Shown here piece by piece: positions 1-64,000 of a DNA stretch of 64,000 nt. The notes under the pieces were generated by a model. It ran no database searches. It had not been told where the DNA came from and saw nothing but the letters and a program-made list of their open reading frames with translations. Within the stretch, counting starts at the first letter, position 1, and each line of letters begins with the position of its first letter. The stretch covers positions 54,957,501 through 55,021,500 of the forward strand of contig CM027378.1 in assembly GCA_015680905.1 (NCBI GenBank), written 5' to 3'. Made by a program: the position numbers and the translations under genes. The DNA is from Coptis chinensis (taxonomy: Eukaryota; Streptophyta; Magnoliopsida; Ranunculales; Ranunculaceae).

Positions 1-406
1 GACAATGTTTAGGGCCCCTTAAAGTATTAACCTCATTCAGACTAGATAAACAAAATTAAGGGACCCTTAAATGATGTTTGATGTATTTTGTCTCCTTCTC
101 CTTCAAAAGGTTATTGGGGCCATTCTTTGAGTCTCGTGATGGTTCATTTTATTTGTATAATACCTTAGTTAGTATTTTAGATTCTCATCACTCACCTGTC
201 ATATGGAATGTAGTATGTACCTGACCTTGAAATAATTGGTGATCCTAATAAATGAGTGAAGTTCTTGGTACTATCTTGATTGTTCATGAGACAAACAGTG
301 TGGTAGGAGCCATGTTACATACCCGGTTTGTAGTCGATGGATACAATATGTGTGTGTGCTTGAACAGACAAAGCTTTGTTAAATTTTGTAATCTTTATTG
401 ATGTAG
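1..406 (+). other. Upstream region of PMD gene 1, no gene seen
   Basis: AT-rich sequence with no supportable ORF. Its last bases (a T-rich stretch ending ATGTAG at 401-406) read as a splice acceptor for the first recognisable exon of the PMD gene. The promoter and any 5' UTR exon would therefore lie here or before the window. Confidence 0.4.
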
Positions 407-1435
407 GTGCTATTAAATCTGCATGGATAGAGTGCCAATAAATATGTCACATTTATATATGCAGGATGACCACATTTCTTCCTTACTCTTGGCTAGAGAG
501 GTAACTATCCTCAATTCATTATTCTTATTATTAGTTTTTTAGTATTTTCAAATTGTTAATTTATTTTAGAATTAGTAACTCTTCTAATTGACTAACAGCC
601 TAGACCAATTGTGTGCACACACGACCACAATTTGAAACTAAAGCTATGGGAGATGTCGAAGACCCAAGAGGAGATGATCGAAGATATGGGCTTCAAGCAG
701 CTAAGGAACATTAGGCATTTTCAAGCAGATAAACACCTTGTATCTGCTTTAGTAGATCATTGGAGGCCGGAGACTGATTCTTTTCATTTTCCTGCTCTCG
801 AGATGACCATTACGCTTGAAGATGTAGCGTATATACTGGGCTTAAATGTGTTTGGGAAAGCGGTGGTCGGGAAATCCAAATTGTCTGCAAGTCGAGTGTG
901 TAAAAATATTTGGGTGTACAACCTCCAAAGACATCAATAAGAGGGAAAAGTGTTAAACTATGTTGGTTGACACAGACATTTTCCATAGTTCAAGCTGGTT
1001 TAAATGTTGACGAAAGACAACGTACAATAGCATATGTGCTCTTCCTAATTGGAAGCATAGTTTTTTCAGAGCCCGGAGGCCATAATGTACAAACTAAGTA
1101 CCTACCTCTCCTTGCAAATATACTCAAGTGTGGTCAGTATGCTTGGGGTAGTGCTGTTCTTGCATTCCTATTCAACGCACTTTGGAGGGCATCACTTCGG
1201 CGTGAACCAAGCATGCATGGTTGAAGAAGTAATTGCATTGTTTTGAATATGTGTGGCTCTTCTACTCTGTTGTTGGTAGATATTTGTGGTTCCAAACTTA
1301 ATCATTTTAATTATTAACTGTGTATTGATGAATTGTTGTTCCCTAATGAAAATTTGGTTGTAGTCGTGGTTTTATGAGAGGTTTAGCAAATGGCAACCGA
1401 GGTGTCAACCAGCGATTGTATTCCCTACTGCTTGC
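407..1435 (+). pseudogene. PMD gene 1, exons 1 to 3a (N-terminal PMD)
   Basis: Exon 1 (407-500, ATG at 423) encodes a peptide with HLYMQDDHISSLL, also present in PMD gene 2 at 58.7 kb. After a GT-AG intron, exon 2 (599-1275) encodes the PMD core: MGFKQLRNIRHFQAD, LVSALVDHWRPETDSFHFP, MTITLEDVAYILGLNVFGK, then CWLTQTFS and RTIAYVLFLIGSIVFSE. The reading frame shifts near 909 between SASRVCKN and the next block, and a TGA at 1222-1224 interrupts it. Exon 3 starts at 1364 with SWFYERFSKWQP and is cut at 1435 by the E1 retrotransposon. Exon borders match those of gene 2, which supports the calls. PMD function is poorly known; family members act in gene silencing or are carried by transposons. Confidence 0.82.
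1431..1435. repeat. Target-site duplication of E1 (left copy, CTTGC)
   Basis: CTTGC precedes the TG of the left LTR and recurs at 27955-27959 right after the CA of the right LTR. Removing E1 and one copy restores the PMD exon 3 reading across the junction. Confidence 0.93.
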
Positions 1436-2883
1436 TGATGTATACTTCTTTACTACTACTTAGAGGTTTGAACTCTCTAAATTGATGCAAAAGCAACTCA
1501 AGGTCCTTACTCACGATCTTCGATTTCGTAGAGTTGGAATAAGGATTCGGACCAACCTAAAGTCTAGGACAACTACAAATTGGTTGTTACAATAAAGGGA
1601 ACTAAGGAGTAAGGTTATAATACTAATGCTAGGTTTTCTTTCCTACACAACATTAAGAAAAACATTAAAGTTTGAATCATACACTTAATACAAAAGACAA
1701 TTTACTAAAGAAAGAAAAGTGGAGAGCTAATCCTCCTCATGTGATACTAACGCTTAGTTGTTGATTTGAAAAGTTTATTTATTCTTCCTAGACTCATAGA
1801 CAAGCCCCTAATGGAAGAAAACTTGATCCCTAGCATATATGGCTCACTTAAGAGCTCATACATGCTAGCAAGTGGAACCAAGCAATGACTTATCTCTAAG
1901 CTCATTGCTTTGATTCCTAACTAGACTCTACACCAACTATCATTTTGGGATAGGATGTAGAGTTAGTTGTTCTTCCTAAAAACCTACCAAACCAACAACA
2001 ATTGTTTTTCCCTCACATGAGTTGGATTAACTCCCCAAAAGGGAAGTTAGCTCATGATCCTTGAGACAAGGAATTTAAACTAGAGAAACAAAGAAAGAGA
2101 GAAAAAGGAAGAAGATAAACAATCAAACTCACTTCTATTTATTTTCTAGAAGAAAACAAGTGTTTCCTCCATTAAAACTATTACAAGCTTCTTACCAAAA
2201 CTAAAAACTAACTTATGATTTTTTTCACTAAGGAACTAAAATAATTCCATGTAAGGAAAATAAGTCAAGGGAGTAAATGGAGTGTCCCCCACCCTTGTCT
2301 AATTTCTTCTCCATTTGAGAGAAATCTCATTTCCTCCCACGTGAATCATCAAACCACATTAATTTATTTTTATCCACCACATTAAAACAAAGTGACACCT
2401 TGCCTTTTTTTTTCACTATTAACACCTAATCTAATTTATTACATGCAAGGTGTCAACTTTGCACCAATAATTTGTTATTTTTGTCTTGACATGCTCCATG
2501 AATGATAACTCATCCAATCTTGTGGCCCCGCATAGTGGGTCCATGTGCAGTCTAGTGGCGGTCCGGTATTTGGGCAGTTTTACAACTCCCCGCCTATGCA
2601 TAGAGTTCATCACCCTGATTGTCTGAGCAGCTCTCTTGTCGCATTCGGAGTCCTGGTTCGAGAGGTAGGAGCTTTGGAAGTTTGATGCTTCTGTGCGGAT
2701 ATGGAAGAATTCATATATACGCCGTTCCTCGTGCTTTCTCGCAGGTTTAACCAATATTTCCATGTTTACTGCAAATACCTGCAAAAGTATGAAAACATAT
2801 TTATTTCATGATTATTAAACACATAATTAACCAAATTTATATGTCTCAATGGGGTTTCATAATACACTTTTGGGTGCTTATCA
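1436..2883 (-). repeat. E1 3' LTR (left copy)
   Basis: It starts TGATGTATAC and ends GCTTATCA on the + strand, so in element sense it starts TGATAAGC. It is nearly identical to 26511-27954, with scattered substitutions and small indels. An open frame at 2431-2784 on the minus strand is LTR sequence, not a credible gene. Confidence 0.93.
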
Positions 2884-2923
2884 CACTACCCCCAAACAGC
2901 ACTTTGCTTGTCCTCAAGCAAAG
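2884..2923 (-). promoter_or_regulatory. E1 terminal hairpin and polypurine tract
   Basis: In element sense, a 9-bp perfect stem CTTTGCTTG / CAAGCAAAG closes a 4-nt loop AGGA (2902-2923). It is followed by GTTTGGGGGTAG and then the LTR. The purine run is the expected plus-strand primer site for reverse transcription. The hairpin is shared, with changed stem bases, by E2, E3 and E4. Confidence 0.8.
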
Positions 2924-4433
2924 AAGAGACACTAAAATAGATAAGTGGCCAAAAATGTGTAGTCCTAACTAATTCTCGTTTCGCAGAGTGCGGTTGCATT
3001 GACCATATGCAACAAGGCCTTAAACCACTAGGAATTCCCTAGTGGATGAGTTATAGCCTCGTGAGAGTTTTCCAGAAAAGATACTCACAAACTTCATTTA
3101 TACTACAACGACTCAAAGGATGTAAACTTCGTTTCCTAAATTAATCTCAGATATCCATACATCTCCTTAGCAGGGAACGAGGATTGATTTCTTTGAAACT
3201 CAAGTTAATATGTATTCAATAATTAAAACATTTACATATGATTATTCGTGCAGTGAACTTTTCATTGAAATGTACTAGCAGGGTTGTTTCTGGATCCTTT
3301 GGAGAGCATACCTAAATGGGTTCTCACAGGTATGTGTCGAAACACAATTTCACTCAAAATTTTACCACTCAGGTTTTGTTAACTCCAGTATGCAGTGGGC
3401 ACACGTTTCCTCACATCTCAATGACAGTCAGAGGAGCCGATGTCGATCAATCACGTCTACTACTTATTATCACACCACCCTACTCCTAATTGAGCTAGAG
3501 GTCTTTATTAGGTATTGTGGGGCTTAGGTGATAGTGTACAAGAAAATGGAAATGGATAATCAAAATTTATGAGTATGAGAGAATAGGGTCTTCATATATT
3601 TACACTAGAGAAATCCTTGTTTCCTTTCCTTCTTCTAACTAAGTTTTTCCAACCTTGTTCTTAAGCCTCTGGATACTGATGATTTATTTTTTATTTTTTA
3701 TTTATTTTTTATTTTTTATTATAAACATTAATATATATATATATATATATATATATGGCTTAAGAACATGATTTTATTTTTCTTTCCTGAAGCAAGTAAC
3801 TGACTTATATTTAGGACAAGTCTTTCTCTTTATTCTTCCACATTTCATCCTATTTCTCATACTCATCACTTAGGTAGGTTCTTTTATTTGGTTTAATAGA
3901 TGGGTAAGGAATTTTTGTGGTGAAAGTGAAAGGTTTGATGAAAGGTTTAGTGGAGTGACTAGCGGTAATATTTGTAATAGGTAAGAATTTTTAGCTATGT
4001 CGATCCAAAGAAGGCCTAAATTCTCGCCTAGGGTTCGGGTGGTGATCAAGTAAGTAGATGCGTGATTTCCTTTAATCGGAAAAACTACTCCTCTGTGTCA
4101 TCACACACAAATCACTCATGTCAAGGCTTTTGGTTAGATTCTCACAGGATTTATAGTTTAAGTAACTAACCGTTGGTTCCAGAAACTTACTGCTATATAC
4201 AATCGATGATACTTAGTACATGAATATTCATGAGAAGATGTATAAACTATTGCATATGTATTATCTAAAGTTTCTTAAAAACAAATCCTAATTCGGATAC
4301 TAATGTGAGATTTCTAGATAATTTTCATCATTGAAAAAGGAAACAAGACTTTGTCACTAAGTACAATTATTAATATGAAAATAAAAACAATATACAGGCT
4401 ACAAGATGCCTAATTTTTGCTACAGGTTTAAAA
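2924..4433 (-). other. E1 conserved 3' untranslated block
   Basis: There is no ORF here. In element sense it matches the 3' blocks of E3 and E4: sequence around the 42.5 kb and 49.5 kb phrase 'aggctataactcgtc', the 'ctgcacactggagt' phrase, the 'taataaagacctctagctc' phrase and an A-rich tract (here T-rich on the + strand at 3685-3720). An (AT)n microsatellite lies at 3731-3756. The block is bounded by two copies of the hairpin-polypurine module. Confidence 0.7.
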
Positions 4434-4467
4434 CACCCCCAAACAGAATGATGCTTAGTCCTCGAAG
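4434..4467 (-). promoter_or_regulatory. E1 internal copy of hairpin-polypurine module
   Basis: In element sense, CTTCG, loop AGGA, CTAAG (one mismatch in the stem) is followed after 7 nt by CTGTTTGGGGGTG. It lies about 1.55 kb before the 3' LTR, the same spacing as in E3 and E4. It could act as a second, internal plus-strand primer site; that is inference. Confidence 0.6.
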
Positions 4468-4699
4468 GATCAATAATTAAAGAGAGAAAGTACCTGAGAA
4501 CCGTGAGCAAAATTAGGGCTAGATTCTTTGAACGAGAGGTTGAAGATCATAATATATTATTCAGAAAGAACAAGAAAATGTTCAATAGCACACTAAACAT
4601 AGCACACGAAATAAAAAACCATAGCATACGAAACATGAAAAACAATAGCACACCAAACATAAGGTTTAGCTAGATATATGTACAATGGCAAACTCAAGT

Positions 4700-5702
4700 T
4701 TACCATCCAGCAGGATGTGAAGGTCTGGCGTCCTCTTTAAGGAAATGCATTTCCTTAGCATCGCGCCAATAGATAATAGTCTGCCAAATTTCTGCCCATT
4801 CTTTGTCTCCGGATTCCCTCAAATTGGTCTTCATCTTTTTGTCCTTTGGGTAACATCGAACATGCCTCAGGTATCGAGCGGGACGCTTCCATTGACGAAA
4901 CCTCAATGAGCGAATGATTCTGTTTGCTGGGCACATGGAATCCACCTTGACCCAGTCATGAAAAGTAGCTGCAAACTGTGGGAAATGTGTCTTCATGATC
5001 CGGCAAGCGGTGACTGGTAAAAGTATATATCGATCACGAAAAGTGCGAGCTCGTTTAATTTTGGAGATAACACAACCTAAAATGTTAAATAATGCATGAC
5101 CCCGAAGCTAGTAACTGAATACAACATAAGCGACCTCATTGGCAGTAGAAAAATGCCAATCTCCCATAATGTTCAGGAGTACAAATAACATTGCAGTCCC
5201 CATGTTCATGGTCATGCTTGCTAATGGAATGGTGATGTTAGCCATGGCACATGGCCATTTCCTTCTCGTTTGATCTCAAGACCATCACCATAAGAGTCGC
5301 TAAACGCGCTTGCCACTGAAAGGAACGGTAAGAATTATGATAGATGTAATGCCAAGATGCAGCAGGTTCGTGGTATGGAAGGTCCAAAGTTAGGGCAAGT
5401 TGTTGTTCAGAAAAGATATGAGGTGTGTCACCAACTCGGATTGTGAACCCGTCTAAGTAGAAACCATGCACATGGTTGAATGCTGGGGTGTCTTCCATAT
5501 TAGCATAAAAGTATGCAGCCAAACTCGGAGAATAAGTTTGGTCAGGTTGAAGAATTAGGGAAGACCACCTAATGTTTGTGATGTAATCATGGAAGAGATG
5601 GCCATAGGCATTGGAATCCATCATAGACTGAAAGGATTGCTTAGGAATGAGTTTGGGAGGTACCATGGATGATGAAAATGCAATGTTTGATGAAGATGCC
5701 AT
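4700..5702 (-). pseudogene. E1 3' ORF C, homologous to the 3' ORF of E3
   Basis: The likely start is the ATG at 5702 (MASSSNIAFSSS), because the E3 homologue starts at the matching place. Recognisable blocks in order: a Ser/Pro-rich N-terminus, QSFQSMMDSNAYGHLFHDY, YSPSLAAYFYANM, a segment around MTMNMGTAMLFVLLNIMGDW just past the first open stretch, then CRIMKTHFPQFAATFHDW, ANRIIRSLRFRQWKRP and a Trp/Lys-rich end. E3 has the same order at 46978-47880. The open frame stops near 5238 and again near 5100, so this copy is broken. It sits where Athila elements carry their second, envelope-position ORF. I see no convincing signal peptide and do not claim an envelope function. Confidence 0.62.
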
Positions 5703-5935
5703 GGTGGATGAAGTAAAGAAATGGGTAACGATACCGGCAACTGGATGGAAAAATGAGTATGTAAGAAAATAGACCCTCCTGTAGCACATGTTAAAATTAT
5801 ATTAGTCACAACGGAAATGATGACAATCCTACTAAGCATTTCATACAAAAGAAGACAAAAAGATAAGACAAAATACATAGTATGATGGAAAAACGTAATA
5901 ACATATATGATTATATACTTATTGACTTAGTAATA

Positions 5936-7016
5936 TCATGGATTCTTATATTGATCTTGGAGATGCATATTTTGCACCAGACTGTTTAGGTCTTCTATTT
6001 GTTGGCCGAGTTGCATCTGAATGTCCCCTTGGCTGGCAGAGAGTACAGTTTGATTTTCCATTAGGAGAGCGTGATTTTGCAAGGATTGAGAATGATTTTT
6101 CCAATATCTCCTCCTGTTCAACATCATGCGTTGCTTGACGATCTTGGAAATCCTGAAGAGTTGTGATGATGATATTCTGACGAGCGTGTAGTTCCCTCAA
6201 ACCTTGATGAAGAAGTTTAATGCCTTCCATGGGATTAATAATATTCAGCATGGCATTTTCATCAAATAAATGGTCAGAATTTGAGCTTGGGTTGTTCTGC
6301 TCATCTATCAGAGTATCAGGGGTCCAAAAACCAACGGAGTAGTTTGTTTGGAGTACCTTTATATATGCTCTTTGAAGGGGTGTCTCTGGAGAAATTATTG
6401 GATAACCTCAACGCATCATAATCTGCAGGTTACTAAAAGTGGGTAGGGGTGCTGACCTTCTTGTTTTCTTGGTGATTACATTCCAGAGGTGTTGGATTAG
6501 ACAAAAATCATCTCTTTGAGTTTGCAAAATCCAAAGTAGGTGAAGTTGAGGCTTTGTGACTTCTGATTGGTGTGATGTACCTACCACATTATGTCCCAAC
6601 CAGTGGAGCACAACACATTGATTCTGTTTCAAAGAGCGTTGAAGAACAATGTGATGTGTATTTTCGACGTCGCGATGAGATACGGTAGCTCGTAGTAAGG
6701 TTTTTGCGGAATCAAATGATGACTCTTGAAAAAGGGACTCCTGGGTATTTATTGGGATTTGAAGTATGTCGGAGATCATTTCCTTATTCAATTCCAATCT
6801 TTGTCCATAGGCATTGAAGTAGAAATTTTCATCTTCATATCCGCTAAATTGGTAGAACATCAAAACCAATTCTCAGGAATAACCAGCTGCTGAATGATAT
6901 AGCAGAGGCGTCCATCCGCGACGTATGATTTCGGTGTCAAAATAAGGAGAAAACCGACCCTCTTCGAAAGTTTTCAGGTAGTCTTTCTCTGCCGTTATTT
7001 TTCTTGGTTGAGCCAT
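5936..7016 (-). pseudogene. E1 3' ORF B, plant-transposon-protein-like plus coiled coil
   Basis: The ATG at 7016 (MAQPRKITAEKDYLKTFEEG) lies about 55 bp after a good TATA box. The protein resembles ORF A at 17.3-18.3 kb: YQFSGYEDENFYFNAYGQ then ISDILQIPINT, RSLKQNQCVVLHWLGHNVVG and PQLHLLWILQ align by eye with matching blocks of ORF A. It looks like the 'putative plant transposon protein' family found 3' of pol in Athila-type elements; function unknown. A second part (6251-5936) is Gln/Leu/Ile-rich and coiled-coil-like, ending QIEDLNSLVQNMH. One stop after SAAGYS, a TGA at 6408 and a frame change near 6120 break it. Confidence 0.62.
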
Positions 7017-7071
7017 TACTGAGGGAAGGATGGTGAAAATTGTTTGAATAAGAATGGCTGAAAAAGAAGAG

Positions 7072-7079
7072 ATTTATAG
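7072..7079 (-). promoter_or_regulatory. TATA box before 3' ORF B
   Basis: On the minus strand GGCTATAAATCTC is followed by a pyrimidine-rich leader and the ORF B ATG at 7016. Spacing suits a plant core promoter with a start about 30 bp downstream. Confidence 0.5.
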
Positions 7080-7689
7080 CCAATCTATGAGTCTATACCA
7101 ATCTGGAGTCCAAGTGTAGTTAATGACCCATGTGATTATGAACAAAGATCATAGGGGATCCATTGAAGAAGTCTTTGTCATGTCAGATATCCAATGACAA
7201 TTAATGAGATGGTTTAATGTTAGAAAATACGGAGGAAAGTTTCACAGGGTAGTTAGACTTACACGTAATTTCAGAAATGATGATCATAACTCAGTAATAG
7301 AATATGGATAGAATAATCGAGCTGCATGTGTGACAAGTGTTATGTGTACCTTGTAGCGTGCGCGATTTTCTCTGAACACTATGTGTATCCATTAATTATT
7401 TTGGTGAGTTTTGGATGGCCTTTCTTTGTTATGGTTTGTTTATTTATTTACTTATTATTATTTTTGTTATTATCTTTATTTTTTTATATTTTTATATTTT
7501 TATATTTTTTATTTTTTATTATTTTTTATTATTTTTTTAGAGAGGAAAAGACAACTAATATACACAAATATTTAATACGGAACTTCTCCATTTAATACGT
7601 AACCCGTACAAATGTGTGAGAATTATTTAACACACCATACTAATATACAAAATGAAAATCGGAAAAAAAAGAAAAACGGTTACATAGAT

Positions 7690-7809
7690 CTAGATTTTCT
7701 GGATCATGTTATGCATGAGTGACAAGAGAATAATGATAAACACTGTTATCACGATTAATGTGATAGCCCATTCGCGTTGCTCCTTTTCCCATTGGTCTAT
7801 TTGATTCAT
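7690..7809 (-). CDS. 39-residue putative single-pass membrane micro-ORF
   Basis: An uninterrupted ORF of 39 codons (ATG at 7809-7807, TAG at 7692-7690). The N-terminal 13 residues are polar and charged (starting MNQIDQWEKEQRE), followed by a strongly hydrophobic run WAITLIVITVFIIILLSL long enough for one membrane helix, and a short basic end. The ATG is the first one after a pyrimidine-rich leader that follows a TATA-like TTTAAATA and six AACGG sites, so it has the layout of a real plant gene. I do not recognise the protein. It lies in the 3' cassette of E1. Translation and function are inference; chance is a serious alternative for an ORF this short. Confidence 0.4.
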   Translation of the reverse strand: MNQIDQWEKEQREWAITLIVITVFIIILLSLMHNMIQKI

Positions 7810-7892
7810 TATGTTCAAGGAATTGAAAATTTGTGAAGAAGAATTTGTGAAGAGTGAGAGAAGGGAATGAGTGAAAGTGGAAAGGAGAGTTG

Positions 7893-7989
7893 TATTTAAA
7901 ACTTGATTTCTGACCGTTGGGCATCTGACCGTTTGGATAAGTCCGTTGGGTTCTGACCGTTTGGATCAGTCCGTTGGGTTTTGACCGTT
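7893..7989 (-). promoter_or_regulatory. Promoter-like block: six phased AACGG sites plus TATA
   Basis: On the minus strand the core AACGG occurs six times, the + strand CCGTT starting at 7914, 7929, 7943, 7957, 7971 and 7985. Spacing is 15, 14, 14, 14 and 14 bp. Several read CCCAACGGTC or CCAAACGGTC, close to the plant mitosis-specific activator (MSA) site bound by three-repeat MYB factors. A TATA-like TTTAAATA (7893-7900) follows, then a CT-rich leader and the micro-ORF. E2 inserted 16 bp upstream of the outermost site. Confidence 0.55.
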
Positions 7990-8005
7990 GGGCTTTGAGA
8001 GTAGG

Positions 8006-9664
8006 TGACACTGCCTCTTTTTGTGTATGTATGGTGTATGGGTGATGTAGATAGATGATGGTCGTTGAACAAAATAGAAGCGTATCAAAACCTAATTATC
8101 CCTCAATAAGTAAAGAATGAGTAAGGTATCGTTTCACTTTTAAGTGTATGTTTATATGAAGGACATGATTGGAAAGGGGGTTTGAGGGATTAAAACTATT
8201 ATTATAGATATTGTAGATTCTAATCTTAAACTAAACTAAACTAAACTTATACTAAAACTAAGAATTGGAAATAGGGAGAGAATATGAGAGAGATAGATTC
8301 AAGAGATTCAAATCCACCAATGCTTTTGATTCAATGACCTTTTGCTTCATGTTGTTCTCCAAGTAGACTACAATCGGGCAATCGAGCGAGTGTCGATGCC
8401 CTCTTGGATGAAACATCGTTAACAATTAACTCTACTTAAGGTTGTTCCTATGTTCATATTACTAGTATCTTCTTTCCTTTTATGTGAGCTTAGGCATTCA
8501 ATGAATCACCATCTAAGGCAAACACAAGGAATACTTCCCTTACTCTAAAACACTACACAATTAGAAGAAAAGTAGAGAATAATAGTATAATATTCAATTA
8601 CAATAAATAAAACTCTATTCTAGCATTATATTCAATTGCAATAAATAAAAGCATGTTACTAGCAAATATTCAATTGCAATAAATAAAACCCTAAACTAGC
8701 ATAATATTCAATTGTAATAAATTAAAACCTTAATCTATACTTCCATCCCCTGGTGTGGGCAATGGAACTAATAACTAAAAACATAAAGAACTAACCTGAT
8801 TGAAGAACACCATAAACCAGAAGAATCATTAAACCTTAAGAACCGGCTTCATCTCCTCCCTTGAAGGAGAAGATTAGCCTTCCATATAGAAAGAAGAACA
8901 CGAAGAACGAGAAGAAGAGTCGAAGAACATAAGACTAGAAAGACTAATTTATTAAGACTCAGCTAGTTAAAACCGATCTTTTATTATTAATCTCTCTCTA
9001 CCTCAAGTTCTGGAGACAAGAATATAAGTGAATTGGCCCCTTACATGAGGCACTTAGGTCCTCTATTTATAGGGGTTACAATGAGCTCTAGAAGCATTCC
9101 AAACCGTCATTTGTTTCCTAATACAAATAGACTTCTTCCAGAGAGTCCGACCGTCTTCAAAACCGAGAAGGAATTGGCTACAAGAGTCGATTCATGCGTC
9201 CCGACGCATTATTCATGCGCCGAGACTTAATCAATGCATCGGATGCTTTCGATCTATCGTCCCCAGACCTTAATCAATGCGTCTGGGCCTTTCGATACGA
9301 TAGGCCCTAGACGCATAAGCCAATTTTCTCTCTTCTGCTCTATCCTTCTATCCTCTTTTGTGGGCTTTGGTCCAAGCAACGAATCCTTTGGCCTTGGGCT
9401 TCCAAATAGACTTTAAAATAGGTCCAAGTCGCATCTTTAACAGCTCCAATTCCTTGGACTTCTCCATGATTGTCCACGGGCTTCCCATGTGATCCTTAAT
9501 GCTCCGAATTGCTCCATTTTACCCCTTTTTCTCTAATATTCTACAAAACTCACTTTTTCACCTGTAGAATCTTAAAACACAACTTATAAACACTATTAGT
9601 CCACTAAGATGGCTAAACAAGAGGCATAATCGAGGGTTAAATAGCACTTTTTGAGCACTTATCA
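8006..9664 (-). repeat. E2 3' LTR (left copy)
   Basis: Starts TGACACTGCC, ends GCACTTATCA. It is nearly the same as 15318-17000 except for a CpG-rich block at about 9180-9325 that differs strongly. It contains a 38-bp tandem repeat. An open frame at 9033-9230 lies inside this LTR and is not considered a gene. Confidence 0.92.
8593..8744. repeat. 38-bp tandem repeat in E2 LTR, four copies
   Basis: Copies start TTCAATT at 8593, 8631, 8669 and 8707, exactly 38 bp apart, each with the core CAATAAATAAAA or a close variant. The same four copies occur in the other LTR at 15928, 15966, 16004 and 16042, so the expansion predates the E2 insertion. Confidence 0.85.
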
Positions 9665-9702
9665 CAACTCCCAACTAGCCATTTGCTAGTCTCTTAGCAA
9701 AT
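9665..9702 (-). promoter_or_regulatory. E2 terminal hairpin and polypurine tract
   Basis: In element sense, stem ATTTGCTA / TAGCAAAT closes a 6-nt loop AGAGAC, followed by AGTTGGGAGTTG and the LTR. Stem bases differ from those of E1, E3 and E4 but pairing is kept. Confidence 0.75.
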
Positions 9703-10546
9703 AAGATAAAAAATAGATAAGTGATCAAAATCACATCCTAATAACAAAAATAAAATCCTAACTCATTTTCGCGAGGCATCAGCGATTGCATTTACCATAT
9801 GCAACAAGGCTTTAAACCTTTAAGTTCCCCAAAAAGAACGAGTTATAGTCTCGTGAGGGTTTTCAGGTGATTTACCCACAAAATCAATCAATAGCATGTT
9901 CAAGAATGATAGTATTTTTGAGAGAGGGAAATTCCTTACCCACTTAGTGCTTACTCCAATAGACAATCTCCATTGCTAACTACATTCTTTGGAAAGACTC
10001 ATAGATTATGATGAGAGATAGTAAAATTGACAAAAATTCTCAATCAAGGCTTATGTGTGTACTTAGTCAATTTTCTATACTCTCCTATCCAAGAAACGGA
10101 ATCCCTAGTTTACCTTTAGACAGATAATCTCGACTTTCAATCCTCACCAGTCATACTCTCAACAAAGAATCTCTCAGAAGATGGTCTACTATTTTACCTC
10201 ATATATGTGGGGAAAAGAATAATGCATACGAACATCCCACATACTACCTTGAAAAACAGACTTCTGAATAAACGTAGTCTCATGGAAAGAATGTCAATCA
10301 CATATGAAGTGTCGAGTCATTCACTTTAGCATCCTCTCACCTATTCTAGACTTCGCACTACCCAGAAGTAGTGATAAGTCATGGGTTGTAACTTGGCTTG
10401 GGTATTGGTTTATGAAGGGAAGGTAAAAAGGATTCTAAGGTTGTTTTTGAAAAACACTAAGGGTTTTGCTTCTTTCTTTGGAAGATTTCTTCAAATTCTG
10501 TATTGCAGAGAAAATTCTTCCTTTGTCTTAGCTTTTTTCCATCCAT

Positions 10547-10582
<36 letters not shown>

Positions 10583-11437
10583 CAGTGGTATATCCTTGAT
10601 TAATACTGGATATACTTGTTTTCCACTAGCTTCTTTCACTTTGAACAGAATGATGGTCTTCATTATATCTCTCTGATATTTTCTTGTAATCTTCCTTTTG
10701 TGCTCTTTCTTCCTCTTTGTGTCCCTCGTATTCTCAGAAACATATGGGTATGGCTGATAAAGATTTTGGCTATACTCCTTGTCTGGAGTTGGGTAAAGGG
10801 TAGGGGGTTTTATGAAAGAAAATGGCTTATTGTAAGGCGCAAAAGGGTTTAACATGATGGTCCTACTAGGTGGGATAAAGGCTGAATGGGTTTACTACTT
10901 GACTTATCAGTATGATACTCTGTTTCGAATAGACTACAAGACCTAATGGCTATCTCCCCAGTTGATGTCACTTCGTGATTAACCAAATCAACAAAATAAT
11001 GAGACTATATTACAACGACATAAAGAACTGAAAGATGTTGAGTCACTAAGACTCGGATTTTTCTCGTAAGAACTCTCCAAAAAATGGGTATAAAGCTCAA
11101 GTCTCACGGGCTAACTCTAAAAATTCTACTTCCAGTTTACTAGGGGTTTAAATCTCTCTTCTAGCAAAAGTACACAAAACTGATCAAGTATTATGGTGGT
11201 GCCTTGATAAAGAATTCTATCAATAAGAACTATGTCCGAGCATAATAAATAGTCTAAGCGGTAATGAAATCAATAATATCAACTATCTATCAAACTCAAC
11301 ACTAAGCAGTATAGAATATATATCCCAGACTCATTATTAAAATTCATTTTTCTCATGCTACTGATATAGAAACAAAAATATTTTTGTTTTTGAAAACTAA
11401 TTTTCGAAATTCATTTCTCAAGTACTTCTCAAGTACA
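9703..11437 (-). other. E2 conserved 3' untranslated block
   Basis: No credible gene. Parts match the 3' block of E1, for example the 'caccatatgcaacaaggc'-like phrase near 9795 and 'gagttatagtctcgtgag' near 9840. A 30-base T run at 10550-10579 (A run in element sense) sits where E1, E3 and E4 also have A-rich tracts. Open frames at 10381-10855 on both strands are low-complexity by-products of it. Confidence 0.6.
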
Positions 11438-11472
11438 CCCTCCCCCTACTTATGCATGCATTGACCTCAATG
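11438..11472 (-). promoter_or_regulatory. E2 internal copy of hairpin-polypurine module
   Basis: In element sense, CATTG, loop AGGT, CAATG is a perfect 5-bp stem. After 9 nt it is followed by AGTAGGGGGAGGG. The equivalent stem is CTTTG / CAAAG in E3 and E4, so the T-A pair has swapped to A-T. Confidence 0.6.
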
Positions 11473-11559
11473 TATAAAGAAGTAAATGAAATGGATGAGA
11501 AAAAGGTAGGATATTACCATTGATGCCGAATATCAGAATTAGTTTAAGAAACAAATTTT

Positions 11560-11621
11560 TAGGTCTTTTACGCCGATCCCCAAGGCGTAATGTGAGTCTT
11601 TTAAAGTCAGATTCTCAAGAC
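11560..11621 (-). promoter_or_regulatory. Conserved post-gag motif of E2, with degenerate second copy
   Basis: In element sense, 11621-11589 begins GTCTTGAG, then ATCTGAC, then TTTAAAAGACTC. It matches E1 (19.2 kb), E3 (46.1 kb) and E4 (40.8 kb). A degenerate copy follows directly downstream. It lies just past the stop of the last E2 ORF. Confidence 0.65.
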
Positions 11622-11637
11622 TTTATATCATGCATTA

Positions 11638-13336
11638 TCAATTTGGAGTGAGGAGATCAGATTTTCTCACCCAAATCGATTTAATGTTTGGAGGGCGAGG
11701 AGGTCTCACCTTGTGGGTCATCAAAAATACTCCTTGATATGCTGGAAAGATTGTTGGTGAAGTTGCTTCTCTACCTTGAACTATTTCAGGTCTGATGATT
11801 GTGTGATAGGCCTTGTGGTTCCCCTGTGTAGAAGGTTGACAAAAATCTCTCTTTCTAACAGGACAATTGTATTTGATGTGCCCTTTACCACCACAGTGAT
11901 GATAATGGATGTCTGGCTGACTACGCTCAGGGTGGGCAGTAGACTGGTTCACATACTTCTCTCGTTCAGATAATAATGGTGTAGAAGAGGCTTCAACAGT
12001 GCAATTCTTCTTATCAATATGGTCCACTTTCTGCTTCAGAAGACTCATTTCAGTTTCTAGATTCTGTTGTTTTTCCAAAACTTCTTTAAGCTGATTTTCT
12101 AGTAACTGATTTTTCTGGGCAGAAGTTTGTTGTTCATCCTGAAATGTAGAGTTCATCTTCTCAAGATATGATACTCTCTCTGTCAATTTTCCATTATGCT
12201 CACTTAAATCCTGAATTTTTTGCATAGATTCTAAGAACATGGCTAGCAACGCCTCTGTGGTGGGGTTCTCAGGTTCATCACAGTTTTCTGTAGATTGAGC
12301 ACTTTCAATTGTATCTTCGAATGGGACGAATTCTTGTATCATGCTATCAAGGAAGTACACCTCTCCACCTTCGGTGTTATCACAATCCTTATACAACAGG
12401 TGAAAGATATTTATGTCCATGGACATCTTATCAAAGTTGATCTTCATTTCACCGTTGTGACAATTTATCAAAGCTTTTGTGGTAGCGAGGAAAGGTTGGC
12501 CTAGAATAATTGGAATTTTATCAAAGGCTTCCTGGGTGTCTATCACAATGAAATCCACTGGATAGTAGAAATCGGCTACTTGAACAAGAACATCCTCAAC
12601 TATGCCTCTGGAAATCTTGGTAGAACGGTCAGTTAACTTTAATTTGACTTTTGTAGGCTTTAGGTTCTCCAGCCCAACGCTTTAGTACACATGATAGGGC
12701 AAAGAGATTAACACTAGCACCAAGGTCTAAAAGAGCATTACCTGTGAATTTTTCTCCTATCTTGCATGATATTGTAGGACTTCCTGGATCTTTGAACTTG
12801 ACTGGAGCTTGCTGATGGATAACAGATGTTGTTTGTCCAGCTAGAAACGCTCGCTTTGGAACATGAGTACTTCTCTTTATGTTGCATGCATCCTTCAAGA
12901 ATTTGGCATATGATGGCAACTGCTTGATTGCTTTGAGAAATGGGATATTGATGTTATCTTTCTCAAATGCCTCCTTCATCTCTAAAAATTGCTTGTCCTT
13001 TTTGCTTTGAGTAAAAAACATAAGAAAAGGTGCCTTTGGTACAAACACATCAGCATGTGTCTGCTCTTCTTTCTCTTTGGCATTCTTGCATATCTTGTCT
13101 TGGTTGTCTTGACAAATGGGAGTTGAAAGGATTTCTCCCACTTCCTTTCGAACTTCATTTGAAATCTTGACTGATTGCTCTGTAGCAATGTCATCATGAG
13201 AAGGTAAGTCAACCTCGTTGTCTATCTTCAATCCTGATCTGAGAGTAGTAACTGAGTTGACATGATCATGGAGTTGATCAGTACTAGAAGTTGTCCCAAT
13301 GTGGCATACATCTTCACTCTTCAATATTGGTTCCAA
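11638..13336 (-). pseudogene. E2 protease with coiled-coil and zinc-knuckle-like tail
   Basis: The protease part carries FLKDACNIKRSTHVPKRAFL, the active-site loop ALLDLGASVNLF and, after a frameshift near 12640, YYPVDFIVIDTQ and IILGQPFLATTKALINC, as in Athila retropepsins. Instead of reverse transcriptase there follows an acidic linker, a heptad-like coiled coil (about 80 residues, LTERVSYLEKMN through EMSLLKQKVDHIDKKN), and a knuckle-like CGGKGHIKYNC in which Tyr stands at the expected first Cys. The end is Arg/Pro-rich, IKSIWVRKSDLLTPN. The tail resembles zinc-knuckle ends of plant Copia gag proteins as I remember them; capture is inference. The frameshift means that this copy is probably not translated whole. 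Confidence 0.75.
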
Positions 13337-13354
13337 TAAGTTAGGTTGAGTGGC

Positions 13355-14751
13355 TTATGTCTTTACAGGCAAAGCAGTGGTGAGTTTGTCGACCTTAGCC
13401 TCTAGAGACTCCATTCTAGAACATTGACTTGCACGAGATTCTTTGGAGATTGTGAGACTGTGTGCAATAAGCTCTAGAACACTTTCAAACTTCTGATTTT
13501 TTTCTGTGATAGCAAAGTAATTGCATTCTCGGGTTGGCGGGTGTGTGGCATAATTTCTCCTAGGATCGGGCAATAACTCTCCACTTGTATTGGAATTTTG
13601 TTGAGAGTATAATTGTTGTTGAGGGACCAACTATGAAACTTGACTTGTCCGTGGAATATAACTTTGATCTTGAGAACACGGGGGTCCAGATTCTCGTCTC
13701 CAATAATTACCTTGAAATTTATTACGCCTTGGTTGGGCCTCTGAAATGAGTTTATATTGTACTCTCCAACTAATGCATGTTGATAGTAACCAGGACATTC
13801 TAGAGTTGCATGAGAAGTGTCCGAACAGACTTCGCAGTATTGGCTAGCTTGCATGACTGGGAGAGATTTAACTTGAGACTTGTTGAACTTGGAGGGATTC
13901 ATAGAGAACTGATTAAATTTCTTACTCAGAGTTTCAATGCTGGTGGCCAGGCTGGCCAATGTAGACTTCAGTTCTTGATCTGATTGTTCATGTGCTTGGT
14001 AACCAAATTGCTTTGGCTCCCCCTCCATGCTAACGACATCCTCGTTGCTAGTAGTCCATTGTTGTGTTTCTTCAGCTATATTCTCGAGAAAGTTGTAAGC
14101 TTCCTCTCCATCCATTGATGTAAACTTGCCTTTGTGCATTGACTGTATCATCTGCTTGTTCATCATCCAGAGTCCTCGATAGAAAAAATGAGCAAGTGTG
14201 CTCTTATCATAACCATGATGTGGACATGAGACTAACAAATTATTGAATTTCTCCCAGCTTTGATGATATTCTTCAGTCACTTTTCCTTTGAAATTGCTGA
14301 TAGCTTGCTGCATGGCATCTGTCTTCTGGGGTGGGTAGAACTTGTTCATAAACTTTGTTCTCAACTTCTCCCACTTGTCTATTGAATTGATCAGCTGTGC
14401 AGTTAACCATTCAGATGCTTTACCTTCTAGTGAGAGCGGGAACAGAATGATTTTGATACTCTCATCCCTGATATTCTGGTTCTTGAAAGTTCTGAGGACT
14501 GATAGAAATTTGTTCATGTGAATATATGGCTGAACATTGTCTGAACCATTAAACTTTGGAAGCATAGAGATTACTGATGCTCTAAGCTCAAACTGGTTAG
14601 CTTCTGTTTCTGGAAAAACAATACTGCTGGGTGGGTCTCCAATGATTGGCGAATAGAAATCGCTCAACTTCTTCCTCTGTTGTGCTTGCATGGGTGGGAT
14701 AGCTTCAGGATTATTGGTGTCCAAAACACCTCCATCATTGCGTGCGGCCAT
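13355..14751 (-). pseudogene. E2 gag
   Basis: A retrotransposon capsid-type gag. The ATG at 14751 (MAARNDGGVLD) is preferred over the upstream in-frame one because related gags start MA-. Conserved blocks: LPKFNGSDNVQPYIHMNKFL, IILFPLSLEGKASEWLTAQ, WEKLRTKFMNKFYPP, YHQSWEKFNNLLVSCPHH, FYRGLW. A CCHC knuckle CEVCSDTSHATLEC is present. The frame ends at 13474, and the continuation is read in another frame from about 13640 to a TAA at 13355. In a working element gag forms the particle and binds RNA. Confidence 0.82.
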
Positions 14752-15297
14752 TATTATCAATCTTGTCTAGTATTCTTGCTATGCGAAGATGATGAAAACT
14801 ATCCTATTATGCTTGAATGCAATTAAACTAATATGCAACTATTCTAAATTATACTAATATGCAAAACTACTTTCCTTCAACTTGGTTGGGCTTTGCAGCT
14901 AGTATCGCAGCCGTTGTCTAAAAGTTGTCTCTTCTAGGGTTATGGTGAATCACTTGGATTGCTTAAGTACCACGTCCCACAGACGATAGTCCGTTTGTCA
15001 AGATTCAGACAAGAAACACTAGAGTTTGATATTTCTCTGTGTTGGCTTACAACTTCAATTGTTGAAAAGATCCTAAATGCAATTATACTAGAAAGCAATA
15101 AAAGTAAACTAATTATGATGCAACTAAACTAAGAATGAAAAAAAAAGAATGAAGATTCGACTAACCTGGATGGTAGATCTTGTCTTCGAGATGTCCTTCA
15201 AGCTTCTTTCTTTCTTAAAAGGATGGATGATGCGGCTAAAATTACCTCAAGATCCAAAATTCTAATCTTGAAAGAAAACGTTAAACATAAACAACTT
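14752..15297 (-). other. E2 5' leader
   Basis: AT-rich stretch between PBS and gag with no supportable ORF. It would hold packaging signals in a working element. Confidence 0.5.
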
Positions 15298-15315
15298 AAA
15301 ACGGCAGCGGCGCCA
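15298..15315 (-). promoter_or_regulatory. E2 primer binding site
   Basis: TGGCGCCGCTGCCGTTTT in element sense, two bases after the LTR. The first 13-14 bases fit the 3' end of plant tRNA-Asp, the primer used by Athila-type elements; the rest does not. Confidence 0.72.
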
Positions 15316-15317
15316 TT

Positions 15318-17000
15318 TGACCTTGCCTTTTTTTGTGTGTGAGATGTGGTATATGGATGATGTAGATAGATGATGGTCGTTGAATAAAAAGAAGCGTATC
15401 AAAACCTAATTATCCCTCAATAAGTAAAGGATGAGTAGGGTATCGTTCCACTTTTAAGTGTATGTTTATATGAAGGACAGGATTGGAAAGGGGGTTTGAG
15501 GGATTAAAACTATTATTATAGATATTGTAGATTCTAATGTTAAACTAAACTAAACTAAACTAACTAACTAAACTTATACTAAAACTAAGAATTGGAAATA
15601 GGGAGAGAATATGAGAGAGATAGATTCAAGAGATTCAAATCCACCAATGCTTTTGATTCAATGACCTTTTTGCTTCATGTTGTTCTCTCCAGTAGACTAC
15701 AATCAGGGCAATCGAAGCGAGTGTCGATGCCCTCTTGGATGAAACATCGTTAACAATTAACTCTACTTAAGGTTGTTCCTATGTTCATATTACTAGTATC
15801 TTCTTTCCTTTTATGTGAGCTTGGGCAGCTATTCAATGAATCACCATCTAAGGCAAACACAAGGAATACTTCCCTTACTCTAAAACACTACACAATTAGA
15901 AGAAAAGTAGAGAATAATAGTATAATATTCAATTACAATAAATAAAACTCTATTCTAGCATTATATTCAATTGCAATAAATAAAAGCATGTTACTAGCAA
16001 ATATTCAATTGCAATAAATAAAACCCTAAACTAGCATGATATTCAATTATAATAAATAAAAACCTTAATCTATACTTCCATCCCATGGTGTGGGCAATGG
16101 AACTAATAACTAAAAACATAAAGAACTAACCTGATTGAAGAACACCATAAACCAGAAGAATCATTAAACCTTAAGCACCGGCTTCATCTCCTCCCTTGAA
16201 GGAGAAGATTAGCCTTCCATATAGAAAGAAGAACACGAAGAACGAGAAGAAGAGTCGAAGAACATAAGACTAGAAAGACTAATTTATTAAGACTCAGCTA
16301 GTTAAAACCGATCTTTTATTATTAATCTCTCTCTGCCTCAAGTTTTGAAGACAAGAATATAAGTGAATTGGCCCCTTACATGAGGCACTTAGGTCCTTTA
16401 TTTATAGGGGTTACAATGAGCTCTAGAAGTATTCCAAACTGTCATTTGTTTCCTAATACAAATAGACTTCTTCCAGAGTCCGACTTCGTCTTCAAAACCG
16501 AGAAGGAATTGGCTACGATTATTCGATTCATGCGTGTCGTCGCATTATTCATGCGCCCCGGACTTAATCAATGCTCGTCTCGGGCCTTTCGATCTATCGT
16601 CCTAGATGCAATCAATGCATCTGGACGCTCGATACATGCGTCCCAGACGCATAAGCCGATTTTCTCTCTTCTGCTCTATCCTTCTATCCTCTTTTGTGGG
16701 CTTTGGTCCAAGCAACGAATCCTTTAGCCTTAGGCTTCCAAATAGACTTTAAAATAGGTCCAAGTCACATCTTTAACAGCTCCAATTCCTTGGCCTTCTC
16801 CATGATTGTCCATGGGCTTCCCATGTGATCCTTAATGCTCCGAATTGCTCCATTTTACCCCTTTTTCTCTAATATTCTACAAAACTCACTTTTTCACCTG
16901 TAGAATCTTAAAACACAACTTATAAACACTATTAGTCCACTAAGATGGCTAAACAAGAGGCATAATCGAGGGTTAAATAGCACTTTTTGAGCACTTATCA
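15318..17000 (-). repeat. E2 5' LTR (right copy)
   Basis: Starts TGACCTTGCC, ends GCACTTATCA, followed by the GTAGG duplication. It is the partner of 8006-9664. It carries the same four 38-bp repeats at 15928-16079. Confidence 0.92.
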
Positions 17001-17258
17001 GTAGGCCCAATGAATCAAGGAGCAAACTCATATTTTTGAAAGTACTATATTCGCATAACATAAATAATTTCTCATTCAAACCGTCAGGAGATACAAAATT
17101 ATGAGAAATCAACCGATATATAATAATTTAGCACTAAAAAAATAAAAATGCAATGCATAAGGGAAATAAATGACATAGTCATTTCTAAACTAAGGGAAAT
17201 AAACAGCTACTGGGAATCCTCCGGGTTAGCAGAAGATGAACCCGGGTTTCTACGTCTT

Positions 17259-18282
17259 CTACCACACGAACTTCGAAGCTGAGATGATGATGGGTGCGGA
17301 ATGTGGCCTATAGATCAGAAAGAATCGATCTTGGAATTGCTGCTGAGTTGCCATCATCATTCTCTGGAAACGGCCTTGGCGATTTCTCATTTCTTGCTGG
17401 AAGTCAATCTGGGAAGTAAGCATCTCTTCCTGGCGAAGAAACATCCTGTGCATACTAGTATTCATGTGCCTCAAGGCGTCCATAGGAGTATTGATTCGGC
17501 GCATGGTATCTTCATTAAAATAGTCGGGTGGTGAAGGAGGAGGAGGAGGTACGTTATCATGCTCAATGTCATCTCTAGCTACTTGGGTCCCGGTGGTCTA
17601 AAACACAAGTCTCAAAAAATTCCAAAATTCTCAAAAGACCTTGTTTCAATGAAAGGAGTAGCCAATTTGGAACCCTAAGTTAAGCATAAGCCGAGTAACA
17701 AGTACAAAGAAGAGGAGTCGACACGTTTGACGCGGTCGTAAGAATATGGCCCAGGAAATGGACCATACAGAAAGTGTTCTTCCTCTCCTGTAGGATCCAC
17801 AGCAGGTGTAAGAAAGTCTTGTTCACGTCAGACGTCTTTGAAGTTCCAATGACGTTGTACGCCAGCCATTGAGTGACGGCTAATTGGTTACGTCTGAGCG
17901 AATGCTGGTACACGCAATTCGAACTAGTGTTGTACTCTCCCTCGAGAAGCGTGTCAAACATCAAATCCCCCGTGGTCGGATATTCTGACAATAACAGGGT
18001 CGGACTATCAGAATTTATCGGAATCTGTGCGGTATTCGAAATCAACTCCAGCGTGAGTTCACGTTCCAACCCATCCGCCGTAATCCAAAATTCGTCACCC
18101 CGGAAACCTCGATTGTTGTAAAATTTCAACACTAAATCTTCGGAGTACTGAGCTGGAATTCGGTGCAATAGATATTCCCACTCTCTACTAGCAATTTCTT
18201 CATCGAAAAATGGGTGAAACATCCCGGAATTGTAGAGATTTCCGAAATTTCGCTCAACTGTGATTCTCCTTCGTGCTGCCAT
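17259..18282 (-). pseudogene. E1 3' ORF A, plant-transposon-protein-like plus coiled coil
   Basis: The start at 18282 (MAARRRITVERNFGNLYNSG) is chosen by comparison with ORF B (MAQPRKITAEK). Blocks shared with ORF B: a hydrophobic/aromatic middle, TLELISNTAQIPINS, SLRRNQLAVTQWLAYNVIG and FLHLLWILQ. The frame stops at 17680. A separate open segment (17504-17259) is a Met/Gln-rich coiled coil, MRRINTPMDALRHMN onward, matching the second half of ORF B. This is the first ORF after integrase in E1. ORFs A and B look like an old duplication inside one element. Function unknown. Confidence 0.62.
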
Positions 18283-19139
18283 AGCGCGGTGTAGATGATC
18301 TTTTGAGGGTGCAAATAGCAAGAGGAGGTAGGGGAGATGGTGCTGGAGGAAGGGGGTTGAGTTTGGTGTACTTTGGCCCGCGTGCGCGGGTCGAATTCAC
18401 ACCTGCCTTGTCGCGCGCGCGAGTGATGTGTATAGGGGACAAGATCCGATTTTTGTGGGAGAAGAAATGAGAGAGGTGGACGCGTGGGTGCCTCGCGCGT
18501 GGGCTTTGTACCCGGATTTTTGATTTTTGGGTCGGGTCAAAATTTTGGCCCAAGCCCAAATGAATATAAGAAATTCCCTTTATGTCCCGAAATGTTCCGA
18601 AATTTCAAACGTGAAAATTCGATTCGTTTCAACTCCAAATTGAACGGATAAGATATCAAAACGATCGCCATTAAAAATGCCATCCACTAGAATATATATA
18701 TATATATTTTTTTTTACTAACTTTGGTTTTTATTTATTTACACTTTTATATACAAATGTACAAGTCGAGAAGAACGTGTCAACAACACCGTAAGTCCAAA
18801 TAAAACAACACATCAAAACAAATTTTAACTTTCGAGGCAACTTTCATGTCGGCTCGGGCAAACCCAATCCAGCCGGTGTGGCTTATCCTTTATGTTTTGG
18901 GGGCCTAGGGTTCAGGACGGTACCATCCCTGACCAATGTGCAATGGTCTAATAATAATATTACCCTTAGTACATATGGTATAGCCTCAAACCGCCCCGAA
19001 ATAGTCATATAGAAAACTGATCGGGGTTGGCCTGGTGGAATCCATTGCCCGTATGAACTAGGAAATGTCCGATGGTGCATATCACGACTCTCTTTGGACA
19101 CCATGCTGGGTGCTAATAATAAAAAAAAACGAGTATATA
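18283..19139 (-). other. E1 leader of ORF A with GC-rich island
   Basis: No gene. 18375-18500 is rich in GCGCG and CGCGCG, in contrast to the AT-rich surroundings. On the minus strand a pyrimidine-rich CTTCCTCCAGCACC stretch leads to the ORF A ATG. A weak TATA-like CCCTATACAC lies upstream at about 18435. Confidence 0.4.
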
Positions 19140-19241
19140 CATGTTGAGTCTTTTCGCGGATCATCTCAAGAAGAATGTGAGTCTTTTAACGTCAGATCCT
19201 CAAGACGAATGTGAGTCTTTTAACGTCAGATCCTCAAGACG
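19140..19241 (-). repeat. Conserved post-pol motif of E1, 34-bp unit in three copies
   Basis: Two identical 33-bp copies (19174-19206 and 19208-19240, one spacer base) and one degenerate copy (19141-19173). In element sense each begins GTCTTGAG, has ATCTGAC and ends TTAAAAGACTCACATT. GTCTT and AAGAC can pair. The motif is shared with E2, E3 and E4. Confidence 0.7.
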
Positions 19242-19719
19242 ATTCCCAACCTGTGGGAATAACGAGACGACGACGAAGTTTATCCTACTGAGCTGGTGTC
19301 AGACAATAATATACCTTATACCAGCTCATCTCGGATAGAAGATCAAGACACGGACAGGAAAGGAGTTTGAGTTCATACACCACCCCATCCTTTTCGCCGA
19401 CGCGCTTTTCGAGCAAAAGTACTACGACCATTACCAATTCGAGATGGGTGAGATTTACACCAAATGATGAGTTGGAGTTCGTGAGGAAGAGAATAGAAAA
19501 GGGAAGAAAAGAAGGATTTGAAATTTTTGGTACCCATTGTTTTCCGAATGCACGCGTTTGCTTTCGATTATCGAAGACATTTATACTCGGTTCAAGTAGA
19601 GTTTTGTAGACTAAGGTCCGGCTTGCAACCACACACTCTAGGGATTTTTAGAAAAGAAAATAGAAAGGGCCGGCTACCCTAATGGCATACTTTTCTGTTT
19701 AAATACATGGAAAGAAGTA

Positions 19720-20932
19720 CACGGCCGAATCTATTAGTGCAGTATAGACTGGATCATTGAGAAGAGTCTCTTCGACATCCGGAGAGCTTAACTCATGATA
19801 ATGTTTAAAGCGGCCATTTACTTGAAATTCGCTACCATCATTTACGTTTTCGAGAGATAGCCCCATAAGGGGTGACAGCAGAGACGATGAAAGGACCGGA
19901 CCATCGAAGTTTTAATTTTCACGGAAAAATGTGTAATCTTGAGTTGTACATCAAAACTTTTTGACCGACTTTGAACTCTTTTCTCAATATGTGCTTGTCA
20001 TGCACTCTTTTCATGTTGGCTTTATAGGATTTCGAGATCATAGGCATCACTCAATTTCCTCAAGCTCATTTAAACTGCAATTTTCTCTTTTAAGCTTGCC
20101 GCGTTAGTGTTATAATTGAGGCTTTTGATGGCCCATAGAGCACGGTGCTCAAGTTCAACCGGCAGATGGCAAGGTTTTCCAAAAACGAGGCGATACGGAG
20201 ACATCCCTATAGGTGTCTTAAAAGCTATTCTGTATGCCCACAAGGCATCAGATAATTGTAGAGACCAGTCTTTCCTAGATGGATTGACAGTTTTTTCCAA
20301 AATGGATTTGATTTCTCGATTAGAGACTTCTACTTGACCACTGGTTTGAGGATGATATGGAGTTGCCACTTTGTGCGTGACTCCATATTTCTTTACTAAT
20401 GATTCAAAAATTTTATTGCAGAAATATTTTCCCCCGTCACTAATTATAGCTTTTGGAACACCAAATCGAGAGAAAATATTTTCTTTTGCGAACAAAATGA
20501 CCGTTTTATGATCGTTAGCACGACATGCCAATGCCTCAATCCATTTTGACACATAGTCAATGCTACAAGTATGTATAGGAAGCCATGAGAATTTGGAAAT
20601 GGACCCATGAAGTCGATGCCCCATACATCAAAGATTTCCACAATTAGAATGGGATTTAAGGGCATCATATTGCGTTGAGTAATGCGACCTAACTGCTGGC
20701 AGCGATTGCATGCTTTGCAATGCTCATGTGCATCTTTAAACAGTGTTGGCCAATAAAAACCACATTGTAGAACCTTGGCCGCAGTTTTCTTACCACTAAA
20801 ATGACCACCACAAGATTGTTCATGGCAGAAGGATAACACATCGTTGTGTTCCCAGTCGGGAATGCAACGGTGGATTAGTTGGTCTGAACAATACTTGAAG
20901 AGGTAGGGATCATCCCAGAAATAGAATTTCAC
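19720..20932 (-). pseudogene. E1 integrase
   Basis: The N-terminal zinc-binding part reads FCHEQSCGGHFSGKK through HEHCKACNRCQQLG (HHCC pattern). The catalytic D,D,E core has Asp in [11 protein letters not shown], Asp in [12 protein letters not shown] and Glu in [16 protein letters not shown], followed by [15 protein letters not shown] and [21 protein letters not shown]-terminal remnant continues to about 19720 ([16 protein letters not shown] then RWSGPFIV). Integrase joins element DNA to the host. A frameshift near 20600 and later stops inactivate it. Confidence 0.88.
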
Positions 20933-21448
20933 AGTGGATAAAAACTTTTCCGGTCATTCTGAGACCAAGATAAAGGGACTTCCTCGGTAACTAAGTAATT
21001 TACTATGTCTGCGTACCAAGGGGACGAAAAAATAGAGTACAAGTGTTCATCCGGAAAGGAATCACAGATAGGTTCGGTATCAGTATCAACATCACTGACA
21101 AGTCTTGATAAATAGTCTGCAACCACATTTTTGCTACCTTTTTTTATCTCTAATTTTGATAGTAAACTCTTGCAAAAGGAGAATCCATCGGATCAACCTT
21201 TGTTTTGCATCTTTTAAGCTAATAGATAGCGAAGTGCGCATGGTCGGTGTAGGCGATAGTTGAGAACCCACTAGGTAAGGACGAAACTTATCCAACGCAT
21301 ATACAACGGCGAGAAACTCTTTCTCAGTGGTGGTATAGTTACGTTGAGCTTCATTAAGGGTTTTACTCGCATAGTAAATGACAACTGGCTTATCTTCTCG
21401 GCGTTGCCCTAGTACAGCTCCTATAGCATAGTCGCTCGCGTCACACAT
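20929..21448 (-). pseudogene. E1 RNase H
   Basis: MCDASDYAIGAVLGQRRED, VVIYYASKTLNEAQRNY and TTEKEFLAVVYALDKFRPYL are the RT-linked RNase H blocks with acidic residues in CDAS and EKE. A linker follows with NVVADYLSRL. The frame changes at about 21130 and a TAG at 21467-21469 separates it from RT. RNase H removes the RNA template during reverse transcription. Confidence 0.87.
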
Positions 21449-21466
21449 TAATTCAAAAGATTTAGA

Positions 21467-22330
21467 CTAATCAGGTGGTTGAATTATGGGAGCAGTAGTT
21501 AATGCGGTTTTTAATATCTTAAAGGCTTGTTTGCAACTGAAACTGAAATAAAAAATGGCATCTTTAAGCAGGAGATTGGTTAAAGGTCTAGCAACCTTTG
21601 AGAAATCTTGAATAAATCTCCTATAGAAACCTGTGTGTCCTAAGAATGCGCGAATGTCTCGAACTGTTTTTGGTATGGGAAGTGAAGCAATTTTTTCTAT
21701 CTTAGCTTTGTCGACTTCGATTCCGTCCTTTGAAACGATGTGTCCTAAAACTATTCCTTTAGTAACCATGAAATGACATTTTTCCCAATTAAGAACAAGG
21801 TTTTTCTCTTGACAATGTGTAAAGACCTTTTCAAGATTTGATAGACAGCTATCGAAAGAATCCCCATATATTGAGAAGTCGTCCATGAATACTTCCATAA
21901 ACCGTTCAACCATATCACTGAAAATATGAAGCATGCAGCGTTGGAAAGTACCAGGTGCATTGCAAAGGCCGAAAGACATTCGTCTATATGCAAATGTACC
22001 AAAGGGACATGTGAACGTTGTCTTTTCTTGATCAGCAGGGTCTATGACTATCTGAAAATAACCTGAATAACCATCAAGAAAACAGTAATAGGCATGACCG
22101 GCTAAACGTTCGAGCATCTGATCGATGAATGGAAGGTGAAAGTGATCCTTACGAGTGACGACATTAAGTTTGCGATAGTCAATGCATATTAAGCCATTTC
22201 TTTGGGATAAAGGCGGAAATGCATTCATCTTTATCATTTCGCACAACTGTAATGCCGATTTCTTTGGAACTACGGTAATGCGGGACTCACCCAAACACTA
22301 TCGAGATAGGGTAAATAATACCCGCATCTA
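21467..22330 (-). pseudogene. E1 reverse transcriptase
   Basis: Blocks in order: VVPKKSALQLCEMIKMN, ICIDYRKLNVVTRKDHFHLP, FIDQMLERLAGHAYYCFLDG, YSGYFQIVIDPADQEKTTFT, GTFAYRRMSFGLCNAPGTF and the catalytic FMDDFSIYG, then LGHIVSKDGIEVDKAKIEKI and RAFLGHTGFYRRFI. FMDDFS in place of YxDD is usual for Athila. The N-terminal blocks (AGIIYPIS) are in another frame just upstream, so the domain is frameshifted, and the open frame starts only at 22294. It copies element RNA to DNA in working relatives. Confidence 0.9.
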
Positions 22331-22793
22331 GTAATTTTAACACTTCCTCTCGGACCACATCTTTCATGGTAGGGTTTAAGCGTATTTGTAGTTCACGCGA
22401 TGTCTTAGCATTTTCTTCAAGTGTATGCGATGGGTGCACACATTAGGTTCAATGCTTTTAATGTCATCGAGGACCATCCAATAGCGAGCGATGTTGTTGA
22501 ATGACATTAATTAAAGCGAGCTTCCCGATTCGTCGATCAATTGTGAAGAAATAATAAGCGGGTGGCGACCATCGGCATCAAGCTGTACGTATTTTAATTT
22601 TGAAGGAAGAGGTTTTAATTATGGGGTGGGCTGAGTGGGTATTAAAGATTCTTGAGGAAGGTCATCATCCATGTAGTAAACAGATTGATGATCATCCAAG
22701 TTACTTGACATCACTGTTGTAGGGTCAAATAATGGTACTGACTCTAATAACTCATTTACTTCTTGTGTATAATCATCGTCCTCAAACTTCAGA
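22331..22793 (-). pseudogene. E1 protease-RT linker, degraded
   Basis: Translated pieces such as NELLESVPLFDP and KPLPSKLKYVQLD fit the protease-RT linker of Athila pol, but several stops in a row show decay. Confidence 0.5.
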
Positions 22794-23882
22794 TTAAGCT
22801 AAAGGAAAGAAATTGGTACACTTCATCTTCGGGAAAAGAGTTTGTGAAATACTCTTTGCGGAATCTTTGTCAACCACGTTGACCTCACCATCAATGTCAG
22901 GCTCTGGAAGTTGTTTCATCAACTTGAACACATTCACCTCGACTGAAAGATTTCCGAAGGACATGGTCATGGAACCATCTCTACAGTTAATAAGAGCATT
23001 AGCAGTGGTGAGGAACGGACGTCCTAAGATGATAGGAATGGAATCACATGCAACTTCTGTATCCAAAATAACAAAGTCTACAGGATAGAAGAAATCTTGG
23101 ACTTTTCCAAGGACGTTTTCCACAATTCGTTTTGAATACTTTATGGAACGATTGGCTAATTGTAGAGTCATGGTGGTAGGTTTGAGCTCATGAAGACCTA
23201 GTTGTTTAAATAAATAATATGGAAGTAAGTTCACACTAGCTCCTAGGTCTAGTAGTGCAGTAACCGTGTATTTGTCACCTAAGGTGCATGGAACCGTTGG
23301 TCTACCAGGGTCCTTGTATTTTACTATACCATTGTGTTCGGTGATGGAGGGAAACTGTTCAATGAGGAACGCTTGTTGAGGAACATTAGTTCTCCTTTTT
23401 GTGGTGCACATATCTTTCAGAAATTTTGCATGTTTTGGTAATAGTTTTAAGGCATCGAGAAAAGGTAAGTTGATTGCTAAATTTTGAAAAGTCTCTCGAA
23501 TTTCAGCAAAATTCTCATCAGGTTTATTCTTTGCCAAGCGTGCAAGAAACGGTGCCTTAGGGCGGAATTTGGCAAAGGGGTCTACTTGCCTGTTTCCTAC
23601 ATTCGGAGGTGTTGACTTTGTTGAATCTGGGGAATCTTTCGTAGGTTCATTATTAGAAATAGATTCCTTGGAACCCTCTTTTTCCTTTGGTTGATCATCT
23701 GGCATACGTATTTGATCGTCTACAGTTTTTCCAGATCGTAGAGTAGTGATTGCATGCACCTCACCTTGGTTGGGGGTGCTTGTACCAGGGGCATTGGTGA
23801 GCGCAAAGTTTGTGGTTCTTTGGTTTAGGGTTTGGAAACTGCTTGTGCAGGAAACACGCCTTCGACTCTTTTCTTGCACCAA
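22794..23882 (-). pseudogene. E1 protease (retropepsin)
   Basis: Carries FLARLAKNKPDENFAEIRET, NLPFLDALKLLPKHAKFLKD, CTTKRRTNVPQQAFL, VKYKDPGRPTVPCTLGD, the active-site loop ALLDLGASVNLLPYY, then FYPVDFVILDTEV and IILGRPFLTTANALINC. It is an aspartic protease that would cut the gag-pol polyprotein. It overlaps the end of gag in another frame, so expression needs a frameshift or this is a mutation; one-frame gag-protease in E4 suggests mutation. Confidence 0.85.
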
Positions 23883-25183
23883 TTCTTTGAAGTGATTGTT
23901 GGATAGGCGTTAAAATTTGAGATTTGTTGGTTCATGTAAGCCAAGAAAGTCTCATTTGTCCTATCCGTAATGGTTGGCGCAGGTTGTGCAACAGGTAGTA
24001 GTTCTCGATTATTGCTTAGAAGTTGGTGATTATAGTTTGGATCTGGATTAGCTGGAACAAGGTTGCGGTTGGTTTGATAATTAGCATTGGAATTATTTTG
24101 AAATTGACCTTGTTGGTATTGTTGATTATCTCCTTGGTGGTATGGAATAAAATTGTTGGTAGGTCGAACAGGTGGATTAGTGAAACCTGGAGGAGCCCCC
24201 ATTTGTTGGTTATTTTGGCGCCAAGCGAAATTCGGATGTTGTCTCCACGATGCATTGGGAATGTTGAATGCACATGCCTCCTCCGATTGTTGAGTAGGGG
24301 AAGCATATAACAAGGGACAATATGCATCAGGATGGTCAGGACTAAGACAAAAGACACAAGGGGCGGTGTCAACGTTCATGACTGGTTTTGGTAGTTGATC
24401 GTTTACTTGAACTGCAAGGGCATCTACTTTTTTAGTTAGGGATTCTATCAAATTTTTTATTTCGGGATCGGGTTTTACCTCAAAAATAGATGTGGCCTTT
24501 GTAACATTGTCCTTTGATGACCGAGACGACTCAGTGTTACCCCAGTATGTACCTTTTTTTGCTTGTTTTTCAAGAAAAGTATAAGCTTCGGTAGCTCCTT
24601 TGTCCATGAAGCAACCGCCGTTCATTATATGAAGAGTTTCTTTTTGATGATCAGAAAGACCATTAAAGAATGAACAAACAAGGACAGCTTTGTCCAGTTG
24701 GTGATGAGGACATTCTAACAGAAGATCAGTAAAACGACTCCATGCTTTTGTAAAGGATTCATGAGGATTTTGACGAAAGAATTGAATTTTTTGAAGCATT
24801 TCAGTTGTTTTCTTCTGAGTGTAAAATTGAAGCATGAAAGCTTGAACTAGTTTATTCCATGTATCTATGGACTGTGGCTGTTGTTGTGCTAGCCAGATTG
24901 ACGCTTTTTCCGCTAAAGTGAATGGAAACAGTCGAAGCAAGAGTTGTTCCTTAGAGACTGCTGGATGGTGAAATGTTGTTGCCACTTGTTGAAGCCTACG
25001 AAGATGATTGTAAGGTTTTTTGTGCTCCAAACCATGATATATAGGTAACAAACTGAAAACGTTTGGTGGGATACGAAAATCATCGACAATGTCCTCAAGT
25101 TTGATGCAGGAAGAAGGTCTTTCCTGTAATGCAGTATAGAAATCCAAGAGGGGCTTCTCTGCTGGTGGAGGATCGTCGGCCAT
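23825..25183 (-). CDS. E1 gag
   Basis: The start is taken at 25183 (MADDPPPAEKPLLDFYTAL) because the gags of E3 and E4 start at the same point (MAEERESPLSNFYKAL, MAKEQDIPLSDFYKAL); an open stretch continues 51 codons upstream. Capsid-type blocks: FRIPPNVFSLLPIYHGLEH, LLRLFPFTLAEKASIWLAQ, WNKLVQAFMLQFY, FFRQNPHESFTKAWSRFTDL and ECPHHQLDKAVLVCSFFNGL. A CCHC knuckle CVFCLSPDHPDAYC follows, then an Asn/Gln-rich tail. The frame is uninterrupted for about 450 codons, so gag is the best preserved gene of E1. Confidence 0.88.
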   Translation of the reverse strand: MADDPPPAEKPLLDFYTALQERPSSCIKLEDIVDDFRIPPNVFSLLPIYHGLEHKKPYNHLRRLQQVATTFHHPAVSKEQLLLRLFPFTLAEKASIWLAQQQPQSIDTWNKLVQAFMLQFYTQKKTTEMLQKIQFFRQNPHESFTKAWSRFTDLLLECPHHQLDKAVLVCSFFNGLSDHQKETLHIMNGGCFMDKGATEAYTFLEKQAKKGTYWGNTESSRSSKDNVTKATSIFEVKPDPEIKNLIESLTKKVDALAVQVNDQLPKPVMNVDTAPCVFCLSPDHPDAYCPLLYASPTQQSEEACAFNIPNASWRQHPNFAWRQNNQQMGAPPGFTNPPVRPTNNFIPYHQGDNQQYQQGQFQNNSNANYQTNRNLVPANPDPNYNHQLLSNNRELLPVAQPAPTITDRTNETFLAYMNQQISNFNAYPTITSKNWCKKRVEGVFPAQAVSKP

Positions 25184-26490
25184 AATGACAGAAGTTGATG
25201 GCGACGAAGGATTGTGATGAAGGTAATTAGCAGTAGAAGAATAATTTTTAGGTGAGAACTTACGCAATTGCTTATCGTATTTTTTTCGATGATAGGTATG
25301 TTCAATTTCTTTAGTGAAACTAGACCTTAATCTCATGCAAGCATAAAATTAGATCTAACTTACAGAAGGAATTTAGTAGGACTCGAATTTTATTATTATC
25401 TTAAGCATTAGAGTTTAACAACATATGTCTAAGCTGCTGCTAACGTAGCAGTGAAGCTAGGAATACATGTGCATAAACCAACAGCCAGGTCACAAGAGAG
25501 ATATGAGGGAGGCTTTCCGTGCAAGCACGGTTCTAATTAAGTAACCTCAATCTTTCAAGTTTCCTAGACACCATTAGAATATGATTTAAGATTTATGGAA
25601 TTAAAATTTATGCAAAGGCGGTATTAATTTTAATTTAATTTGTTTTTATTTTAATTTTATTTTATTTTATTTATTTTTTAAGATTTATGCAAGGGTGAAA
25701 ATACAAACATGCAAATACAATCTACTCATACAATACTAGGTGCAGTAGCATGTGAAGGTACTCTACTCATACGTATAGCTATATGAATAGGCAAGCTTGT
25801 GTCATCGATAAATATTTCCATACGTACAAGCAAATATACATCAGTAATACGTATATGTACGCTAATTTGTAAATCGATATTACGTAAACGTATATCAACA
25901 AGAATGAGCAAATTTGAATCACTCATGCATTATCTAAATACATAAGCATGTGGATATAGTATACATACGCAGATAAATACGACAAAACTAAACATGCAAG
26001 GTATTATACATAAACTAAAATACGACTCTTGTATTGCATAATAATTCAATTTTGACAATACTCATTGAGATTGCGAATGTCATATAGAGAGCAGCTTTAC
26101 CCCGTAGGGTTTAGAAACAACTTACCCAACTCAGATTTTAACCCTCGTTGGAATGTTCTCCTCTTTCTTGACAAAATCAACTTATTAGACAATACCGGTA
26201 ATGCGATATCGAGAAATATTAAACATGTAACAAGAAACATTTTATCGTGAGAAAGACATATACCCATGCAAAACATTACCATTAATATGTAAATATACAT
26301 TAATATGCAATTCATGTCCGTGTAATCGTATATAAATATTTACCGGTGTACGAACTTGATTTATGCATAATTCTAGGCTAAAACTTAAATAATAATCCAT
26401 AAATTTTTCCTAATACTATATACATGGCATACATGCAGAAAAAAACATAAAAAAAAATTACAATAATACTGAAATTTTGGAACCTGTAGC
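25184..26490 (-). other. E1 5' leader
   Basis: Region between PBS and gag. No credible gene; short open frames are AT-rich by-products. The stretch 25720-26000 is full of TACGTA-like palindromes in an AT-rich setting. Confidence 0.5.
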
Positions 26491-26508
26491 TTCCCGGCAG
26501 CGGCGCCA
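26491..26508 (-). promoter_or_regulatory. E1 primer binding site (tRNA-Asp type)
   Basis: TGGCGCCGCTGCCGGGAA in element sense, two bases from the LTR end. It fits the 3' end of plant tRNA-Asp with one or two mismatches, the primer typical of Athila. Confidence 0.82.
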
Positions 26509-26510
26509 TT

Positions 26511-27954
26511 TGATGTATACTTCTTTACTACTACTTAGAGGTTTGAACTCTCTAAATTGATGCAAAAGCAACTCAAGGTCCTTACTCACGATCTTCGATT
26601 TCGTAGAGTTGGAATAAGGATTCGAACCAACCTAAAGTCTAGGACAACTACAAATTGGTTGTTACAATAAAGGGAACTAAGGAGTAAGGTTATAATACTA
26701 ATGCTAGGTTTTCTTTCCTACACAACATTAAGAAAAACATTAAAGTTTGAATCATGCACTTAATACAAAAGACAATTTACTAAAGAAAGAAAAGTGGAGA
26801 GCTAATCCTCCTCATGTGATACTAACGTTTAGTTGTTGATTTGAAAAGTTTATTTATTCTTCCTAGACTCATAGACAAGCCCCTAATGGAAGAAAACTTG
26901 ATCCCTAGCATATATGGCTCACTTAAGAGCTCATACATGTTAGCAAGTGGAACCAAGCAATGACTTATCTCTAAGCTCATTGCTTTGATTCCTAACTAGA
27001 CTCTACACCAACTATCATTTTGGGATAGGATGTAGAGTTAGTTGTTCTTCCTAAAAACCTACCAAACCAATAACAATTGTTTTTTCCTCATATGAGTTGG
27101 ATTAACTCCCCAAAAGGGAAGTTAGCTCATGATCATTGAGACAAGGAATTTAAACTAGAGAAACAAAGAAAGAGAGAAAAAGGAAGAAGATAAACAATCA
27201 AACTCACTTCTATTTATTTTCTAGAAGAAAACAAGTGTTTCCTCCATTAAAACTATTACAAGCTTCTTACCAAAACTAAAAACTAACTTATGATTTTTTT
27301 CACTAAGGAACTAAAATAATGTCATGTAAGGAAAATAAGTCAAGGGAGTAAATGGAGTGTCCCCCACCCTTGTCTAATTTCTTCTCCATTTGAGGGAAAT
27401 CTCATTTCCTCCCACGTGAATCATCAAACCATATTAATTCATTTTTATCCACCACATTAAAACAAAGTGACACCTTGCATTTTTTTCACTATTAACACCT
27501 AATCTAATTTATTACATGCAAGGTGTCAACTTTGCACCAATAATTTGTTATTTTTGTCTTGACATGCTCCTTGATTGATGACTCATCCAATCTTGTGGCC
27601 CCGCATAGTGGGTCCATGTGCAGTCCAGTGGCAGTCCGGTATTTGGGCAGTTTTACAACTCCTCACCTATGCATAGATTTCATCACCCTGATTGTCTGAG
27701 CAGCTCTCTTGTCGCATTCGGAGTCCTGGTTCGAGAGGTAGGAGCTTTGGAAGTTTGATGCTTCTGTGCGGATATGGAAGAATTCATATATCGCCGTTCC
27801 TCGTGCTTTTATCGCAGTTTAACCAATATTTCCATGTTTCTGCAAATACCTGCAAAAGTATGAAAACATATTTATTTTATGATTATTAAACACATAATTA
27901 ACCAAATTTATATGTCTCAATGGGGTTTCATAATACACTTTTGGGTGCTTATCA
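26511..27954 (-). repeat. E1 5' LTR (right copy)
   Basis: Partner of 1436-2883. It starts TGATGTATAC and ends GCTTATCA, followed by CTTGC at 27955-27959. Confidence 0.93.
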
Positions 27955-27959
27955 CTTGC

Positions 27960-28606
27960 CAATGAAATAACTCCTTAAACCTACCTTGCAAGCACACATA
28001 TGGATTTTTGTGTGAGGAGTTGGACAAACTTCGGGAAGATCAGGTTAGTTGTGTGTTTGATTCTCAATTTGACTTTTTAGCGGTCATGTGAAAAAGTAGT
28101 TAATAATACTAGTCATATTATATATATCTAACATGAAGCCATCCTTTATGATTATGAGTCGGGTATTCTTGAATTTGAAATAAATGTATACGTTAAATAT
28201 AAACTAACGTGTATTTCATTAGGTAATTTGGCTGCCGTATGATTCATGGGGGGATGCTCCTATGTTAGCCCTAGATTCTTCTTGTATTCAACCTTTGTCT
28301 ACATGGTTGATCCACTTTGACATCCTCGAGAGGTCTATGCCTGAGAGATGTTTGAGGCAGTACGGGTTACAACAACACATACTGCATCCCCCACTTAGAT
28401 GGAACCGAAAAGCAAAAGGAGTTGATATGACGGCCACATGCACAAAGTGGGATCAGTGGCGGTTGTGGGACTGTGTCGAGGTGGAAGTAAGATTTTCTGT
28501 GGCAACACATGTAGCATATCTTGAATGGTATGAGATTCATAGTGTCACTCACATCAGACCATTGTCTAGTCGCGAGTCATTACAAAAGGATAGACTAAAC
28601 GAACAG
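27960..28606 (+). pseudogene. PMD gene 1, exons 3b and 4 (C-terminal PMD)
   Basis: Right of E1 the interrupted exon resumes and ends CEELDKLREDQ at 28043, matching DELNTLREDQ of gene 2; a TGA at 27963-27965 stands where gene 2 has Trp. After an intron, exon 4 (28223-28606) encodes VIWLPYDSWGDAPM, STWLIHFDILERSMPERCLR and QYGLQQHILHPPLRWNRKAK, typical of the PMD C-terminal part. It ends at a CAG/GTGATT donor, whereas gene 2 reads to a stop here. Confidence 0.82.
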
Positions 28607-29052
28607 GTGATTCTTTTATAAATCTGTGAGTTTGTTTGCTTCCAGTACTTCTTTACTAATTTATTTAATAACTAATCGGTTATGCAAAATAGGCGCTTAA
28701 TAGTACTTAATGTTGTGGTCAGTGTAAAATATCCATAACATGTTCTGCTAAGTTCAAATTTGAAGAAGTAGTACATGTTGTGGAAACATATGCCTTTGTG
28801 AGCAATAGTAAATAATCTCTTAAAACCTTTGCACTTTGTGTTCATCGTCAAATTGAATGCCTCATGATTTCGTCAAATTGGATTTTGTATCTTTATAAAG
28901 TTTGAACTTTGGCACTTTTATAGTTAACCTTAACTACTTATGTGAGTTTTTCTTGTCCTATGGTTTATACTTTGCATATGTGTCAAGTCCCAATATCTCC
29001 ATAACTAACATTGCTTATGCTTTCTAATACAGTAATTGTTGTTTTCGCCTAG

Positions 29053-29723
29053 CGAGAATGCTTGAACCTATTTTTCAGCAAATCCCTGGTGTCATTATCC
29101 CTCAAGAGTTGTGAGACTTGCACAATGAAATATTAAAATATGAGACAGAAAGCGTGACGGTTGAAGAAAGTGGTTTGCAAACGGACCATCTGGAAGTGGA
29201 TCCTTATGCGGCACCCACTTATTCCTCCCTAACTAGTGGTAGTGACACTGATGGACAGGCTAAAACCAACCATCACCCAAAAACTTCCATGTGGTCACCA
29301 CTTGAGCATGTCCATCTTCCACAAGGTAAATGCAGTTGTGCATTAAACATGTTCTGTCCATTTCTAATGTATCTAATATTTTTGTGTAGATAGCAATAAT
29401 AAAGGCAAATTGATTGCAAGAGAAGCAGTTAAGGGGGATAGTGGAATGGGTTTGTTGAGTGAGCATGGTGCTAGAAGGTTATATGGTGGGAGAGACTCAG
29501 AAGAAGACACTGATGAAGCTGGAAATGGTTAGTATCCCTTTTCAGTTGTCAATACTTGTGTATATAACATGTCAGTCTATAACAATCCCTTTTCTTATAT
29601 AGATGTTCCATTAAAGAAAGGAACTACAAAAACCCAGAGTAGAGGTGATCCAAAAAAGATTGCCACCGTTGAGGGAAATGAAAGGCTCGATCGGTGAACA
29701 AAGTTCGGCTGCTTGTACTAATG
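29053..29723 (+). pseudogene. PMD gene 1, linker exons 5 to 7
   Basis: Three short exons with good splice sites and consistent phases: 29053-29325 (RMLEPIFQQIPGVIIP, then PTYSSLTSGSDTDG), 29390-29527 (Gly/Arg/acidic, LYGGRDSEEDTDEAGNG) and 29603-29723 (Lys-rich). They link the PMD to the protease half. TGA at 29112-29114 and a late frame change are disabling. The SGSDTDG segment has a counterpart in gene 2 (SSDSGSDMDG). Confidence 0.62.
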
Positions 29724-30195
29724 GTAAGTTTTTTTTTTACCTAATTCTTACTTTGTCAATTGCATATTGTTTACTCTTTTGTTGTATGTGTACATGTATG
29801 AGTGTCGGGTTTGGTCACCGGTATAGGGAGTCATACACGATGAGGTCTGATCGTCTGAAATTGTTTCAAGGAGTGATTGTCATATAGATTGTCTTATCAT
29901 ATATATAGATAATGTCTTAAAAGATTGTTTTGACAGCGACAATTTTGTTTCAACTCATGACTCCTGAGGTTTTATTTCTTGCAGTTTTGCAATGTATATA
30001 CTTGGAAAAACTGTCATACTCTTGTTTGTTATTGTTGGTTGTGTGTTATGACTTCAAGTTGAACCCATATTGCTTAAGTCGAAATTCTTGAACCACCCAC
30101 TTTGAAAGAAGTGGGCATATAGAACATGTTGAGTCATGTGGGGTTAGGATAGATGTTATGAATTATAACTATGTTCAATCCATTCTTTGGCATGG

Positions 30196-31705
30196 TGATA
30201 AGAGCCCAAAACTGTAGTTTTAACCCCTTTAACAATATCGTTTTTGACCAATTATGTGATTAATAAATAAGAGTTAATATTGTTATCGTGTTCTTATGTA
30301 TTTCAGGCATTGAAGTCGAATATGTGCAGAAATGCGTCCCTTTTGCGAGATAAAGAAGCAAAGGTTGGTTGCTAAAAAGTTCTATGATTAAAGGCCAAGG
30401 TTCAAGGAGAAAAAGCCTTTTTAAAAGCCCGGTCAAAGCTGAAAAGTCAAAGTCAATGCGGGCAGAAATAGCGCACAAAAGTCAGCAGAACTTTCGAAAG
30501 TCGTATATTTGGACTCAGACCTCGGAATTGGGCCTACCTTATGTCAAAACGTCCAACTTGGAAAGAGATTTCTAATGGTCCAAGCTTTGACCCTATCAGA
30601 AGAGCGAAAGTGGACAAAAAAGCTATTGAAGTCATTTCCAGCTGAAATCCCCTTTGTAGACTGAAGTAATGAAGTTTTGGGCTCGATTTTCCGGCCTAAA
30701 ACATGGCTCCTCAGCCCATGCACAAATTTGTAGATCTTTTCTCCTCCATATCAAGAGACAAAAACTTAGCTCTTAAGTTACTTAGAATTTTAATTAGCTT
30801 TACTTAGTCTAGATCCAATAGTTAGTTTTAGATCTAGTTAATTAGCATCAAATTAGTGTTTAAAATAAGATTTAATCTTTAGAATCAATAATTAGTTTGT
30901 ATTTTAAGTTTTAGTTTCTAATTCAATATTGAATTCATAGATTTAGTTTGTCTTCATTTATAATTAGTTATTCATAATCTTAGTTCTACATTAGTTGTAA
31001 TTTCAGTTTTAATTCATGTTGATTCTTAGACTATTTGTTCTATTCGTTTAATCAAGTTTATTTTAATCAATTTTAGTTTAATTTAATTATGTCTTCCTAT
31101 TATTGTTTATTGTCAATGAATCCAATGAAACTAGGCAAAAAACTCCATTAGAAGAGGTTAAAGAAGCCATGTGAGGATGATTGCTTGTTAGAATAGTTGT
31201 TATTTAGAATAGAATTTCAAGTTCATTATTATGAGTGTTTAGAGATAAACCTCATAATAATGAACTAGAGTTTAGAGCTACCATCAAAGAGATTTGTGGT
31301 GGAGCTAAGCTCTCATGCTAGTGGAACCTTGATTCGAGAGGACTTGGTATTCACTAGGGATCAATATTCGATTCGATGACTAACTAATAGGCAATCTAAT
31401 TGCATGGTGGAATTTCCCCCCTCTATGTTCTTCCAATTTATTAAATTCACCTTTTAATTGCTTAGTTAAATTAGTTAAATTTATAATTAGTTTTAGTTTA
31501 AATAAATCACAATATTACTCTCATTGTTCTCACCATTGTTTCCTTGTGTTTGATTAATTGAATTCATTTAAGTCTAGATAGATTAAGAGTGGAACGATTT
31601 CGTACTCTATATATTGAATGAATATATATGTGAGAGTAGGAAATAAATAATTGATACCGTAAGAATAAAGTTAGAGTAATCTAGTTGAGTTTTTACGGGT
31701 TATCA
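30196..31705 (+). mobile_element. Solo LTR of the E3/E4 family
   Basis: A lone 1510-bp LTR: it starts TGATAAGAGCCC, ends ACGGGTTATCA and is flanked by CATGG at 30191-30195 and 31706-31710. Its start and end match the E3 and E4 LTRs. No internal sequence is left, so it is the product of LTR-LTR recombination. It lies in an intron of PMD gene 1. Confidence 0.9.
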
Positions 31706-31887
31706 CATGGTGATCCAACTCATTGAGCGAATGGCAAACTATTTACTTTGAATGCAGTAAAAATGTAGTTAGTTAAATTTCTTATAAGTCTCGCTCATAA
31801 GGAATTGTGTCATTGTGGTTTTTTTTTTTGTATGTTGTTTCATGGCTTATTTTATTAGTCTTTCTCACGGAAGTCCATCTATTACAG

Positions 31888-32465
31888 GATCCTCACAAGA
31901 AGTAGTGAAAAAGCAACAACCATCATACCTATAGATTGAAATTGGACCCACATTGAAGCCACCAGTAGCTGGAGTAAGTAGTTGTAAAAAGTGGCGCTAT
32001 ACTGTTGCTTTGGAAGAAACATAATCTACTTTTTCACCAACTGTTGGCAGAATAACCAGATCAAAGAAGGGTTTCTTCATGTATCCGGGAGAAACAGGAG
32101 GCAACGAAGTGGCAGGGGAGAAAAACAAGAAGAAAAGGATTTCTACTGAGAGGAATAAGAAAGCGGTCAATGTTATTGATCTCGATGATTTCACTTCTAT
32201 TAGTCGACAGGAAGTGAGGTTGAAGGAGCTAAAACGATCAAAATTCTTGAGATATATCAGGGACAATGACAGAGAAAGATTAACGCAAATGCTATAAAAA
32301 CATTTTCAAGAGCACAATATTATGGGAGGACAAAGAAGGAGAAAGATGTTAGGCAGGAGTGGAGCTTGAACGGCTGCTACATAATAATATGCTCTCAGGC
32401 AACGTAAGTTATTACCTAAATTCTCAATCATACACTACTGTAATTCAACATTTTACTAACTACAC

Positions 32466-32502
<37 letters not shown>

Positions 32503-32732
32503 GTTTGTCGACTGGTACGGAAGTTATGTTGAAAATAACCCAAGAACAGAAATCAAATCGCCCGTGTTTAATTCTTGGGCATACGTAAGAACATTGAACT
32601 CAATTCCACATACTTATAGTTTATGAGGGCAATATATAGTTTATAACACCTGACATATAATATTACTATTTTTTTTCCCCATAGAGATACATATCACCTG
32701 AGACGAAAGACAAGAAGTTAAGAGAAAAGTGT
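31888..32732 (+). pseudogene. PMD gene 1, exons 8 to 10a (start of Ulp1-like part)
   Basis: Exon 8 (31888-32403) encodes GRITRSKKGFF, a Lys-rich stretch EKNKKKRISTERNKK, an acidic VIDLDDFTS and ELERLLHNNMLSGN. Exon 9 (32504-32584) encodes FVDWYGSYVENNP. Exon 10 starts at 32695 (RYISPETKDKKLREKC) and is cut by E3 at 32732. The 'L..nnMLsgn-vdwY' pattern is like the region that opens a Ulp1 protease domain. Stops at 31932 and 32022 and a late frame change in exon 8 break it. A long T run (32468-32499) lies in the polypyrimidine tract before exon 9. Confidence 0.68.
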
Positions 32733-34190
32733 TGATAAGTGCCCAAAACTATAGTTTTACCCCTTAACAATAATACTTTTAGACCAATTATACGAGTAAT
32801 AAATAAGAGTTAATGCTGATTACGTGCTTTTATGTATTTCAGGCATTGAAATTAATTATGTGCAGAAATGTGTCACTTTTGTGAGATAAAGGAGCAAGGG
32901 TTGGTTGCTAAGAAGTTCTATGATTAAAGGCCAAGATTCAAGGAGAAAAAGCCTTTTTAAAGCACGGTCAAAGCTGAAAAGTCAAAGTCAACGCGGGCAG
33001 AAACAGCGCACAAAAGTCAGCAGAACATCCGAAGACTGTATCTTTATACTCAAACCTCAGAATTGGGCCTACCTTATGTCAAAACGACCGCCTTGGAAAG
33101 ATCTTTCCAATGGTTCAAACCTTGACCCAATCAGATAAGCAAAAGTGGACAAAAAGTCTATTGAAGTCAAATCTAACTGAAAAAACCTCTGTGGACTGAA
33201 GAAATTGGGTTTTGGGCTCGATTTTCCAGCCCAAAACATGGCTCCAGTCCCATGCACGAAATTGGGGATGTCTTTCTCTTCTTGAAGGGAGAAAAGGAGG
33301 TGGACTAATTCGCTAGACCTAGATTAGAAAATAAAGTAGCTTAGACTCCATTAATTTGTTTTATTACCTTATTTTTAATTTAGTTATTGAATCATTGATA
33401 ATTCTTCATTAGAGTAATAACAGTAGTTAGTTATTCATAAATTTAGTTTTGGTTTATTAAATTACTTAGATCTAAATTTAGTTATTAGTTGTTATCATTT
33501 CTTAATTATTAATTCAGTTGTGAATCCTTGATTAGATCAAATTAGCAAATTTATAATCTTTATATCAACACTTGCTGAAATTCATATAGAAATAATAGTT
33601 TAATGATTCAAGGCTAAAACCTCCATTAGAGGGGTTTGAGGAAACCTTGATGAAAACTTGATTGTGTTAGCTTAGAAATTGTTGTGATAATCTATTCAAT
33701 TCTAGAAAGTAATTAGTTTACCATGAGAATGGGTTTGATTGCTTCACATACTAGTTATTATTTGGTAGAGATTGTCATGAATAATTAAGGATTAGAAATA
33801 CCAATTTGTTATGCAAAAGCATTGCAATTTGGATTACGATGAATCTTCGCTAGTTAATTAAGTCGAGTTAAGGTGGAATCAAATCCCCCTAATTCCTCCT
33901 CATATAGTCAAATTAGCAATTCCGTAGTTTGAATTATCGTATCCTGATTAGTAGTTTCCCATCCTAGTATAATTTCTATCGTTACTCTCATTAACTTTGA
34001 TAGACTGATAATCGTAGTTAACTTAGAATTCTAAAGAACTCGGAGTGGAATGCATTTTCTATTCCAACTATATTGCAATAGCATCGAGAGTAGAAAACTT
34101 TGATAACATAAGCGTAAATTAGTTTTAGTTTTACTTGCGTTTGAGTCTCGTAGTTTATGCGTAGGTAAAACTATCATTTTACTGTTATCA
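32733..34190 (+). repeat. E3 5' LTR
   Basis: Starts TGATAAGTGCCC, ends TTTACTGTTATCA; partner of 49681-51138, same length. Confidence 0.92.
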
Positions 34191-34192
34191 AA

Positions 34193-34202
34193 TGGCGCCG
34201 CT
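34193..34202 (+). promoter_or_regulatory. E3 primer binding site remnant
   Basis: Two bases after the LTR only TGGCGCCGCT matches the PBS of the relatives. The next bases (CCTCGCATCTCCTGTGAG) instead resemble E4 sequence just before gag (CTCCTCGCTTCTTCTGTC at 37796), so about 1.2 kb of leader and half the PBS are missing. Confidence 0.65.
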
Positions 34203-34414
34203 CCTCGCATCTCCTGTGAGAGGTTTATACTAGCATTTCAGGATTGTTTTGAGTGTTATTGTGTTTAGTTAAGATTGGTCTTAGCATTGCATGAGATTAA
34301 TGTCAGGTAGAAGAAAAATGCCTAACGTAATCAACCGAACGTCAACAAACACGCCTTTCTAGTATATCACTTACTACACCTCTAGCTAATATACCACACA
34401 CTACACCTGAAATA

Positions 34415-35388
34415 ATGGCTGAAGAAAGAGAGTCTCCTCTCTCTAACTTTTACAAAGCCTTGAACGATAGCCCAAAATCTTGCATCATTCTTGCAGACCC
34501 AGTGGGGGATTTCTGAATCCCCCCAAATATATTAAATTTGTTACCCGTTTTTCATGGGTTAGACCATGAAAAACCTTATCAGCACATGCGTAGGATTGAA
34601 CAAGTCCTTACCACATTCCACCATCCTATGGTTGGTGCTGAACAAATTAAACTGAGGGTGTTTCTTTCACCTTAGCCGATAAGGCAGCATCTTGGTTAAC
34701 TTCCCAAGCGCCTAATTCTGTGGACTCATGGGTCAAACTTGTTCAACTATTTATGGATTATTTTTACCCACCACTGAAGACAGATGAAATGCTTTCCAAG
34801 ATTCATTTCTTTCGACAGAATCCTCATGAATCATTTTCAGAGGCTTGGAATCATTTCACCGATCTTCTTATAGAGTGTCCACACCATAACCTCGCGAAAG
34901 ACACGTTAGTTCGTGCCTTTTTCAAAGGACTTTTACACCACCATAAGAAGTCATTGACATAATGAATGGGGGTAGGTAGTTTCCTCAGTAAAGGAGCTTC
35001 AAAGACTTATAAATTTTTAGAAGATCAAACAAAGTGTAATAATAACTAGGGAGGGGGGGGGGGGCGGGGTTAGTGACGATATCTCCCGCTCCGCTAGTTC
35101 TTTTACAACAGTTAAGGCCACCGTTATGTTTGAGATTAAACCCGATCCTGAGCTTAAAACTTTAATTGAATCTCTATCTAAAAAGGTAGAAGCTATTTCT
35201 GTTCAACAAAAGCCTATTCCCGTCATGAATGTCAACTCTAATCCATGTAATTTCTGTTTAAGTCCTAAGCATCCCGACTCCTATTGTCCTCTCGCTTATG
35301 AACAACAAACATCACAACCAGTTGGAGACAACATCCCAACTTCAGTTGGAGAAATAATCAACAAGTTACACCTCCAGGGTATAATAAT
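34415..35388 (+). pseudogene. E3 gag, first part
   Basis: The ATG at 34415 opens MAEERESPLSNFYKAL. Blocks follow as in E1 and E4: PPNILNLLPVFHGLDHEKPY, LTTFHHPMVGAEQIKLRV, WVKLVQLFMDYFYPPLKTDE, HFFRQNPHESFSEAWNHFTD, ECPHHNLAKDTLVRAFFKGL and a CCHC knuckle CNFCLSPKHPDSYC. A TGA (near 34514), two frameshifts and a G run (35050-35066) break it. E4 inserted at 35388 in the Asn/Gln-rich tail. The rest is at 43927. Confidence 0.85.
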
Positions 35389-36591
35389 TGATAAGAGCCC
35401 AAAACTGTAATTTTAACCCATTTAACAATATTGCTTTAGACCAATTATGTGATTAATAAGTAAGAGTTAGTACTGTTATCGTGCTTTTGTGTATTTCAGG
35501 CATTGGAGTCGAATATGTGCAGAATTGTGTCACTTTTGCGAGATAATGGAGCAAGGGTTGGTTGCTAAGAAGTTCTAGGATAAAACGCCAATATTCAAGG
35601 AGAGAAAACCTTTTTAATGCCCGGTCAAAGCTGAAAAGTCAAAGTCAATGCGGGCAGAAATAACGCATAAAAGTCAGCAGAACTTCCGAAGGCTGTATCT
35701 TTGGACTCAGACCTCGGAATTGGGCCTACCTTATGTCAAAACGACCGTCTCGGAAAGAGATTTTCAATGGTATAAGCCTTGACCCAATCAGAAGAGAAAA
35801 CAATGGGCAAAAAGTCTGCAAAAGTCAAATCCAGTTGAAAAGGCCTCTGTAGACTGAAGAAATTGGGTTTTGGGCTCGATTTTCCGGCCCAAAACATGGC
35901 TCCTCAGCCCATGCACGAAAAAGTGGATGTGGTATCCTCCATTTGTATGGAGAAGACTTAACTCTTAAGGATACCTAGATCTAGATTAGAAAATTAGGTT
36001 AGACTCCATTAATTAGTTAGAATAGCTTGTTTTAGAGCTAGTTTTTACCTTCAATTAATTAGTGTTAGAACAAAGTAGATTATTATTTAGAATCACTATT
36101 AGTTTTATAATAAAGTATTAGTTTCCATTTCAATTTAGTTATTGATTAAATTCTTATTTAGTTTTAGTTGTTTTAAATTCATAAATTAGGTTGTCTTCAT
36201 TTTGATTCTTAGACTATTGTTAAAATTAGATTTATAAAGTTTAAATTAGTTATTAAATTATGACTTATTATTATTGTTCTTGTGTTGGGAATGATAGTAT
36301 AATGATATTAGGCTAAAACCTCCATTAGATGAGGAGGTTAAGGAACCCATGTGGGGATGATTGCTCGTTAGAATAATTGTTATTTAGAATAGAAATTTCA
36401 CATCTCATTACTTTCATCATTGTTCTTTGTGTTCTTTTAATTGAATTTGTTTAAGTCTTGAGAGTTAAAAGTGGAACGAATTCGTACTTTATATATATAT
36501 TGTATGAATCTATATGTGAGAGTAGGAAAAAAATGATTGATATTGTAAGAATAAGGTTAGAGTAATCTAGTCGAGTTTTTACGGGTTATCA
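35389..36591 (+). repeat. E4 5' LTR
   Basis: Starts TGATAAGAGCCC, ends ACGGGTTATCA; partner of 42720-43921. Confidence 0.92.
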
Positions 36592-36593
36592 AA

Positions 36594-36606
36594 TGGTGCC
36601 GTTGCC
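36594..36606 (+). promoter_or_regulatory. E4 primer binding site
   Basis: TGGTGCCGTTGCC, two bases after the LTR, fits tRNA-Asp with one change (GGT for GGC). Confidence 0.7.
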
Positions 36607-37905
36607 ATCTTAATCTCGTTCAAGACAATAATTCAATTGCTTGAATTCAAGGGGCAATCTCCCATTCTCTACCCACCTACCCTTTTAATTTTTCATTCTT
36701 ATTTCTTGAATTTTCGGAACTGTTCACTATTCTAGGCATAGGGGCTGCGGATTCACAAAGGAAAACACTGCAGTAAAGGTATTTTTAAATTTCTACAAAT
36801 TCTGAAAATTTATAGACGTAATTCTTAAGTTGTTATTGATTTACTGTAATTTTGTCAGATTTTTCCTAGTTGTTTTACCTAGTGAACTAATACGATTTTT
36901 ACAGTGCTGCATTTCAGTTTTCAAACCGTAAAGTTTTGACAAATAGACAAGTAAGGTTACTTAGGAAGTTCTAAAAATTCTAAAAATTTTACAAGAGTAT
37001 ATATCCTAAGTCAGAAGTTTGCAGTAAAAATTTTATGAGTTTTTGATTTGTTTTGACCTCCTAACTAGTGGAGTGTTTCCAGTATTTTTCTACAGTTTTG
37101 CAAATACTTAATTTCTGGAACAACAGCTAATAAGGAGGGTTTTTAGAACTCCAATTACTCTAAAATTTTTATAAGAATACCCATAATCTGTCAGGAGTCT
37201 CCAGCAAAATTTTAGCGATTTTTGTCTCTGTTTTGATTAGTTAACCATTCGGTTGTTTGTATTGTGTCCGAAAACTGTTTCACAAACTTTGAAGGTTAGT
37301 AGAAGGATTTTCATAGCTCCGATTGATCTTAAATTTTACAGGCTACTTGATAGATGTCTTAACAATCTATTGTAAAAATTTGAAATTTTTTGGAGAGCGC
37401 AAACCATACTCAAAACACTGAAATTCCAAATTCCACCTGAGCGCGACCCGCACCCTAGATAGCCTATTTCCAAGCGCGCCCCGCGCTCAACCGCCTGGAC
37501 ATTGTGTCAAGCACGAGCATGACCCGCGCCCTAGGTAGCCTATTTCCAAGCGCGCCCCGTGCTCAACCACCTGGAACTTGAGTTAGACAGGAGTGCGATC
37601 CGCACCCTATCGAGGCCATTTCTGAGCGCGCGACCTGCGCCCTCTTCTGGAGCAGCCCGATTTTCACAGGTCAGTCCAAATTTTAATTTCTTAAAGTTAT
37701 TCAGTGTTTCTAACATCATACAAACACTGAAATTGCATATACAAGACGCTATTCAAATGCGTAGCAAGGAGGCATTCAGGTACTCCTTCTTTCACTCCTC
37801 GCTTCTTCTGTCAAAGGAGTTTTAATTCTAGTATAATCAGGCTTGTTTTTCGTAGACATAAATACCACACGCCTATCTAGAATTTCACACACTATACCTA
37901 CATCA
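36607..37905 (+). other. E4 5' leader with GC-rich tandem repeats
   Basis: No gene. 37439-37650 holds about three diverged copies of a unit near 77 bp, each with GACCCGC or GATCCGC followed by ACCCTA or GCCCTA and, in the first two, CCTATTTCCAAGCGCG. It is strongly GC-rich in an AT-rich element. Related GC-rich sequence precedes the 3' ORF of E3 (46.8 kb). Confidence 0.55.
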
Positions 37906-39030
37906 ATGGCTAAAGAACAAGATATTCCTCTCTCTGATTTTTATAAAGCCCTAAACAATGGCCCTAAGTCGTGCATCGTTCTTACAAACCTAATAGGGGA
38001 TTTTCGAATTCCCCCTAATATATTTAACTTGTTACCAATTTTTTATGGTTTAGACCATGAGAAGCCTTACCAGAATATGCGTAGGATAGACCAAGTTCTC
38101 ACTACATTCCATCATCCTAGTGTAAGTCCAGATCAAGTTAAACTTAGGGTGTTTCTATTCACCCTAGCCGACAAGGCGGCGTCTTGGTTAATTGCCCAAA
38201 TGCCAAACTCTGTGGACTCATGGGCTAATCTTGTTCAATTGTTCATGGAACAGTTTTACCCACCACTAAAGATAGATGAAATGCTTCACAAGATTCATTT
38301 CTTCCACCAGAATCCTCATGAATCCTTTTCAGAGGCCTGGAATTATTTCACTGATGTCCACATTGAATGCCCGCATCATAATCTTGCGAAGGACACGCTT
38401 GTTCGTGCCTTCTTCAAGGGGCTTTTACATCGTCATAAGGAGGTTCTAGATATCATGACTGGGGGTAGTTTTCTTAGTAAAGGAGCCTTGGAGGCTTATA
38501 CATTCTTAGAAGATCAATCTAAGAGGAACAACAATTGGGGAGGTAACGACTCTTCCCGCTCCGCTCCTTCTTTTTTTGAGGTTAAACCTGATTTCGAGCT
38601 TAAAACTCTTATCGATGCCCTCACTAAAAAGGTAGATGCCATCTTTGTTCAACAACAACCCACTCCAGTCATGAACATTAAATCTACTCGTTGTAATGTC
38701 TGTTTTAGTCTTGAGCATTCCGACTTCTATTGTCCTCTTGTCTATGCACAACTACCACCACAACCATCACACTTCAACCAGTTAACTCAACATCAAGGAC
38801 AAGGAAACTTAAGTGACCAGAATAGAGGTTTAGTACCCATGACCCAGAACTATCAACATCAAGACATGAACGCTTAACAAGCCTTAATTCCAGTTCAACC
38901 ATCTACAAACGAAATAGTAGTGACTCTGTTAGAGAAACAAAATCAAATTATGCAACAAAACTCCAACTTGATGAAAGATCAGCATGATCAAAACTCTAAT
39001 ATGATGAAACAAACGATGCAAATGATGTAG
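37906..39030 (+). pseudogene. E4 gag
   Basis: ATG at 37906 (MAKEQDIPLSDFYKAL). Blocks: FRIPPNIFNLLPIFYGLDHE, FLFTLADKAASWLIAQMPN, WANLVQLFMEQFYPPLKIDE, NPHESFSEAWNYFTDVHIEC, PHHNLAKDTLVRAFFKGLLH and CCHC knuckle CNVCFSLEHSDFYC. Frame interrupted by TAA at 38875 and TAG at 39028, both explained by C-to-T change of a Gln codon. Otherwise the same frame runs on into the protease. Confidence 0.87.
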
Positions 39031-39033
39031 TCT

Positions 39034-40116
39034 TTGTGCCAAAAGGTTATTGACATGTCTCCTAACCAAAATAATAACCAAACAGGCATGTTTCCAGGTC
39101 AAGCAGTGCCTAATCTTAAGTCAACAAACACCGCTTTCGAAATAAATAGTATTCACTCTAATGGTAATATAAACCAAGGGGACCTACAGGCAATCACTAC
39201 CCTTCGTTCAGGGAGAGTAGTTGATAACAAAGTAACTATGCCTGAAGACCACCCGCAAACAGAAGTTGAAAATGAAACCATACCAAATACTGTAATAGAA
39301 ACTGAAGACCCTACAACTGTAGAAGTACCAATTAAACCACAACCGAAAGGGAAAACCTTGCAAGACCCAATAATAGAAATTGAAGACCCTACACCTGTAG
39401 AGCTTCCAATATGGACACCTAGATGGAAAACGGATAGAGATAAAGCAAAGACTAATAATATTGCTAAATATAGAGATAAACCCCCATATCCCCAGAGACT
39501 AGTTATGTCTAAAAATGACGAAAATTTTGATGAGATTAGGGAAGTGTTTAAAAATCTGACTATAAACCTACCTTCTCTAGATGCTATAAAAAGTTTACCT
39601 GGACACGCTAAGTTTCTAAAAGAATTGTGCACCAATAAGAGGAAAACCAACATACCCAATGAAGCCTTCTTAACTGAACAATATCCCTCTTTATCTGAAC
39701 ATAACAGAATTGTTAAGTACAAGGACCCTGGTCGTCCTACTGTACAATGCACCTTAGGTGATACCTTCATAACAACTGCTTTATTAGACCTAGGAGCGAG
39801 TGTTAACTTACTCCCTTTTTATTTATATAAACAACTGGGTCTAACAAAACTTCAACCAACCAAAATGACTTTGCAGTTAGCCGATCGTTCTATTACGTAT
39901 CCCAAGGGTGTAGTTGAAAACATTCTTGTTAAAGTGCAGGATTTTTACTATCCAGCCGACTTTGTTATTCTTGACACATAAGTTGCTCAAGATTCCATTC
40001 CCATCATCTTAGGGCGTCCTTTCTTGGCAATCGCCAATGCCCAAATCAATTGTCGGGATGGCTCAATGACTCTTTCTTTTGGAAATATTTCTGTGGAAGT
40101 TAACATGTTTAGATAA
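39034..40116 (+). pseudogene. E4 protease
   Basis: Same frame as gag. Acidic/Pro linker, then MSKNDENFDEIREVFKNLTI, LPSLDAIKSLPGHAKFLKEL, KYKDPGRPTVQCTLGD, ALLDLGASVNLLPFYLYKQL and FYYPADFVILDT. A TAA at 39979-39981 stands where relatives have Glu, after which IPIILGRPFLAIANAQINC and MTLSFGNISVEVN continue in frame to another stop at 40114. Confidence 0.86.
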
Positions 40117-41003
40117 AAATAGGGACAACTAGGTTTTCATGTAGAAGGTGAAGTTAAGTCTATTGAGAGTTTTGTATATCACATTAGTGTTTCTGACGAT
40201 CTCGTCCTTACACTAGTAGATACCCCTCTTATGGAAGAAGAAAATATCACAATTTTGACTCCTTGAACATAACTGAACTAGCGAAAGAATTTTCCACCCT
40301 GCCTTCCGACACTACAAGAGATGGAGTAAACCTCACAATAGACGAGATAGATGAATTCCTCAAAGATGGAGATGAATACCATAATTATATGGATGCGCCA
40401 ACCTAGATGAGGAATTCGACGAGTTTCTAAGAGCCTGTGATGATCCACCCTTTCAAGCACTGCCTAGAGCACCACCCTACCACCAACTACCTGAGCTAAT
40501 CCCTCACAGAATCCAATCATTCTTCCCACCCGTTTCTCCTAACACTTATCCACATTCCAAGTATCTTCCACAACCATCCATTTTCTCACGATCATTCACT
40601 TGGACATCTTTTCGTTCAAAGAAAAAGAAGAAACTTTATGCTCGATTAGGTTCTAGATCCATTATAATTCACTCCCATTCTACTAAGTCATGCCATAGGA
40701 AATCTTGGTGCTTAATTTTGACAAATGGTGCATTCCGTGTTAACTATTTATGGAAAGATCCACAATTATTTAGATTATTGATATATGGGAAACTACATGT
40801 TAATACATATATATATCACATTAAGTCTAGGGAATCTGACTTTAAAAGACCCATGTTTTTGTACAATACCAACTTTCTGGAGTATAGGCCAAACAAAATT
40901 TTCAAACTTAAAAAGAGTTTTCCAATTTTGTTTGGGGGTGGCGTATTTTGGTATTTCATTTCAAATCTTTTTGCCACCCTTTCCTTATCATGTTTACTCC
41001 AGT
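40117..41003 (+). pseudogene. E4 Lys/Arg-rich post-protease domain, remnant
   Basis: Where RT should start there is instead decayed sequence leading to PQPSIFSRSFTWTSFRSKKK, KLYARLGSRSI, CHRKSWCLIL and AFRVNYLWKDPQLFRLLI. The same segments are intact in E3, so this is an inherited domain and not random DNA. Much of the acidic part seen in E3 is missing or frameshifted here. No known family recognised. Confidence 0.6.
40825..40857 (+). promoter_or_regulatory. Conserved post-gag motif of E4
   Basis: GTCTAGGGAATCTGAC followed by TTTAAAAGACCCATGTT; counterpart of motifs in E1, E2 and E3, at the end of the coding part. Confidence 0.65.
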
Positions 41004-41137
41004 AGAGTTTGTGTTAGTTAGTATGTAACAGTTTAATTGTGTTTCATGTTATCATATCATCTGTACAATATTTCTATTATAGGTACTGCCAATTTTTACC
41101 ACGTTTCTATGGTAAATTCTTTCCTTATCTCTTTACA

Positions 41138-41171
41138 CTTTGAGGACAAAGCGTTCAATTGTTTGGGGATG
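41138..41171 (+). promoter_or_regulatory. E4 internal hairpin-polypurine module
   Basis: CTTTG, loop AGGA, CAAAG (perfect stem), then GTTTGGGGATG. It lies about 1.55 kb before the 3' LTR. Confidence 0.62.
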
Positions 41172-42680
41172 GGATAGAAACATTTGCAAATATTAGGCAC
41201 TTTTAGGATGTAAATTACGCACTTTTCTTTATAAAAAATTAAAAATCATAAATATTGTTTATACTAAGCACTTAGTGATAATAGTATTATTCCCTTCTCC
41301 ATGATGATATTAGTCTAGAAATCTCACGTAGTACTTGAATTAGGATTTAATTTTTGAAACATAGATTAAAACGTAGGTAATAGTCATTACATCTTTTCAC
41401 GAACATCTTGCATGAGCATTTTTTATTGTACTTGGCGGTATTTTTCTGAGACCTAGGTTTGAGTACTTAATACATATCCTGTGAGTATTTAGCCTAAAAG
41501 CCTCATAAGAGTGAAATATCTGAGTGATGACACAAAGGAGAAGTCAAATATGAGTAGAGAAATCACACATCCACTTGCTTGATCACCATACCATATCCTA
41601 AGCGAGAATTTAGGCCCTCTTTGGATCGATATAGCCAGAAATTCACACCTATATTAAATTTATTATCCTCTAGTTGCCCCCACTAAGACTTTCATTAGTC
41701 TTTTCACAAACCAAAAATTATTTACCCAATAAAACAAAATTAAAAAAAATAATAAAAAAAAAAAAAACCATTCTACCTATTTGGATAAGTCTGAGAAATA
41801 GGATGAGTGAAGAAAAGAGAAGAGAAAAACCTGTGCAAACAAAAAATTAGTTAATTGCTTCAAAAAAGAAAAAGAAAAGAAAATTTCCATAAAAAAAAAA
41901 AATAAAAGAAAAACTCTAAAAATAGAATAAAAGGAGTCAAAAAGCCAAAATAAAAAGGCTAAGGATGGAAACAAAGTGTAGAAGCAAAAGAATAAGGTTT
42001 TCTCTAGTTACATAATATGAAGACCCTACTTTCTCAGACTTGTCTTTTTGAATATCCATTTCCTTCATTCTTTAACCAACACCTACGCCCCGTATCACCT
42101 AATAAAGACCTCTAGCTCAATTAGGAATAGGTTGGTGTGATAGTAAGTGGTAGATGTGTTTGATTGACCTCGGCTTCTTTGGATTGTCATTGAAATTGTG
42201 AGGAAACGTGTGCCTACTGCACACTGGAGTTAGCAAACTTGAGTGGAAAAATAAGAGTGTTATGTGTTTTGACACATTCCTTGTGAGAACCTACTTAGGT
42301 ACGCTACCCAAAAGTTTCAGAAACGGACCTGCCATTGCATTTCATATCATAGTTCATTGTATAGTTGTTTTTCTTAAGATTATTTGATTGTTATGCATGT
42401 ATTTGTTTAAGTTTTAGAATGATCATTCTTGTTTAAATACTAGTGAGATGTATAGATCATTGAGACATAAATAAGGAAACAATAGTTTTATTTCTTAGTC
42501 GTTGTAGTATAGATGAAGTTTGTGAGTACCTTCACTGGGAAACTCTCACGAGGCTATAACTCGTCTACTAGGGAATTCCTAGTAGTTTAAGACCTTGTTG
42601 TATATGATCAATGCAATCGCACTCGGCGAAACGAGATTAGTTAGAACTCCATTTTTGGTAACTTATTCTAATTTTTCATA
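41172..42680 (+). other. E4 conserved 3' untranslated block
   Basis: No ORF of substance. A-rich tract at 41742-41768 followed by a purine-rich GAAAAGAGAAGAG stretch. Parallel to 48138-49641 of E3 over its length and to 2924-4433 of E1 in part. Confidence 0.7.
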
Positions 42681-42719
42681 TTTGCTTGAGGACAAGCAAA
42701 ATGCTGTTTGTTGGTGGTT
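42681..42719 (+). promoter_or_regulatory. E4 terminal hairpin and altered polypurine tract
   Basis: Stem TTTGCTTG / CAAGCAAA, loop AGGA, then GTTTGTTGGTGG before the LTR. The G run is broken by two T where E3 has GGGGG, which may weaken priming. Confidence 0.72.
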
Positions 42720-43921
42720 TGATAAGAGCCCAAACCTGTAGTTTTAACCCCTTTAACAATATTTTTTTAGACCAATTATATGATTAATAAGTAAGAGTTA
42801 GTACTGTTATCGTGCTTTTGTGTATTTCAGGCATTGGAGTCGAATATGTGCAGAATTGGGTCTCTTTTGCGAGATAAAGAAGCAAGGGATGGTTGCTAAG
42901 AAGTTCTATGATAAAAAGCCAAGATTCAAGGAGAAAAAACCTTTTTAAATCCCGGTTAAAGCTGAAAAGTCAAAGTTAACGTGGGGATAAATAGCGTATA
43001 AAAGTCAGCAGAACTTCCGAAGGCCGTATCTTTGGACTAAGATCTCGGAATTGGACCTACCTTATGTCAAAACGACCCGCTCAGAAAGAGCTTTCCAATG
43101 GTCTAAGCCTTAACACAATCAGAGGAGAAGAAGTGGGCGAAAATTCTATAGAAGTCAAATCCAACTGAAAAGGCCTTTGTGGACTGAAGAAATTGGGTTT
43201 TGGGCTCGATTTTCCGGCCCAAAACATGGCTCCTCAGCCCATACACGAAAAAGTGGATCTGATCTCCTCCATTTGTTTGGAGAAGACTTAACTCTTAAGG
43301 ATACTTAGATCTAGATTGGAAAATTAGGTTAGACTCCATTAATTAGTTAGAATAGCTTGTTTTAGAGCTAGTTTTTACCTTCAATTAATTAGTGTTAGAA
43401 CAAAATATATTATTATTTAGAATCACCATTAGTTTTATAATAAAGTATTAGCTTTCATTTCAATTTAGTTATTGATTAAATTCTTATTTACTTTTAGTTG
43501 TTTTAAATTCATAAATTAGGTTGTCTTCATTTTGATTCTTAGACTATTGTTAAAATTAGATTTATAAAGTTTAAATTAGTTATTAAATTATGACTTATTA
43601 TTATTGTTCTTGTGTTGGGAATGATAATATAATGATATTAGGCTAAAACCTTCATTAGAGGAGGAGGTTAAGGAACCCATGTGAGGATGATTGCTTGTTA
43701 GAATAGTTGTTATTTAGAATAGAAATTTCACATCTCATTACTCTCACCATTGTTTTTTATGTTTGTTCAATTGAATTTGTTTAAGTCTTGAGAGTTAAGA
43801 GTGGAACGAATCCGTACTTTATATATATATTGCATGAATCTATATGTGAGAGTAGGAAAAAAATGATTGATACCGTAAGAATAAGGTTAGAGTAATCTAG
43901 TCGAGTTTTTATGGGTTATCA
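42720..43921 (+). repeat. E4 3' LTR
   Basis: Starts TGATAAGAGCCC, ends ATGGGTTATCA, followed by ATAAT. Confidence 0.92.
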
Positions 43922-43926
43922 ATAAT

Positions 43927-44238
43927 CAAAATGTAAGGCCAGCAAACAATTACAACCAAGCTCCACCACGACAAGGACAAGGACGAGGTCAGGGGAATTA
44001 TAATAATTATAACAATAATAATTATAATGTTAATAGAGGTATCGTTCTGGTTAATCATAACTATCACAACCCACCTGTTAATAATCAACGTGACATAGTT
44101 CCTGTCACACAACTTGTAACAAACACTCCTCCATAACCGGATCGTTTTGACCCCTTTATATAATCCCAACAACAGATTTTACAAGCCATCTAACTTTCCT
44201 TACAACAGTTAGCCCAAGAAAAAGTACAACCTAAAGGT
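43927..44238 (+). pseudogene. E3 gag, second part
   Basis: Continues gag after E4: Asn/Gln/Gly/Arg-rich APPRQGQGRGQGNYNNY, then a segment with QQLAQEKVQPKG leading into the protease in the same frame. Three stops interrupt it (around 44134, 44161 and 44191). The RG-rich tail could bind RNA. Confidence 0.75.
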
Positions 44239-46120
44239 ATGTTTCCAAGTCAAGCGATACCTAATCCTAAAACAACAAACACAGCCTTTGAGGTAAACAG
44301 TAATACTAGTAAGGAAAATGCAAACGTAGGTGAGCTAAATGCCATCACCACTCTTCGTTCTGGCAGAGTGGTTGATAACACCATAACTATGTCTGTAGTT
44401 ACCCCACCAGTAGCCCCTACACCGGATATTGTACTAGATACCGAAGTAATAATTGAAGATCCTACCCTAGTAGAGGTACTAGTTAAACCACAACCTAAGA
44501 AACAAAAAGCCAAGGTTAGACATCCTATTGATCCATATGCTAAATATAGAGAGAAACCACCGTTTCCCCAGAGATTAGCCATGTTAACCAAGGATACGAA
44601 TTTCGATGAGATTAGGGAGGTTTTCAAAAATCTAACGATAAACCTACCCTTTCTTGAAGCGATTAAAAAGTTACCTCACTATGCTAAGTTTCTTAAAGAG
44701 TTGTGCACTACTAGGCGTAAAACAAATATTCCAAAAGACGCCTTTCTAACTGAACAATTTTCAATTTTAACCGAACATAATGGAATCGTTAAGTACAAGG
44801 ACCCTAGTCGTCCTACTATACAATGCACCTTAAGAGATTCTCACACGATGACCGCCTTATTAGACCTGGGGGCAAGTGTTAACTTACTCCCGTATTATTT
44901 ATATAAACAAATAGGTCTACAGGAAATGCAACCTACTAAAATGACGTTGCAATTAGCTGATCAGTCTATTAAGTATCCTAAGGGTTGAAAACGTGCTTGT
45001 TAAGGTTCATGATTTCTACTATCCTACTGATTTTGTTATCCTCGATATAGAAGTCGCTAACGATTTTGTTATGATAATTTTAGGGCGCCCTTTCTTGGCT
45101 ACTGCCAACGCGCTCATAAATTGCAGCGATGGTTTGATGTCCATGTCTTTTGGCCATCTTTCTGTTGAGGTAAATGTTTTTAAAATGACGAAACAGTTCC
45201 CAGATACAATTTTGGATGGAGAGGTTAGCATGACCGAGAGCTTAGCTCAAGATTATTTCAAAATCACGTTTCCTGATAATCAAATGCACAAATTCCTTTC
45301 CTTTGGAAGTTCCAACTTCGACAAGAACTCCCTTGAAGTCGAAGAAAATTTCTTTCGACTCTCTTGCAACTCTTCCTTGCCACCTCGCGAGTCCCTCCCT
45401 GTCAACATCCATTTATCCCTTGACGCTATAATGGAAGATGAATTTTTCACCCTCTATCCTAGTGATTCTTTTGACCCACCTATTGAGGAATGTCTTGTAT
45501 ATCTCAAGGCTTCTGATAATCTACACCTGAGAGCTCTAGCCGAGCCCCATTCATCCACCTCACATCATCCTGTCACTCATTCGTCTTCTATCACCAATTT
45601 TCCCCACCTTCCACCTTTTCAAAGGAACCTTGAGTTTGCACTTGACCTTCTTGTTTCTCCTGTGCTTCATGATTTTCTAAATCCTCCTAATATGGAAATA
45701 ATTCCCAAGGAAAAGGCACTTGACACCTTCATTTTCAGAATTGAGACAGTTAATACCTACACTATGAATGCGTTTTGTTCTAAACCTACATTCCCATTTT
45801 TTCCATTCTTTCCTTTTAAAACTTATACATATCCAACATATCTTCCACAAACATCCATTTTCTCACGATCATTCACTTGGACACCCTTTCGTTCAAAGAT
45901 GAAGAAGAAGATGTATGCTCGGTTACGTTCTAGGTCTATCAGACTTCGCTTTCATTTCACTAAGTTGCGTCATAGAAAATCTTGGTGCTTGATTCTGTTT
46001 GGGGGTGCATTCCATGTTAATTATTTATGGCAAGATCCACAACTATTTCGGTTGTTGATCCACAACTGGAGTCTCGGGAATCTGACTTTAAAAGACCCAC
46101 GTTTAAAACAAATTTTCTAA
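44239..46120 (+). pseudogene. E3 protease joined to a Lys/Arg-rich domain
   Basis: The protease part has FPQRLAMLTKDTNFDEIREV, ALLDLGASVNLLPYYLYKQI and, after a small deletion near 44988 that shifts frame, FYYPTDFVILDIEV and IILGRPFLATANALINCSDG. From about 45200 the open frame goes on for some 300 residues with no RT motif: acidic and Ser-rich first, then Pro/Phe-rich (FPFFPFFPFKTYTYP), then strongly basic (TPFRSKMKKKMYARLRSRSI, LRHRKSWCLIL) and FHVNYLWQDPQLFRLLI. E4 keeps the last part. The basic run could bind nucleic acid or act as nuclear import signal; that is inference. Stops at 46118. Confidence 0.78.
46071..46103 (+). promoter_or_regulatory. Conserved post-gag motif of E3
   Basis: GTCTCGGGAATCTGAC then TTTAAAAGACCCACGTT. 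It overlaps the last codons of the upstream ORF, so it is both coding and conserved in position with the non-coding copies in E1 and E2. Confidence 0.65.
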
Positions 46121-46977
46121 ACTCTGTTCTATAAAATTTGTTTGGGGGTTGGGTGTTAGTATTTCCATCCTAAACTCTGTTCTATAAATTTGTTGTTTTG
46201 ATATTGTTTTTAGTAAATTAGATGTTAAGTTGTTAAATTCAGTAGTTAAATTTGAATTCTGTAGTTAATTGTTATTTAAATTTCTATTTTTATTTAAACT
46301 GGGTTTTGTCTAAGCATGCGATGATTTTTGCGTAAATCCCACCTTCCTGAATTGTTTGGGGGTGGCATTATTATTTTTAGCATTGCTTTTATTTGATCCA
46401 CCATTTTGGAAGTAATTTTGCAATGAGTTGGTTGAGAATGTTGCCAATATTGGTGTGGCTAGGATTAGATATTGTGGTAGGATGAAATTTTAATGAGTTA
46501 GGAAGTTGCTATTCTAAATTCAATCTAAAAGATATTAGGTTTGTTTTGGAATAATGAATCTGGGTTGTTTCCGTTTTAGGTTTTGGAAATATTTTGTTTT
46601 CGGCAATTGCCTTAAAATTTTTGGGCAACTTGTTAATTCGTTTTAGAAACTAAAACCTTATATATACTTGATTCATTCTACACACAAAACCCACACAATT
46701 CACTTTCTCTCTTACCCTGAACCTCTACATTTTTCCTTTTTTTTTTCACTTCATCTTGCTCTTCACACACGGAGCGCGCCCCGTGCCCTACATAGCCTAC
46801 TTCAGAGCATGCCTAGCGCTAAAGATAATGTAACTCGAATTTGACAGGAGCGCGACCCGTGCCCTACCAAGACCATTTCTGGGCGCACCCCACGCCCTGA
46901 CCTTCGTAGCCCAGAAATTTTCTAATTTTTTGTGAGTTTTCTAGGGTCGTTTGCAGCTCTTCTAGAGAGTAGTTATT
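46121..46977 (+). promoter_or_regulatory. E3 internal promoter-like region before the 3' ORF
   Basis: No ORF. Two GTTTGGGGGT purine runs (46140 and 46355). TATATATA at 46659-46666 is followed by a CT-rich leader (CACTTTCTCTCTTACC) and GC-rich repeats at 46770-46910 like those in the E4 leader. Then comes the ATG at 46978. The layout suggests a separate transcript for the 3' ORF. Confidence 0.45.
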
Positions 46978-47880
46978 GTGATGACATCTCCTACAATCAT
47001 ACTGGAGCAGGCTTTTGAAGATTTGTTCCAAAACGACACCTATGGTGCTTGGTTTCGCGAGGTGATCATACACGTAGGCTGGGAACCGCTAATGGTAAGA
47101 CCTGATGAACATTATTCTCTAACACTTACATCTTATTTTTATAATAATTGTAAGTTCTTTGATAGACCGGATGGAGATCCATCACCATTGAGGATGAACC
47201 AATGGAAATTACCAGGTTCTTGCTAGCCTTTGTTCTTGGACTTGCTATGCCCACTGAAATACAAGACTCACATGCCTATTTGGTCGATAATATGTACCTT
47301 TATAACTATAAGGATTTGCATGAGCATTAGGGGGAAGGAATCTTTAGGATAGAGGACCAAAGGGAATATAACATCGCCCTTGGTAGCCTGTCTATGAACG
47401 TGGGCACTGTTATATTTTGGATCATGCTAAACATTAGAAGGGAATGGCGTTATTCTTCTGTGAATGATGAAACTTGTGATATTTTCCTTGCTTTAGCTAG
47501 GGGACGTTTAATCTATAATATTCCCCAGACCCTAATGTCTAGTTTAGCACAAGCCCATAACATGAGGCATAAGTACCTTCTTATGCCTGTTTTAGTTTGT
47601 CGTATTATGATATGTTTCTTCCCTATTTTTTGTGCCCACTTCACGGATTGGGCTGGGGTCGACATTGTGAGACCCACCAATTGTATTACTCGATCTTTTC
47701 GTACAATGATTTTGCAAGGGTGGAGGATACAACCTCATCAGGTTGCACCTTACACCCCATCCGACTAAGTGGCGCTTAACAGGTTAGCAATTGTAGATGA
47801 TAAATGGCGTGAAGCCTGGCAAATCATCATGGTGTGGTAGGATGCGAAGGAACCTCATTTCTTCCAATGAAGAGGATGAG
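46978..47880 (+). pseudogene. E3 3' ORF, homologous to ORF C of E1
   Basis: ATG at 46978 (MMTSPTIILEQAFEDLFQND), then TYGAWFREVIIHVGWEPLMV, YSLTLTSYFYNN. After a break (47226-47394) it resumes with MNVGTVIFWIMLNIRREWRY, MRHKYLLMPVLVCRIMICFF, HFTDWAGVDIVRPTNCITRS and ends in a Trp-rich stretch. E1 has the same order at 5702-4700. It lies where Athila has its second ORF. A hydrophobic stretch around FFPIFCAHF is too short to call a membrane helix. Frame changes and stops make it a pseudogene. Confidence 0.62.
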
Positions 47881-48101
47881 GATGACGTTTAAACGTTGGA
47901 GATAAGGTAAGTTTTTAGTTTCAGTTAGTGTCTGCTTATGTCCCAAGCAAATTAATTCTTGTTATCCCCATAACGGGTGAAACTCATATAGAGTTGCGTC
48001 TGTTTTTCTTTATCTATATTAGTATGTTTTAACCTTGTTTTGCAAATGTTCTAAATTTTCACGCGTTTCCATGGTATTTTTCTACCCTTTTTATTTTAAT
48101 A

Positions 48102-48137
48102 CTTTGAGGACAAAGAATGCTTCTTGTTTGGGGGTGG
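48102..48137 (+). promoter_or_regulatory. E3 internal hairpin-polypurine module
   Basis: CTTTG, loop AGGA, CAAAG, then GTTTGGGGGTGG, about 1.54 kb before the 3' LTR. Confidence 0.65.
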
Positions 48138-49641
48138 CATAGAAACACGTGTAATTAAGGCATCTGTTAGGATATAGATATGTACAATATGCACTTGTTT
48201 TCTAGCAAAAATTTCAAAAATAAAAAATAAAATAAAATATGTTATGCTATACACTTAGGAATATTGGTATTGTTTTCTTTTCCTATGCTCTTAATAATCT
48301 AGAAGTCTCACGTTAGCTTTTGCATTAAAATAGTTTTTAGAAACTTAGGTTAATATGTAGGTAATAATCTTTGCATCTATCTATAAATATATTATATGAG
48401 TATCTATGATTGTTTGGCAGTAAGTTTCTGAATTCTAGGCTAGAGTACTTATTCTACAAATCCTGTGAGAATATAGCCTAAAGCCTTATATGAGTGAAAC
48501 ATTTAAGAAATGACACAAGGGAGAAGTAAAATCCGGATAGAGAAATCACATGTCCACTATACCATACCCTAAGCGAGAATTTAGGCGCTCTTTAGATCGA
48601 TATAGCCAAAAATTCAAACCTTATGAAATTATTTTGCGCTAGTCTCCCCTCTAAGCCTTTCTTTCATATACCACAAATCCTTTACCCTTTTACAAAAAAA
48701 AAACAAAAAAAAAAAATCAACCTACCCATTTTAGAATGAGTCTGAGAATAGGATGAGTGAAGAAAAGAGAAAAGAAAAACCTATGTAAACAAAAATTAGT
48801 TAGTTGCTTCAGAAAAGAAAAAGAAAAGAAGCTTCCATCCAAAGAAAAGAAAAATAAAAATAGAAACAAAATAAAAACTCCAAAGATAGAATAAAAGGAG
48901 TCAAAAAGCCAAAATAAAAAGGCTAAGGATGGAAACAAAGTGTAGAAGCAAAAGAACAAGGGTTTCTCTAGTTACGTAATATGAAGACCCTATTAACTCA
49001 TACTTGTCCTTTTTGAATATCCATTTCATTCCTTCTTAAACCATCTCCTAATCCACGCAACACCTAATAAAGACCTCTAGCTCAGTTAGGAATATGTTAG
49101 TGTGATAGTAAGTGGCAGATGTGTTTGATCGACTTCGGCTTCTTTGTGTGTCATTGAGATTGTAAGGTAAAGTGTGCCCACTGCACACTGGAGTAACGAA
49201 ACTTGAGCGAAAAAATCAGAGTAGTTTTTATCTTGCCATTTATGTGATGACCTACTTAAGGACACTATTCTGAGTTTTCAGAAACGGATATGTTAGTGCA
49301 TTTCAAAGTATTTACTTATTGTATATATTTTTATTCGTAGATGGTTGATTATTATGCATATATTAGCTTAGGTTTCGACTTGATTATTTTGTATTCATTG
49401 CTAGTGAGATGTATAGATAATTGAGATATAAATAAGGAAACAATAGTTTTATTTCTTAGTCATTGTAGTATAGATGAAGTTTGTGAGTACCTTAATTGGA
49501 AAACTCTCACGAGGCTATAACTCGTCCACTAGGGAATTCCTAGTGGTTTAAGGCCTTATTGCATATGGTCAATGCAATCACACTCGGCGAAACGAGATTA
49601 GTTAGAACTCCATTTTTGGTCACTTATTCTAATTTCTCATA
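48138..49641 (+). other. E3 conserved 3' untranslated block
   Basis: No gene. A-rich tract 48691-48717; close match to the block of E4, partial match to E1. Confidence 0.7.
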
Positions 49642-49680
49642 TTTGCTTGAGGACAAGCAAAATGCTGTTTGGGGGTGGTT
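49642..49680 (+). promoter_or_regulatory. E3 terminal hairpin and polypurine tract
   Basis: Stem TTTGCTTG / CAAGCAAA, loop AGGA, then GTTTGGGGGTGGTT and the LTR. Confidence 0.8.
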
Positions 49681-51138
49681 TGATAAGAGCCCAAAACTGT
49701 AGTTTTAACCCCTTAATATCATTACATTTAGACCAATTATGTTTATAATAAATAAGAGTTAGTACTGTTTATGTGCTTTTGTGTATTTCAGGAATTGGAG
49801 TCAAATATGTGCAGAAATGTGTCACTTTTGCGAGATAAAGGAGCAAATGTTGGTTGCTAAGAAGTTCTGTGATTAAAGGCCAAGATTCAAGGAGAAAAAA
49901 CTTTTTTAAAGCTCGGTCAAAGCTGAAAAGTCAAAGTCAACGCGGGCAGAAACAATGCATAAAAGTCAGCAGAACTTCCGAAGACAGTATCTTTGGACTC
50001 AGACCTCAGAATTGGGCTTACCTTATGTCAAAACGACCGTGTTGGAAAAAGATTTCTAATGGTCCAAACCTTCACCCAATTAGAGGAGTAGAAGTAGACA
50101 AAAAGTCTGTTGAAGTCAAATCTAGCTAAAAGATCTCTGTGGACTGAATAAATTTGGTTTTGGGCTCGATTTTTTAGCCCAAAACATGGCTCCAGGCCCA
50201 TGCACGAAATTGGTGATCTATTTCTCTTCTTGAAGGGAGGAAAGGAGGCAGACTAATTAGCTAGACCTAGATTAGAAAATAAATTAGCTTAGACTCCACT
50301 AATTAGTTTTATTACCTTATTTTTAATTTAGTTATTGAATCATTCATAATTCTTCATTAGAGTAATAAAAGTAGTTAGTTATTCATAAATTTTGTTTTGG
50401 TTTATTAAATTACTTAGATCTAAATTTAGTTATTAGTTGTTATCATTTCTTAATTGTTAATTCAGTTGTGAATCCTTGATTAGATCAAATTAGCAAATTT
50501 ATAATCTTTATATCATGTCTTGCTTAAATTCATATAGAAATGATAGTTTAATGATTCAAGGCTTAAACCTTCATTAGAGGGGTTTGAGGGAGCCTTGGTG
50601 AAAACTTGATTGTGTTAGCTTAGAAATCTTTGTGATAATCTATTCAATTCTAGAAAGTAATTAGTTCACCATGAGAATGGGTTTGATTGCTTCACATGCT
50701 AGTTATTATTTGGTAGAGATTGCCATGAATAATTAGGGATTAGAAATACCAATTTGTTATGCAAAAGCATTGCAATTAGGATTACGATGAATCTTCGCTA
50801 GTTAATTAAGTCGAGTTAAGGTGGAATCAAATCCCCCTAATTCCTCCTCATATAGTCAAATTAGCAATTCCATAGTTTGAATTATCATATCTTGATTAGT
50901 AGTTTCCCATCGTAGTATAATTTCTATCGTTACTCTCATTAACTTTGATAGACTGATAATCGTAGTTAACTTAGAATTCTAAAAAACTAGGAGTGGAACG
51001 AATTTTCTATTCCAACTATATTGCAATAGAATCGAGAGTAGAAAACTTTGATAACATAAGCGTAAATTAGTTTTAGTTTTACTTTCGTTTGAGTCTCGTA
51101 GCTTATGCGTAGGTAAAACTATCATTTTACTGTTATCA
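49681..51138 (+). repeat. E3 3' LTR
   Basis: Starts TGATAAGAGCCC, ends TTTACTGTTATCA, followed by AGTGT. Confidence 0.92.
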
Positions 51139-51143
51139 AGTGT

Positions 51144-51581
51144 TTTAAGCGCTTGGTGACGAGAAGGTTGGAAATGATGGCCAAAGACCATAACGAGGTG
51201 CATCATGTGCTTTTCCCCATCGTTGAGGACAACCACTTCACACTATTGGAGCTAGATTTGGGTCTAGCAATGAATTAGAAATTCAACAACTCCATCAAAG
51301 CAAGAGGAAATACAAATAATTGCCCATACTACAAAGCTGCATTGCAAATGATAAACAATGAAAATAGAATAACACGTGTAATATGTCTTCCATAACCAAA
51401 ATTATTAGTTAGCTCCTTCAATCTAATATTAAGCTTTATATTTAGACTTGTATTTTCTCATTCAACAGAAGGCAAAGGTTCAGGAAGAACTTGCAAACAC
51501 TCAGTTGGAACCTCCACATCATGATCAGAATCCCCAAAAAGCCATATCGATTGTTGATTGCCCATAACAACCTTCAGATTT
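51144..51581 (+). pseudogene. PMD gene 1, Ulp1-like exons 10b and 11 (His/Asp/Gln part)
   Basis: Right of E3 the exon resumes: FKRLVTRRLEMMAKDH then HHVLFPIVEDNHFTLLELDL. In C48 proteases the His of the 'NHFTLL' block and the following Asp are catalytic, and KFNNSIKARG matches the 'FYNS' strand. Exon 11 (51469-51581) encodes QKAISIVDCP, a TAA where relatives have the oxyanion Gln region, then QPSDL at a GTAAGT donor. A TAG at 51276 is also disabling. The role in relatives is cleavage of SUMO-like conjugates; for transposon-borne copies the substrate is unknown. Confidence 0.75.
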
Positions 51582-54306
51582 GTAAGTACTAAGAACTATT
51601 TCATTTCATCCCAAGATATAAAGTTTTATGCTGAATACTACTAGTATTTGGTTTGTTTGTGTTTTAGTCTAGTGGTACTTATTGTGCAACGGAAGTTTGT
51701 GTTTTAGTCTAGTAGTACTTGTTGTGCAACGGAAGTCTAGTGGTACTTGTTGTACTAAAAACAATGTTCTCTTATATAGTGTGGGTACATGTGCAGGTCT
51801 AAGTTTTGTCGACCATGACATTATAAAAGCCACACTTCAATGTTATGTCACTTCAGCAGGTCATTTTTCTCATTCGGAACTGAAACACCGAACAGACATA
51901 ATTCTGCATGTATGTTGCCAACAGTGTCATATTTTTCATTTGGATCTGTTCAGCTCTGTAATGCCGAACAGAAACATTTCAAACATTTCTCGCCAATAGT
52001 GGCATACTCTAACAGTACCGTGGTAAGGACTTACAAGATATTAAGATTCATAGTTATCAAGTCGTATATCGTATCATATATCGTTTTCCATTCTTAAATT
52101 TCTTAGCCTTATAATTATAATAGAGAAATCCAAATTTATACTGCTATAAAGTGTGACATACATCAGTTTGAATTCATTAACTTATTACTACGTAAATGAA
52201 AAAGGTAAATAAGCGAATATTCAATAACGAGTTATATCATGCAAGTTATTGAACCTATTTTGTAACCTAGTTAGGAGTGAGGTTTGAAGGAGGATCCTAT
52301 TGGGGAGCGCAAAATTGAAGCTCTGGAGTGGGTGCGACACGTGTGGTATATAAAGATCTTGTAACTAAGTGTCACTGACACCATCAAATCTGACAATGCC
52401 CTTAGTTTTTCTAGTATTAGTTTATTTTAATTTCTTACCAATTAAAGTTGTCATGTAGTTAATAGTTTATGCCCTCAATAGTTTCTATTTAATTATTTAG
52501 AAAAGAAAATTAATGGTTATTTTGAGTTCTACTGTTGGTAGGAAGTTGTTTTCTACTAGTTTACCTAGTTGAATTCAAGTTTTAGACAACACATTAAAAG
52601 GAGACTAAGCTTTGAAAACGTACACAATTTGTTGATCATTAATAGTATTTTTTGTGCCCCTCTCCCATTCAATTACCTTATTTAACTTAGTTGAAGTGTT
52701 CTTCACTTTTGCTATGTGAAATGACACCATTGCTCAAGGGTTGGTGAAGTTTCTCACGAAAACGGGCAACTAGGTAACTTTATGATCAAACCATTGAAGT
52801 TTAGGGGCCTGAATGGCATGTCAAGGGCTCACCAAAGTTGTAGATCAAAAGTTGACACGGTAGAGTTGAATTCATTGCTTTTGAGATGCTCGACAGTTTA
52901 GGGACCTGAATTGCTTAAGATGATTTTGATTATTCTTCTGAATCTAAAGTAAGAACTCTTTTCATATTTTAGAAGAATATATCATTTGATGAGTCACTGT
53001 GGCTGTATATTAGTTTATTTGGTTATCGATTTGGACTATTGAAACTTTAGCTTCATCCATGGTGGCTTGGTCATGCAAGATAGAAGGAAACCTGAATGGT
53101 GATAGTCTTTATATATATATATATATATATTCTTCGTATTTTAGTTGGCTTTAGGTTGGAATTCTTATATGCTTTAGGTGGGCATTCTTATATCCTTTAT
53201 ATTATACGTACGCGTGTATTAACTTGCATTTCAAATCAAACGTATGTACATCATACTATATGTACATACACATGTCATATATTCTGAGAGTATCTTCTGA
53301 GAATTTATTCTGAGAAATACCGAGTATCTTCTGATATTCTGAGAAATATTGAGTATCTTCTACTAAAAAATTCTAAGAAATTTATTCTGAGAAATATTGA
53401 GTATCACAGAGTATCTTGTGAGAAATACGTCATAGTATCACAAAGTATCTTCTGAGAATTTATTCTGAGAAATACTGAGTATTTTCTACTAAAAAATTCT
53501 CAGAAATACTTAGAAATTCTCAGAAGATATCAGAAAGAAGCTTTCTAGTCAAGGATATTTTACTCAGGATGGCTATATTCTTCAGAAGTTACCCGTTCCC
53601 CCAAATTGCATGTCGATACCCGAAATTTTTTATGGAATTAGCATGATGTCATCTGTAAGTTCTTACTTAATATCACTGACTATAATTTCACAAGTTATGC
53701 AACGGTGATTTCAGGTATTGGTGGTTCTTACTTCTTGTTGACCAACTCTTGTAGGTGAACCTTATTTCGTTCAGTTACCTTCTTTTCAGATGTAATCCTT
53801 TGGGCAATTTCGAGTGGCAAACCAATTTCCAGGATCTTTATCAATACTCAGGAAATTTCTTAAACAAGTGGAAATTATAAAGAGCTCAAGATCGTGTCAT
53901 CCAAATTTCAAGTCTCATCAGGTTGAAGGGAATAGAATTGGTCTACCATCCCGAGTAAAATATCCTTTACCAGATAGCTTTTTTCTGGTATCTTCTGAGA
54001 ATTTCTAAGTATTTCTGAGAATTTCTGAGTAGAAGATACTCAATATTTCTCAGAATAAATTATCAGAAGACGGTGTGATATATATGGCGTATAGTATAAT
54101 GTAGACATGTTCGATTTGAAATGCAAGGTAATACACGCATACGTATAATTCAAGGTGGTTTGGTCAAGCAAGCTAGAAGGAATGGATGGTGATAGTCATC
54201 TTAGCTTTATATGGATTATACTATCGTTGTTAGAGATGTTTAAGAACTAGTTCATTTCATCACAACAGATAAAGTTCGGATACTAATAATATTTTCCATG
54301 TAACAG
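51582..54306 (+). other. Long last intron of gene 1 with repeats
   Basis: About 2.7 kb between protease exons 11 and 12, flanked by good splice sites. It has a small direct repeat at 51665-51760 (CTAGTGGTACTTGTTGT and variants), an (AT)n run at 53109-53131 and the foldback structure at 53050-54215. No convincing gene is visible. Confidence 0.55.
53051..54215. repeat. Foldback structure with inverted arms, flanked by direct repeats
   Basis: The arm at about 53197-53390 is the inverted complement of about 54001-54155; for example GTGTATTAACTTGCATTTCA at 53214 pairs with the complement around 54115-54135. Inside the arms TATTCTGAGAAATA units with GAGTATCTTCT recur several times. Outside, GGTGGCTTGGTCATGCAAG (53061) and GGTGGTTTGGTCAAGCAAG (54152) are direct repeats. 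This could be a non-autonomous DNA transposon of foldback type. Confidence 0.55.
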
Positions 54307-54460
54307 GGTAGACTGTGGCATATTTGTGCGCAGGATTATGCGAAAAATTGCCAATTGTAAAGAGCTCAATAAGAGTAGCTTCACTCCACAGAAAATGTTG
54401 AAACATCATGCAAAGATGGCTATGAAGATTTTGAAATGTAATGAATCATTGTGGTGTTAA
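54307..54460 (+). pseudogene. PMD gene 1, last exon with Ulp1 catalytic Cys
   Basis: After an AACAG acceptor, the exon completes Leu in phase and reads VDCGIFVRRIMRKIANC. DCG[IV]F is the nucleophile Cys block of Ulp1-like proteases. It continues SSFTPQKMLKHHAKMAMKIL to a TAA at 54458-54460, the natural end. The phase match with exon 11 supports one gene. Confidence 0.77.
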
Positions 54461-55180
54461 AATGAGTCTTTGATAGACATGAGACTAAGATTTGGTGGAA
54501 ATATGGGTTCATGTAAGCTAAGAAGATTAAAGTGAATTGTATGGCTTTGATGTGATGGTAGTGGTGGCTGGGAGGGTGTTCTTCTAATTGACTAGGTCTT
54601 ATGTATTAGGCAGGCTTGTAATCCCTTGTACGTAGTTAAACGAAAATGTGCGGATGATGGCTTGAGTCCCTCAATGGATGTATGCAATCAAGGCTTCTTT
54701 TCATTTCTGTACTGTTGAGTCTCTGTTGGGTTTCGTTTTTTGGTAAATGACTGGTACAATTGATTTAGGGAGGATTGATTGCCACGGATTTCACATTAAG
54801 TTAGCATAAATGCCATATACTAATTGATTGATTGATTATATGTTTTCATGGATTTTTATGGCTTAGGCTGTGCAAATGTCTCAATAGTAATAGAATTGAA
54901 TTTCGATTGGGACATAGTTGCCATGGAATCTATTTGATTCTACATTGATTAAACATCTTTCTTTAGTTTCCAAGTTTTGAAGAAGCTTACAATATTCTAG
55001 ATTTGCATCAGTTGCCAACTAACACACTTCAAACTCAGATTGTAACTTTGTCACCTGATTATTTACATTGCCAAATACTTGATGAAGAGAAACACTCATC
55101 TATTTATGAAGAGAAACACTACGCCATTGTAACATTGCTTAGGCGTAAGACTCCACAAATGTCAGCCTTCCAAACACTTC
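54461..55180. other. Region between gene 1 and gene 2
   Basis: 3' flank of gene 1; no feature except a small duplication of GATGAAGAGAAACACT-like sequence at 55081-55120. Degraded 3' exons of gene 2 may extend into it. Confidence 0.35.
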
Positions 55181-58100
55181 ATCGATCTTGTAATCCTGGC
55201 AACTTTAGGAGTGGAATTTGACTCTTCAACACCAAGCTTCCACTTATTCTCCTTCTTTTGTTTGCCAACGTCAACTACATCTCTTTGTAGTTGCTGCACC
55301 GAGAGTCCTTCTTGCTGAAAATCTGATGCCCCTTACACTGTCGTTGCACCTGCTTGTGTTTCCTTGACAATTATGGAATTAGGCAATGGAGCTGGATGCC
55401 TCAGAACATCAGTATATGTGAAAAACAATAAAATACAATTAAGAACACTATATTGTCAAATATATCAGATGTCCTCTAATATACCGAAATAACAAATTGA
55501 ACTATTTAAGTAAAGAACAAATTCACAGTCAACTGACTCTCAAACGACCGAAGAAATATAGATATAGGGAAGGGCCCGGGATAGATTTACTCACCACAGT
55601 TTACTCACTTTCATACTTTAAATAGCGTGTCGGATCAATTAATCTAATGGCCAGTTTTTTGCTTAGGTGGACAACCATGTACTTTGTTTAGACGGAATAT
55701 GGCTTTGAGCTTGAGTTGAGAACTCAAGAGCTAAAACTAGTAATGAGTTAAGGACAATCATGGGTCCCGTTTCTTCTCTCTCCTTCCTTTCCTTTGTTGT
55801 TCATACTCAGTGTTCATAGTCCACTAGGAGTATGAATACTGAATGTTCATAGTCCAACAAGAGTATGAACATTCAATGTTCATAGTCCACTAAGAGTATG
55901 AACTCTGAATGTTCATAGTCCAACAAGAGTATGAACATTCAGTGTTCATACTCTTAGTGGACTATGAACATTGAATGTTCATACTCTTAGTGGACTATGA
56001 ACAATCAGTGTTCATACACAATGAACACTGAATGTTCATACTCCTAGTGGACTATGAACAATCCGTGTTTATACTCCTAGTGGACTATGAACACTGAATG
56101 TTCATACTCCTAGTGGACTATGAACAATCAGTGTTCATACACCTAGTGGACTATGAACACTGAATGTTCATACTCTTAGTCTTTCAGTCCTTCTCAGTTT
56201 CACCCACTGAAGTTAGGAAAAGCATGTGACAATGACAAGTGAAGATGGAAAAGGAATACTCACCGTCTTGGCTAGTTGGTTGAATTCTTGGTAGGACCAT
56301 CTTTGTCAGATCTTGCACAAAGTCCACATAAATATGAACGAGCCCATCTTCATGAGGAGCCGAATTAGCAAAGAACTCTATCACCGCATCGTCAATCTCT
56401 AGTGTAATTTTCATGCCCCTAACTAGCCTACAAATAGTAACATTTTCATCAGAGGGACATTCAATAACTTCTCGTATCCAATTAAACAACTTCGCTCTTA
56501 TCATTTCATTAAGCTACATCTCCGGAGAATCAACAACTTTACCACTGCACCATTGTACACCCACACTTTCATCCCTCTCATCTTTTTACCAACCCAAATC
56601 CCTCCATAATGGGCCCTAATGGATTTTCTATCAAGATGAGTGGCTAAAGTGTCACCAGTTGGAGCATCAACATCATTGTCATCTTCAACCTCTCCATCCA
56701 TGTCACTGCCACTATCAGAGCTTGTATAAGTTGATACCAATCCAGGATCAGTTGCAGTCAGGTCACATTGCTCGCTACTCGTACGTGGGTTTTGTTGTAT
56801 TGAGGGATCTATTAATATCTCCGCAAGCATCGAACGCAACTGTGGAGGGATTTATTGATCATGTACGAGTATTTAGTAGTATTGATTCAACCAACTTTGC
56901 AAACTGAACAGAGCACTCCCTCTACAAGAAAGACAAAACTTACAATAACCTATTAATGAGTACATCAATCATAGAATTAAGCACAAGTAAACAAACATAA
57001 CGAGACTATTGTAATGACAAGTCCATCATAGATTGACAACAATAGGGCATGGGTAGGTCACTATCAGACTATTTATTTGAACACCAATTTTAATTTTTTT
57101 TCAAGTCATTCGTCACATCATAGTAGAAGTTGGGGTATAGAGCAAACTAATAGATTCACAAAAAATCACCTCTCAATTCCATCTATCCATGAACAACAAC
57201 TCGCCAGAAGCTAGTGGTGTAACTCGAGTCAAACAGTGGTCTAGGTACCAATCCAGATACACTTCACTCGTATCCTGAGGGTAGTCTACTACGTGTTCAC
57301 AATGACCCATCCACCAATCATTCGACTCCATAACACATCTTTCCATGAATTCCAATTTCGCTTCACGGACCCATCTATCTGGCGGGGCTGGTATATGTTG
57401 TTGAAACCCAAATTGCCTCATACAATGATCATGCATATACTTCTCTACATAATCGAAGTGGATCAGCCATGTAGGTGTTGGGACTAAGAGTGAAGACAAA
57501 ACGGCAAAATCAGGAGTATTCAGCCACTTATCCCATGGCTGCCAGACAACCTAAGAAACAAATTAATTTTAGTAACAGTATGCCAGACATAATGTGTTTT
57601 ATAAATTATTGGTACTGATAAGACACTAACTTGATCCTCGCGGAGTGTGTTCAACTCATCTCTCATAACTTGATACGATTGCTTTCTGCGAGGTCGATCC
57701 CTGGTATATTTCCATCTGCAAGCTGCAGGGAATACAACTTTTGGTTCACGAGTCAATGGTTACAAGCAGAACCTCTCGTAAAACCAAGTCTACACTCAAA
57801 ATTTTAAAAGTTACATCAATTCCACAATATACAATTAATCCAAAAAAGTTCAAATATACCCAACAATACGTACCAACAACAATGTAGAAGAACCATACAA
57901 GTTGAGTCGAAAATTTGAATTTGTTCCTCTCCCGCACTCATTTGGTGTATGGCGGATTGATGTTCCCTTTAGGGCCTTAAATAAATACGCAAGAGAAACA
58001 CTAGCCCAAGCATACATGGCACAATACTCAATATTGTTCAGAAATTGTAGGTACTTGGTATGGACACAGTTGCCCCCTCCTTCAGAAAATATGGTGCTTC

Positions 58101-59300
58101 CAATGAGGTACATGACATATGCAATTATGGCCCTTGTCTGATGTTCAAATCCAACATTGGAAAAGGTATCTGTTAACCATCGGATATCAACGTTTTTCCC
58201 TCTTACTTTGTCTTTAAAGGGTGAAACACCCAAATTTTTTAAGCAAGCCTTTTCTGAACTCCAGTCCAAGTTGTCAACAAGGGCATTCCCAAAGATGTTC
58301 AAGCCTAATATATGACCTACATCCTGAAGAGTAATTGTAAGTTCAAACGATGGGAAGTGGAAAGAATTGGTTTCAGGTCTCCATCGATCAATTAGAGCAG
58401 ATATCAATGCTCTGTCCCCTTGGAAATGTTGAATTTTTCTAAGGTATTGAAACCCCATTTTTGAAACCATGTTCTTTTGGTCTCCAGATAACATCCAATG
58501 ATGTAAATTTTTAGTGTGCTCATGGGTACGAACCACTGGACGATTCTGTTTATCATTTACACTAGTTATTGGTTGTGAATCGATATGTGCAATAAAATTA
58601 AAGCAGAGTAGAAATCGAAATAAATTACCACTCCCTCCACAAGTAATGACGATATATGGTCATCTTGCATATACAAGTGACTGCTAGTCCGTGGCGGTAT
58701 GACCGTTCCCATTTCGTGCAAACCACTTCTTTTGGTTCGAGTAGAAGCGCTGCAACGTAATCATTTAGATGTCAGCTGTAACCAAGTGAAGATCATCTCC
58801 CACCACTAGAACGTTTAAAATAATTTTGTGATGCATAATCATATATGTAGGTGTTTACTGTTTATATAAAAACATAGTTTAAACTGTGCAACCACCTCAA
58901 ATAAATAATAATTAAAAGATTGAGTATACTCCAATGAAACTATCTTAAAATGAACGATCAGTTTGGATGCTTATATGTAAGTATGTAACACAAAAAAAAC
59001 ATTAACAAGGGCAAACAAAAATAAGAGGAAAAATAATCAACCAAATAAGTTAATATCCTCATATGTTAATAAAAACAAGCAACAAAAGAAAAAAAGAAAA
59101 GAAAAAAGGAGTTCGGAATGGTCGTAGGTGATATCTTCAAATCCCTAATTCCAAGTATATATGTTTAGAAACAAGAAGAGTGAAAAATAATTAAGAGGCT
59201 AAAGAGAATACTTGTTACCTTTTGAAAGCCGTTAGAGTTTGGAGAAGAGTTTCTGGCGCATAAATGAGAGACTGAGTGAAATAATCACTCCCAAACCCAA
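55180..59300 (-). pseudogene. PMD gene 2
   Basis: A second PMD gene on the minus strand, with the same exon plan as gene 1. Non-coding first exon ending at 59219 (AAAAG/GTAACA). Exon 2 with ATG at 58712 to 58629 (HLYMQDDHISSLL), then 58545-57874 (LISALIDRWRPETNSFHFP, LTITLQDVGHILGLNIFG, YVMYLIGSTIFSEGGGNCVH), 57789-57631 (TWFYERF to NTLREDQ) and 57550-57173 (VVWQPWDKWLN, TWLIHFDYVEKYMHDHCMR). The core is undamaged except for TAA at 57762-57760. Further exons follow near 56848-56184 (SSDSGSDMDG; then acidic, YGGIWVGKKMRG, LFNWIREVIECPSDENVTIC, which recalls the N-terminus of MULE transposases) and near 55440-55180 (VARITRSMK, matching GRITRSKK of gene 1). A frame change at about 56505 damages that part. 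No protease is seen. Confidence 0.75.
55800..56181. repeat. Palindromic repeat array 1 (TGTTCATA / TATGAACA)
   Basis: About ten units in which TGTTCATA and its inverse TATGAACA flank a short core such as CTCCTAGTGGAC, joined by CTGAA or ATTCAG links. Unit orientation flips near 55940. It lies in an intron of gene 2. Confidence 0.8.
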
Positions 59301-59845
59301 GCTTATTTCATAATCACTCTCAAAGACAGGGACAGGGAAAGTTCAAGTTTGCCCTTGAATACTTGTACATAATAAAAAAAAAAAAAAAACCCTGCAAATC
59401 CCCATAAAAAAACTCTCCACAAACCCCTGCAAAAAACTCTCAACAAAAAACCCCCCGCAAAACACTCTCCACAAACTGAAAAACTAAGCAAAATCTCAAA
59501 TTTCCATCAAAACAAAACAAAATGTCAAAATCACCGTTGTGGACTGAAGAGAACACATGCAACACTGAAAATTGCACAAATCTAAGACATCAAAATCAAA
59601 TTTATTGTGAAAAACACCAAGATGAATTAGACCAACAAATTGTATTATTTTCACAACTTGAGGACAGGGGAAGAAGATGAACTACCATTACAGGTACATT
59701 TCAATGATGTTGAATTATATTTTTCATGTTATAATTATTGAAATTCGTAATTTTTTTGCTAGAAAAAGATATGAACATTATTTACATGGTAACTTGCACA
59801 GTTTACATGTTAGGATATGAATGTCAGGAAATATATGTATGAATA
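58713..59845 (-). other. 5' region of PMD gene 2
   Basis: Holds the non-coding exon and first intron of gene 2. On the minus strand an A run (59371-59389 on +) and GGAGAGTTTTTTGCAGGGGT-type short repeats (59390-59480) lie upstream of the exon. No ORF. Confidence 0.4.
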
Positions 59846-60100
59846 TTCATTATTCATACTCTTGTTGGACTATGAACATTCAGTGTTCATACTCTTAGTG
59901 GACTATGAACATTGAATGTTCATACTCCTGTTGGACTATGAACATTACACTAAATGTTCAAATTCCTAGTGGACTATGAGCATTCATTGTTCATACTCCT
60001 ATTGGACTAAGAACACTGAATGTTCACACTCTTATTGGACTATGAATATTCAGTGTTCATACCATTGAACTATGAACACTAAATGTTCATACCTGGCCAT
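59846..60100. repeat. Palindromic repeat array 2
   Basis: About six units of the same repeat as array 1 (TTCATACTC, TTGGAC or AGTGGAC, TATGAACA). With array 1 it brackets gene 2. Confidence 0.78.
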
Positions 60101-60199
60101 ACATCAATAGACTAATGTTTATACTTTGCTATTTTTTTAATTTCGATATCTGACGTTCATTTATTTGTTCATTTATTTGTAGGACTTACTCCTAGGGAT

Positions 60200-62178
60200 G
60201 AAAAGCAAATAAAAGAAGAAGAACAAATCAAAGAAAAATAAATCTCTAGGGAAAACATCATGTTCGAAATCTGCAACTAAGCAACAGAAGCCAGAATCGA
60301 GTAGCACTCCTACCAAGAAAAGGAAGAAAGAGTAAAGCAGCAAAGTAGTTCCTAAAAAGAAGAGTAGGAAAACAGTTTCTAAAAAGAAGGAAGAAGAGGA
60401 GAGTGAAAAGGAGAATGAAGATTAGGGAAAGGAACTAGTATCGACCAAGGCACCGGCACCTCAGCTGCGGAGCATCCTCTCCTGGATGATAAATCTAATA
60501 AAACTTCTAAAGGAAAAGAAAATTCCAGAAAAATATGTTGAGGCAATGAAGAAGACACCATTATGGTTGTTGTTTAAAGCATTGTGGGAAGGGGAGATTG
60601 TAGAAGATAAAGTAAACAAGCCCAACAAAGAAGTATTTGATCTCTTGGACAAATATGATAACAACTCTAATGAATTTCTGATAGATGGAAAAAGTTTAAA
60701 GCTGACTTATGAGGAGATAAGTCTAATGTTGGGTCGCCTGAATGTGAAATGTTTTTTAATCCAACGGAGAATATTGGTTCTAAAGATAAAAAAAACAAGA
60801 TTCATATCAAAGTACTTGGGTGGTGGGGAGAAATCAATAATCAACAAGACTGATTTTATTGGTGCAATATTGTAGACCTTGAATAAGAGAAAAGATGAAC
60901 ATGCAGTTGAAGATTTCTCAAGGCTGATGTCGCTTTACATGTTCACCACTTGTTTATTTGCTAAAGCAAATTACAGAGCAACTTGGCCCTTAATCAAGGT
61001 TGTAGAAGACTTGGAATCATTGAGAAAGTTATCTTGGCCTAATGCCATACACGACGAATTGATTGTTGCATCCAAAAAACATAAAAAAAGAAGAAGATAA
61101 AAATGATCAAGGGATGCACAATAATGTTTATGGTATAGTATTTCAACTGCATCTCCTTAATATATGTTTGTATGTTTGTATAACAATTGGTGGAGTATGA
61201 ACAATGATTGTTTATATATGAAATCTTTGTAAATGCCTATTTGTATAACATTTTTTGCACTAAATATGGGTTTCATCACACACATTGCAGTTTTGGATAT
61301 GTGAGCACGCCACACTCATTAAAAAGGTGGAAAATCATGAAAGAAAGTTCCCAAGGTGTGCGAGATGGAATCTGAAGAAATTGATTGAACAATTCCGAAG
61401 CACAACACTCAACATGTTAAAAGCTGATCAGGTAAATTTCAACCTATATGAAGTGTATAAATACACACTGTAGTATTAGTGTATAAATATACTATAGTAT
61501 CAGTATTATTAAAATCCAAAAGTAGTTATAAACAAATATTGTTCATACCACTAAACTGGCTATGTACAATCATTGTTCATACTCCATTTACTATGAACAA
61601 TCAATGTTCATACCCCAAAACAGGTATGAACACTGAATGTTCATAGTCCAATAAGAGTATGAACATTGATTGTTCATGGTCCAAATTTCAAACACTAATT
61701 ATTGATGCTGAACTTTATCAAGTAATTGTTGATGCTGAAGCTATAACAAATGAGGAAAGAACATTGCTGCAGAACATATCCAGTGACGTTGTACCCTCTG
61801 ATCAGGTAGATTCAGCCTATATGAAGTGTATAAATACATACTATAGTATTAGTGTATAATTACACTACAGAATTAGTATTATTAATATCCAAAAGTAGTT
61901 ATGAACAAATATTGTTCATACCACTAAACTAGCTATGAACAATCATTGTTCATACTCTATTGGCTATGAATAATCAGTGTTCATACGTCCAAATAGGCAT
62001 GAACACTGAATGTTCATAGTCCAATAAGAGTATGAACATTGATTGTTCATGGTCTAAATTTCAAACACTAATTGTTGATGCTGAACTTTATCAGGTAATT
62101 GTTGATGCCGAATCTATAACAGATGAGGAAATAACATTACTGCAGAACATATCCAGTGACGTTGGACCCTCTGATCAG
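60200..62178 (+). pseudogene. PMD-like gene 3, partial
   Basis: Lys/Glu-rich start (60300-60420, nuclear-signal-like KKKSRKTVSKKKEEEE) with stops, then an open frame 60486-61100 interrupted by one TAG at 60873: LIKLLKEKKIPEKYVEAMKK, WLLFKALWEG, LLDKYDNNSNEFLIDGKSLK, LTYEEISLMLGRLN, then WPLIKVVEDLESL. LIDGKSLKLTYEEISLMLG parallels the PMD block 'MTITLEDVAYILGL'. The 61285-61431 exon encodes FWICEHATLIKK and RKFPRCARWNLKKL, like the PMD 'W-YE ... P-RW' segment. Later exons are in the 373-bp tandem repeat. It is a relative of PMD or DUF1985-type transposon genes; assignment is tentative. The 3' end is cut by the insertion at 62.2 kb. Confidence 0.5.
61432..62178 (+). repeat. Tandem duplication of intron plus exon, 373-374 bp unit
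   Basis: Two units, 61432-61805 and 61806-62178, each starting at a GATCAG/GTA splice donor, followed by an intron with palindromic repeat pieces (TGTTCATAC), and ending with an exon encoding LQNISSDV and PSDQ. Part of a third unit starts at 62179, is interrupted, and resumes at 63727. Confidence 0.8.
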
Positions 62179-62196
62179 GTAGATTTCAACCTATAC

Positions 62197-63726
62197 TAGT
62201 ATACTGCATTGCAGTGGGGGCGTGAGCAAAGTAGTGCATTTCTTCAAGAAAAAGTCGAAAGTACCACTTCGGCATACTTAAGCCCCGCTATACATAATGA
62301 AAAGTTGACTCTATTTAGCACTCTATACATAGTTAGCACTCAAAAAGAAAAGGGATACCTGTCAGTTCACTCTATTTCTTCTTCAAACCTTATTAGCTTT
62401 TGGGTGAAACTCACAGAGTCACCGAAACCATTTCATAATAGGTGCCCTAGAGGAGTGTGTGGCCATGGGATGTTGGTAGTCTATTTAAAGAGTGGATGAA
62501 GCCTCGTTTCAATAGAAAACTCAAGTATTCTCCTCCTAGTTGACTACACATCCGAGCCCAACCTATCATACTTCACCCGTTGTCACCATTTCTCACAAAT
62601 AAACACTTGGCCAACCGAAACTCAGCCCATGATCCTTTGGATCTTTCTGGTTCTTCTTAAACCAGTACATTGTCATGTTTTTTAGTTATATATTAAAAAC
62701 AGACAATTTCAAACACTTTCTAAAGGCGTTGAGGCAGAGATCTGTCACATTCTCATTCTTATAGATTATGTTAGGCAGGTCATGGGTGGCAAGCAATTAA
62801 CCTCTACCTTCAGATGATTTTTCTACCAGTGCAAGTATCCCTCAGTCACTCGGAAAGAGAAAATAGACTGCTACTTACAGAGTTATAGTAGACAATATAG
62901 GAAGTATCTACTTAGGACCTACTAAATAAAGGTAAACTATATTACAGGCTTTACGGCCACTACCACTATAAGTTTAGTCGAGTGAGACAAAGGGATTGAA
63001 AAATGAGCAGTTAGGTAATTTCATTTTGTATCCTTAAGGCACACAAGACTATGGCCAAACAGTGGACAAAAAGACTCACCCTTTGAAGTTGTTGTTCTTA
63101 ATGACAGTGGTGGTGTCGTTAAAAATGTAAGAGAGGAGACCATGGGGTATGAATTCCAAAGCTTCACCTTTTTGCTTTTGGTCAATGACCTTTAACTTCC
63201 AATTTAATATTTCACTCCTTAGTTTTCCTTAGTTTTATTTCCTTGGCTTGGCTTCTTATTGAAATAAATCACCCCAAGAAGACACCAAAAAAATGATTAA
63301 TGATATCGATAAATTATCGAGTTAGTGTGTGGCAACCATTTTTTTAACTCAATGCAAAACCTTAAATTGCAAAGCAAGATGGGTTTGCAGTATTAGTCAT
63401 GTTACATGTGCACGACCTTTTGGTGACCATTGTGCAAGATCAATACTGAAGAATATGAAAAAAAAAAAAAAAAAAAATGGAGAAACCAAAGTTGTTACCT
63501 GAGAAATCCAAAAAGACCGCGAGTAATTGAGAAATGGTGTGTTTGGCCTTGTCTCGAGAGCAGAGATGAGAGTTTGGAGAGAATGATTAATCTGTAGTAG
63601 GGACTATTGAGAGAGAGATGAAAGGGGCGAGAGATCCATAGCAAGGAGAGTGGAGAGAAAAATAAGGACAGACAGACAGAAACCAACCAATTCACATTTT
63701 GGGCCACATACCCCCCCCCCCCCCCC
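62197..63726. mobile_element. 1.5-kb insertion in the tandem repeat, identity unknown
   Basis: The third tandem unit breaks after CAACCTAT (62196) and resumes at ATACACAC (63727). The insert shows no clear terminal repeats or target duplication. On the minus strand, 63680-63502 looks like a plant 5' UTR exon (CT-rich, ending TTTCTCAG/GTAACA), followed by a T run (A run at 63458-63477 on +); a C run borders it (63711-63725). It may be a captured gene fragment. A possible ORF at 62209-62499 has no recognisable domain. Confidence 0.35.
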
Positions 63727-64000
63727 ATACACACTATAGTATTAGTGTATAAATATACTATAATATTAGTATTATTAATATCCAAAATTAGCTATGAACA
63801 AATATTGTCCATACCACTAAACTGGCTATGAACAATCATTGTTCATACTCTATTGGCTATGAACAATCAGTGTTCATACCCCCAAATAGGCATGAACACT
63901 AAATGTTCATAGTCCAATAAGAGTATGAACATTGATTGTTCATGGTCCAAATTTCAAACACTAATTGTTGATGCTAAACTTTATCAGGTAATTGTTGATG
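63727..64000 (+). repeat. Third tandem unit of gene 3, runs off window
   Basis: Continues the intron and exon of the 373-bp unit (TGTTCATA pieces at 63800-63930, exon start near 63950), cut by the window end. Confidence 0.7.

Follow-up and report, generated by a model that had tools for sequence, protein, structure and literature searches.

The presence of a hairpin and G-rich tract at the 3' LTR, together with a second copy upstream, was confirmed in all four LTR elements (E1 to E4) of the window, by which we mean the whole 64,000-nucleotide stretch of Coptis chinensis DNA analysed here. This module, already described in an initial annotation as occurring twice per element, comprises an outer inverted repeat, an inner hairpin (usually with an AGGA loop), a short spacer, a G-rich tract and, in the terminal copy, the start of the LTR. 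It recurs twice in each element, its pairing is conserved and it persists in elements in which neither RT nor integrase was detected. The explanation we favor, with a probability of about 40%, is that the module would be a structured cis-acting plus-strand-priming signal of an Athila-like Ty3/gypsy element, in which the hairpin stalls RT for cutting by RNase H. The tracts themselves are putative plus-strand-priming PPTs, judged by position and sequence.

Four elements, one of them with RT and integrase

E1 and E2 lie on the minus strand, E2 being nested within E1, and E3 is nested within E4 on the plus strand. E1 has its LTRs and a target site duplication, and its minus strand carries gag, protease, RT and integrase pieces in the order of a Ty3/gypsy LTR retrotransposon. 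When these pieces were compared with E2, E3 and E4, those of gag and protease matched, and no match to the RT or integrase pieces was found. These three elements, in which RT and integrase of their own, as mark the Ty3/gypsy class, were not found, are read as non-autonomous derivatives. Since both modules are nevertheless kept in E2, E3 and E4, the module looks cis-acting.

The relatives of the E1 RT are plant proteins, with no lineage names among the 120 matches listed. We take E1 to E4 to be putative Athila-like elements, a label that the initial annotation also used. In all four, TGGCGCCG or a near form lies 2 nt after the LTR and is a candidate PBS. The PBS of the Athila lineage makes use of tRNA-Asp. 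Use of tRNA-Asp is also reported for Diaspora (PMC1142308).

Terminal modules

In E1 (minus strand), the terminal hairpin (2902..2923; 9 bp, loop AGGA) is followed by the G-rich tract GTTTGGGGGTAG (2886..2897) and by an LTR that begins with TGATAAG at 2883. The E2 hairpin on the same strand (9681..9702) has 8 bp and the loop AGAGAC, and its tract GGGAG (9672-9668) precedes an LTR start at 9664. On the plus strand, the E4 hairpin (49642..49661; 8 bp, loop AGGA) and tract GTTTGGGGGTGG (49667..49678) lead to an LTR start at 49681, and E3 has a hairpin at 42681..42700, a decayed tract (TTTGTTGGTGG; GTTTGTTGGTGG) at 42706-42717 and an LTR start at 42720.

The 20-mer of the hairpin common to E1, E3 and E4, searched at up to 3 mismatches, occurred three times, each time exactly, against 0.00 expected from 100 shuffles. 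When the 267 G-run sites of the window were ranked by stem length, the terminal hairpins of E1, E4 and E2 were three of the top four; that of E3 is absent from these sites because its tract has decayed. A pattern made of the tract and LTR start, without any hairpin letters, was found at 8 loci in 200 kb of flanks, and the hairpin was present at all 7 of those that are LTR junctions. Perfect hairpins with a stem of 6 bp or more, a 4-nt loop and a G-run just downstream numbered 24 in 264 kb; nine had the AGGA loop, all at these modules.

Internal modules

On the minus strand, the internal hairpin of E1 lies at 4451..4470 (8-pair reading, 6/8 paired; the 5-pair form, 4454-4467, has one mismatch) with its G-rich tract at 4433..4444, and that of E2 (11459..11472; 5 bp, loop AGGT) is accompanied by AGTAGGGGGAGGG at 11438..11450. 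On the plus strand, the 5-bp, AGGA-loop hairpins of E3 (41138..41151) and E4 (48102..48115) precede GTTTGGGGATGG at 41161..41172 and GTTTGGGGGTGG at 48126..48137, respectively. The internal-to-terminal spacing was 1545 (E1), 1771 (E2), 1543 (E3) and 1540 nt (E4), in agreement with the values of about 1.55 and, for E2, 1.78 kb first annotated. Further GTTTGGGGG tracts, which the initial annotation omitted, as it did the outer repeat, lie upstream in E3 and E4.

In a local sample of 326 kb of this genome, an internal copy with its tract was present, at near-constant distance, for 14 of the 15 terminal modules recognisable by their hairpin, so that its absence from most relatives is not seen in this sample. 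One module with a half-deleted terminal hairpin (C2:54858171) was left out of the 15, and an internal copy lacking the G tract (C2:55008721) was dropped.

The internal stems agree with those annotated, including the E1 mismatch; the E2 loop reads AGGT. As stand-alone evidence a 5-bp stem was rejected, 59 of the 267 G-run sites having 5 bp or more, and the weight of the internal hairpin comes from its shared loop and closing pair, its fixed place and its recurrence. Five perfect pairs are kept in 11 of 15 internal copies and pair 6 is missed in 13. Predicted energies were -2.0 to -3.6 kcal/mol for internal hairpins versus -6.4 to -10.0 for terminal ones, and the E1 internal hairpin is predicted not to form. 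This weakness counts against the priming reading.

Conservation of the stem

The hairpin was the least variable stretch measured: in ten E3/E4-type copies, variation was seen in 1 of its 200 cells and in 87 of the 1800 cells of non-coding DNA on its flanks (Fisher p 0.0016). This conservation is inflated, since most terminal modules were recognised through the hairpin itself. When the arms of seven stem types are matched each with its own partner, 51 of 56 pairs form, and among the 5040 possible assignments this is the only one to do so well; the decayed internal variants C2:54858171 and C2:55103969 were left out of this test. Between the internal stems of E3 and E4, pair 7 differs with both sides changed. 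The compensatory changes claimed in the initial annotation are supported, and covariation is present in the local sample. The terminal copy of C1 was left out of the cell variation, the loop and pair counts, the energies, the outer-repeat percentiles and the distances.

Conservation could also arise if the GAGGAC core were a coding relic of the end of an ancestral pol frame (L-E-D-K in Athila-like, F-E-D-E in chromovirus-type elements), the stems being incidental. The L-E-D-K frame is open for at least 33 codons upstream, and through the tract, in 8 of the 14 terminal copies; in the remaining 6, however, it stays open for no more than 9-18 codons, the core of E2-type copies is directly followed by a stop, the spacer contains no long reading frame common to E1-E4, and coding does not explain two-sided stem changes. 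We consider such an origin highly improbable.

The outer inverted repeat

A feature new here is an outer inverted repeat that encloses hairpin and tract, its right arm being, in terminal copies, the LTR start. In the terminal modules, the left arm sits upstream of the inner hairpin. The arms were located at 2940..2960 (left) and 2864..2882 (right, inside the 3' LTR start) in E1 and at 9716-9730 and 9649..9663 (in the LTR) in E2, both on the minus strand, and at 49601..49628 and 49682..49709 (inside the 3' LTR start) in E4, on the plus strand. Because the right arm is the LTR start itself, the inverted repeats might act as DNA and not RNA, for example by helping integrase to bind at the LTR end or by forming hot spots of insertion. 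The internal copies, however, differ in the sequence of their arms and do not adjoin an LTR (E1, minus strand, left arm 4506-4517, right arm 4409..4421; E4, plus strand, 48060-48074 and 48138..48151), and action at the DNA level appears very improbable indeed. Covariation is not claimed for the outer repeat, since a terminal arm pairs with the arms of other families no less well than with its own partner: the E1 left arm scores 37, 33 and 38 against the right arms of E2, E3 and E4, versus 26.5 against its own.

The same internal copies bear on the proposal that only the terminal module works, the internal one being what remains of a former element end after sequence was gained between it and the LTR, a relic. 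The internal hairpins are weaker and more decayed, no LTR follows them, and in E2 their outer repeat is no better than expected by chance (p 0.49 and 0.56). Against this stand the retention of hairpin and tract for 14 of the 15 terminal modules at a nearly constant spacing, an outer repeat that exceeds the 95th percentile in 12 of 15 copies, and the pair changed on both sides between E3 and E4. We regard the relic as rather unlikely.

The upstream block and the folding of the module

Also new is a shared block of about 150 nt upstream of the module (about 2950-3102 in E1 and 49469-49618 in E4) that holds another hairpin with paired changes. This palindromic hairpin was found at 3025..3045 in E1 (CCACTAGGGAATTCCTAGTGG, minus strand) and, on the plus strand, at 42565..42585 in E3, where pair 2 has passed from C-G to T-A with both sides changed, and at 49526..49546 in E4. 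It is predicted to fold at -12.2 kcal/mol and to pair with a second copy at -32.4. Lying about 100 nt upstream, it would be a better dimer candidate than the module hairpin.

These energies would suit an RNA packaging or nucleocapsid-binding signal, in which the AGGA loop shows purines to the Gag zinc knuckles and the palindromic hairpin aids genome pairing. The AGGA loop is kept in 12/14 terminal and 12/15 internal copies, beyond the needs of a stall site, for which a conserved loop sequence is unnecessary, and the non-autonomous elements, which must be packaged by others, keep the module. Yet a packaging signal does not need the fixed short distance between hairpin and tract seen in every copy measured, and in the E2 type the loop is different (AGAGAC) and the palindromic core is missing. 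Packaging, a role also raised in the initial annotation, seems to us unlikely.

Whole-module folding energies were modestly below those of shuffles (z -2.35 to +0.39). The lowest-energy fold contains the inner hairpin in 4/4 terminal versus 1/4 internal modules of the window, and lacks the outer stem in the terminal modules of E3 and E4. Rfam at gathering scores gave 0 matches in the window.

A possible mechanism of priming

PPTs are without a common consensus (PMC3185511), so that the way in which RNase H recognises the precise end of the primer is a long-standing question of reverse transcription. RT stalls at the bases of stem-loops, pausing raises RNase H cutting (PMC3187697), and a pause has been proposed to let HIV RT cut at the PPT-U3 junction (PMC3185654). 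In a plus-strand-priming module, RT engaged in minus-strand synthesis would copy the LTR start and then the tract, reach the hairpin base and stall. The RNase H site of the stalled enzyme would fall near the tract/LTR junction and cut there, which would end the primer and so fix the 5' terminus of the LTR. The domain would be isolated by the outer repeat, and some 1.5 kb upstream the internal copy would provide a weaker, additional start for the plus strand.

That the hairpin defines the primer ends, as first suggested, is plausible, and a number can now be given: its base lies 16-19 nt from the LTR in intact copies (19 nt from the 8-pair base in 12 of 14, 17 from the 7-pair base in two of E2 type). 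Two bases trimmed at the LTR end would make the distance to the primer end 14-17. The observed distance is near the 17-18 bp that separate the polymerase and RNase H active sites of HIV-1 RT (PMC3627382), a value that belongs to HIV-1 RT and not to Athila RT. The hairpin-to-LTR distance might also be no more than the sum of the tract and a short spacer; the comparison covers about four families. If the hairpin lies at about the polymerase-to-RNase H distance, part of the primer-end answer could be tested in a simple RT assay. Retention of the module in RT-less elements hints at what such elements need for copying by others.

Comparison with known systems

In plant contaminant DNA, we observed a new case: a chromovirus-type tract is preceded by a hairpin that shares the AGGA loop but has an unrelated stem. 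At these two 3' ends (L011 minus and L065), which we take to be of chromovirus-type lineage, an 8-bp AGGA-loop hairpin lies 17 nt before the presumed LTR start, as in the present elements, but the stem sequence is unrelated and the purine tract is another; this site may overlap the end of pol. Among 101 assemblies (that of Ca. B. humilis and 100 relatives), this form was found only in the former. A bolder and rather unlikely extension is that an AGGA-loop hairpin 16-19 nt before the LTR would be a built-in molecular ruler common to distant plant Ty3/gypsy lineages, Athila-like and chromovirus-type. RT stalled at its base would place RNase H at the PPT/LTR junction, LTR ends would be set by RNA structure and not by the tract alone, and the second complete copy of Athila-like elements would be an internal plus-strand origin. 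A conserved hairpin at about the polymerase-to-RNase H distance would serve as a structural mark of true LTR ends in plant genomes.

In viral contigs, 10 matches to the hairpin and tract and 26 to the chromovirus form were rejected, since their surroundings looked phage or bacterial and showed no LTR context; there were 0 matches to a third pattern, and no relative of the E1 RT was found. One further pattern search gave 2 matches, one of them in unrelated GC-rich DNA, and its backward control also gave 1. In the literature searched, no account of the hairpin was found; five motif strings returned no retrotransposon title among the matches listed, and none occurred jointly with 'retrotransposon'.

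The PPT module of Sireviruses (Bousios 2010, PMC2829016) belongs to Ty1/copia elements. As outlined in that source, the left arm of an inverted repeat borders the PPT, the upstream PPTs are without repeat and no separate inner hairpin is described. Its arrangement, the octamer AGGGGGAG 10 bp upstream of the LTR with an inverted repeat at its border, is not found here: next to the 3' LTR the elements have a GTTTGGGGGTGG-like tract or GTTGGGAG, and the inner hairpin stands between the left arm and the tract.

A closer likeness is offered by Athila4 and Calypso, env-containing Ty3/gypsy elements in which the linker that separates pol from the 3' LTR holds an extra PPT (PMC2829016, citing Wright and Voytas 2002); all four elements of the window have their internal tract in such a place. 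That extra PPT is already published; one is mentioned, without hairpin or outer repeat (PMC2829016). The initial proposal of a second plus-strand primer agrees with it, though the internal hairpins are weak, and the initial interpretation is, overall, partly supported. HIV-1, with its central PPT, and Ty1, with its internal PPT, likewise have an internal plus-strand start beside the terminal one, as summarized in the same source (PMC2829016). There, the internal PPTs lie in coding sequence, whereas the present copy has no long reading frame around it and is accompanied by a hairpin.

Module pairs in the nested elements

Two nested pairs of putatively Athila-like LTR elements were found in the window (C2:54957501-55021500 of the 935.6 Mb assembly). 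E2 (LTRs 8006-9664 and 15318-17000; TSD CCTAC) is inserted in E1 (minus strand; LTRs 1436-2883 and 26511-27955, 97.9% identical; TSD GCAAG), and E3 (LTR starts 35389 and 42720; TSD ATAAT) splits the gag region of E4 (LTRs about 32732-34191 and 49681-51139; TSD AGTGT). Two bases separate the LTR from the PBS in all four. E1 contains pieces of gag, protease, RT and integrase. Its gag and protease were matched by E2, E3 and E4 (31% identity between the E1 and E2 gag pieces), but its RT and integrase pieces gave no match to these three at E 0.01; thus, from their sequences, E2, E3 and E4 look non-autonomous. Elsewhere in the window, a partial LTR akin to those of E3 and E4 was seen at 30196-31712; it is broken around 31228-31519, and an internal region belonging to it was not observed. 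An open frame at 57850-58659 (minus) contains a plant mobile domain (PF10536, E 6e-36), and a short direct/inverted repeat family with many self-matches on both strands lies at 55803-56180, 59836-60094, 61424-62195 and 63727-64000.

The initial annotation had assigned to each element a module made of a hairpin, mostly with an AGGA loop, and a G-rich tract, present once at the 3' LTR (terminal) and once upstream (internal); all eight positions were confirmed. The two hairpins are 1545 (E1), 1771 (E2), 1543 (E3) and 1540 nt (E4) apart. Frames of E1 downstream of pol (5238-6872, minus), one with a weak, below-cutoff PF20167 match, precede the internal module, which is therefore not at the pol end. 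The terminal hairpins are far above chance expectation; the internal 5-bp stem alone is not, such stems being reached at 59 of 267 G-run sites.

A sample of 326 kb was assembled from the window, the 200 kb around it and 62 kb from three further chromosomes. A mismatch-tolerant scan of this sample, minus its last 2 kb, returned 14 terminal and 14 internal modules (one internal row dropped), terminal modules being detected through the hairpin, so that hairpin-less ones are overlooked. Aligning the DNA between modules added an internal copy whose hairpin is mutated, and a further terminal copy was located downstream of the C1 internal copy; hence an internal partner accompanies 14 of the 15 terminal modules. 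The distance is 1527-1598 nt in eleven pairs, about 1523 in one, 1771 in the E2 type and 2748 in the C1 pair. The sole unpartnered copy, C2:54941173, is of E2 type, and its homology to the E2 spacer ends before the expected internal site. When a hairpin-free pattern (tract plus LTR start) was used on the 200 kb flanks, eight distinct loci were found; seven are LTR junctions, all with the hairpin, and the eighth is not a junction. Furthermore, among 24 perfect hairpins in 264 kb (4-nt loop, at least 6 bp, G-run close downstream), the nine with an AGGA loop all lie at modules.

Conservation and folding of the module

Seven loop-aligned stem types were compared: E1/E3/E4 terminal, E2 terminal, four internal and a chromovirus type. 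Own arms form 51 of 56 possible pairs and foreign arms a mean of 3.6 of 8; among 5040 reassignments the true one alone reached 51, for types that were picked up because of their pairing and with two decayed internal variants excluded. The E2 terminal type was registered by its loop, and its double changes are fewer when a homologous register is used. In ten E3/E4-type copies the hairpin varied in 1 of 200 cells against 87 of 1800 in upstream DNA (Fisher p 0.0016), and the adjoining spacer and tract in 3 of 190. At least seven perfect pairs are formed in 13/14 terminal copies, and at least five in 11/15 internal ones; the AGGA loop occurs in 12/14 and 12/15, respectively. Pair 6 of the 8-pair reading is absent in 13/15 internal copies.

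In addition, the DNA upstream of the terminal hairpin is complementary to the LTR start, over 28 alignment positions in E4 (49601-49628 with 49682-49709), 19 in E1 and 15 in E2. The outer arms of internal modules differ from these in sequence and likewise pair. Against single-base shuffles, this outer repeat gave p ≤0.03 in seven of eight window modules (E2 internal, 0.49); against dinucleotide shuffles, p ≤0.05 in 12/14 terminal and 11/15 internal copies. It reached at least the 95th percentile of 1500 same-geometry random sites in 12/14 terminal and 12/15 internal copies, and at least the 99th in five and one, counts in which copies of the same family are not independent. Terminal outer arms pair equally well across families and with their own partner; complementarity is therefore claimed, and covariation is not. 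Whole-module folding energy is only modestly below that of shuffles (z -2.35 to +0.39). The inner hairpin is part of the lowest-energy fold in 4/4 terminal and 1/4 internal window modules; the outer stem is missing from this fold in the E3 and E4 terminal modules.

Hairpin-to-LTR distance

The base of the 8-pair stem lies 19 nt from the LTR in 12 of 14 terminal copies. In the two E2-type copies the LTR is 17 nt from the 7-pair base (16 from the eighth-pair base in E2 itself), and a copy with a stem mutation has 23 nt from its shortened stem. Two chromovirus-type sites have 17 nt, provided that the LTR starts at the TG chosen by eye. Were two bases, the number separating LTR and PBS, trimmed at the opposite end as well, the primer end would lie at 14-17 nt.

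According to PMC3627382, the polymerase and RNase H sites of HIV-1 RT are 17-18 bp apart and cuts fall 17-18 nt behind the primer end. RT stalling at the base of stem-loops, and increased RNase H cutting upon pausing, are described in PMC3187697; for HIV, it has been proposed that RT can cut at the PPT-U3 junction owing to a pause (PMC3185654). Taking these together with the measured distance, we infer that the hairpin may be an RT stall site, which would place RNase H at the tract/LTR junction. Predicted hairpin energies are -6.4 to -10.0 kcal/mol for terminal and -2.0 to -3.6 for internal copies; the weak internal hairpins would stall RT less.

Conserved block and additional tracts

A non-coding stretch of about 150 nt preceding the terminal module is common to all four elements, including E2 (71-72%), whose gag is only 31% identical to that of E1. 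Its approximate positions are 2950-3102 in E1, 9745-9893 in E2, 42508-42660 in E3 and 49469-49618 in E4. In a 108-column window of this block E1 is 91-94% identical to E3/E4, versus 71-72% for whole spacers; outside the block, the E2 spacer gave weaker matches only. Among several short hairpins in the block is a 21-nt palindromic one, perfect in 8/14 copies. In E3 its pair 2 changes from C-G to T-A on both sides; in the E2 type pairs 3 and 4 are altered on both sides and two other pairs are lost. This hairpin, with its GGAATTCC core, would be a dimer candidate. Either a distinct RNA signal or inter-family exchange may account for the block.

With at most one mismatch, GTTTGGGGGTG-like tracts gave 10 matches in the window versus 0.22 expected; exact-core copies in E4 are five sense and none antisense. 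Beyond the module pair, further sense tracts lie upstream, one in E3 (40930-40941) and three in E4 (45997-46008, 46140-46151 and 46354-46365), all without the GAGGAC hairpin. Comparable tracts were seen in related copies (L014-L038).

Plant-like DNA in a bacterial assembly

In a scan of bacterial contigs, a single plant-like stretch turned up; it belongs to the assembly of Ca. Burkholderia humilis, a Psychotria leaf-nodule symbiont. This stretch carries the same 20-nt hairpin followed by TTTGGGGGAG and, on the opposite strand, GAATTTCG-AGGA-CGAAATTC followed by a purine tract. When this assembly was searched for CGAGGACG plus AGGGG, another site of this kind was found, together with one match to unrelated DNA (backward control, 1 match). 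We presume these sites, known here from hairpin and tract, to be chromovirus-type; the form was absent from 100/100 relatives of this assembly. Loci L011 and L065 of the public assembly are plant retrotransposon-like, and its plant-like DNA is probably host contamination.

Comparison with known elements

The literature searched, with subscription papers mostly outside reach, yielded no mention of the inner hairpin for gypsy elements. PMC2829016, citing Wright and Voytas 2002, reports one extra PPT in the linker of Athila4 and Calypso. Thus, the internal PPT is already known; what may be new are the inner hairpin, the hairpin-LTR distance and, for a gypsy element, the outer repeat. For Sireviruses, PMC2829016 describes multiple PPTs, whose clusters the extra tracts of E3 and E4 resemble, and an inverted repeat where PPT and LTR meet; nearly half of the classic copia elements share this repeat.
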